Source: an uncultured Ruminococcus sp. (GTDB taxonomy: Bacteria; Bacillota; Clostridia; Oscillospirales; Acutalibacteraceae). From it: 36,231 nucleotides of DNA. The notes beneath the pieces were generated by a model. It saw only the letters and a program-made list of their open reading frames with translations, made no database searches and was not told the DNA's origin. Below, piece after piece: positions 1 through 36,231 of this stretch (positions are counted from its first letter, which is position 1; the number at the start of each line of letters is the position of its first letter). Made by a program: the position numbers and the translations under genes. The stretch covers positions 1 through 36,231 of the forward strand of contig CACZCM010000021.1 of assembly GCA_902779615.1 (NCBI GenBank). Reading direction: 5' to 3'.

Positions 1-98
1 GGGGCGACCGGAAAGCCCCCGCAGGTTGCTTTAAATGCAAGTAAAATGTAAGAAAAAAGATTCAATAATATTTCTTTAAAAGAAAGTTGATTTCCGTG
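1..98 (+). repeat. Family I dispersed repeat, copy 1, left end outside window
   Basis: This stretch ends in an AT-rich tail whose bases 26-93 are identical to 6298-6365, a 68-bp perfect repeat. Before the tail is the short head GACCGGAAAGC, also found in the copy at 6.3 kb, flanked by G-rich and C-rich arms that can pair. The copy starts at or before the window edge, so its full length is unknown. It is intergenic and lies just upstream of the thyX promoter. Confidence 0.8.
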
Positions 99-117
99 GT
101 AAAAATCCCGCCGTCTG

Positions 118-146
118 TTGCATTTTTCCAAATCTAGTGGTATAAT
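118..146 (+). promoter_or_regulatory. Sigma-A-type promoter of thyX
   Basis: TTGCAT at 118-123 and TATAAT at 141-146 are separated by 17 bp. The predicted transcription start is near 153. An upstream ATG at 152 would therefore sit at the transcript's 5' end, which supports translation starting at 230 instead. Confidence 0.75.
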
Positions 147-229
147 ATAAGATGAGTTGTAATAAATATGGCTCGGCGGCGCATTTTTACGCGTTTGCCG
201 GTGCTTTGAATGTCGAAAGGGGAGTGCTC

Positions 230-1075
230 ATGGGTGCTCGTGTAACTTTGCTCGCATATACCCCAAGTCCCGAGCAAACAGTCGCTATGGCGGCAAAGCT
301 TTGTTATTCAAAATCAGATATTTCCAACGTGCGCGAGGGGCTGACCGAGGAGAAAACAGCTTCGTTTCTCGATATGCTGTCAAGTCTTGGTCACCAAAGC
401 CCGATCGAGCACGCATCGTTTACGTTCGGCATAGAAGGGATATCGCGCGCCTGCTCGCATCAGCTGGTGCGCCATAGGATAGCTTCCTACAGCCAGCAGT
501 CACAGCGGTATGTTGACGGGGCTTCGTTTGAATTTGTAACTCCGCCCGAGATCGAAAAATCGCCCAAGCTGTTTTCACTATACAAGCAGGCTTTGGAGAG
601 CGAGATGAGTGCGTATGTTACTCTGCGAAACGGACTGATGGCGGCTGCTATACGTGAGTACATAGACCAAAACGGCGAACGCTTCAAAGACGACGACGAT
701 CTCTCCGCGAATATGTGCGATGATCTTGCTTTGATCGGCGTGTTTGGCGCGAGGGATAAGAAGCTCTGCTCCGCTTTCGAGAAAAAAGCAAACGAGGACG
801 CAAGATTTATCCTGCCTAATGCCTGCACTACGAAAATAATCTGTACGTTCAACGCAAGGTCGCTGCTGAATTTCTTTGAACATCGCTGCTGCAACAGGGC
901 GCAGTGGGAGATACGTGACGTTGCGCTTCAGATGCTGAAGCTGTGCAAGGAGGCAGCTCCGCATATTTTTGCGAAGGCCGGTCCGGGCTGCGTGTACGGC
1001 GCTTGTCCCGAGGGAGCTATGAGCTGCGGCAAGGCGGCGCAGGTGCGTGAGAAATTTCGCAGCGGCGATTACTGA
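230..1075 (+). CDS. thyX: Flavin-dependent thymidylate synthase ThyX
   Basis: ThyX converts dUMP to dTMP using methylene-THF, FAD and NAD(P)H, and releases THF rather than the DHF made by ThyA. The 281-residue product carries the ThyX signature RHRIASYSQQS from residue 81 (RHR followed by a Ser seven residues later). It also has the C-terminal FFEHRCCNRAQWEIR region that completes the active site. The start at 230 is preceded by an AAAGGGGA Shine-Dalgarno; the in-frame ATG at 152 overlaps the predicted transcription start. The C-terminal tail is Cys-rich (GPGCVYGACPEGAMSCG), a feature I associate with clostridial ThyX proteins. It lies upstream of tmk, which phosphorylates its product, but a family I repeat separates them. 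Family identification is very secure. Confidence 0.96.
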   Translation: MGARVTLLAYTPSPEQTVAMAAKLCYSKSDISNVREGLTEEKTASFLDMLSSLGHQSPIEHASFTFGIEGISRACSHQLVRHRIASYSQQSQRYVDGASFEFVTPPEIEKSPKLFSLYKQALESEMSAYVTLRNGLMAAAIREYIDQNGERFKDDDDLSANMCDDLALIGVFGARDKKLCSAFEKKANEDARFILPNACTTKIICTFNARSLLNFFEHRCCNRAQWEIRDVALQMLKLCKEAAPHIFAKAGPGCVYGACPEGAMSCGKAAQVREKFRSGDY

Positions 1076-1077
1076 TG

Positions 1078-1132
1078 ACCGCAGGGGACAAGCCGCGGGT
1101 TGCTCTGCTTATCGAAAGCAGAATTTTTAATG
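1078..1132 (+). repeat. Family II dispersed repeat, shortened copy
   Basis: Directly after the thyX stop the sequence reads ACCGCAGGGG, then a CAAGCCGCGGGTTG stem remnant, then CTGCTT-ATCG-AAAGCAG followed by a T-run and AA. This is the 3' module of family II (see 13.35 kb), with the middle part missing. It may also act as a weak terminator for thyX. Confidence 0.55.
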
Positions 1133-1183
1133 ATTTGCTATCACTGTCAACAACTTAAGAAATAATTCTTATTTTTTGTGATC

Positions 1184-1283
1184 CGAAGGGGTGCAGGAGT
1201 GCGGTCTGCCAGTGGCAGACGTTGCCGCAGGCAACAGCACCGACCGAGGAGGCAGCCGAGACCGGCCGGAAAGCCCCCTGCAA
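1184..1283 (+). repeat. Family I dispersed repeat, full-length head
   Basis: An outer stem pairs TGCAGG (1192-1197) with CCTGCA (1277-1282). Inside are hairpin a, GTCTGCC-AGT-GGCAGAC (1204-1220), and hairpin b, GTTGCC-GCA-GGCAAC (1221-1235), then the invariant block GCACCGACCGAGG (1237-1249). The same layout with different but still complementary stems occurs at 26.4 kb and 30.8 kb. It lies between thyX and tmk. An open frame crossing it is an artefact. Confidence 0.8.
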
Positions 1284-1361
1284 AAGACATTAAAGAAGCT
1301 AAAAACTACCGGTTTACCTTAAGTTGTGGAGAGTGTATTTACTATACAAGGTGTTTTGAAT

Positions 1362-2024
1362 ATGAACGGCAGACTGATCGTGATAGAAGGTCTTGACGGC
1401 AGCGGAAAGGCTACGCAGACCGAATTGCTTTACAAATATATTTTAAGTAAGAATATTTACTGCACAAGGCTTTCGTATCCGAATTATGAGAGCGATTCGT
1501 CGGCGCTCGTGAAAATGTATCTGGGCGGCGAGCTGTCAGACAATGCCGAAGGTGTGAGCGCATATGCGGCGTCGGCATTTTATGCGGTGGATCGCTGCGC
1601 CGACTACCTGAAATACCACAAGTCGCGCTATGAAAGCGGCGGGCTGTTCATTTCCGACAGATATGCAACGTCAAACGCTGTCTATCAGACAGCAAAGCTG
1701 CCGAAGGAAAATTGGGACGAGTTTCTCGATTGGCTTGAGGATCTCGAGTATGCGAAGCTTGGCGTGCCGAAGCCCGATGTTGTGATCTATCTGGATATGG
1801 ATATCAATGTGTCGCAGCGGCTGCTTGCAAAGCGTTACAGTGACGGCGGAAGTAAGGATATACACGAGCTTGACACCGGCTTTTTGGAATGCTGCCGTGA
1901 GGCGGCAATGTATTGTGTGAAGCATTACGGCTGGCAGTACATACGCTGCGACAACGGATACGCACCGAGAAGTGTTGAGGATATTTCCGACGATGTTATA
2001 AAAATTGCAAGTAAATATATATGA
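1362..2024 (+). CDS. tmk: Thymidylate kinase
   Basis: This enzyme phosphorylates dTMP to dTDP with ATP in the cytoplasm. The 220-residue product starts MNGRLIVIEGLDGSGKATQ, with the Walker A loop GLDGSGKAT at about residues 10-18. The thymidylate-kinase DRY motif is in FISDRYATSNAVYQ, and a lid-like KRYSDGG segment follows. I chose 1362 because AAGGTG ends 8 nt upstream; an in-frame ATG at 1326 has no comparable ribosome site and adds residues the family lacks. It sits between thyX and a DJ-1-like gene, with 34 nt to the next start, consistent with co-transcription onward to the cyclo-ligase gene. No convincing promoter was found directly upstream. Confidence 0.94.
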   Translation: MNGRLIVIEGLDGSGKATQTELLYKYILSKNIYCTRLSYPNYESDSSALVKMYLGGELSDNAEGVSAYAASAFYAVDRCADYLKYHKSRYESGGLFISDRYATSNAVYQTAKLPKENWDEFLDWLEDLEYAKLGVPKPDVVIYLDMDINVSQRLLAKRYSDGGSKDIHELDTGFLECCREAAMYCVKHYGWQYIRCDNGYAPRSVEDISDDVIKIASKYI

Positions 2025-2058
2025 TACTGAGAATGATATCAAAAACGGAGGTAATAAT

Positions 2059-2598
2059 ATGGTATATGTATTTTTAGCGGACGGATTTGAAGAAACGGAG
2101 GCCATAGCGCCGATCGATATCATGAGGCGCAGCGGCGTTGAGGTGAAGACAGTCGGTATCGGCGGCAAGACCGTTACAAGCTCCCACGGCGTTACTGTGA
2201 CTGCCGATCTGAGCGAGGACGAGGCTGTGTTTGAAGGACTTCAGGGCATTATGCTGCCGGGCGGTATGCCGGGTACGCTTAATCTTGAAGGCAGTGCGAC
2301 CGTTCAGAAATTTATCGATCATGCTGCTGAGAACGGTTTATATATGTGCGCTATTTGCGCCGCTCCGTCGGTTCTCGGTCATAAGGGATTGCTTAAAGGC
2401 AGAAAAGCTACCTGTTTCCCCGGATTCGAGAAAGATCTTATCGGCGCGGAAGTCACGTCGCTGCCCGCTGTTTGTGACGGTAAGGTTATCACCGGAAAAG
2501 GCGCGGGAGCTGCGATCGAGTTTGGCTTGCTTATCAGTGAGAAGCTGTGCGGCAAAGACGTTTCAAAGAAGGTAAGGGAGTCAATGCAATGCCCATAA
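2059..2598 (+). CDS. DJ-1/PfpI (YajL-like) family protein
   Basis: This is a 179-residue class I glutamine-amidotransferase-fold protein of the DJ-1/ThiJ/PfpI family. Members have been assigned chaperone, deglycase or glyoxalase activities; which applies here cannot be read from sequence. The N-terminus VYVFLADGFEETEAIAPIDI holds the conserved acidic residue near positions 12-15. The nucleophile elbow is MCAICAAPSVLG, with Cys100 as the predicted reactive cysteine. The start at 2059 has CGGAGG 8 nt upstream. The gene ends inside the following cyclo-ligase gene (10-nt overlap), so the two are probably translationally coupled. Confidence 0.9.
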   Translation: MVYVFLADGFEETEAIAPIDIMRRSGVEVKTVGIGGKTVTSSHGVTVTADLSEDEAVFEGLQGIMLPGGMPGTLNLEGSATVQKFIDHAAENGLYMCAICAAPSVLGHKGLLKGRKATCFPGFEKDLIGAEVTSLPAVCDGKVITGKGAGAAIEFGLLISEKLCGKDVSKKVRESMQCP

Positions 2599-3197
2599 AT
2601 TATAACAGCGAGATCAAAGCGGAGAAAAACGAACTGCGCAAAACAATGAAAAAGACCCGCAGCGCGCTTGACCGTGTAAAGAAATTCGACTATGACGCAG
2701 AGATCCAGAGCCGTGTGCTTTCGCTAAGAGATTATGCCGGATCGGATATACTGTTTACATATGTGTCGATGGATACCGAGGTTTCTACCCGTGCGCTCAT
2801 CTATGCGGCGTGGGCGAACGGAAAGCGTGTCGCCGTGCCGAAGTGTGATGAGAGCACATCTGAGATGACGTTCTATATTATTACCTCTGTTGACGATCTG
2901 AAGCCCGGGTACTACGGGATAATGGAGCCTGATCCCGAAAAGTGTGAGAGAGTGACGGATTATTCCCACGGATTGTGTGTTGTTCCGGGGCTGAGCTTTG
3001 ACGCGGAGGGTTATCGGTTGGGCTACGGACGAGGCTACTATGATCGGTTCTTAAAGCATTTCAGAGGCGTGTCTGTCGGCTTGTGCTACAGCAGCTATCT
3101 TAAATGGAAGCTGCCGAGAGGCGGCTATGACGTGCCCGTGGATATAATTGCGACCGAGAGGTTTATTCGCAGTACAAACGTCGGCGATAATTCGTAA
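2589..3197 (+). CDS. fthC: 5-formyltetrahydrofolate cyclo-ligase
   Basis: This enzyme converts 5-formyl-THF to 5,10-methenyl-THF with ATP, returning a storage/inhibitory folate to the one-carbon pool. The 202-residue product has the basic N-terminal KNELRKTMKKTRSAL helix, the VAVPKCD strand and the diagnostic GYGRGYYDRFL motif at about residues 145-155. The start at 2589 overlaps the end of the DJ-1-like gene, with AAGGGAG upstream; an in-frame upstream start at 2547 lies deep in that gene and is less likely. With thyX, tmk and folT nearby it forms a folate/thymidylate neighbourhood. The symbol follows common usage; fau and ygfA are synonyms. Confidence 0.93.
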   Translation: MPINYNSEIKAEKNELRKTMKKTRSALDRVKKFDYDAEIQSRVLSLRDYAGSDILFTYVSMDTEVSTRALIYAAWANGKRVAVPKCDESTSEMTFYIITSVDDLKPGYYGIMEPDPEKCERVTDYSHGLCVVPGLSFDAEGYRLGYGRGYYDRFLKHFRGVSVGLCYSSYLKWKLPRGGYDVPVDIIATERFIRSTNVGDNS

Positions 3198-3297
3198 TAC
3201 GCAGGGGTGGGAATACCTGCGGGGAAACGTCCAACGACGAACGCTCAAGCCTACGGCTTGTTTCTGCTTGTTGAGAGCAGAGCTTTTAAATTCACAG
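3198..3297 (+). repeat. Family II dispersed repeat
   Basis: The copy begins at the cyclo-ligase stop with CGCAGG...CCTGCG, which can pair. Next are CAAGCC-TAC-GGCTTG (3246-3260) and a CTGCTTGTTGAGAGCAG hairpin (3264-3280), then GCTTTTAA. Order and loops match the copies at 13.4, 25.6 and 35.1 kb. It occupies the gap between the cyclo-ligase gene and mltG. Confidence 0.75.
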
Positions 3298-3354
3298 CGG
3301 TAAAATGCCGTATAAGCCAAGTATCAAATGAACAATGGAAAAGGACATTCGGAT

Positions 3355-4884
3355 ATGAGTGATGAAAAATCAAATCAGGAGCTTGAAAAAAAACTTGAGG
3401 CTAATCGACGAAAAAAGATCGACAGCTTCAAGCTGAATATCAGCGATATTGACGACGACGCTGCGGACGACATCAGCTTTCCCGAAGAGGAGAGCCAAAC
3501 GGAGCTTTTGTTTGAGGAGGAAGCGCATATTCCCTCCCGTCTTGATGACAAGCAGGAGCAGCTGTCTGCAAGGGAAGAGGAAAAACGCCGCAGAAAAGCG
3601 CTGAAGGCCGAGAAAAAGCGCAAAAAGAAAAAGGCGAAGAAAAACGGCTGCGTTTTCAGAGTGGTGTGGCTTGTGATGGTGCTTATCCTTGGCATCGTTA
3701 CGGCTGAATTCCTGCTCGTGGGCATAAACGACCTTCTCGGGCGCAACAGGGGCGATGAAGAAAAGATCATCATCAAGGTCCCGAAGGACGCAAACTGCAG
3801 CGAGATCGCCCAAATATTGAGCGAGAACGGCGTCATCAGCAACGAAAGCTACTTTAAGCTTTATACCAAGCTGACGAAGGACGACGATATAATCTTTACT
3901 CAGGGTTCATATGAAATGACCAACAATATGGACTACGAGGCGATCATCAATTATCTTCAGTCAAACGCAAACCGTGTCGATACCGTTGAGATCCGTTTTA
4001 CCGAGGGTATGACCATACTGGAGATCGCCGACAAGCTCGACGAGAATAAGGTATGCAATAAAGACGAGTTCCTTGAACTGTGCAATTCCGATAATTTCGA
4101 CGAGGACTTTACATTCCTTGCAAACGACCGCCCGAAGGTCGATAAAACGTACTACAAGCTTGAGGGCTATCTGTTCCCCGATACGTATGAGTTCTATCAG
4201 GGCGAGAGCGCGGAAACGTCTATCTATCGATTCCTCAATAACTTTGAAACACGTATGTACTATACAAAGCAGCGTATTGAGATCGTTGAGGACAAGACGG
4301 AAGACGACGGTCCGAAGATCAAATATGACGAGTATGGCAATGTTATGTATGATGAAGACGGCAACGTTATCTACGAAACCGATACCGACAAGCGTAAGAC
4401 TAAGAAGTACGAGAAGCTGACGCTTGAGGAGCAGGCGAAGAAACAGGGCATGACGATGGACGAGCTGATCACGCTTGCGTCAATGATCCAGTCGGAGGCG
4501 GCAAGCGCAGAGGATATGTACGATGTATCGTCCGTATTCCACAATCGTCTTGATACGCTCAAGAAAGACGGCTACACTGATTTCGGCGAGTATATCAGAG
4601 GTATGCTCGACTCGGATCCTACGATGTACTATCCCTACAAAAAGAACACGCTGCCCGATAAGAATTTCGAGAGCACCTACAACACCTACAAAACGGCAGG
4701 GCTGCCCGCCGGAGCAGTCTGCAACCCTGGTATGGAGGCGATCAAAGCGGCGCTCTATCCGAACGACACGAATTACTACTACTTCTGCCACAAGGCGGCA
4801 ACCGATACCGAGCCTGCCGTTGCATATTATGCGTCAACATCGGGTGACCATCAGTATAATCTGTCCCGTGCAGGACTTCAGTAA
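3355..4884 (+). CDS. mltG: Endolytic peptidoglycan transglycosylase MltG
   Basis: MltG cleaves nascent glycan strands within the chain at the cytoplasmic membrane and sets strand length. The 509-residue product has a highly charged cytoplasmic N-terminus (about 1-97, ending in a Lys-rich patch), one membrane segment at about 100-124 and an extracellular YceG-like domain. LEGYLFPDTYEF (about 269-280) and LASMIQSEAA with the predicted catalytic Glu381 are followed by VFHNRL and the closing LPAGAVCNPGMEAIKAAL. An Asp/Glu/Lys-rich stretch at about 311-352, just before the catalytic region, looks like an insertion relative to E. coli MltG. The start at 3355 has AAAAGGA at a good distance; an in-frame ATG at 3328 does not. 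Confidence 0.93.
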   Translation: MSDEKSNQELEKKLEANRRKKIDSFKLNISDIDDDAADDISFPEEESQTELLFEEEAHIPSRLDDKQEQLSAREEEKRRRKALKAEKKRKKKKAKKNGCVFRVVWLVMVLILGIVTAEFLLVGINDLLGRNRGDEEKIIIKVPKDANCSEIAQILSENGVISNESYFKLYTKLTKDDDIIFTQGSYEMTNNMDYEAIINYLQSNANRVDTVEIRFTEGMTILEIADKLDENKVCNKDEFLELCNSDNFDEDFTFLANDRPKVDKTYYKLEGYLFPDTYEFYQGESAETSIYRFLNNFETRMYYTKQRIEIVEDKTEDDGPKIKYDEYGNVMYDEDGNVIYETDTDKRKTKKYEKLTLEEQAKKQGMTMDELITLASMIQSEAASAEDMYDVSSVFHNRLDTLKKDGYTDFGEYIRGMLDSDPTMYYPYKKNTLPDKNFESTYNTYKTAGLPAGAVCNPGMEAIKAALYPNDTNYYYFCHKAATDTEPAVAYYASTSGDHQYNLSRAGLQ

Positions 4885-4899
4885 GCGTCGGAGGAATAT

Positions 4900-6114
4900 A
4901 TGTCTAATAAATTTGAAGTCCTGTCGCCTGCGGGCGATCCGGAATGCCTGAAGGCGGCGGTCAATTTTGGAGCAGACGCAGTTTACCTTGCGGGGACTCA
5001 GTTCGGAATGCGGACTGCGTCAAAGAATTTCAGCGAAGAACAGTTGGCAGAGGGAATAGAATATGCCCATGCTCACGGCGTTGGGGTGCACATCACCTGC
5101 AATGTGCTGCCGAGAAGCAGCGAGCTGGACGAATTGCCACGGTTTCTTTCTATGGCTCAGAGTCTTGGCGCAGACGCTTTCATAATAGCCGATCTCGGCG
5201 TTCTGGAGATCGCTAAGCAGAATGCGCCGAAGGTTCAGATACACGCTTCAACTCAGATGGGGATCGTCAATTATGCTGCGGCAAACGCTCTTCACAAAAT
5301 GGGCGTGTCAAGAGTTGTGCTTGCGCGGGAGCTGTCAATTCCCGAGATAGCAGAGATACGCCGCAGAACCTCGCCCGAACTTGAAATAGAAACATTTGTC
5401 CACGGATCGATGTGTATATCGTATTCGGGCAGATGTCTTATTTCGGAGTACATGACGGGACGTGACGCAAACAGAGGCGACTGCGCACAGCCCTGCCGCT
5501 GGAAGTACCACCTTTACGAAGAGAACAGAGAAGGACAGTATTTCCCGGTCGAGGAGGAAAACGGCGGTACGTTCTTATACAACAGCCGAGATTTGTGTAT
5601 GATAGAGCATTTGCCGGAGCTGCTTGAAACGGGCATCAAGAGCTTGAAGATCGAAGGGCGCGCGAAGTCGGCGTACTATACCTCGGTGATTACCCACGCT
5701 TATGCGGGAGCCGTGCGTGAATATGAAAAAGACCCGGCGGGGTACAAGCTTCCCGAATGGGCGCTCAGCGAAATTTACAAGGTGTCTCACCGAGAGTATT
5801 CCACGGGATTTTTCATGGGTACTCCGCCCGGACAAAACACAAAGAGCGGCGGGTATATCCGTGATTACGATGTGGCGGCAATGTGCGAAGAAGGCGGAGA
5901 TCCGTGCGTGATAACTCAGCGCAACAAATTTTTCAAGGGCGATACGCTTGACGTTTTGCCGCCGAATGCGCCCTCGTTTGAAACGACTGTTCTGAAGCTG
6001 ACGAACGAACAGGGAGAAGAGGTCGAATCCACTCCGCACGCCATGGAAAGGCTGACTCTGAAGGCCAGCCTTCCGATACCTACAGGCGCTTTTTTAAGGA
6101 AGAAACGGCAGTGA
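4900..6114 (+). CDS. U32 peptidase-family RNA hydroxylation protein
   Basis: Members of this family (YegQ/TrhP, RlhA, YrrO) are named after a collagenase but act in prephenate-dependent hydroxylation of tRNA U34 or 23S rRNA. The 404-residue product begins EVLSPAGDPECLKAAVNFGA, the usual barrel start. It carries the family block HGSMCISYSGRCL followed by GDCAQPCRW, giving Cys172, 179, 195 and 199 as candidate Fe-S ligands. SLKIEGRAKSAYY lies further on, with a small C-terminal domain after it. GGAGGA lies just upstream of the ATG, 15 nt after mltG, so the two are likely co-transcribed. Which RNA is modified cannot be decided from sequence. Confidence 0.88.
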   Translation: MSNKFEVLSPAGDPECLKAAVNFGADAVYLAGTQFGMRTASKNFSEEQLAEGIEYAHAHGVGVHITCNVLPRSSELDELPRFLSMAQSLGADAFIIADLGVLEIAKQNAPKVQIHASTQMGIVNYAAANALHKMGVSRVVLARELSIPEIAEIRRRTSPELEIETFVHGSMCISYSGRCLISEYMTGRDANRGDCAQPCRWKYHLYEENREGQYFPVEEENGGTFLYNSRDLCMIEHLPELLETGIKSLKIEGRAKSAYYTSVITHAYAGAVREYEKDPAGYKLPEWALSEIYKVSHREYSTGFFMGTPPGQNTKSGGYIRDYDVAAMCEEGGDPCVITQRNKFFKGDTLDVLPPNAPSFETTVLKLTNEQGEEVESTPHAMERLTLKASLPIPTGAFLRKKRQ

Positions 6115-6148
6115 CGGGCAGATCTCGGGCGAGTACAATATACATTTT

Positions 6149-6184
6149 AAGGGACGCTTTTATTTGGAGCGTCCCTTCTTTCAA
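6149..6184 (+). terminator. Rho-independent terminator after the U32 gene
   Basis: A perfect 9-bp stem, AAGGGACGC (6149-6157) with GCGTCCCTT (6169-6177), is followed by a T-rich CTTTC tract. It sits 35 bp past the stop codon and closes the thyX-to-U32 region. Confidence 0.8.
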
Positions 6185-6258
6185 AATGATTCACGGGCTG
6201 TTTTGAACACGGAAATAAATTTTTAAAATCTTGTCATACAATTTTATCTTTTTTTGAT

Positions 6259-6372
6259 ACCGAAGGGGCGCGGGGGAGACCGGAAAGCTCCTGCATTTTG
6301 CTTTAAATGCAAGTAAAATGTAAGAAAAAAGATTCAATAATATTTCTTTAAAAGAAAGTTGATTTTCGTGTG
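6259..6372 (+). repeat. Family I dispersed repeat, short form
   Basis: A short head, GCGGGGGAGACCGGAAAGC then TCCTGC, can fold on itself. It is followed by the AT-rich tail that is identical over 68 bp to bases 26-93. The GCACCGACCGA block and the two inner hairpins of the long form are absent. It lies directly after the U32 terminator. Confidence 0.8.
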
Positions 6373-6374
6373 TT

Positions 6375-6497
6375 TTGAAATATTACTATTGCAAAGATCC
6401 CCTCAAAAACTTTGAAGCTTTTTCGTTGGAGAAGATAGATGGAAAAACAAGCGGAACGGCAGCTCTGTTAGAGTTACTGAACAAAGTCATAAAATGA
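6375..6497 (+). pseudogene. Possible short coding remnant (41 codons)
   Basis: A frame opening at TTG 6375, directly after the repeat tail, reads to a TGA at 6495 and ends ...FSLEKIDGKTSGTAALLELL then NKVIK. The composition looks protein-like, but there is no ATG and no ribosome site, and the repeat abuts its 5' side. It could be the C-terminal end of a gene whose front was replaced by the repeat, or chance. I do not recognise the family. Confidence 0.25.
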
Positions 6498-6531
6498 AGG
6501 TCAAGAGTCACGTTTAAAATAATTTCAGGAG

Positions 6532-6804
6532 ATGATTTCTACGAAAGCATATTCGTATCAAACATATGGAACATGCGCGAAAAAAATAGATTTCTGCATT
6601 GACGAGGGTAAACTGCGCTGCGTCAGGTTTTTTGGCGGCTGCCCCGGAAACACCTTGGCGATCAGCAAACTGTTGGAGGGGGTCGATGCCCAAAAAGCTG
6701 TTGATATCCTCAAGGGCAACGATTGCGGCGGCAAAGGCACTTCCTGCGCCGATCAGCTCGCAAGAGCTGTAGAAGAGGCGCTCGGCACGTGTGCGGATAG
6801 ATAA
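6532..6804 (+). CDS. TSCPD domain-containing small protein
   Basis: This is a 90-residue protein made up almost entirely of a TSCPD domain, of the short stand-alone type common in Firmicutes. The same domain occurs at the C-terminus of some ribonucleotide reductases; the stand-alone protein's function is unknown. Cysteines lie in YGTCAKKIDF, GGCPGNTLAISKLLEG and CGGKGTSCADQLARAV, the last containing the domain's name motif. The start is uncertain: AGGAG (6527-6531) touches the ATG at 6532 with no spacer, so translation may begin a few codons later, for example at ATT 6535. Starting there would still keep the whole domain. Confidence 0.85.
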   Translation: MISTKAYSYQTYGTCAKKIDFCIDEGKLRCVRFFGGCPGNTLAISKLLEGVDAQKAVDILKGNDCGGKGTSCADQLARAVEEALGTCADR

Positions 6805-7047
6805 AGCTTGGCAAAAAGCTTTATACTGCGGCAGAGTTTATTTCAGTGGGCAAAATTTGGTTAGTGTAAAATTATTGTATGCATACAAAACAAGATAACA
6901 TAATACTAGGGTAAAGTAACGTGACTGCCGGTGCTTATAAAGCAGACGCGCCCGCCGCGTCGGACTGTGCGGCGAAAAAGTATTGTAAACGAAAAAGCTG
7001 AACCGCGTATTGTCTGCAGGCGCCTGCCTGCCAAAATTTGCAGCATC
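6805..7047 (+). other. Intergenic region without recognised gene
   Basis: A small ATAAAGCTT...AAGCTTTAT inverted repeat (about 6801-6827) without a T-run follows the TSCPD stop and may be a weak terminator. At 7011-7032 a GCAGGCG-rich stretch resembles the hairpin of family III. I see no open frame with a ribosome site. Confidence 0.4.
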
Positions 7048-7076
7048 TTGACATACCGACCTTTACGGCGTATAAT
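7048..7076 (+). promoter_or_regulatory. Sigma-A promoter of folT
   Basis: Consensus TTGACA (7048-7053) and TATAAT (7071-7076) are exactly 17 bp apart. Transcription would start near 7083, about 25 nt before the riboswitch. Confidence 0.9.
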
Positions 7077-7107
7077 ATTGCTTGTACGGGTTCACCGTAT
7101 GTATCAA

Positions 7108-7216
7108 TAACAGAGTAAAGCATCAAGCGTGCAGTTTACTGCATAGTGTCTGCCGAACGGGGAGTTGTCGGCAGAACGAAATCGTTGCGGTTTGATGCTT
7201 GCATCCCGCTGTTTTT
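7108..7216 (+). ncRNA. Tetrahydrofolate (THF) riboswitch, folT leader
   Basis: The fold matches the THF-I class. P1 pairs AACAG (7109-7113) with CTGTT (7209-7213), and P2 pairs GCATCAA with TTGATGC. P3 pairs TCTGCCGA with TCGGCAGA, with a G-rich loop ACGGGGAGTTG. The J2/1 segment TTGCATCCC can pair with that loop as the class pseudoknot. The 3' side GGTTTGATGCTTGCATCC closely follows the conserved strand of the known class. A short T-run follows P1. It lies between a strong promoter and a folate-transporter gene, as in known examples. THF binding would be expected to lower folT expression. Confidence 0.88.
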
Positions 7217-7321
7217 ACTATAAGGGACGTTCGTGTAATATGGTATTATTGCCATTGTTTGTCATTTTACGATGTTCCTGCACTTACAAACGGCGGCTCT
7301 GAAAAAAAGGAGCGGTTAATA

Positions 7322-7912
7322 ATGAAAAAAACAAACTCGACTGTCACGCTGCGTGAGAAATTCTCCCGTTCGGCGGCGCTGCTGTCGCATCCTCAAACGC
7401 TTGCGGTGTGCGCAATGCTTCTGTCACTGAGCCTTGTGCTGGCGTACTTCGGCAATGTGTCGATATCCTTTCTCGGCACAAATACCATCAAGCTAAGCTT
7501 CACTGCTTTGCCCATCGCTGCTGCCGCTATGCTGTACGGTCCGTTGCCCGCCGGAATAATCGGAGCGCTAAGCGACATAATCGGATTTATGCTTGCGCCT
7601 GCGGGAGCGTATATTCCGGGGTTTACCATCAGCATGCTGCTTGTAGGGTTTGTGTACGGCGCTGCATTTTATAGGGAAAAGCCCGGGCTTTTGCGTGTGG
7701 CTGTTACTCAGCTTGCTGTATCGGCGGCGATAAACGAACTGCTGGGTTCGCTGTGGTTTGTGCTGTTTTACGGATTTACACCGTCTTCGGCGCTGACGAT
7801 CAGGGGAATCAAGGAACTTATCATGTATCCAATTATGACGGCGCTTGTTTTTGGCATGATAAAACTGACCGAAAGGCTGCCCGAGGTAAAACGGATCAAA
7901 AAGAATTCGTAG
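7322..7912 (+). CDS. folT: Folate ECF transporter S component FolT
   Basis: This is the substrate-binding membrane subunit of an energy-coupling-factor transporter for folate. It would need the shared EcfA/EcfA'/EcfT module, which is not in this window. The 196-residue product has a short charged N-terminus and about six hydrophobic segments. The typical ECF S-component pattern FTALPIAAAAMLYGPLPAGI is followed by GALSDIIGFMLAPAGAYIPG. Translation starts at 7322, 9 nt after AAGGAG; in-frame extension upstream to 7199 runs into the riboswitch and is not credible. The riboswitch upstream supports folate over other vitamins. Confidence 0.92.
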   Translation: MKKTNSTVTLREKFSRSAALLSHPQTLAVCAMLLSLSLVLAYFGNVSISFLGTNTIKLSFTALPIAAAAMLYGPLPAGIIGALSDIIGFMLAPAGAYIPGFTISMLLVGFVYGAAFYREKPGLLRVAVTQLAVSAAINELLGSLWFVLFYGFTPSSALTIRGIKELIMYPIMTALVFGMIKLTERLPEVKRIKKNS

Positions 7913-7993
7913 CGTATAACCGCGCAGACTTCTCCGGAACATATCTGAGAGCACTGCCCGCCGCCTTTAAAAAGCTTGATCTTTTACCAACGT

Positions 7994-8158
7994 TCGAATG
8001 CGGGGATAACTTCAGGTTAGAATAAAGTTCGCCGGAATTTGCCTGCAGGCGCACGCCTGCCCTCGGGGTGGTTTTGTTCAGAATAAATGTCGAATGCGGG
8101 GATAACTTCAGGTTAGAATAAAGTTCGCCGGAATTTGCCTGCAGGCGCACGCCTGCCC
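7994..8158 (+). repeat. Family III repeat, tandem dimer
   Basis: Two 69-bp units (7994-8062 and 8090-8158) are identical and 96 bp apart. Each contains AATAAAGTTCGCCGGAATTT, then the hairpin GCAGGCG-CA-CGCCTGC. The joining spacer carries GGTTTTGTTCAGAATAAATG, close to the spacer of the 19.5-kb dimer. The relatives at 19.5 and 36.1 kb keep the conserved block but carry a different hairpin stem that still pairs. The dimer sits between folT and the leuA promoter. Confidence 0.9.
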
Positions 8159-8181
8159 GTGATTTTTTTGTCAGAATACTA

Positions 8182-8210
8182 TTGACATTTTCACCGATTT
8201 GGTGTAAAAT
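8182..8210 (+). promoter_or_regulatory. Sigma-A promoter of the leu leader
   Basis: Consensus TTGACA (8182-8187) and TAAAAT (8205-8210) are 17 bp apart. The predicted start, near 8217, lies just ahead of the T-box leader. Confidence 0.88.
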
Positions 8211-8220
8211 ACATATTATA

Positions 8221-8526
8221 GATCGTGGGCGGCGCATTACGACCGCCTCTGCTAAATATTTTAAATGCAATGACAGGGTAAAAGACCTTGGGTTTAACTT
8301 TCAGAGAGCCGTCGGGCGGTGTAAGACGGCAGTGACCCTCGAGTATAGCTCACCCTCGAGCAGCTGACTGAAATGAGTTTTTACTCGGAGTAGGAATGAC
8401 GGATCCTCACCGTTACAGGAGGTTGACGTGTTTGCGTTGAAAGAGTGGGTTTTTTATAACCAACAAAAGTGGTACCGCGGAGTTTAGCCTTCGTCTTTTG
8501 GAATACAAAAGGCGAGGGCTTTTTAG
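8221..8526 (+). ncRNA. T-box leader, probably leucine-specific
   Basis: The leader has the T-box hallmarks. An AGAGAGCC Stem I segment is followed by a GTCG/GGTGTAAGACGGC apical arm. The T-box proper is AAAAGTGGTACCGCGG (8465-8480), and a terminator follows. The bulge UGGU pairs with an ACCA tRNA end, fitting the A discriminator of tRNA-Leu. After the apical arm the sequence ACCCTCGAG supplies CUC, a leucine codon, as likely specifier. CUC recurs nearby, so its exact position is not settled. Uncharged tRNA-Leu should stabilise the antiterminator and switch on leuA. Confidence 0.93.
8486..8525 (+). terminator. T-box terminator stem
   Basis: AGCCTTCGTCTTTT (from 8486) pairs with the ACAAAAGGCGAGGGCT arm, followed by a T-run (8520-8524). 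The 5' part of the stem is competed for by the antiterminator formed with the T-box sequence just upstream. Confidence 0.9.
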
Positions 8527-8601
8527 TGCATATTCGTTTTTTGATACGTAAATCACATCGTCAAGATATCAATACATAAAAATACATTACAGGAGAGTGT
8601 T

Positions 8602-10293
8602 TTGAGAATGAAAAATTATGAGAGATATACCCGCCAATATTTTAACCCGCCGGTCAATGAATATAAGTGGGTAAAAAAAGAATATGTAGACCATGCTCCG
8701 ACATGGTGTTCGGTCGATCTGCGTGACGGCAATCAGTCGCTGATCGTTCCGATGAGTATTGACGAAAAGCTTGACTTTTTTGAGATGCTCGTAAAGATCG
8801 GTTTTAAGGAGATCGAGGTTGGATTCCCCGCTGCGAGCGAAACAGAGTATAATTTCCTGCGCAGGCTTATCGAAGAGAACAGGATCCCCGACGATGTGAC
8901 GGTTCAGGTTTTGACTCAGGCGAGAGAGCACATAATCCTCAAGACGTTTGAGTCCCTTAAGGGCTGCAAAAAAGCGATCGTTCATTTTTACAATTCGACA
9001 TCAAAGGCGCAGCGTGAGCAGGTGTTCAGAAAATCGAAGGACGAGATCAAACAGATCGCGATCGACGGCGCAAAGCTGATAAAAAGGCTTCAGGAAGAAA
9101 ACGGAACCAATTTCAGAGTGGAATACTCGCCGGAGTCGTTTACGGGCACAGAGCCTGAGTATGCGCTTGAGGTGTGCAACGCAGTGCTCGATATTCTGCA
9201 GCCGACTGCCGACAACAAGGCGATCATCAATCTGCCTGTAACGGTTGAGCATTCAATGCCGCATATTTACGCAAATCAGATAGAGTATATGTCCGACAGG
9301 CTCAATTACAGAGATGCTGTTGAATTGTCGCTTCACCCTCACAACGACAGAGGCTGCGGTGTTGCCGATACGGAGCTTGGACTCCTCGCAGGCGCAGACC
9401 GAGTGGAGGGCACGCTTTTCGGCAACGGAGAGAGAACAGGCAACGTTGACATCATTACGCTTGGTATGAATATGTTCTCACAGGGCGTTGATCCGCAGCT
9501 CGATTTCAGCGATATTCCGTCTATCTGCGAAACATATGAGCGTGTCACCAGAATGAAGGTCGGCGACCGCAGTCCCTATGCAGGAGCGCTTGTTTTCGCT
9601 GCATTTTCCGGCTCGCATCAGGACGCCATTGCAAAGGGCAAGAAGTGGCACAGCGAAAAGGGTCTTACAGGCTGGACGGTACCGTATCTTCCGATCGACC
9701 CCGCAGACGTTGGCAGGGAGTACGAAACAGACGTTATCAGGATCAACTCTCAGTCGGGTAAGGGCGGCGTAAGCTATCTGCTTGAGTCGCACTACGGATA
9801 TGTTCTTCCGAAGGCATTTGGCGAGAAGGTCAGCTATTTCATTAAAAATGTATCCGATGTCAATCACAAGGAGATGCTTCCGAATGAGGTCTACGACTGC
9901 TTTGCATCGGAGTTCGTGAATGTGAAAAGACCGTTTGAACTGAAGAACATTGTATTTAAGAAGGCTGACGAAGAGGGCAACCGTATGCATGTTGACATGG
10001 TTGTGAATGTTCGCGGAGAGGATAAGAGCATTTCGGCGGAAGGCTCGGGACGTTTAAGCGCTGTAAGCCGCGCGCTCAGGCACGAGCTTAATGTTGACAT
10101 CAGCGATATGTCGTACACGGAGCACGCACTCGAGAAGGGCTCGGAGTCGAGAGCTGTCACATATGTATCGATCACCGACAAAAACGGAAACATCGAATGG
10201 GGCGTTGGCGTACACGTAGATATTATTTATTCATCGGTCAATGCACTCTTTACTGCCGTCAACCGCAGAGAGTACGAGAAAAATAAAGGCTGA
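8602..10293 (+). CDS. leuA: 2-isopropylmalate synthase, long (LeuA2-type)
   Basis: This enzyme condenses acetyl-CoA with 2-oxoisovalerate, the first committed leucine step, and is usually inhibited by leucine. The product is about 563 residues, of the long class shared with actinobacteria and yeast rather than the roughly 510-residue E. coli class. The catalytic barrel shows SVDLRDGNQSL near the N-terminus, then the metal-binding HPHNDRG and GNGERTGN motifs. The linker and C-terminal regulatory domain are both present, so feedback control is probably intact. AGGAG ends 6 nt before TTG 8602 and 12 nt before ATG 8608; the spacing favours TTG, but the protein differs by only two residues. It is controlled by the T-box. 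Confidence 0.95.
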   Translation: MRMKNYERYTRQYFNPPVNEYKWVKKEYVDHAPTWCSVDLRDGNQSLIVPMSIDEKLDFFEMLVKIGFKEIEVGFPAASETEYNFLRRLIEENRIPDDVTVQVLTQAREHIILKTFESLKGCKKAIVHFYNSTSKAQREQVFRKSKDEIKQIAIDGAKLIKRLQEENGTNFRVEYSPESFTGTEPEYALEVCNAVLDILQPTADNKAIINLPVTVEHSMPHIYANQIEYMSDRLNYRDAVELSLHPHNDRGCGVADTELGLLAGADRVEGTLFGNGERTGNVDIITLGMNMFSQGVDPQLDFSDIPSICETYERVTRMKVGDRSPYAGALVFAAFSGSHQDAIAKGKKWHSEKGLTGWTVPYLPIDPADVGREYETDVIRINSQSGKGGVSYLLESHYGYVLPKAFGEKVSYFIKNVSDVNHKEMLPNEVYDCFASEFVNVKRPFELKNIVFKKADEEGNRMHVDMVVNVRGEDKSISAEGSGRLSAVSRALRHELNVDISDMSYTEHALEKGSESRAVTYVSITDKNGNIEWGVGVHVDIIYSSVNALFTAVNRREYEKNKG

Positions 10294-10323
10294 TTTTACA
10301 CGCAAAATATTTGTCGAATAGAC

Positions 10324-10352
10324 TTTACGTGACAGTTCAAAAGTTGTATAAT
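10324..10352 (+). promoter_or_regulatory. Probable internal promoter before leuC
   Basis: TTTACG (10324-10329) and TATAAT (10347-10352) are 17 bp apart in the 150-bp leuA-leuC gap. The -35 matches four of six positions. It would give leuCDB transcription not governed by the T-box. The following leader has a GCGGC...GCCGC pairing but no recognised riboswitch. Confidence 0.55.
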
Positions 10353-10443
10353 ATAGTTATTATTGAAAAATACATCGATCAGCAGCGGCTGTGAGCGAAT
10401 CGATCGCCGCAAAATGCCGCCAATCTATAAGGGAGAAATGTTT

Positions 10444-11703
10444 ATGGGTATGACAATGACTCAAAAGATCCTTGCCGCAGGCGCAGGTCTTGACAGTGTG
10501 ACCGCAGGTCAGCTTATCAGAGTGAAGCTGAGTCTCGTTCTCGGCAACGATATTACTACTCCGGTCGCTATCAACGAGTTTGAGAAGAACGGTTTTAACG
10601 GGGTTTTCGATAAGTCCAAGATCGCTATGGTCATGGATCATTTCGTTCCGAATAAGGATATCAAGGCTGCGCAGCAGACAAAGCAGTGCCGCTGCTTTGC
10701 AGGCAAGTTCGATATCGATAACTACTTTGATGTCGGCGAGATGGGTATCGAACACGCTTTATTGCCGGAAAAAGGCCTTGTCGCTCCCGGGGATATCGTG
10801 ATCGGCGCCGATTCTCATACCTGCACTTACGGCGCAGTGGGAGCTTTTTCCACGGGTGTAGGCAGCACCGACATGGCGGCAGGTATGGCTACCGGTGAAG
10901 CATGGTTCAAGGTTCCCGAGGCTATCAAGTTTGAGCTTACCGGCAAACTGAAACCGTTTGTTTCGGGTAAGGACGTTATCCTCTATATCATAGGTAAGAT
11001 CGGCGTTGACGGAGCGCTCTATAAGTCAATGGAGTTTACCGGCGAGGGCGTGAAGGAGCTTTCGGTAGACGATCGGCTCTGTATCGCTAACATGGCGATC
11101 GAGGCGGGCGCAAAGAACGGAATTTTCGAGGTAGATGAGCAGACTCTGGAATATGTCAATGCGAGAGTCGACCGCCCCTATACCGTTTATACTGCCGATG
11201 AGGACGCAGTGTATGAGCGTGTTGTCAATATCGATCTCGGCGCGATCGAGCCGACTGTCGCTTGTCCTCATCTTCCCGAAAATACGAAGGACGCGGCAGA
11301 CCTTTCCGACGTTAAGATCGATCAGGTCGTTATCGGTTCATGTACAAACGGCAGGATCTCCGATCTTCGCATTGCCGCAGAGATCCTCAAAGGTAAGCAT
11401 ATCGCAAAGGGCGTTCGTGTGATCGTTATCCCTGCTACGCCTTTGATCTACCGCGAGGCGATGAAGGCGGGCTATATTGATATATTTATGGAGGCGGGGT
11501 GCGCTGTTTCTACTCCGACCTGCGGTCCGTGTCTTGGCGGTTATATGGGCATTCTTGCGGAAAATGAAGTCGCTGTTGCTACCACGAACAGAAACTTTGT
11601 TGGCAGAATGGGTCATGTAAGCTCGAAGATCTATCTTGCAAGTCCTGCTGTCGCTGCCGCAAGCGCGCTTACAGGCGTTATCACAGATCCGAGAAATATC
11701 TGA
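10444..11703 (+). CDS. leuC: 3-isopropylmalate dehydratase large subunit
   Basis: With LeuD this subunit isomerises 2-isopropylmalate to 3-isopropylmalate through a [4Fe-4S] cluster. The 419-residue product is the short, archaeal-like LeuC class. Cluster ligands are visible in [30 protein letters not shown] and [12 protein letters not shown] chose ATG 10444, 9 nt after AAGGGAG. The ATG at 10438 is only 3 nt from that site, and an upstream start at 10363 adds a non-conserved basic leader. It is followed 13 nt later by leuD. Confidence 0.96.
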
Positions 11704-11716
11704 GGAGGATATATAT

Positions 11717-12211
11717 ATGAATGCAAAAGGCACTGTACATAAGTATGGCAACAATATAGATACGGACGTTATTATCCCCGCGCGCTACCTCAACACAGCC
11801 GACCACGGCGAGCTTGCTAAGCACTGCATGGAGGATATCGATACTGATTTCGTCAATAAGGTAAAGAATGGCGATATCATGGTAGGCGGCGCAAATTTTG
11901 GCTGCGGTTCTTCCAGAGAGCACGCTCCGATCGCTATCAAAGCGGCAGGCATCGACTGCGTAATCGCAAAAAGCTTTGCCCGCATTTTCTACCGCAATGC
12001 GATAAATATCGGTCTTGCGATCCTTGAGTGTTCGGAGGCAAGCGAAAGAATTTCCGACGGCGATACGGTTAGTATTGACTTTGATACCGGCATAATATAC
12101 AATGAAACAAAGGACGAAAAATATCAGGCTCAGCCGTTCCCGGATTTTATCAAGGAGATCATAAACGCAAACGGACTGCTTAATTCGATAAAGGAATCCA
12201 TGGGAAAATGA
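11717..12211 (+). CDS. leuD: 3-isopropylmalate dehydratase small subunit
   Basis: This is the swivel-domain partner of LeuC. The 164-residue product opens with [18 protein letters not shown] and contains the substrate-binding [11 protein letters not shown] loop and [16 protein letters not shown], all typical of the short LeuD class that pairs with this LeuC type. GAGGAGG precedes the ATG by about 8 nt, and the gene lies 13 nt after leuC. A GC-rich inverted repeat (GCGGCG...CGCCGC, about 12221-12244) separates it from leuB and may affect mRNA stability. Confidence 0.96.
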
Positions 12212-12269
12212 TCTGAATTGCGCGGCGTATGGTATCACGCGCCGCATAACACTATGAAGGGTGAATATA

Positions 12270-13349
12270 ATGAATAAGAAAATAACAGTTCTCAAGGGCG
12301 ACGGGATCGGCCCGGAGATCGTTGACGAGGCATTGAAAGTCCTCGATAAAATAGGTGAGAAGTACGGTCATTCTTTTGAGAAGGACTATGTTGATATTGG
12401 CGGTGCATCTATCGATAAATTCGGAGTTCCGATCACCGATGAAGGTCTTGAACGCTGCAAGAACTGCGACAGTGTTTTGCTTGGCGCAGTCGGCGGTCCC
12501 AAGTGGGACACTATCGATCCGCTGAAGCGTCCCGAAAAGGCGCTGCTTAAAGTAAGAGCAGAACTGGGACTTTTTGCCAATCTTCGTCCCACGAAGATGT
12601 TCCCGCAGCTGAAAAGCGCGTCGCCTCTTAAAGATACGGGCATCAAAGACGGTCTTGACCTAATGATAGTGAGAGAGCTTACCGGAGGCATTTACTTTGG
12701 CGAGCATAAGACGTTTGAACAGGACGGCGAAACAGTTGCGACCGACCTCATGCTTTATTCCGAACACGAGATCGAGCGCATCGGCAGGGTTGCATTCGAA
12801 ACCGCAAGGAAGAGAGGAAGCAAAGTACATTCTGTCGATAAGGCGAATGTGCTCGATTCTTCGAAGCTTTGGCGCAAGGTCATGCATAAGCTTGCGGAGG
12901 AATACAGCGATGTTGAGTACAGCGATATCCTCGTTGACAATACGGCAATGCAGCTTGTTAGGAATCCCGGTCAGTTCGATGTTATCGTAACGGAGAATAT
13001 GTTCGGCGATATCCTGTCCGATGAGGCAAGTATGCTGACTGGTTCGATCGGAATGATGCCGTCTGCAAGCCTTTCGTCAACGACTTTGGGCATGTATGAG
13101 CCGATACACGGATCTGCGCCCGATATTGCCGGACAGAACATTGCAAATCCCCTGGGTACTATCTTATCGGCAGCTATGATGCTGAGATATTCGTTCGATA
13201 TGATCGAAGAAGCAAATGACATAGAAAAAGCGGTAAACACAGTACTCGATAAGGGCTATCGTACTGTGGATATAGCCGGGAAAGATGAAAATGTAACTAA
13301 GGTAAGCTGCAGTGAGATGGGTGATCTTGTCTGCAGGGAAATACAGTAA
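12270..13349 (+). CDS. leuB: 3-isopropylmalate dehydrogenase
   Basis: This enzyme oxidises and decarboxylates 3-isopropylmalate to 2-oxoisocaproate with NAD+. The 359-residue product has the N-terminal [15 protein letters not shown], the [11 protein letters not shown] loop, and the C-terminal cofactor motif [18 protein letters not shown]. The dehydrogenase fold is complete. AAGGGT lies about 8 nt before ATG 12270; a GTG three codons earlier is possible but overlaps the ribosome site. It is the last leu gene; a family II repeat follows, then ilvA. Confidence 0.96.
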
Positions 13350-13352
13350 TAT

Positions 13353-13482
13353 GACCGCAGAGGTGTGTCTCCCGCCTCGAAGGCGGCGGGTTCCCTCCCT
13401 CGTTCAGTATGGAGTTAGATCCCCTGTTGAACGCACAAGTCTACGGCTTGTGTCTGCTTGATGAAAGCAGAGCTTTTAACTC
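13353..13482 (+). repeat. Family II dispersed repeat, best complete copy
   Basis: The order is ACCGCAG, then a CCGCC-TCGAA-GGCGG hairpin, then CGTTCA...TGAACG. Next come ACAAGTC-TAC-GGCTTGT (13436-13451), CTGCTT-GATG-AAAGCAG (13454-13470) and GCTTTTAA. It lies between leuB and ilvA, inside what is otherwise a continuous biosynthetic operon. If transcribed it would be an intercistronic RNA structure. I see no T-box or separate promoter in this gap. Confidence 0.85.
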
Positions 13483-13519
13483 ATCATACACTCAATTAAT
13501 TTGAAAGGACCTGACAAAA

Positions 13520-14716
13520 ATGCTTCAGCTTGAAAATGTCTACCAGGCTGCATTTGCACTAAAAAGTATAATCAGAAACACAGAGCTTATTCGCGCTCCG
13601 AAGATTAATCCCGATGTCAATCTCTATATCAAACCCGAGAACCTGCAGATCACAGGTTCGTTTAAGGTCAGAGGCGCGGCATACAAGATCTCACGCCTGA
13701 CAGACGAGGAGAAGGCGAGGGGCGTTATCGCTTGCTCCGCAGGAAATCACGCTCAGGGCGTTGCACTGGCAGCTCAGCGAAATAACATCAAATCCGTAAT
13801 TTGTCTGCCCGACGTTGCTCCGATCTCCAAGGTCGAGGCTACACGTTCCTACGGCGCACAGATCGAGCTTGTCAACGGCGTGTATGATGACGCATATCAG
13901 CGTGCTCTGCAGCTAAAAGATGAAATGGGCTACACCTTTATCCACCCGTTTGACGATGATTCGGTAATTGCGGGTCAGGGCACGATCGCTATCGAAATTC
14001 TCAACGAGAATCCCGATGTTGAGGCGATAGTTGTGCCTGTAGGCGGCGGCGGACTGATCTCCGGAATAGCGTATACCGTAAAGATGCTGCGTCCCGACGT
14101 TAAGGTCTACGGCGTGCAGGCTCAGGGCGCACCGTCTATGGTGAATTCCGTAAGTGACGGCAAGATCCTTACACTCAACGAAGTCCATACGTTTGCCGAC
14201 GGAATCGCCGTTAAGCAGCCCGGTGAAAATACATTTGCTATGTGCAGCAAATACGTTGATGATTTTGTTACCGTTACCGATGATGAAACGGCTAATGCGA
14301 TACTCTCGCTTATGGAGAACCAGAAATTGGTTGCCGAAGGCGCAGGCGCAGTTTCTGTTGCAGCGGTAATGTTCAACAAGCTGCCTGTTAAGGGAAAGAA
14401 TACGGTCTGCGTTGTTTCGGGCGGCAATATCGATGTTACGATCTTGTCGAGGATCATAGACAGAGGTCTTTTGAAATCCGGTCGTCTTGCGAAGCTTTCG
14501 ATCGAGCTTACCGACAAGCCGGGTCAGCTGCGTGATATGTCTGCGATCATTGCAAAGACCGGTGCAAATATCGTTGCCGTGAACTATGAACACGCCGAGA
14601 AGGGTACCGATATCAACAGCTGTATCATCAGGATCGAGCTTGAAACAAAAGACCGTGCACATATAAAAGAAGTCCGGAGGGCGCTTGCCGATCAGGGCTT
14701 TAAGATCTTAAATTAA
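13520..14716 (+). CDS. ilvA: Threonine ammonia-lyase with C-terminal ACT domain
   Basis: This PLP enzyme converts threonine to 2-oxobutyrate, the entry to isoleucine, via an enamine intermediate. The 398-residue product has the PLP lysine in ITGSFKVRGAAYK, the phosphate-binding loop PVGGGGLISG, and one ACT domain from about residue 325 (LSIELTDKPGQLRDMSAIIA). The single ACT domain and the length fit the shorter ACT-containing class rather than E. coli IlvA, which has two regulatory ACT-like modules. The gene context (ridA, ilvBND) argues for a biosynthetic role. AAAGGA precedes the ATG. Effector specificity cannot be read. Confidence 0.94.
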   Translation: MLQLENVYQAAFALKSIIRNTELIRAPKINPDVNLYIKPENLQITGSFKVRGAAYKISRLTDEEKARGVIACSAGNHAQGVALAAQRNNIKSVICLPDVAPISKVEATRSYGAQIELVNGVYDDAYQRALQLKDEMGYTFIHPFDDDSVIAGQGTIAIEILNENPDVEAIVVPVGGGGLISGIAYTVKMLRPDVKVYGVQAQGAPSMVNSVSDGKILTLNEVHTFADGIAVKQPGENTFAMCSKYVDDFVTVTDDETANAILSLMENQKLVAEGAGAVSVAAVMFNKLPVKGKNTVCVVSGGNIDVTILSRIIDRGLLKSGRLAKLSIELTDKPGQLRDMSAIIAKTGANIVAVNYEHAEKGTDINSCIIRIELETKDRAHIKEVRRALADQGFKILN

Positions 14717-14729
14717 GTGAGGAATTATT

Positions 14730-15104
14730 ATGTCAGAAAAAGTATACACAAAGAACGCTCCGGACGCTATCGGTCCATACTCGCAGGCAGTAAAGACAGG
14801 CTCGCTCGTTTTCACTTCGGGTCAGATCGCTATCGATCCTGCAAGCGGAAACGTTGAGGCAAGCTCGATCGAGGATCAGACAGAGCAGGTATGCAAGAAT
14901 TTGTCGGCTGTACTGGCAGAAGCAGGCACAAGCCTTGACAAGGCTGTAAAGACAGTTTGCTTCCTTGCTGATATGGGCGATTTCGCCGCATTCAACGAGG
15001 TTTACGGTAAATATTTCACTTCGAAGCCGGCGCGTTCCTGCGTTGCTGTAAAAACTCTTCCCAAGAATGTTTTAGTGGAGGTCGAGGTAATAGCAGAACT
15101 GTAA
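14730..15104 (+). CDS. ridA: RidA family enamine/imine deaminase
   Basis: RidA hydrolyses 2-aminoacrylate and 2-aminocrotonate, reactive intermediates released by PLP dehydratases such as IlvA, to keto acids and ammonia. The 124-residue product is the full family length. It has AIGPYSQAVKTGSLVFTSGQ near the N-terminus and the C-terminal ARSCVAVKTLPKNVLVEVEV, whose Arg (about residue 104) corresponds to the substrate carboxylate-binding arginine. It begins 13 nt after ilvA with GTGAGGA upstream, so co-expression with its metabolic partner is likely. Confidence 0.95.
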   Translation: MSEKVYTKNAPDAIGPYSQAVKTGSLVFTSGQIAIDPASGNVEASSIEDQTEQVCKNLSAVLAEAGTSLDKAVKTVCFLADMGDFAAFNEVYGKYFTSKPARSCVAVKTLPKNVLVEVEVIAEL

Positions 15105-15133
15105 TATTACTTTTTAGAGAGGACTGATTATAA

Positions 15134-16792
15134 ATGAATTTTAACGGTTCAGAGATCGTTGTAAATGTACTGCTTGAGAACGATGTTGACGTTGTTTTCG
15201 GTTATCCGGGCGGTGCAATTCTCAACATTTACGACGCTTTGTATAAAAACAGCGACAAGATAACTCATATTATGACAGCCCATGAGCAGGGTGCGTCACA
15301 CGCAGCCGACGGATACGCAAGAGCAACCGGAAAAACAGGCGTTGTTCTCGCAACAAGCGGCCCGGGAGCTACCAACCTCGTAACGGGTATTGCAACTGCA
15401 TATATGGACAGTGTGCCGATGGTTGCTATCACGGCGAATGTTGCAAATTCACTCATAGGCCGTGACAGTTTCCAGGAGATCTACATTGCCGGCGTTACTA
15501 TGCCGATCACCAAGCATAACTTTATTGTGCGGCGTGTCGAAGATCTTGCCGACACCCTCCGCTCCGCATTCAAGATCGCAATAAGCGGAAGACCCGGTCC
15601 TGTTCTTGTTGATATCCCGAAGGACGTTACAGCTGCAATGTGTGAGTATACTCCTGCGCCGAAGCAGATCCCCGCCAGACAGATGAGCTATTCGGGCGAC
15701 AGCGTGGAGGAGATCGCAAAGGTCATCAACAGTGCCAAAAGGCCCGCAATACTTTTTGGCGGCGGCGTGAAGAACTCCAATGCAGACAAAATACTTAAAA
15801 GGATAATCGATAAAGCAAATATCCCCGCAGCGCACACTCTTATGGCAGTAGGCGTTCTCCGTTGGGATATGAAGGAAAACCTCGGTATGGCAGGTATGCA
15901 CGGCTCTGTTATCGCTAACCGCGCGATAAATGATGCCGATGTCGTTATCGCAGTAGGAAGCCGTTTCTCGGACAGAGTTGCGCTTTCTCCCTCTAAATTT
16001 GCGAAGAAGGCTACTGTTATTCAGATCGACATAGACCAGAGTGAGATCGACAAGAACGTTAAGACCGATTATCATATCGTCGGTGACGCCGAAGTCGTTT
16101 TGGGCGAGCTTGAAGCGCTGCTTGACAAGACTACTCATGACGAATGGTTCAAAGAGCTTGAAACAATGAGGAGAGATGTTCCGTACTCAACGGGCGGCGA
16201 GAAGCTTCATCCGAAGGAGATCATGGATATTCTGAGCGAAGCTGCCGGCGAAGACGGTCTGTTTGTAACCGACGTAGGTCAGCATCAGATGTGGGCGGCA
16301 CAGTACCTTCATCATGTGAAGTCCGAAAACTTCCTCACCTCCGCAGGCTTGGGTACGATGGGTTACGGATACGGCGCAGCGATCGGCGCGCAGATCGGCA
16401 CCGGCAGAAAGCACGTTTTCCATATTACCGGTGACGGTTCGTTTCATATGAATATGAACGAAGCCTGCACGGCCGTTTCTTACGATGTTCCTGTTATTTC
16501 CGTTTGCATCAATAACGAAGTACTCGGAATGGTCAGACAGTGGCAGACGATCTTCTACGGCAAGCGTTATTCCTCGACCGACCCGTGCAGAAAGACCGAC
16601 TACGTTAAGGTAGCAGAGGGTTTCGGCGCAAAGGGGTATTCGTGCAGAACGGCAGAAGAGTTTAAGGCGGCTCTTAAAGAGGCGATGGAGTTTGGCGGTC
16701 CTGTTTGGATCGAGTGTCTTGTAGACAAAGATGAGCGTGTACTGCCGATGATCCCGGGCGGCGGCACGGTTGACGATATTATTTACGAGTAA
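15134..16792 (+). CDS. ilvB: Acetolactate synthase large (catalytic) subunit
   Basis: This TPP- and FAD-dependent enzyme makes acetolactate or acetohydroxybutyrate for valine/leucine and isoleucine. The 552-residue product shows the three TPP-enzyme domains. The N-terminal domain carries the catalytic Glu51 in AHEQGASHAADGYARATG, the middle domain contains ILFGGGVKN, and the C-terminal TPP-Mg motif starts GDGSFHMNMNEA and ends INN. AGAGAGGA precedes the ATG, and the gene lies 29 nt after ridA. The regulatory subunit follows immediately. The biosynthetic, feedback-controlled type is inferred from that partner. Confidence 0.96.
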   Translation: MNFNGSEIVVNVLLENDVDVVFGYPGGAILNIYDALYKNSDKITHIMTAHEQGASHAADGYARATGKTGVVLATSGPGATNLVTGIATAYMDSVPMVAITANVANSLIGRDSFQEIYIAGVTMPITKHNFIVRRVEDLADTLRSAFKIAISGRPGPVLVDIPKDVTAAMCEYTPAPKQIPARQMSYSGDSVEEIAKVINSAKRPAILFGGGVKNSNADKILKRIIDKANIPAAHTLMAVGVLRWDMKENLGMAGMHGSVIANRAINDADVVIAVGSRFSDRVALSPSKFAKKATVIQIDIDQSEIDKNVKTDYHIVGDAEVVLGELEALLDKTTHDEWFKELETMRRDVPYSTGGEKLHPKEIMDILSEAAGEDGLFVTDVGQHQMWAAQYLHHVKSENFLTSAGLGTMGYGYGAAIGAQIGTGRKHVFHITGDGSFHMNMNEACTAVSYDVPVISVCINNEVLGMVRQWQTIFYGKRYSSTDPCRKTDYVKVAEGFGAKGYSCRTAEEFKAALKEAMEFGGPVWIECLVDKDERVLPMIPGGGTVDDIIYE

Positions 16793-16807
16793 GGGAGGCG
16801 TGTTCGA

Positions 16808-17305
16808 TTGACGAAGAAAACATATCTGAGCATTCTTGTTGACAACCACGAGGGTGTTCTTACAAGAATAGCGTCGCTTTTCCGTCAGAGGGGCTTTAAT
16901 ATCGACAGCCTTACTGTGTCGGAAACTAACGACAGCACACTGTCACGTGTTACGATCGGCATGACAGGCGATGAGGAAGAGGTAAAACAGATCGTAAATC
17001 AGACCAAGAAGCTTTATGAATATGAGGGTATGTTCGAGATCGACCCGAACGACAGCCTTATCCGTGAATTGCTTTTGGTGAAGGTTGCGGCGAACGAGCA
17101 TATCAGAAGCAGCCTTTTGGAGCTAGCAACTATTTACAAAGCGAAGATCATCGATGTATCTGACGGCAGCATGGTTTTTGAACTGACAGGCAAGCCGATA
17201 AAGCTTGATTCATATATCGAGAACCTGAAGCCCTACACAATTCTGGAGATGTGCCGCACAGGCGCAACAGCGCTCCAGAGAGGAAAGGTTCGCATGACTA
17301 AATAA
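16808..17305 (+). CDS. ilvN: Acetolactate synthase small (regulatory) subunit
   Basis: This subunit activates IlvB and confers feedback inhibition, usually by valine. The 165-residue product has an N-terminal ACT domain (YLSILVDNHEGVLTRIASLF and the following Asn-Ile-Asp-Ser strand). A C-terminal ALS small-subunit domain follows from about residue 80. The start codon appears to be TTG at 16808, with GGGAGG about 9 nt upstream; no ATG lies close enough while preserving the ACT domain. It starts 15 nt after ilvB. The symbol ilvH is also used for this type. Confidence 0.94.
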   Translation: MTKKTYLSILVDNHEGVLTRIASLFRQRGFNIDSLTVSETNDSTLSRVTIGMTGDEEEVKQIVNQTKKLYEYEGMFEIDPNDSLIRELLLVKVAANEHIRSSLLELATIYKAKIIDVSDGSMVFELTGKPIKLDSYIENLKPYTILEMCRTGATALQRGKVRMTK

Positions 17306-17347
17306 TACTCTGAACATATTGATTCGGAGTGTGGGAGATGTATTAAA

Positions 17348-19021
17348 ATGAGAAGTGATAACGTAACGAAGGGCGTAGAGCGCGCTCCGAACAGAAGCCT
17401 GTTTTACGCAATGGGATACACAAAAGAGGAGATCGACAGACCGCTGATCGGTATTGTTTCGGCTCACAGCGAGATCGTTCCCGGACATATTCACCTCGAC
17501 AAAATCGCCGAGGCGGTCAAGGCGGGCGTTCGAATGGCGGGCGGTACTCCGATCATGGTTCCTGCTATCGGTGTTTGCGACGGTATTGCAATGGGTCATT
17601 TGGGTATGAAATACTCGCTCCCTTCAAGAGAGCTGATCGCCGATTCGGTTGAAACAATGGCTCAGGCTCACGCATTTGACGGACTTGTTCTTGTGCCGAA
17701 CTGCGACAAGATCGTACCCGGCATGGTAATGGGCGCAGCAAGACTGAATATCCCTGCCGTTGTTTGCAGCGGCGGTCCGATGCTTGCAGGTTCGTTTGAC
17801 GGTCAGGAGATCTCGCTTTCGAAGATGTTCGAGGCGGTAGGTTCCTACAAGGCAGGTATAATTGACGAGAAGAAGCTGACAGAGTGCGAGCAGGGCGCAT
17901 GTCCCGGCTGCGGCTCATGCGCAGGAATGTACACGGCAAACAGCATGAACTGCTTGTGCGAATCGCTTGGTATTGCGCTTCCCGGAAACGGAACGATCCC
18001 GGCAGTTTCGTCTGCGCGTATCATGCTTGCAAAACACGCAGGCATGGCTATCATGAATCTTGTAAAGAACGATATCAAAACAAGAGATATCATCAACGAG
18101 AAGTCAATTCGCAATGCGCTTGCCTGCGATATGGCGCTCGGCTGTTCGTCAAACTCGGTTCTTCACCTTCTGGCGATCGCAAACGAGGCCGGTGTCCCGC
18201 TTGATCTCACAGTCTTCAATGAGATGAGCGCAAAGACGCCCAATCTCTGTCATTTAGCTCCCGCAGGTCCTACGCATATTCAGGATCTCAACGCTGCAGG
18301 CGGCGTACCCGCAGTACAGGCGGAGCTTGCGAAGAAGGGGCTTATCGATCTTACTCTTATCACGGCAACCGGCAAGACCGTTGGCGAGAACATTGAGGGC
18401 GCATATGTCAAGGATACGAACTCTATCAGAACGATTGACAACCCATACAGCGAAACGGGCGGCATTCAGATCCTTTGGGGCAATATTGCAAAGAACGGCT
18501 GCGTAGTTAAGAGAAGCGCAGTTGCTCCCGAGATGCTCGTTCACAAAGGTCCGGCTCGTGTATTTGACAGCGAGGACGATGCGATCAAGGCTATCTACAA
18601 TTCGCAGATCAAAGACGGCGATGTTGTAGTTATTCGTTATGAAGGCCCGAAGGGCGGCCCGGGTATGAGAGAGATGCTGAATCCGACAAGTGCGCTTGCA
18701 GGCATGAAGCTTGACAAGACAGTTGCGCTCATCACGGACGGACGTTTCTCCGGCGCGTCGAGAGGAGCATCTATCGGTCATGTTTGCCCCGAGGCGGCAG
18801 ACGGCGGTGAGATCGGACTTATCGAGGAAGGCGATATCATCAGCATTGATATCCCGAATGCTTCGATTAATCTTGAAGTATCCGATGAGGTGCTCGCCGA
18901 AAGAAAGGCAAACTACAAAGCGCCTGCACCGAAGATCACGAGCGGCTGGCTTGCGCGTTACTCGAAGCTTGTCAGCACGGCGTCGAAGGGTGCCGTTATG
19001 AAAACATACGAAGAGTTCTGA
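17348..19021 (+). CDS. ilvD: Dihydroxy-acid dehydratase
   Basis: This Fe-S enzyme dehydrates dihydroxy-isovalerate and dihydroxy-methylvalerate to the keto acids of valine and isoleucine. The 557-residue product has the cluster cysteines in [13 protein letters not shown] and [20 protein letters not shown]. The C-terminal [19 protein letters not shown] carries the Ser proposed as catalytic. GGGAG lies upstream of the ATG. It is the last gene of the leu/ilv region. The ilvC reductoisomerase, needed between IlvBN and IlvD, is not in the window. Confidence 0.97.
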
Positions 19022-19022
19022 A

Positions 19023-19090
19023 ACTGCATTTCAAAGCTGCGCTTTTAACAAGCAGTAGGCTTGCGTTTCGTTCAGTTGGAAATTGTACTC
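19023..19090 (-). repeat. Family II repeat, degenerate inverted copy
   Basis: Read on the minus strand, this stretch keeps a CAACTGAACGAAACGCAAGCC-like segment and CTGCTTGTTAAAAG, but the stems no longer pair cleanly. It begins at the ilvD stop. It looks like a decayed family II element; the match is weaker than for the other copies. Confidence 0.45.
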
Positions 19091-19218
19091 TCCACCGCCG
19101 AAATATAGGATCGGTCGTCTATAGAGACAGGGGACACGATCTGAGGTTATAGTTTTGGTGTATAGTATGTATATCAAAAAGTAGTTTACAGAGGCATACG
19201 GATTTATTATGTCACCTA

Positions 19219-19257
19219 ACAGCCCCATTTCTTTAGCGGAATGGGGCTGTTTTTTTT
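19219..19257 (+). terminator. Strong rho-independent terminator after ilvD
   Basis: ACAGCCCCATTTC (19219-19231) pairs with GAATGGGGCTGT (19239-19250), followed by a run of T through 19257. It lies about 200 bp after ilvD and likely ends the leu/ilv transcript. A transcript starting in the 19.1-19.2 kb gap cannot be excluded. Confidence 0.92.
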
Positions 19258-19502
19258 GAGCGGCGACCGACTTTATTGTTTAATTAAGTTTGCTCCCTCA
19301 TTTGGATTTTGTGTATCGCCGACCTGCCCTCCCTTGAGAATCCCAACCCCGCCTACTCTACGACCCCGCCGATACTTTTTTTGATCGGGAACTTCGAAAC
19401 CGCTGGATCTTGCATGGTCACACTTTCTGAATCATTGGTGCTAACGCACCAAAGGGTCGGATTTTTTCGAGTGTTTTGCCCGTTGGTTTACAGCGGTTTT
19501 GG
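19258..19502. other. Intergenic stretch, no recognised gene
   Basis: The composition differs from flanking DNA, with C-rich plus-strand tracts around 19320-19375. It contains a TTGGTGC-TAAC-GCACCAA hairpin (about 19434-19452). A 77-codon open frame from 19309 has no ribosome site and runs into the family III repeat, so I do not call it a gene. Confidence 0.4.
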
Positions 19503-19672
19503 AATAAATGCCGAACGCGGCGGCAGCTGGCGTTATCAATAAAGCTCGCCGGAACTTGCCTGCGGTCGCACGACCGCCACTCCTGGTTTGCAAAAGAATA
19601 AATGCCGAACGCGGCGGCAGCTGGCGCTATTAATAAAGTTCGCCGGAACTTGCCTGCGGTCGCACGACCGCC
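19503..19672 (+). repeat. Family III repeat, tandem dimer overlapping a gene end
   Basis: Two near-identical units (19503-19578 and 19597-19672) are 94 bp apart, close to the 96-bp spacing at 8 kb. Each has AATAAAG(C/T)TCGCCGGAACT followed by the hairpin GCGGTCG-CA-CGACCGC. Compared with the 8-kb copies, two base pairs of the hairpin are exchanged for other complementary pairs. The second unit contains the stop codon and last residues of the S1-domain gene on the minus strand. Confidence 0.9.
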
Positions 19673-20595
19673 CCGAAGTGTGTTTCGATCACTTTATTGC
19701 AGTTTTCGGGGGAATATCTGAATCGCTCCATTCTTGTGCCGTCATAAAAGTATGTTATTTTCTGCGGCTGTTTGTCATCTGTGTCAAATGTATCTATGAT
19801 GATAAGCTTCACTTTCATTTTTTGAGGTATGATGTTTTTGATGTAAACACTGACCTTCATTCCTGCCTTGATTCCGCTCTTTAGTTCCGCAAGTCCTGCC
19901 AGATTCGGCGTAAGCTCCACAAACGCTCCGTAGCTTTCAACGCTTCTGACGATCCCTGTTACGGTTTGACCGATCTCAAAAGCGGCGGCGTTCTCTTCCC
20001 ATGTTCCCAGTAATTCCTTGTGGCTAAGACATACCCTTCCGTTTTCCGTGCTCCTGACAATGGCTCGTATATCGTCGCCGACGCTGAAACGCTCTTCGGG
20101 GTGGCTTATTCTGGATACCGACATTGAAGCGATCGGCAGAAGCGACGGAACTCCGCACCCGATATCCGCAAACGCTCCAAAGCTCTCAAGATGCGTTATT
20201 TTTGCGTTGATGATATCACCGACGCTCAGCTTATTGATGTAGTTTTGAATGCACATTTCCTGCGCAGCCCGCCTTGAAAGCACAGCCTCGATATTGCCGT
20301 TCTCTCGCCGTATCATGTCGGTTACAATGAAGCTGACGGGACGGTTCACTCTCGATATTACTGCTATATCTCGGACTTTGCCTTCTCGTATCCCCACGGC
20401 GCCTTCGTCACGGGGAATAATTCCTCGTATGCCGCAAAGGTCAAGGATCAGATTGTGTTCTTTGTCACACATTGCAGCCCTGCACTCCAGTATCATTTTT
20501 TCATGCATCGCTTCGGCGAGTGATGCCGCACTGCGTAATGCTGCGATATTGTCGGGTGTATTGAGTAATATTCCTTCAGGGAAAAATTCTGTCAT
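19630..20595 (-). CDS. S1 RNA-binding domain protein
   Basis: The 321-residue product has at least two S1 domains, at about 125-193 (VGDIINAKITHLESFGAFAD) and 207-268 (GQTVTGIVRSVESYGAFVEL). A degenerate third lies nearer the N-terminus. It is probably an RNA- or ribosome-associated protein; the precise role is unknown to me. The start at 20595 is preceded by AAAGGA and GGAG. An in-frame extension to 20658 lacks support. The last 14 residues or so (GAVVRPQASSGELY) and the stop codon are encoded by a family III repeat, so the original C-terminus has probably been replaced or extended. Confidence 0.85.
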   Translation of the reverse strand: MTEFFPEGILLNTPDNIAALRSAASLAEAMHEKMILECRAAMCDKEHNLILDLCGIRGIIPRDEGAVGIREGKVRDIAVISRVNRPVSFIVTDMIRRENGNIEAVLSRRAAQEMCIQNYINKLSVGDIINAKITHLESFGAFADIGCGVPSLLPIASMSVSRISHPEERFSVGDDIRAIVRSTENGRVCLSHKELLGTWEENAAAFEIGQTVTGIVRSVESYGAFVELTPNLAGLAELKSGIKAGMKVSVYIKNIIPQKMKVKLIIIDTFDTDDKQPQKITYFYDGTRMERFRYSPENCNKVIETHFGAVVRPQASSGELY

Positions 20596-21041
20596 TTTCT
20601 CCAGTCCTTTCATGTTCGGTATGGAATATATATGCAGCGCCCGCCAATAATTATTCATATGATACGCAGTTGTGGAGATCTGCGTTTCACAATGATCTTT
20701 GCGTCATAATTTGTGTGCGAATCACAGACCACAGGATCACGCATAACAATAGATCTGTCTAATAGTGTCTTGTGGAAATTGTATAATAATAACGTGCGAT
20801 TATAGTAGAATTAAACTACTGCTACAAAAACGAATAAAATTTACAAAATTTGCGATTTGTTCATAAATTCGTAATAATTACATTGTATAATTTATATCAA
20901 TTGATAAAGCGTTCTACTAATTTTCATATACCTTCCAAACTGGGCAGAAGTATTCATGTACTTCTGCCCGTCCCCGTTTAAAGGCTTTAAGTAAACTGCG
21001 GGATCGCCTTTTCAGTAATCAATATTTTGAGGTGCATTGCT
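20596..21041. other. Intergenic region with candidate small transcript
   Basis: This AT-rich gap separates two divergently transcribed genes. A TATAAT occurs at 20782 and another at 20886, neither with a clear -35. A perfect 11-bp hairpin, GGGCAGAAGTA (20942-20952) with TACTTCTGCCC (20959-20969), is followed by GTCCCCGTTT. A CGCAG...CTGCG inverted repeat lies near 20675-20693. The hairpin could be an attenuator or the end of a short RNA ahead of hemW. No protein-coding frame is supported. Confidence 0.45.
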
Positions 21042-22133
21042 ATGCATAAAATCGGGCTTTATATCCACGTTCCGTTCTGCAGCGGGAAATGTCCCTATTG
21101 TGACTTTTTTTCGGTCGCCGCAGACAGTGAAACGCTCGATCGTTATACAGAATTTACCTGTGAAAAGCTGCGCTCCCTGCGCGGAGATCTTTCGGCTGAT
21201 ACGGTATATTTCGGCGGCGGAACGCCCAGCCTTTTGGGAACGGAGCGGTTGTGCAGAATACTCTCGGCTGCCGAAGGTTCCTTCGGAAAGCCCGAAGAAT
21301 GTACGATCGAGGTGAACCCGAGGTCGGCAATGCAGCTTGATTTTAAATCGCTTGCATCGCACGGCGTGAATCGTGTGTCAATGGGACTCCAGTCCGGCAG
21401 CGACGAGGAACTTAGCCTTCTCGGACGGCGCCACACGGTAAAGGAAGCGGCCGCCGCAGCCGATAAAATACGATCGGAGGGTATCTCAAACCTGTCGCTC
21501 GACCTCATGCTTGGCATAAGCCGACAGACCTTCGGCAGTCTTTCGGGAAGCATTGATCTGTGCAGCGAGTTGGGCGCAAGCCATATTTCGGCGTATATGC
21601 TTACGGTAGAGAAGGGCACGCCTTATTATAATCAGCGCTCGTCGATGTCTTTTCCCGATGAAGATACGGTCTGCGAGCTTTACGAATATGCAGTAAACAA
21701 GCTTTCGGAATACGGATATAGTCAGTATGAAATATCAAACTTTTCGAAGCCGGGGCTTGAGAGCCGCCATAATCTGAAATATTGGCGATGTGAAGAATAC
21801 CTCGGGCTGGGACCTGCTGCTCACTCGTTTATAGACGGCAGACGGTTTTATTATCCTCGTTCACTGCAGGCTTATTATGAAGATAAACAGCTGCTTGACG
21901 GCGAAGGCGGCGGGCGTGAGGAGTACATTGCGCTTGCGCTGCGCCTGAAGGAAGGGCTGCGTTTCGGGGAATATCAAAAGCGTTTTGGCGAGGCAGTGCC
22001 GGGAGAAATGAAGGCGGCCGCCGAACGCCTGGTAAAAACAGGTCTGCTGACCGTTGGTGATGACTATATCTCGCTGACTACAAAGGGATTTTTGGTGTCG
22101 AATTCGGTGATCGGGGAGCTGCTTGATTTTTAG
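21042..22133 (+). CDS. hemW: Radical SAM heme chaperone HemW
   Basis: HemW is a HemN-like radical SAM protein; studied members bind and transfer heme rather than oxidise coproporphyrinogen. The 363-residue product has the radical SAM cluster motif CSGKCPYC (Cys13, 17 and 20), then YFGGGTPSLL, EVNPRSAM, the NRVSMGLQSGSDEEL block and YEISNFSKPGLESRHNLKYW, which is typical of HemW. TTGAGGTG lies 7 nt before ATG 21042. In many Firmicutes hemW lies near lepA or hrcA; here it stands alone. An imperfect CCGCAG...CTGCGG hairpin follows the stop. Confidence 0.94.
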   Translation: MHKIGLYIHVPFCSGKCPYCDFFSVAADSETLDRYTEFTCEKLRSLRGDLSADTVYFGGGTPSLLGTERLCRILSAAEGSFGKPEECTIEVNPRSAMQLDFKSLASHGVNRVSMGLQSGSDEELSLLGRRHTVKEAAAAADKIRSEGISNLSLDLMLGISRQTFGSLSGSIDLCSELGASHISAYMLTVEKGTPYYNQRSSMSFPDEDTVCELYEYAVNKLSEYGYSQYEISNFSKPGLESRHNLKYWRCEEYLGLGPAAHSFIDGRRFYYPRSLQAYYEDKQLLDGEGGGREEYIALALRLKEGLRFGEYQKRFGEAVPGEMKAAAERLVKTGLLTVGDDYISLTTKGFLVSNSVIGELLDF

Positions 22134-22191
22134 CCGCAGTGTTTTGAAGATTCTGCGGTTGTGAATTTTCTATAAATTTTGCGTTAATTGT

Positions 22192-22220
22192 TTGACATAT
22201 CGGCGAAAGTAGAGTAAAAT
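22192..22220 (+). promoter_or_regulatory. Sigma-A promoter of the lipoprotein gene
   Basis: TTGACA (22192-22197) and TAAAAT (22215-22220) are 17 bp apart. Transcription should begin near 22227, leaving an unusually long leader of about 240 nt before the next gene. Confidence 0.85.
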
Positions 22221-22226
22221 ATTGTT

Positions 22227-22469
22227 GTATGTAAATTGGACGTCTGCCGCTATGCGCTTTTGGCGCAGCGGCGAAAAATAACTGCGTGCCGGTGTGGATC
22301 GGCGATCATCATGCCCGAATCACACGCAGCGCAGCAGCTTGTTCGGCGCTTTATCTTTGATTCTGCATATTTCGCAGCTGCGGCAAACAGCGCCGATATG
22401 CTCTGTCGTCTTCCAATACCGCCGACAGAGGCTGATTTGATGATCGAGAAAAATTTCGGAGGAATATCA
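22227..22469 (+). promoter_or_regulatory. Long structured 5' leader, class unknown
   Basis: Successive pairings are visible: GCCGCT...AGCGGC (about 22245-22271), CTGCGTG...CACACGCAG (about 22282-22330) and CTCTGTCG...CGACAGAG (about 22401-22432). The ribosome site follows. I found no cobalamin-riboswitch box or other known riboswitch signature. The same stretch is open in frame with the gene, but it lacks a start with a ribosome site and would bury the signal peptide, so I treat it as untranslated. Confidence 0.5.
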
Positions 22470-23693
22470 ATGAAAAGGTTAGCTGCTATCTTTATGGCTT
22501 TGAGCGCAGCGCTGGTTTTTACATCATGCGATCTCATTGTTGAAAATAGCGAGGAGCAGTACGATTATCCGGTTACGGTTGGGAATCTTGTGCTGGAGTC
22601 TGCGCCGGCAAATATTGCCGTTATGAGCGAAAATATCGCCGATGTTATTATTGCCTGCGGCTACGAGGGCAAGCTTGCCGCAAAGGGCGAAAACTGCACA
22701 GCGCAGGCGCTTGAGCTGTTGCCCACGGTCGGAACAGCCGAAATGATAGACGTTGACGAGGCGGAGGATCTCGGGATCGATCTTATTATGACTGATGTCA
22801 GACCGCTTGACGAAACAATGGAGCAGCTCGAGAAGGCCGGGATAAATATCCTCATCATAAAGCCTGCGTCCGATATTGAGTCGATGCAAAAGCTCTACAG
22901 CAATATCGCTTCGGCAGTGGTCGGAGCGTATACGGGCAGAATGCAGGCGATGAACGTTTATGAAGAGGTAAGATCGGGACTGGAGCAGGTCAAGACAAAT
23001 ATCGATACAGAAAACGTCTTGTCTACCGCTTGCTATATTTACGATACAAACGGCGAGGAATGTCTGGCGGCGCACGGCAGCGATTTTGCCGAAAAGCTTT
23101 TTGAGTATGCGGGCGTGACCAATATCGCCGCCGCTGATGACGACGGGATCATCGGCATAGATACGCTTCTGAAAAGCGACCCCGAGACGATCTTCTGCGA
23201 CAAGGGCGTATACGACAAGATAAGCGGAAACAAAGATCTGAGGTCGCTGAAGGCGCTGACAAAGGGAACGGTGTATGAACTTCCGAGCGGATACCTTGAG
23301 CTTCAGGGAAAAACGTGTATCATGACTGCGGATTATATTGCTGCAAAAACTCATGCTAACTATGTTCCTCAGCAGGCATGGCCCGAGTCTTTCTCCGAGA
23401 AAAAGGAAGAGTACAAGCCGCCGTTTGAGCCGAAGAAGGATATTTTCTACACGGTCGGCGAAACATACGAGCCGATAAAGGCGATCGAGGAACGGCTGAT
23501 AGGTCTTGGATATTTGGTCGGAAATGCAGATGAAACATTCTCCGAAGATACTGCGCAGGCGATAACCGAGTTCCAAAATGCAAACGGACTTACTGTTAAC
23601 GGCATTGCCGATTATGATACTTTAAAGGTGCTCCTCTCCTCGAAAGCGGTTTCGAAAGCCGATGCAGGCGAGGTAACAGTAGAAGCTGACTGA
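22470..23693 (+). CDS. BtuF/TroA-like lipoprotein with peptidoglycan-binding domain
   Basis: The 407-residue product starts with a lipoprotein signal (MKRLAAIFMALSAALVFTSC, lipidated Cys20). A helical-backbone metal/vitamin-receptor fold typical of ABC binding proteins for B12, hemes and siderophores follows (about 40-320). The segment from about 330 to 390 is a PG_binding_1 domain (AIEERLIGLGYL, then ITEFQNANGLTVNGIADYDT). The fusion would anchor a solute-binding-like domain to both membrane and wall. No permease or ATPase gene is adjacent, so it may be a sensor, a scaffold or a component of a distant transporter. CGGAGGA precedes the ATG. The ligand is unknown. Confidence 0.85.
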   Translation: MKRLAAIFMALSAALVFTSCDLIVENSEEQYDYPVTVGNLVLESAPANIAVMSENIADVIIACGYEGKLAAKGENCTAQALELLPTVGTAEMIDVDEAEDLGIDLIMTDVRPLDETMEQLEKAGINILIIKPASDIESMQKLYSNIASAVVGAYTGRMQAMNVYEEVRSGLEQVKTNIDTENVLSTACYIYDTNGEECLAAHGSDFAEKLFEYAGVTNIAAADDDGIIGIDTLLKSDPETIFCDKGVYDKISGNKDLRSLKALTKGTVYELPSGYLELQGKTCIMTADYIAAKTHANYVPQQAWPESFSEKKEEYKPPFEPKKDIFYTVGETYEPIKAIEERLIGLGYLVGNADETFSEDTAQAITEFQNANGLTVNGIADYDTLKVLLSSKAVSKADAGEVTVEAD

Positions 23694-23699
23694 TCATAC

Positions 23700-23745
23700 C
23701 CACTGGCCAAACGGAGGAAGCTCCGCGCGGTCAGTGGCGATTTTA
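23700..23745 (+). terminator. Probable terminator between lipoprotein gene and radA
   Basis: CCACTG (23700-23705) pairs with CAGTGG (23732-23737), with an inner GGAG-GAAG-CTCC hairpin, followed by CGATTTTATA. The T-run is short, so read-through into radA is possible. Confidence 0.5.
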
Positions 23746-23775
23746 TATGTTTGATAATACGGAAAGGCAAAAGCA

Positions 23776-25119
23776 ATGGCAAAAAGCAAAAGTGTATTTG
23801 TGTGTTCGCAGTGCGGATACGAAAGCCCGAAATGGTACGGAAAATGCCCCGGCTGCGGCGAATGGAACACAATGGAGGAAGAGCTTGCGGCGGCGCCGTC
23901 ATCAAAACAGACAGAAGCCAAACTGCGCACGTCCGACATAAAAAGCAGGGTGCTTAACCTGAAAAGCATCGATACGACCGACGAGATCAGATATAAAACA
24001 AAGATAGGCGAGCTTGACAACGTTTTGGGCGGCGGAATAGTGAAAGGCTCGCTTGTACTGATCGGCGGAGATCCCGGTATCGGAAAATCAACAATACTTC
24101 TTCAGGTGTGTCAGAATCTGGCGCCCGAACTGAACATTTTGTATGTATCGGGAGAAGAATCCCGCCGACAAATAAAGCTGCGTGCTGACAGACTGGACGT
24201 GACGAACGATTTCTTGATACTTGCCGAAACCGATATAGAACTGATCGCCGAACACATTAAAACCGAAAAGCCCGATCTTGTGATAATTGATTCGATACAG
24301 ACGATGAATCTCTCTCAGCTCAGCTCTTCGCCCGGAAGCGTTACTCAGGTCAGGGAGTGTACAAATATGCTGATGCATACGGCAAAGTCGCTGGAAATAC
24401 CGATACTTGTTGTCGGTCATGTCAACAAGGACGGAGCGATCGCAGGACCGAAGGTGCTGGAGCACATTGTGGACGCTGTTTTGTATTTTGAGGGCGACAG
24501 GCAGCTGTCATACAGAATACTGCGTGCCGTCAAGAACCGATTTGGATCAACAAACGAGATAGGCGTGTTTGAGATGACCGACAAAGGACTTTCGGAGGTA
24601 GTAAACCCGTCGCTCGTGTTCCTTTGCGTCACTTGTATTATGGAAGGTTCCCGCCCGATCCTGGCGGAGGTTCAGGCGCTTGCCGTGAATTCGGGCTATG
24701 GAACGGCAAGGCGAATGGCAACGGGTTTTGATTATAACAGAATGAACCTGCTGATCGCAGTTCTCGAGAAAAAGGGCGGGTACTATTTTGCCGGTGCAGA
24801 TACATATGTGAACGTAGTTGGCGGGTTCAAGCTTGACGAGCGGGCTGCCGATCTGTGCGTGGCGATGTCGCTTATCAGCAGTCTGAAGGATTTTACGATC
24901 CCCGACGATGTGATAATTATCGGCGAGGTGGGTCTTGCAGGCGAAATACGAACTGTGTCGCAGATCGGAAAGCGGGTTAACGAGGCTCGGCGGCTTGGCT
25001 TCAAAAAATGCATCGTTCCGTATTACAGTCTGAAATCTATCGGCGAGGACGCAGCTTCGGGAATGGAGATAATCGGCGTGCGGTCGCTTCGACAGGCAGC
25101 GGCGGCGATAACCGCGTAG
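23776..25119 (+). CDS. radA: DNA repair protein RadA
   Basis: RadA is a RecA-like ATPase and helicase that processes recombination branches. The 447-residue product has the N-terminal zinc finger (Cys10, 13, 24 and 27: CSQC...CPGC) and Walker A GGDPGIGKST (about 97-106). The RadA-specific KNRFG motif is in RAVKNRFGSTNEIGVFEM, and a C-terminal Lon-protease-like domain is present (from about 290, containing VNVVGGFKLDERAADL). GGAAAGG lies about 9 nt before ATG 23776. Length and motifs are those of the normal full protein. Confidence 0.97.
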   Translation: MAKSKSVFVCSQCGYESPKWYGKCPGCGEWNTMEEELAAAPSSKQTEAKLRTSDIKSRVLNLKSIDTTDEIRYKTKIGELDNVLGGGIVKGSLVLIGGDPGIGKSTILLQVCQNLAPELNILYVSGEESRRQIKLRADRLDVTNDFLILAETDIELIAEHIKTEKPDLVIIDSIQTMNLSQLSSSPGSVTQVRECTNMLMHTAKSLEIPILVVGHVNKDGAIAGPKVLEHIVDAVLYFEGDRQLSYRILRAVKNRFGSTNEIGVFEMTDKGLSEVVNPSLVFLCVTCIMEGSRPILAEVQALAVNSGYGTARRMATGFDYNRMNLLIAVLEKKGGYYFAGADTYVNVVGGFKLDERAADLCVAMSLISSLKDFTIPDDVIIIGEVGLAGEIRTVSQIGKRVNEARRLGFKKCIVPYYSLKSIGEDAASGMEIIGVRSLRQAAAAITA

Positions 25120-25135
25120 GAGATGTCCGCCGGTT

Positions 25136-25195
25136 TAAGGCAGCGGGGGATATCCAATGTTCAGTGGGGGGTAAATCCCATTTGCACTAACTTAA
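25136..25195 (+). repeat. Family II repeat fragment
   Basis: GGGGGATATCC...GTTCAGTGGGGGG...AAATCCCATTTG parallels GGGTGATATCCC...TTCAGTGTGG...AAATCCCCGG of the copy at 25.6 kb. The 3' hairpins of the element are absent and a family I element begins a few bases later, so this may be a copy interrupted or truncated by that insertion. Confidence 0.5.
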
Positions 25196-25212
25196 GTCCA
25201 ATAGAGCTTAGT

Positions 25213-25440
25213 TTAAAGTTTTTGCCCCGCTTTTTCAAAAAGCGGGCAGGGTGCAGGGACGGAGGCTTGCTCCAATGTCTCGCCTGACGGCTCGGTCGGT
25301 GCTTCTGCTGTGCAGAGGTCTCCACCTCTGACCGTCCTTAGGGATACAGTTTTCGACGCGGGCACAAAATTTCAAGATTTCTATAAGATTTGTGCGCGTA
25401 CTCCCTGTTGGCGCTTGCCGACCGGAGACCCGCGCCCCTT
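25213..25440 (-). repeat. Family I repeat, inverted and expanded
   Basis: On the minus strand the order is a GGGCGCGGGTCTCCGG head, then hairpin a, CAGAGGT...ACCTCTG (25313-25330 on the plus strand), and hairpin b, TCTGC-ACA-GCAGA (25304-25316). Then come the invariant GCACCGACCGA (plus 25292-25302), a CCCGCTTTTTGAAAAAGCGGG stem and AAAACTTT. Relative to the copy at 30.8 kb it carries about 90 extra bases in the head (about 25331-25420), including a GCACAAA...TTTGTGC pairing. Confidence 0.75.
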
Positions 25441-25484
25441 TGCAAGGGTGAATTCCAAAATAATCCGGTGGATTGTTTTGGAGG

Positions 25485-25514
25485 AGGGGACGCTTTGCGT
25501 GATGCGCGTCCCCT
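25485..25514 (+). other. Long perfect hairpin in repeat-rich gap
   Basis: AGGGGACGC (25485-25493) pairs perfectly with GCGTCCCCT (25506-25514). No T-run follows on either strand, so a terminator is unlikely. It lies between family I and family II elements and may belong to a further repeat. Confidence 0.5.
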
Positions 25515-25573
25515 ACTAACGACAAGAACAAGTTTCCCTTACCGCCCCAAGGCGACGCTAAAAGTCTTGAGTT

Positions 25574-25675
25574 AATGACATTGGGTGATATCCCACATTC
25601 AGTGTGGTTTCAAATCCCCGGTGAACGTACAAGCTTGCGGCTTGTGTCTGCTTGTTGAAAGCAGAACTTTTAAGC
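25574..25675 (+). repeat. Family II dispersed repeat
   Basis: TTCAGTGTGG...CCGGTGAA can pair in part. ACAAGC-TTGCG-GCTTGT (from 25629) and CTGCTT-GTTG-AAAGCAG follow, then AACTTTTAA. This is the same order as at 13.4 kb, with a variant upper stem. Confidence 0.8.
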
Positions 25676-26142
25676 TGAGATACCATGATTTCCAGTAAAT
25701 GGGAAAACCACCTGTGTGCACCAGAAAAGAATTACAAAACTGTTTTGTGCGAAGCTATTGAATTATTGACGTCAATAGGATATACTAATTTACAGAAATA
25801 AAACATCGGGATCGATTTGAGCTGATCCGGCTGATGTATTTTGGGCGCGCTGACGGTACACTGTTTCATCAGATCAGTTTCGTGATCGGACTGTGTGATA
25901 GGCAGCTTGGTCTTGTTTGTTTTTCATTAGAATTATCTATGGAAAAGCGGCGGCGCATATGCGTCTTTGTTTTTCACATGATATTGGAGTATTCCTCAAT
26001 TTTCAGTATATATCAAAGCGTGGAGGTGTCCTGTAAGGTGCGATTGCTTACAGGACATCACGTTTTATGTAAAGTCAATATGCAGCGATCGTCACTATTG
26101 TTCGAACGAAATAAGGCGCTTTTAGTACGATAGCATTATGTA
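25676..26142. other. Intergenic region without recognised gene
   Basis: There is one perfect 11-bp hairpin, TGTCCTGTAAG (26027-26037) with CTTACAGGACA (26047-26057), followed by TCACGTTTTATG, which could end an unknown short plus-strand transcript. A 99-codon open frame from 25834 has no ribosome site and no protein-like pattern. A vestigial gene cannot be excluded. Confidence 0.4.
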
Positions 26143-26173
26143 AAAACAGGGAGTTCGCAAGAAGCGAACTCCC
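26143..26173 (-). terminator. Terminator of the tRNA-Arg gene
   Basis: On the minus strand, GGGAGTTCGC (plus 26164-26173) pairs with GCGAACTCCC (plus 26149-26158), then TGTTTTTAC. It begins about 12 bp past the tRNA 3' end. Confidence 0.9.
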
Positions 26174-26185
26174 TTATATCGTTAG

Positions 26186-26259
26186 CGCGCCAAAAGGGAT
26201 TCGAACCCCCGACCTTCCCCTTAGGAGGGGGACGCTCTATCCAGCTGAGCTATTGGCGC
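26186..26259 (-). tRNA. tRNA-Arg (anticodon CCT)
   Basis: A complete 74-nt cloverleaf. The acceptor stem is GCGCCAA/TTGGCGC and the D stem GCTC/GAGC. The anticodon stem is TCCCC/GGGGA with loop CTCCTAA, giving anticodon CCT (plus 26223-26225), which reads AGG. The variable loop is AGGTC, and the T loop TTCGAAT sits on a stem with two G-T pairs. The discriminator is G, and CCA is not encoded. It has its own promoter and terminator and is a single gene, not part of a cluster. Confidence 0.97.
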
Positions 26260-26304
26260 ATAGACATATTCTGCGCAGGGTAAAATACCCTGTACAGCTT
26301 TTTC

Positions 26305-26333
26305 ATTATATCACAAAAATTATTCGCTGTCAA
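26305..26333 (-). promoter_or_regulatory. Sigma-A promoter of tRNA-Arg
   Basis: On the minus strand, TTGACA (plus 26328-26333) and TATAAT (plus 26305-26310) are both perfect consensus and 17 bp apart, as expected for a strong stable-RNA promoter. A GTACAGGGTA...TACCCTG pairing lies between it and the tRNA. Confidence 0.93.
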
Positions 26334-26394
26334 GGAAAATGATAAAGTTATCTATGGCTTTTGAACGAGTAAAAAACTATTAATCAAAAGCTGC

Positions 26395-26500
26395 CGAGGG
26401 TGTGGGGTGCGGTCTGCCGGTTGCAGACGTTGCCTCAGACAACAGCACCGACCGAGGCTGCAGGTGAGACTGCAGCCCCACAAAGCAGCTAAAGGCAAGC
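26395..26500 (+). repeat. Family I dispersed repeat
   Basis: The outer stem TGTGGGG (26401-26407) pairs with CCCCACA (26476-26482). Hairpin a is GTCTGC...GCAGAC, hairpin b is GTTG...CAAC, and AGCACCGACCGAGG follows. The outer stem sequence is wholly different from the 1.2-kb copy, yet still complementary. Confidence 0.8.
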
Positions 26501-26812
26501 AAAAAATAAGAAATAGAAAAAGGATAGCAAGCGAAGCAACAAATTGTAACCGGCGTTAACAAAAAAGCAGGCACAAAAATATGCCGAACGTATGGAGAAT
26601 AACAGCTGAGTTCACAATTTGTTTACTCATTCAAAAACCCCGTAAAGGTATCCGCGATTTTTGAATTGGCTTTTGATTGAGTAAAATTATTGTGAACAAA
26701 GCGTTTTATAAGAGATGCTCACGCTGACCATGCCGCAATTCATAAATTATGCAATGACGAAATTCGATATTTTATAATTGTCTACAATCTTTTTCCTTTT
26801 GTTGAATTTGGC
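26501..26812. other. AT-rich intergenic region
   Basis: This is the decayed tail of the family I element followed by AT-rich DNA. I see no gene, terminator or known RNA before the promoter at 26.81 kb. Confidence 0.4.
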
Positions 26813-26841
26813 TTGACTAAAATTTTTTACTGTGCTATGAT
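26813..26841 (+). promoter_or_regulatory. Promoter of the amino-acid ABC operon
   Basis: TTGACT (26813-26818) and TATGAT (26836-26841) are 17 bp apart. The transcript would have a leader of about 110 nt. Confidence 0.75.
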
Positions 26842-26867
26842 AATATGGTCAGTTTGTATAATTTTGT

Positions 26868-26931
26868 AATGGGTGTTTAGCGCTGCCGATTCTGCCGCAG
26901 CCGCTTTGCATTTTGTATTTCTGCACCCATT
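26868..26931 (+). promoter_or_regulatory. Leader hairpin before the amino-acid ABC operon
   Basis: AATGGGTG (26868-26875) pairs perfectly with CACCCATT (26924-26931), enclosing an inner GCTGC...GCAGC pairing. The stem ends 9 nt before the AAGGAGG ribosome site. It could influence translation or mRNA stability. I do not recognise it as a known riboswitch. Confidence 0.5.
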
Positions 26932-26956
26932 GGTGTTCTAAGGAGGAACAATTAAA

Positions 26957-27787
26957 ATGAAAAAGTTTAAGAAGATCGCTGCACTCGTTTGCGCTGCCGC
27001 TATGGTTTGTGCTTTTGCTGCCTGCGGCGAGAAGGAAAACGCTTCCAATACTCCCGCTTCAAACGGCGCAGCTACTCCCGCTGCTACTTCCGATACAGCT
27101 GCAGCCGATATTAATTATACGGTTGACGGCAAGCTCACTATGGGCACAAACGCCGAGTTTGAGCCGTATGAGTTCCATGAAGGCGGCGAGATCGTCGGTA
27201 TCGACGCAGAGGTTGCTGCGCTTATCGCAGAGAAGCTTGGCGTGGAGCTTGAGATCAAAGATATGGAGTTCGATTCGATCATCGGCGCAGTTCAGACCGG
27301 TTCTGTTGACATCGGTATGGCAGGCATGAGCGTAACCGAGGACAGACTCAAGACGGTTGACTTCACAGACACATACACAACAGCCGCTCAGGTTATTATT
27401 GTTAAGGAAGACAGCACGGTTGCTTCGATAGATGACCTCAAAGACAAGACTGTCGGCGTTCAGGAGAGCACAACGGGCGACATGAGCGTTAGCGAGGATC
27501 TCGGCGAGGATCACGTAAAGAGATACAACAAAGGCTCCGACGCCGTGTCTGCTCTAAAATCGGGCGCAGTTGACGCGGTAGTTATCGACGGTGAACCTGC
27601 AAAGGCTTTTGTTGCTCAGAATGAGGGACTCAAGATCCTCGAAACGACATATGCCGAAGAGGAGTATGCTATTGCAGTCAACAAAGACAACGCAGCTTTG
27701 ACAGAGGCTATCAACGGAATTCTCAAGGAGCTGACAGAAGACGGTTCGATCGAGAAAATCACCGCAAAGTATATCCCTGCCGAATAA
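26957..27787 (+). CDS. Amino-acid ABC transporter substrate-binding lipoprotein
   Basis: This is an extracellular family-3 solute-binding protein for polar or charged amino acids. The 276-residue product has a lipoprotein signal with Cys23 (VCAFAACGEK) and an Ala/Thr/Ser-rich linker (to about residue 50). The bilobed binding domain includes KLTMGTNAEFEPYEFHEGGE, IVGIDAEVAALIAEKLGVEL and GMSVTEDRLKTVDFTDTY. The conserved lobe-2 motif VGVQESTTGDM is present. AAGGAGG lies 11 nt before the ATG. It is followed by a matching permease and ATPase. The exact amino acid (Gln, Arg, His or Cys-type) cannot be decided. Confidence 0.95.
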   Translation: MKKFKKIAALVCAAAMVCAFAACGEKENASNTPASNGAATPAATSDTAAADINYTVDGKLTMGTNAEFEPYEFHEGGEIVGIDAEVAALIAEKLGVELEIKDMEFDSIIGAVQTGSVDIGMAGMSVTEDRLKTVDFTDTYTTAAQVIIVKEDSTVASIDDLKDKTVGVQESTTGDMSVSEDLGEDHVKRYNKGSDAVSALKSGAVDAVVIDGEPAKAFVAQNEGLKILETTYAEEEYAIAVNKDNAALTEAINGILKELTEDGSIEKITAKYIPAE

Positions 27788-27865
27788 GAACGATCGGGCG
27801 GCGTGCCGGCGCTGAAAAGCAGACACGCCGCTGTTTGGTTGGTAGTTTTAAATGGGGGCATTTCA

Positions 27866-28591
27866 ATGACATTATTTTTTGCCGCAGAGGACTCGGGCTT
27901 TTTTGAAGATCTCCGTGAACGGTTCATTAACAATTTCATCACGGGAGATCGCTGGAAATATCTGGCAAACGGCCTCGGAGTGACGATGAAGATCACCTTG
28001 GGCGCCGTCATAATCGGCGTGATCCTTGGCTTTCTGGTGGCGGCTGTGAGGGCAACTCACGATAAGACGGGGAAGCTGAGGTTTCTGAATGCGGTCGCAA
28101 AGATCTATCTGACCGTCATAAGGGGTACTCCTGTTGTTGTTCAGCTGCTTATTACATATTTTGTTATACTTGCGCCGATGGGCGTTGATGAGATAATCGT
28201 TGCGATATTTGCCTTCGGCATAAATTCGGGCGCTTATGTCGCCGAGATCGTCAGGGCGGGCATTATGTCGGTCGACAACGGTCAGTTTGAGGCGGGGCGT
28301 TCGCTTGGGTTCAACTACGCGCAAACGATGTGGTATGTTATACTGCCTCAGGCATTCAAGAATATCCTGCCTGCGCTGTGCAACGAATTTATTGTACTTC
28401 TGAAAGAAACCTCTGTATCGGGTTACATAGCCCTGCAGGATCTGACGAAGGGCGGATATATTATTGTAGGAAGAACGTTCGATGCGTTCATGCCGCTGAT
28501 ATCCGTAGCGATAATATATCTTGTTATCGTAATGATACTTACAAAGCTTGTTGCGCTGCTTGAAAGGAGGCTGAGGAACAGTGAGCACTGA
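27866..28591 (+). CDS. Amino-acid ABC transporter permease
   Basis: This is a HisM/GlnP-type membrane subunit. The 241-residue product has an amphipathic N-terminus and about five membrane segments. The family's [12 protein letters not shown] motif is present, as is the ATPase-docking EAA loop, [20 protein letters not shown] then [11 protein letters not shown] chose ATG 27866, 7 nt after a GGGGG stretch; upstream in-frame extension to 27803 lacks a ribosome site. It starts 78 nt after the binding-protein gene and overlaps the ATPase gene by 11 nt. Only one permease gene is present, so it likely acts as a homodimer. Confidence 0.94.
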
Positions 28592-29438
28592 TTTGAAAAA
28601 AGAGAGATCCTCAGCAAAGCCGACCAAAGACGAGAACGTTCGGCAGCAGAAATCGCCCGAAATGAAGCCCGCAGAGCACATTAGTATTGAAGGCAGCGAG
28701 ATGACCGAAAGTCTGATCATGGTTCGTAACCTTGAGAAACACTATGGCGAACTTCATGCGCTCGACGGAGTGAGCATCGACATCGAAAAAGGCGAAGTCG
28801 CCGTTGTCATCGGGCCGTCCGGATCAGGTAAATCAACGTTTCTGAGGTCATTGAATCTACTCGAGATGCCAACGTCGGGAGAAATAATATTTGAAGGCGT
28901 AAATATGTTGGACAAGGGAGTAAACATCAATACCCACCGTCAAAAGATGGGAATGGTGTTTCAGCACTTCAACCTGTTTCCGCACATGACGATCATGAAG
29001 AATGTTACGATCGCTCCGATAAAGCTGCTCGGGAAGACGAAGGAAGAGGCGGAGGCGAAAGCGCACGAGCTGCTGAAGAGAGTCGGACTTGACGACAGGG
29101 CAGACGCATATCCGTCGCAGCTTTCTGGCGGACAAAAGCAGCGAATAGCGATAGTCAGAGCACTGTGTATGGAGCCTGATGTAATGCTTTTTGATGAGCC
29201 GACCTCGGCGCTTGACCCCGAGATGGTGGGCGAGGTGCTGGAGGTTATGAAGGCGCTTGCGAAGGATGGCATGACGATGGTAGTCGTGACTCACGAGATG
29301 GGTTTCGCAAGAGAAGTTGCCGACAGGGTAGTGTTCATGGCAGACGGAAAAATACTGGAAACCGGAACTCCCGGCGAGATTTTTACAGCGCCGAAAACAG
29401 AGAAAGCGAAGCAGTTTTTGGCAAGTGTGCTGAAATGA
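28581..29438 (+). CDS. Amino-acid ABC transporter ATP-binding protein
   Basis: This is a GlnQ/HisP-type ATPase that powers uptake with the preceding permease. It contains Walker [10 protein letters not shown], the signature LSGGQKQR, Walker [15 protein letters not shown] and a switch His in [14 protein letters not shown]. From GTG 28581 the product has 285 residues, including about 40 hydrophilic residues ahead of the usual [10 protein letters not shown] start. AAAGGAGG and GAGGA just upstream support GTG; ATG 28701 would give a normal-length protein of 245 residues but has only a weak site. The start codon is therefore uncertain; the function is not. Confidence 0.94.
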
Positions 29439-29464
29439 TTCCCTAAATACTACATTGGATACAG

Positions 29465-29498
29465 GCAGGCGATGATATCAGTCGCCTGCTTTTTGTTT
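29465..29498 (+). terminator. Terminator of the amino-acid ABC operon
   Basis: GCAGGCGA (29465-29472) pairs with TCGCCTGC (29482-29489), then a T-run with one G interruption. It lies 27 bp past the ATPase stop. Confidence 0.92.
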
Positions 29499-29611
29499 TT
29501 CTGTCGCCGGGGCGGGCGAGGGGCTTTTGCCGTGCCGCAAACGTATCAAAAAACGCACAAAAGGGACGGCAAGACGCCAATCTCACTTAATTGCGGACTG
29601 TGAAATTCACA

Positions 29612-30730
29612 TTAATCAGCCGTGCTTTTCAGTACCGCCGCAACCACTTTCCCTAGATAGCTGCCCGTTCGTACTGCCTCCTCGTGAGTGTTTGCGTCTG
29701 TTCCGATTTCGATCAGCAGCGAGCCGGGCGCCAGATTCATATTGTACATAAAATTGCCGAAATACAGCGGTCTTGTCATTCCCGGATATAGCTCCTCGGC
29801 CTTGCTTTGAAGCTTTACCGCAAGGCTCATGTTTTGTTCCCAGCAGTCAAAATCATAATATCCGTAGTTGTCGTTGCCGCACATTATCATGATCTGAGCA
29901 GCCTTTTCGCCGCCGAAGACAAAGGTCGGCTTGATTTTTTCGTTTTCGTCCGTTGTTATGCTGTCACGATGAATGTCAAGGATTATCTTTATGCTCGGGT
30001 ATCTTTCAAGGTAGTTGTTTATTGTTTCCGCGCTGCTGTCGTATGCGCCGAGATACGACGGGTCGTCGTGGTGCTTCAGACTGTGTGCCGCCGTGACGCC
30101 CTCCGCCTTCAGACTCTCTGTTATCGCTTCGCCAACGCTGACAACGTTTTCTCGGTCATCGTCGCTTCTGGGATAAAAGCTTTCGTAATAATAACCCAAG
30201 TCGCTGTCCATGTATGATTCCGTGGCGTGAGTGTGGACTATCAGGACCTGCGGCTCGGCTGTTTCTTCATATTGAAACGGCAGGTCGGCGGTTAAGTATC
30301 CCCTTAGATCGGGAGTCAGATCGGTTGCGTTTTTTACATAAAAATTACCGCAGCTCATGTTTGATTCACGATACAAACTCTCCGTAACGAGGTAGGTGGT
30401 TTCAAAGGTATGATCCGTGTCGGTGTCGGTATCGGTGTCGGTATTGCTTAAATCGGAGCCGGGTGTGTCCGAATCGGAGCTTTTGTCAGAGCTGCTTTTG
30501 TCAGAGCTGCTTTTGTCTGAGTCGTCTTTCGGCTTTGAGTCGGCGGCGCTTCTGTTGAAGCTCGACTGAGTCTGCTTATCGCTCATCGCAAGCCCTGCCG
30601 CAGTTTTTCGGCTGTGCTCCTTTCCGATGAAGCTGTCCACACGCCCTCCAATGCTTATCGTTCCGAAAACCGATATCAGAACAGCTGCAGTCCCGACGGC
30701 TGCGCGGCGTATTTTTTCACTTATTTTCAT
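29612..30730 (-). CDS. spoIIP: Stage II sporulation protein P (SpoIIP)
   Basis: SpoIIP is a peptidoglycan amidase/endopeptidase that works with SpoIID and SpoIIM to dissolve the septal wall during engulfment of the forespore. The 372-residue product has one N-terminal membrane segment (about 10-29). A low-complexity linker is made of Ser/Asp/Lys and alternating Thr-Asp repeats (about 70-110). The zinc amidase domain shows VLIVHTHATESYM, ILDIHRDSI and LLIEIGTDANTHEEAV, the typical SpoIIP motifs. The start at 30730 follows AGGAGTGGGAA. An in-frame extension to 30829 is read from a family I repeat and is rejected. It supports an endospore-forming lineage. Confidence 0.94.
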   Translation of the reverse strand: MKISEKIRRAAVGTAAVLISVFGTISIGGRVDSFIGKEHSRKTAAGLAMSDKQTQSSFNRSAADSKPKDDSDKSSSDKSSSDKSSDSDTPGSDLSNTDTDTDTDTDHTFETTYLVTESLYRESNMSCGNFYVKNATDLTPDLRGYLTADLPFQYEETAEPQVLIVHTHATESYMDSDLGYYYESFYPRSDDDRENVVSVGEAITESLKAEGVTAAHSLKHHDDPSYLGAYDSSAETINNYLERYPSIKIILDIHRDSITTDENEKIKPTFVFGGEKAAQIMIMCGNDNYGYYDFDCWEQNMSLAVKLQSKAEELYPGMTRPLYFGNFMYNMNLAPGSLLIEIGTDANTHEEAVRTGSYLGKVVAAVLKSTAD

Positions 30731-30783
30731 TATTGTTCCCACTCCTAACATTTGCTGCTGTACTTGGATAGATCGTTCGGCGA

Positions 30784-30938
30784 CCAAGGGTGCGGGTCTC
30801 CGGGGGAGACCTCTGCAAAGCAGAAGCACCGACCGACGCGGCAGCGAAGACCGCTGTCCTTGGATCCTGCAAGCCTTTTGAAAAAGGCTTGAGCGAAAAC
30901 TTTTTTATTCTTTCAAAGAAAGTTAATTTCCGTGGGAT
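30784..30938 (+). repeat. Family I dispersed repeat with tail
   Basis: The outer stem is CCAAGG (30784-30789) with CCTTGG (30858-30863). Hairpin a is GGTCTCC-GGG-GGAGACC (30795-30811) and hairpin b is TCTGC-AAA-GCAGA (30812-30824). GCACCGACCGA follows from 30826. Then come an AAGCCTTTT...AAAAGGCTT stem and a tail ending AAAGTTAATTTCCGTGG, like those at 0.1 and 6.3 kb. It lies between the divergent spoIIP and dnaD-like genes. Confidence 0.85.
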
Positions 30939-30996
30939 ATTCCCTCTGTGGTTATTGTATGCAGAAAAAAATAGAAATATTACCCTACAAAGCTGT

Positions 30997-31024
30997 TTTA
31001 CTTTTTGAGAAAGTGTGTTATAAT
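30997..31024 (+). promoter_or_regulatory. Probable promoter of the dnaD-dnaC pair
   Basis: TATAAT (31019-31024) is perfect; TTTACT (30997-31002) is a modest -35 at 16 bp. Transcription would start near 31031, about 75 nt before the DnaD-like start. Confidence 0.6.
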
Positions 31025-31106
31025 AGAGTTGCAGACGGTGCGCCGTCGGCTGCCGAAGTAATGCAGCCAAAATGCTTTACAACGTTATTTGATTTGGGAG
31101 TTGTTT

Positions 31107-32192
31107 ATGAATTACAATATAAATTTAGGCTGTTGGGGCAGTATATTTGCTGTCCCGACAAAAGTCGTAGACAAATATTTGAAGATCGCAGGCTCGGCGC
31201 AGCTGAAGGTACTGCTGTATGTTCTTCGGCACAACGAGGAGAACATCAGCGATGAAGCCATCGCCTCTGCGCTGAACATGGATATTTTTGATGTGCGCGA
31301 CAGCATTGAATTCTGGACGTCGTTTGACGTTATCGGCGTCAGCAGCGGCGAGATCACACCTCCCGCAAAAGCGCCGCAGCCGGAGCAGCCGGAGCAGTCC
31401 GAGGCTCAGAGCTCATATACAGGGCAGATCCCGCCGCCGTCCGCCGTTCTCTCGAGCAGCGAGCCGAAGCCGCAGTCTGCGGAGAAGCCCGGAAACACAG
31501 CTGAGCGCGACAAGCCTAGCGACATTGCCGCAGCTCGTCCGCTGCGCCCCGATCCGATCTATGTTGCGAAGCGGATCAGCGAAGATAAGGAGATCGAAGC
31601 GCTGCTCAATGAGGCGCAGTATATTTTCGGAAGACCGGTATCGCCGAACGAGAATGCCGGGATAATAATGCTCCACGACAACGAGGGCTTGCCGTGCGAG
31701 GTGATACTAATGCTGCTGACCTACGGAGCGTCAAACCAGAAGGGAATGAGGCAGATCGAAAGTATGGGAGCGCAGTGGGCAAAGGACGGGATCCTGACGC
31801 TGGAACAGGCTGACGAGCGCATCAGAGAGATGGAGGAAAGCAAGGAAGCTTACCATAAAATTCAGTCCGTGCTGGGGCTGAAGTTCCGCAAGGCGAGCAA
31901 GACCGAAGAAACTATGTACAGCTGCTGGCTGAACGAGTGGCATTTTAACGAAGATATCATAAGGGAAGCGTACGATATTTGTATCGACAACAAGGGTGAA
32001 TACATACCAAAATATGTCAATACAATACTGAAAAACTGGCACGACAGCGGCGTTGCAACTGTGGAGCAAGCTCGCCGCAGCCGCCGAAAGCCCGCAGTTC
32101 AGGGCGGGGCTGCGTCATATGACGATCAGCGCAGCGACAATTCCTCATTTGATATTGACGAGCTGAGCAAGCTTAGCGCATTCAATGACTAA
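31107..32192 (+). CDS. DnaD-domain replication initiation protein
   Basis: This is probably a primosomal protein that helps load the replicative helicase. The 361-residue product has an N-terminal winged-helix-like region (about 1-85) and a Pro/Glu/Ser-rich linker (about 90-150). Two DnaD C-terminal-type segments follow, the first around EIEALLNEAQYIFGRPVSP and the second ending EYIPKYVNTILKNWHDSGV, the family's typical Tyr...Ile-Leu-x-x-Trp pattern. TGGGAG lies 6 nt before ATG 31107; an upstream ATG at 31089 has no such site. The helicase-loader gene follows 41 nt downstream, supporting a joint role. Confidence 0.9.
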   Translation: MNYNINLGCWGSIFAVPTKVVDKYLKIAGSAQLKVLLYVLRHNEENISDEAIASALNMDIFDVRDSIEFWTSFDVIGVSSGEITPPAKAPQPEQPEQSEAQSSYTGQIPPPSAVLSSSEPKPQSAEKPGNTAERDKPSDIAAARPLRPDPIYVAKRISEDKEIEALLNEAQYIFGRPVSPNENAGIIMLHDNEGLPCEVILMLLTYGASNQKGMRQIESMGAQWAKDGILTLEQADERIREMEESKEAYHKIQSVLGLKFRKASKTEETMYSCWLNEWHFNEDIIREAYDICIDNKGEYIPKYVNTILKNWHDSGVATVEQARRSRRKPAVQGGAASYDDQRSDNSSFDIDELSKLSAFND

Positions 32193-32233
32193 CGGAAAAT
32201 CGCGACCTACAACAACAAAAAGGAGATGCCGCC

Positions 32234-33226
32234 ATGGGCTACTCACGTGAAATATATCGAAAAGCAGAGGACGAGCTTAACCGCCGCCGTCAGAAAGCTT
32301 TTACAGACGCAGAAAAACGCAGAGAACGGATCTACGCCGAGCTGCCCGAGGTGCGTGAGCTGGAAACAAAGCTGACCCGAACGGGAGTTGCTGCCGCCAG
32401 AGCCGTCTTTGCAGGAGGCGATACAAAGACGGAGCTTGAAAAGCTTCGCAGCGAAAACCTCAGGATACAAGCCGAGATCAGGAGAATACTGGGAACAAAG
32501 TCGTATATTCCCGCAGATCTCGAGGAGGTGTATTCGTGCAGGCTGTGCAAGGATAGGGGATATATCGACGGGAAAATGTGCAGCTGTATGAGATCGCTGC
32601 TTCGCAGTACCGCTTATGACGAATTCAACAAAAAAGCGCCGTTTTCGCTAGAAAGGTGCACGTTCGATAATTTCAGCCTTGAATGGTATCAGAATACTCC
32701 AAACCAAAACGGCAATGTTCCCCGAAGGAGAATGGAACGGATTCTCCAATATTGCCGCAGCTACGCCGAGAATTTTTCTCCGAACAGCGAGTCCCTTTTG
32801 ATGGAGGGCGCAACGGGGCTTGGAAAGACCCACCTTTCTCTTGCAATCGCAGGGAGAGTTATAGACAGAGGTTTCGGAGTGATTTACGGTTCTGCGCCCG
32901 ATCTGCTGATGATGCTTAAAGCCGAAAATTCGTATTACAATACCGACCATACAGTATTGGAAAATCTCGAACAGTGCGACCTGCTCATTATCGACGACCT
33001 CGGGACCGAATTCCCGAATTCCTTCACAAAATCCGCCGCATATAACCTGCTGAACGCCCGCCTTGCCCGTGAAAAGGCGACTATCGTCAACACGAATTTA
33101 AGCATAAGCGAGATGAAGCGCAATTATTCCGACCGACTTGTGTCGAGATTGGTCGGTGACAACGAATATCTTACGTTTATCGGCGAAGACGTGCGTATTG
33201 CGAGAAAACGAAAGAACAGAGATTGA
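32234..33226 (+). CDS. DnaC/DnaI-type helicase loader ATPase
   Basis: This is an AAA+ ATPase that loads the DnaB/DnaC replicative helicase. The 330-residue product has a charged helical N-terminus and a Cys cluster (Cys102, 105, 116 and 118: CRLCKDRGYIDGKMCSC), probably zinc-binding. Walker A is GATGLGKTH (about 192-200) and Walker B is LLIIDDLGTEF. A sensor region is seen in IVNTNLSISEM and the arginine-finger-like SDRLVSRLVGD. AAGGAG precedes the ATG by about 9 nt. With the DnaD-domain gene it forms a two-gene primosome unit ending at a strong terminator. Confidence 0.93.
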   Translation: MGYSREIYRKAEDELNRRRQKAFTDAEKRRERIYAELPEVRELETKLTRTGVAAARAVFAGGDTKTELEKLRSENLRIQAEIRRILGTKSYIPADLEEVYSCRLCKDRGYIDGKMCSCMRSLLRSTAYDEFNKKAPFSLERCTFDNFSLEWYQNTPNQNGNVPRRRMERILQYCRSYAENFSPNSESLLMEGATGLGKTHLSLAIAGRVIDRGFGVIYGSAPDLLMMLKAENSYYNTDHTVLENLEQCDLLIIDDLGTEFPNSFTKSAAYNLLNARLAREKATIVNTNLSISEMKRNYSDRLVSRLVGDNEYLTFIGEDVRIARKRKNRD

Positions 33227-33235
33227 ACACAGCTT

Positions 33236-33272
33236 AAAAGACAGCGATCCGAAAATGACCGCTGTCTTTTTT
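33236..33272 (+). terminator. Terminator after the helicase-loader gene
   Basis: AAAAGACAGCG (33236-33246) pairs with CGCTGTCTTTT (33260-33270), followed by TT. The A-run on the other side means it could also work on the minus strand. It is 10 bp past the stop. Confidence 0.92.
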
Positions 33273-33481
33273 GATTTTGTGCGGGCACGGCGAAAATTAT
33301 TCCGAAAAAACCGGCGCTCATTCCGGCGGCAATATATCCCGCAGCGGTCATTGAAAGAGTGTTGAATCGAAAATTTGCAACTTTAATTATCAGAAATTGC
33401 AATAATCGGAGAAAATCCGCAGTATTTTTGAGAAATCTACGCCAAATTTGAATTTTTCTTGAAAAAAATTGAAAAATACTA
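33273..33481. other. Intergenic region, nothing recognised
   Basis: AT-rich DNA lies between the terminator and the gdhA promoter. A minus-strand open frame here encodes a hydrophobic stretch (MTAAGYIAAGMSAGFFGIIF) but reads through the terminator and lacks a ribosome site. Confidence 0.4.
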
Positions 33482-33510
33482 TTGCATTTTTTCTCCAATG
33501 GTGCTATACT
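33482..33510 (+). promoter_or_regulatory. Sigma-A promoter of gdhA
   Basis: TTGCAT (33482-33487) and TATACT (33505-33510) are 17 bp apart. The predicted start near 33517 leaves a leader of about 130 nt containing GGATCT-type short repeats but no recognised riboswitch. Confidence 0.8.
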
Positions 33511-33646
33511 CATAAAGTAATCTTTATTGGATCAAGGCTTCTACGGATCTCTGCTTCCGGATCTGCTCCGATAAACCGCAGAAAGCGCAAGGGCGAGCGG
33601 AAAGCCGAGAGCTGTATTGCTAATTTTTGTATGGAGGACGATTACA

Positions 33647-34999
33647 ATGGCACTGAAAAATGAATATTTAGTTGATCTTCTCGAAAGAGTAAAAAAGCGC
33701 AACGCCGGTGAGCCTGAGTTTATTCAGACTGTTACAGAGGTATTTGAGAGCATTGAGCCGGTCATCGACCAGCGCCCTGATCTCGTTGAGTCCGGCGTTA
33801 TGGAGAGGATCGTTGAGCCTGAAAGACAGATCATGTTCCGTGTTCCGTGGGTTGACGACAACGGCAAGGTTCAGGTTAACCGCGGTTACAGAGTTCAGTT
33901 TAACTCTGCTATCGGACCTTATAAGGGCGGTCTTCGTTTCCACCCCTCCGTATATATTGGTATAATCAAGTTCTTGGGCTTTGAGCAGATCTTCAAGAAC
34001 AGCCTCACAACTCTGCCCATGGGCGGCGGCAAGGGTGGTTCCGACTTTGACCCGAGAGGCAAGTCAGATGCAGAGGTTATGCGTTTCTGCCAGAGCTTCA
34101 TGACAGAGCTTTATCGTCATATCGGTCCGAACCTCGATGTTCCCGCAGGCGACATCGGCGTTGGCGGCCGTGAGATCGGCTTCCTCTTCGGTCAGTACAA
34201 GCGCCTTAAGAACGAGTTCGCAGGCGTGCTCACCGGCAAGGGTCTTGAGTACGGCGGTTCGCTCATTCGTCCCGAGGCAACAGGCTTCGGCGCAGTTTAT
34301 TATACAGACAATATGCTTAAATATTTCAAGGATGAGATCGCAGGCAAGACAGTTGTTCTGTCGGGCTTCGGCAACGTTACTTGGGGTACTGTTACAAAGC
34401 TTACCGAGCTTGGCGCTAAGGTTGTTACACTTTCCGGCCCCGACGGATACATCTATGATCCGGACGGCGTAAATACAAAAGAGAAGATCGATTATCTGCT
34501 TGAGATGAGAGCTTCCTGCCGTGACAAGGTTCAGGATTATGCAGATAAGTTCGGCGTTGAGTTCCACGCAGGCGAGAAGCCGTGGGGCGTTAAGGCTGAC
34601 CTCTATATGCCCTGCGCTACTCAGAACGAGGTTGGTATGGCTGAGGCTGAAAAGATGGTCGAGAACGGCGTTAAGTACTACGTCGAGGTTTCGAATATGC
34701 CTACTTCCAACGAGGCTATTGCATTCCTGAAGAGCAAGGGCGTTGTTGTCGCTCCGTCTAAGGCTGTTAACGCAGGCGGCGTTGCCGTTTCGGGTCTTGA
34801 GATGTCACAGAACTCCATGCGCTACAACTGGACGGCAGAAGAGGTTGACGAGAAGCTCAAGGGCATCATGGCTAACATCTTCAACTCCTCTATCGAGGCT
34901 GCAAATAAATATGGTCTGGGCGACGATCTTGTTGCAGGCGCAAACATTGCCGGCTTTGTTAAGGTCGCAGAAGCAATGAAGGCTCAGGGCGTTGTTTGA
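33647..34999 (+). CDS. gdhA: Glutamate dehydrogenase (NADP-type, hexameric class)
   Basis: This enzyme makes glutamate from 2-oxoglutarate and ammonia. The 450-residue length and the motifs match the bacterial NADP-specific class. The substrate site is in YKGGLRFHPSV and LPMGGGKGGSDFDPRGKSD, with the catalytic Asp region in VPAGDIGVGGREIGFLFGQY. The nucleotide fold is VVLSGFGNVTWGT. GGAGGA lies 8 nt before ATG 33647. Codon use is markedly biased to a few codons, as in highly expressed genes. Cofactor preference is by family resemblance, not proven. It stands alone with its own promoter and repeat-derived terminator. Confidence 0.96.
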   Translation: MALKNEYLVDLLERVKKRNAGEPEFIQTVTEVFESIEPVIDQRPDLVESGVMERIVEPERQIMFRVPWVDDNGKVQVNRGYRVQFNSAIGPYKGGLRFHPSVYIGIIKFLGFEQIFKNSLTTLPMGGGKGGSDFDPRGKSDAEVMRFCQSFMTELYRHIGPNLDVPAGDIGVGGREIGFLFGQYKRLKNEFAGVLTGKGLEYGGSLIRPEATGFGAVYYTDNMLKYFKDEIAGKTVVLSGFGNVTWGTVTKLTELGAKVVTLSGPDGYIYDPDGVNTKEKIDYLLEMRASCRDKVQDYADKFGVEFHAGEKPWGVKADLYMPCATQNEVGMAEAEKMVENGVKYYVEVSNMPTSNEAIAFLKSKGVVVAPSKAVNAGGVAVSGLEMSQNSMRYNWTAEEVDEKLKGIMANIFNSSIEAANKYGLGDDLVAGANIAGFVKVAEAMKAQGVV

Positions 35000-35040
35000 T
35001 GTCCCGGCAAAGTTAATATTGATATCTCCATAATAAACAC

Positions 35041-35170
35041 TCTTATAAGTTCTGCTTTCAACAAGCAGACACAAGCCGCAGGCTTGCGCGTTCATCAGGA
35101 ATTTTGATCCCTGATGAATGTGGAAAGTCCCTCGCCTATATAGGTGGGGGACTTTCTGTCTGCGGTTATA
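35041..35170 (-). repeat. Family II dispersed repeat, inverted
   Basis: On the minus strand, ACCGCAG comes first, then a long AAAGTCCC...GGGACTTT stem and TTCATCAGGGA-TCAAAA-TTCCTGATGAA. CAAGCC-TGC-GGCTTG and CTGCTT-GTTG-AAAGCAG complete it. Stem sequences differ from the 13.4-kb copy but remain complementary. On the plus strand the GAAAGTCCC...GGGGACTTTC stem with TTTCTG may terminate gdhA. Confidence 0.85.
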
Positions 35171-35219
35171 GAAATGTCGGTAATTAATATAATTATTTAG
35201 TCAGATATTTCAAGCATTA

Positions 35220-35249
35220 CCCGCTGTATTGTACAGCGGGTTTTGTTTT
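35220..35249 (+). terminator. Rho-independent terminator downstream of gdhA
   Basis: CCCGCTGTA (35220-35228) pairs with TACAGCGGG (35232-35240), followed by TTTTGTTTT. Confidence 0.88.
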
Positions 35250-35276
35250 GCACAAATTAGTTAAAAAAACAAATCA

Positions 35277-35305
35277 TTGCATAAACTCACTCGATGTGTT
35301 AAAAT
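35277..35305 (+). promoter_or_regulatory. Sigma-A promoter of the SDR gene
   Basis: TTGCAT (35277-35282) and TAAAAT (35300-35305) are 17 bp apart, with the gene starting about 80 bp later. Confidence 0.75.
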
Positions 35306-35383
35306 ATTATTGTAAAAACTGCTTTGCGCCTGCAAACCGAATGGTCGGCAGTACACGAAGCTATATGAACGGAGGAAAACAAA

Positions 35384-36151
35384 ATGTCAAAGAAGGTGTT
35401 GATCACCGGTGCCAGCTCGGGCATTGGAAGAGATAGTGCGCGAGTATTCGATTCTTACGGCTGCGAGCTGATAATTACCGCTCGAAGAGAGGACAGGCTG
35501 ACCGAGCTTGCCGACAGCCTGCAGGGCGATCCCAGGATAATTGTAGGCGACATTGCGGGCAGCGAAGGAGCGAAGGAGCTTTACGAAATTACGAAGGACG
35601 AGAACATCGATATTCTCATAAATAACGCAGGCTTCGGAGTTTGGGGCGAATTCACGAAAACGGATCTTGATCGTGAGATCGACATGATAAAGCTGAACAT
35701 TGAAACGATGCATACGCTGTTCAAGCTGTTTTTGTGCGATTTCAAAAGAAGAGGCAGCGGAAAAATACTGAATGTAGCGTCAATGGCCGGTTTTGCGCCC
35801 GGCCCATATATGGCGGCATATTATTCTTCGAAAGCGTATGTGCTAAGACTCACGCAGTCGGCAGCGTTCGAGCTTGCGGAATCGGGATCGCCCGTAACGG
35901 TGTCGGCGCTGTGTCCGGGGCCTGTAGATACGGAGTTTAACAAAGTTGCGGGAGTGCACTTTTCAACAGCCTCGCTGTCGAGCGAATATGTTGCGAGATA
36001 CGCAGTGACTCAGATGGTGAAGGGCAAGACCGTTATCATACCGGGAACGATGATGAAGATGTCGGCAGTGGCTTCGAAAATCACACCTGATAAAATATGC
36101 GCAGCCGTGACGGCAAACGTGCAGAGAAGGCGGGCGGGCAGTGCCCGCTGA
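35384..36151 (+). CDS. Short-chain dehydrogenase/reductase (SDR)
   Basis: This is a classical NAD(P)H-dependent oxidoreductase of unknown substrate. The 255-residue product has the cofactor loop TGASSGIG (8-15), the structural NNAGFG motif and the active-site Ser in LNVASMAGF. The YxxxK pair is in AAYYSSKAY, and CPGPVDTEF follows. The early ITARREDRL segment suggests NADP preference, but this is inference. CGGAGGA precedes the ATG. The last few codons (ending RAGSAR) and the stop codon lie in an inverted family III repeat, so the C-terminus may be repeat-derived. It is monocistronic as far as can be seen. Confidence 0.92.
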   Translation: MSKKVLITGASSGIGRDSARVFDSYGCELIITARREDRLTELADSLQGDPRIIVGDIAGSEGAKELYEITKDENIDILINNAGFGVWGEFTKTDLDREIDMIKLNIETMHTLFKLFLCDFKRRGSGKILNVASMAGFAPGPYMAAYYSSKAYVLRLTQSAAFELAESGSPVTVSALCPGPVDTEFNKVAGVHFSTASLSSEYVARYAVTQMVKGKTVIIPGTMMKMSAVASKITPDKICAAVTANVQRRRAGSAR

Positions 36152-36231
36152 CAAGTTCCGGCAGAATTTGTAAATGAAAAATGTAATCCCGCGTTTGAGC
36201 TTCGGTGAAATGCAAGCATTAGAGAAGGCGG
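36132..36231 (-). repeat. Family III repeat, inverted, runs to window edge
   Basis: On the minus strand, GCCGGAACTTG is followed by the hairpin GCGGGC-ACT-GCCCGC (plus 36134-36148). This is the third hairpin variant after those at 8.1 and 19.6 kb. On its other side, CAAACGCGGGATTACATTTT matches the family's GAA(T/C)GCGGGGATAA segment loosely. It begins within the end of the SDR gene. Confidence 0.6.

Follow-up and report, generated by a model that had tools for sequence, protein, structure and literature searches.

A very small folded repeat of Clostridia and phages that is probably a non-autonomous mobile DNA element

Our analysis indicates that a dispersed repeat of about 65 letters, found in a Clostridia group and its phages, is probably a tiny mobile DNA element that is non-autonomous and moves as a folded DNA strand. 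Its mobility is supported by matching sites that are filled by the element in some sequences and empty in others. Four copies lie in the window (the whole stretch of 36,231 nt analyzed here), and relatives were collected from the genome that contains it, from genomes of the same family, and from phage contigs. The repeat was undescribed in the literature searched (titles and starts of abstracts; open-licence PMC only), and a full-text search of open-licence PMC with the element's sequence strings returned unrelated papers only.

Results

Anatomy of the element and its copies in the window

The unit runs GTGC, hairpin a, hairpin b, A, GCACC, GACCGA, hairpin c (NNN-GGCA-NNN), and GAGAC; it is mostly 62 to 67 nt long and is positioned 3' of GG. 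A shorter form of 53 nt lacks hairpin b. In a single strand, GGTGC may pair with GCACC to form a stem (P2) closing a junction that encloses hairpins a and b, with GACCGA, hairpin c with its GGCA loop, and GAGAC following on the 3' side. The original prediction placed a constant single-stranded block among changing stems, and its layout did not contain hairpin c. Since GGTGC is able to pair with GCACC, that block is partly stem, and GCACC is variable; the unpaired GACCGA and GAGAC do stay constant while the stems change. The ends are sharp: in 97 copies from other genomes, information amounts to at most 0.2 bit beyond position -3 and at most 0.32 bit past GAGAC. The GTGC.. and ..GAGAC ends are not mutually inverted, and no terminal inverted repeat was seen. 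When the left and right halves were sought apart as traces of a longer autonomous form, only truncated, re-joined, or chance rows were seen by eye.

In the window, GCACCGACCGA occurs four times exactly and still four times with one mismatch allowed (0.67 expected; none of 100 shuffles reached four). The copies were delimited with a covariance model, R1, built from 24 rows that include window copies 1 and 2 (Table 1). Of four copies predicted to be full, three are whole. The one placed at 25213 on the minus strand is a truncated fragment that retains hairpin b, GCACC, GACCGA, hairpin c, and GAGAC; around hairpin a, 2 of its bases stand against 15 model positions, and its left part is another repeat, which also adjoins copies elsewhere (L004 and L086). 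The predicted short forms at 1 and 6259 gave no R1 match at E values up to 10 and, by eye, consist of host-hairpin sequence (..GACCGGAAAGC..) without the element.

Table 1. Element copies and host hairpins in the 36,231-nt window
Feature	Position	Strand	Evidence and remarks
Host-hairpin remnant without element	1..23	+	No R1 match; sequence by eye
Host hairpin of copy 1, 5' arm TGCAGG	1192..1197	+	Sequence; outside element
Element copy 1, whole	1197..1263	+	Covariance model R1, 84.0 bits; R1 building row
Host hairpin of copy 1, 3' arm CCTGCA	1277..1282	+	Sequence
Host-type sequence without element	6259..6296	+	No R1 match; sequence by eye; fold no better than shuffles, z +1.34
Element copy 4, 5'-truncated	25276..25327	-	R1, 38.9 bits
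Host hairpin of copy 2, GTGGGG/CCCCAC	26402-26407 and 26476-26481		Related hairpin empty in a relative (L104)
Element copy 2, whole, 64-nt core	26405..26471	+	R1, 75.1 bits; R1 building row
Host hairpin of copy 3, CCAAGG/CCTTGG	30784-30789 and 30858-30863		Copy of hairpin empty in same genome (L055)
Element copy 3, whole, 62-nt type	30788..30852	+	R1, 77.9 bits; not R1 building row

Copy 1 is a 64-nt core (GTGC..GAGAC) plus flanking bases, with a GTCTGCC-type hairpin a and a GTTGCC-type hairpin b, and copy 3 ends in GAAGAC in place of GAGAC. Folded as DNA, copy 1 gave the two-hairpin junction with hairpin c absent, copy 2 gave the junction at a stability no better than that of shuffles (z -0.51), and copy 3 gave the consensus structure. 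Of four standard copies folded as DNA strands, all formed the junction and two the complete consensus.

The outer stem, originally taken for a covarying part of the element, was rejected as such: the three outer stems of the window are three different host hairpins, related hosts occur without the core, and the 97 copies from other genomes share nothing outside their ends beyond 1 to 3 bases. Flank complementarity of at least 6 pairs was found in 17 of these 97 copies (100 shuffles: mean 2.9, maximum 9) and in 11 of 41 copies of the window's genome (shuffles: mean 2.2, maximum 6). Strict targeting of hairpins was also rejected, as this complementarity exceeds that of shuffles yet is confined to a minority of copies.

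In our Rfam searches, no family reached its gathering score at the tested copies. In the window, Rfam (release 15) recognized only a T-box, a THF riboswitch, and one tRNA, none at the element copies; six copy-bearing loci searched at E values up to 5 yielded two snoRNA models, far below gathering.

Covariation of the stems

Hairpins a and b pair as predicted, with letters that differ on both arms. Over 98 distinct rows, 98.0% of the stem cells are paired, and both-sided changes are present in 16 of 21 stem pairs. The covariation score was 0.305, compared with 0.087 (sd 0.005) for shuffles, none of which reached it in 500, and was at most 0.044 with the partners slid. The check on fold selection, performed in substance rather than with R-scape, thus returned strong covariation. 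G-U pairs account for 19 of 1838 paired cells (1%), and 215 cells are changed on two sides. In tRNAs, G-U accounts for 13 of 155 (8%), a small comparison that used 13 out of 25 different tRNA sequences, the remaining 12 of which misfit a simple position rule.

Support for P2 is weaker than for hairpins a to c. Among 190 distinct 3' halves, 135 have GGTGC/GCACC, 4 have GGCGC/GCGCC, 1 has GGGAC/GTCCC, and 50 lack an exact partner, the last being truncated copies, near-matches, and chance rows; hence, 5 of 140 exactly paired stems deviate from GGTGC/GCACC. The further variants GGCTC/GAGCC (two) and GGTTC/GAACC (one) were not upheld by a stricter recount.

Distribution in genomes and phages

The genome that contains the window has 117 covariance-model matches and 82 exact copies of GCACCGACCGA, while the same word read backwards is absent. 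The repeat also breaks assemblies: for 15 of these 82 exact copies, a contig end is no more than 100 nt away. The element pattern is present in 27 of 300 genomes of the same family, this one included, which we take to belong to the Oscillospirales of the Clostridia. It is also found in phage contigs; of 15 viral stretches, at least 7 (L249, L362, L364, L366, L367, L369, and L370) lack the left half and are chance-like. Within the genus, the exact 11-mer occurs in 16 of 22 genomes and a model match in 15, one genome (G018) having the word without a match, and the copy number per genome ranges from 0 to over 100. Because 7 of the 22 genomes have no model match at E values up to 0.001, the element is dispensable.

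No strand preference of intergenic copies was seen with rough ORF calls: between co-directional genes, 25 copies lie along the gene direction and 31 opposite to it. This count used a mechanical ORF caller on 146 copies, of which 43 are without a nearby ORF on one or both sides and 25 fall "inside" ORFs, several of these clearly spurious.

Filled and empty sites

Of 145 element copies, 25 have an empty counterpart. The clearest case is a phage gene for a C5-methyltransferase, which exists both in an empty form and with an in-frame insertion of net 63 nt: one locus is filled (L274), two are empty (L275 and L276), and the longest segments of the flanks show 92.1% and 93.2% identity; among the methyltransferase loci listed, 1 of 21 is filled at the first site. 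For a second phage gene, 72 loci gave long alignments, 31 of which show one clean 21-residue gap relative to the filled form, and among the rows listed from 82 loci 32 are empty and 2 are filled. In-frame insertions of net 63 or 66 nt occur at three sites in two phage genes, while most copies lie outside genes. The coding instances accepted at these sites, six in all, are on the sense strand, as an RNA route would likewise predict. Longer frames on the opposite strand prove nothing either way, since eight tested frames had no Pfam match. Copies that are stop-free in all six frames make up 52% of 135, compared with 8.8% of base-shuffled copies; this excess was not used as proof, because composition and relatedness may account for it.

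At the cleanest sites, the element replaces the base after GG (GG-N becomes GG-GTGC..GAGAC). The one-base replacement is clean in 10 of the 25 empty sites, in two of which N is G and plain insertion fits equally; the other sites are off by a few bases or have gaps. No target-site duplication was seen in the comparison of filled and empty sites, and the empty sites retain an ordinary codon.

Search for the mover

The genome that contains the window has no match to models of the Y1 transposase, reverse transcriptase (RVT_1), IS110, or TnpB type, and none of these models tracks element copy number in the genus. Y1_Tnp (RAYT, PF01797) is also absent from the three next richest genomes of the genus and exceeds the cutoff in 3 of 22 genomes, one with 17 element copies (G003) and two with none (G009 and G010). 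RVT_1, the enzyme that a group II intron or other retroelement would need, occurs in 2 of the 22 (G010 and G011), both without element copies; the IS110 DEDD transposase (PF01548) is over the cutoff in 3, and the TnpB type (PF07282) in 6, with 0 to 19 element copies. In this search of four families, all four were therefore rejected as movers. The earlier reading, namely, selection on a fold with a hairpin possibly recognized by a mobilizing enzyme, is partly supported: it fits the covariation and the filled and empty sites, but no mobilizing enzyme was found.

Discussion

We propose that an enzyme supplied in trans would act on the folded single DNA strand and may read GACCGA, the GGCA loop, and GAGAC rather than the letters of the stems. 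An enzyme blind to stem letters would explain why the stems change freely while still pairing. A more specific version, which we hold tentatively and think somewhat less likely true than false, gives the element its own mode of transposition. Here, a folded single DNA strand of roughly 63 nt, read by its unpaired GACCGA, GGCA, and GAGAC and not by its stems, would be inserted after GG and take the place of one base. The enzyme would belong to none of the Y1, reverse-transcriptase, IS110, and TnpB families, the route would operate throughout a bacterial family and in the phages of that family, and the element could settle in functional genes, adding a peptide of 21 or 22 residues.

The strong covariation and the constancy of unpaired GACCGA and GAGAC would also suit a structured RNA element (a small RNA, a leader, or a terminator-like part) kept by selection on RNA and spread by duplication, and the sense orientation of all six coding instances is in its favor. 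We nevertheless consider this unlikely, given that no Rfam family was found at the tested copies, that rough ORF calls show no orientation preference relative to neighboring genes, that the same phage site is filled or empty in near relatives, and that the element is dispensable. A DNA reading also fits better because G-U pairs make up just 1% against 8% in tRNAs and intergenic copies lack a strand preference. Hardly more probable is a mobile hairpin repeat whose arms correct each other by template switching or quasi-palindrome repair, the fold itself being unused. The rarity of G-U and other one-sided changes relative to the 215 two-sided cells would follow from such correction, hairpins a and b occur as a few linked types, and the element's loops carry inserted small hairpins of other kinds; however, the unpaired parts are constant while the stems vary, the order of the three hairpins is maintained across genera, and local correction alone would not maintain P2 pairing over 30 to 40 nt.

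There are two further explanations. (i) Composite repeats of host hairpin and core could multiply through recombination between repeats, with the core as a passenger. Many copies in the window's genome indeed have long flanks in common, of few host types, and the left and right halves of composite repeats are re-assorted there; yet the unshared flanks of the 97 copies from other genomes, and the presence of the core in phage genes away from such hosts, make this improbable. (ii) The empty sites could be losses, the element being older and precisely excised, as polymorphism alone lacks direction. This seems very improbable, because the homologs listed for both phage genes are mostly empty and the empty sites keep an ordinary codon. 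A mobile DNA element that moves as a folded strand is thus the reading we prefer.

Presence and absence at matching sites, a general feature of non-autonomous mobile elements, is observed here, whereas MITEs differ in having terminal inverted repeats and a target-site duplication. Rickettsia palindromic elements (RPEs) are described as small self-folding dispersed repeats of about 150 bp, in ten families, which, when located in protein genes, can be translated in frame (PMC10969869). By this description, our element resembles them in being small, self-folding, dispersed, and inserted in frame (at three sites in two phage genes); it differs in its length of about 65 nt, its three unlike hairpins, and its occurrence in Clostridia and phages. 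REPINs, too, are short non-autonomous DNA hairpins, and a trans-acting enzyme, the Y1 HUH transposase RAYT, is believed to mobilize them (PMC3116915). As outlined there, a REPIN consists of two inverted REPs and is accompanied by a RAYT gene, whereas the present element has three unlike hairpins in fixed order and no inverted pair, and its richest genomes lack Y1_Tnp. Cyanobacterial small dispersed repeats (Elhai 2008, as cited in PMC2884548) are very small, about 20 bp long, and possibly mobile. By that account, our element is longer and differs in its covarying multi-hairpin fold and its phage copies. The repeats that Elhai described are reportedly nested in other repeats, a further likeness. 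BOX, RUP, and SPRITE of pneumococcus are interspersed repeats of a Gram-positive genome (PMC3049150), a likeness by description. RUP has terminal inverted repeats and a target duplication, neither of which was seen in the present element. IS200/IS605 elements transpose as single strands, with hairpin recognition and insertion beside a short target word without target duplication. The likeness to them is one of working mode only; the window's genome has no Y1 transposase, and at the cleanest sites one target base is apparently replaced.

For short bacterial repeats, it is rare to observe covarying stems, phage copies, and sites that are filled or empty in near relatives all at once. The family offers defined ends, a target word, and a structure open to tests by compensating mutations; with defined ends, a target word, and 0 to over 100 copies within one genus, the mover can be sought through genome comparison. 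If it does lie outside the families tested, it would represent a new means of mobilizing very small DNA. The in-frame copies in phage genes illustrate how proteins can gain peptide segments from repeats.

Copies, structure and covariation of the element

The dispersed sequence is an element of about 65 nt, mostly 62 to 67 nt, which has paired stems and definable ends, inserts into other sequences and has multiplied. Copies from many genomes share the order GG, then GTGC–G–hairpin a–hairpin b–A–GCACC–GACCGA–hairpin c–GAGAC; a 53-nt form that lacks hairpin b accounts for 9 of 146 copies, as assigned by length. The window contains four exact occurrences of the 11-mer GCACCGACCGA, and none is added when one mismatch is allowed (0.67 expected). 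In the whole genome (2.8 Mb in 281 contigs, the window being the entire contig C21), it has 82 copies and the backwards-read word none. One of the 78 distinct rows listed (L051) lacks the other element features and looks from its sequence like a chance occurrence of the word. A covariance model gave 117 genome matches at E values up to 0.001, or 115 when a smaller candidate set was scored. Because 15 of the 82 exact copies are found within 100 nt of a contig end (e.g., on C26, C81, C86, C87, C134, C190, and C250), assemblies of this kind probably undercount the element.

Hairpins of the element and other features of the window
Feature	Window position	Structure
Hairpin a		7 pairs, 3-nt loop
Hairpin b		about 5-10 pairs
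Hairpin c		3 pairs flanking GGCA
THF riboswitch	7109-7213	
T-box leader	8261-8501	
tRNA gene	26186-26259	

In a 24-row alignment, both sides change at 13 of 21 pairs. In 111 matches from public genomes (98 distinct rows, 100 loci), 98.0% of cells are paired and both-sided change affects 16 of 21 pairs (215 cells). The covariation score is 0.305, against 0.087 ± 0.005 for shuffled rows and at most 0.044 with the partners slid; as the rows are related and had been fitted to the model, the comparison with shuffles cannot be read as a probability. The covariation of hairpins a and b that was noticed originally is borne out on both arms, and most of the support comes from hairpins a, b, and c. The block described as invariant and single stranded in the original prediction may be partly a stem: its GCACC can pair with GGTGC to form P2, which would place hairpins a and b on a junction. 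P2 is nearly constant (GGTGC/GCACC in 135 of 190 distinct 3' halves, GGCGC/GCGCC in 4, and GGGAC/GTCCC in 1), and an exact partner is absent in 50 of the 190, a group that takes in truncated copies, near-matches, and chance rows. DNA folding recovered the junction in all four standard copies tested and the whole consensus in two (the window copy at 30788 and one phage copy); the fold of window copy 26405 was not better than those of its own shuffles (z = -0.51).

Ends of the element and host hairpins

Among 97 copies outside the source genome, G lies directly 5' of GTGC in 92 and one position further out in 83. Information then falls to 0.53 bit at position -3 and to 0.2 bit or less beyond, and it is at most 0.32 bit 3' of GAGAC; we therefore place the ends at GTGC and GAGAC. 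Within the source genome the flanks do repeat, because a few families of host hairpins bear the element. The changing outer stems that had been assigned to the element belong to these hosts, and related hosts can be empty: CCAAGG-A-CGCTGTCCTTGG in the same genome (L055), a GTGGGG/CCCCAC hairpin in a relative (L104), and the TATAGAGG host at two loci (L048 and L063). Left and right host halves are re-assorted among copies. The supposed short forms at 1 and 6259 are host sequence without the element, and the minus-strand copy at 25213, taken as full, is truncated (25276-25327) and fused to another repeat.

Truncated copies starting at hairpin a were seen in several genomes (L027, L037, L055, L102, L160, and L226), fused to similar sequence, TTAAGTTnnTGACATT or near it. 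At L217, L185, and L084, the element stands in head-to-tail tandem, repeating about every 60 nt. A 20-nt hairpin unit (GGTTGGGAACCGTCCCCGAC or GGCTGGGAGCCGTCCCCGAC) is inserted behind GG in the hairpin a and hairpin c loops, lies in reverse in hairpin b, and also forms a tandem array (L108, L126, L129, and others). Its word GTCCCCGACGG has 52 exact genome sites, and 92 with up to one mismatch versus 47 for the reversed word. From some elements, the stretch between two such inserts seems to have been lost.

Filled and empty sites

Six viral stretches match the pattern including hairpin c; one of them (L249), without the left half, looks like a chance match. In L274 (the same contig as L254) the element lies inside a gene whose homolog in L253 matches C5-cytosine methylase (PF00145). 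The site reads ATGGG-[64 nt]-CAGAACGC there and ATGGG-A-CAGAACGC in the empty L275 and L276. In the longest segments, the flanks of L274 share 92.1% identity with L275 (1395 nt) and 93.2% with L276 (648 nt). The insertion adds 63 nt net and leaves the frame open. This site is also filled in L082 (genome G003; net 66 nt versus L284), and a second site in the gene is occupied in L082 and in L253 but not in L274-L276. The element also lies in another phage gene, phrog_2443 ("amidoligase enzyme"), in L347 and L218. Of 72 loci giving long alignments to the L347 protein, 31 have a single clean 21-residue gap, and the remainder either are filled or are gapped differently within a variable linker; among the rows listed from 82 loci, 32 are empty and 2 filled. 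In total, six coding instances at three sites were accepted, all in frame and on the sense strand. Further open frames cross element copies, some antisense, and the eight tested gave no Pfam match.

Of 145 copies, 25 (among them 10 of the 41 from the source genome) have an empty counterpart among the loci compared. Exactly one base stands in the element's place at 10 of the 25 empty sites (A in 8, G in 2); the remaining 15 are off by a few bases or gaps, which makes replacement of a single base a tendency. Comparison of filled with empty sites revealed no duplicated target.

Distribution and relation to known repeats

The model matches 15 of 22 genomes of the genus (1 to 115 copies) and 17 of 40 relatives searched. 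The exact pattern is present in 27 of the 300 genomes of the family, which cover 19 of its 135 genera, and in 2 of 398 genomes drawn across the phylum; both counts include the source genome. A wider scan gave at least 111 stretches; by name, the 80 matches listed come from assemblies of Ruminococcus, Ruminococcaceae, and other Clostridia, from Candidatus Acutalibacter and Caccousia, from Eubacterium coprostanoligenes ATCC 51222, and from one Alistipes-binned contig. Two element doublets in G539, a genome from a different family of the class, lie near an intact tRNA-Pro (L354, about 1490-1815), in sequence that by eye looks like a decayed tRNA-Pro; their target resembles AGG-T-CGCAGG of the tRNA variable region.

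In the Rfam check that the original prediction had proposed, no family reached its gathering score at the copies tested, and no description of the element was found in listings of the open-licence literature. In the way it works it resembles small palindromic mobile repeats (RPE, REPIN, and small dispersed repeats), although none of these matched on every tested feature.

Possible route of movement

We propose that a folded single DNA strand would be the substrate, for four reasons. (i) Arms change together while the unpaired parts hold constant. (ii) G-U pairs are rare (19 of 1838 paired cells), as expected if pairing counts in DNA; in a small comparison, 13 tRNAs encoded at these loci have 13 in 155 in their acceptor and T stems. 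(iii) Between co-directional genes, by rough ORF calls, 25 copies run with the genes and 31 against. (iv) Target duplications were not seen. A route through reverse-transcribed RNA is opposed by the absence of RVT_1 from the source genome and from the copy-bearing genomes of the genus; RVT_1 was found in only two genus genomes, both without copies. Y1, IS110, and TnpB are also rejected as movers, being missing from the source genome and, above cut-off, from the next richest genomes (G007, G015, and G002, the last 77% complete; G015 has one TnpB match below cut-off). The enzyme that would move the folded DNA strand may have been lost, may be borne by a phage or plasmid, may belong to another family, or may be a repair or replication enzyme of the host.
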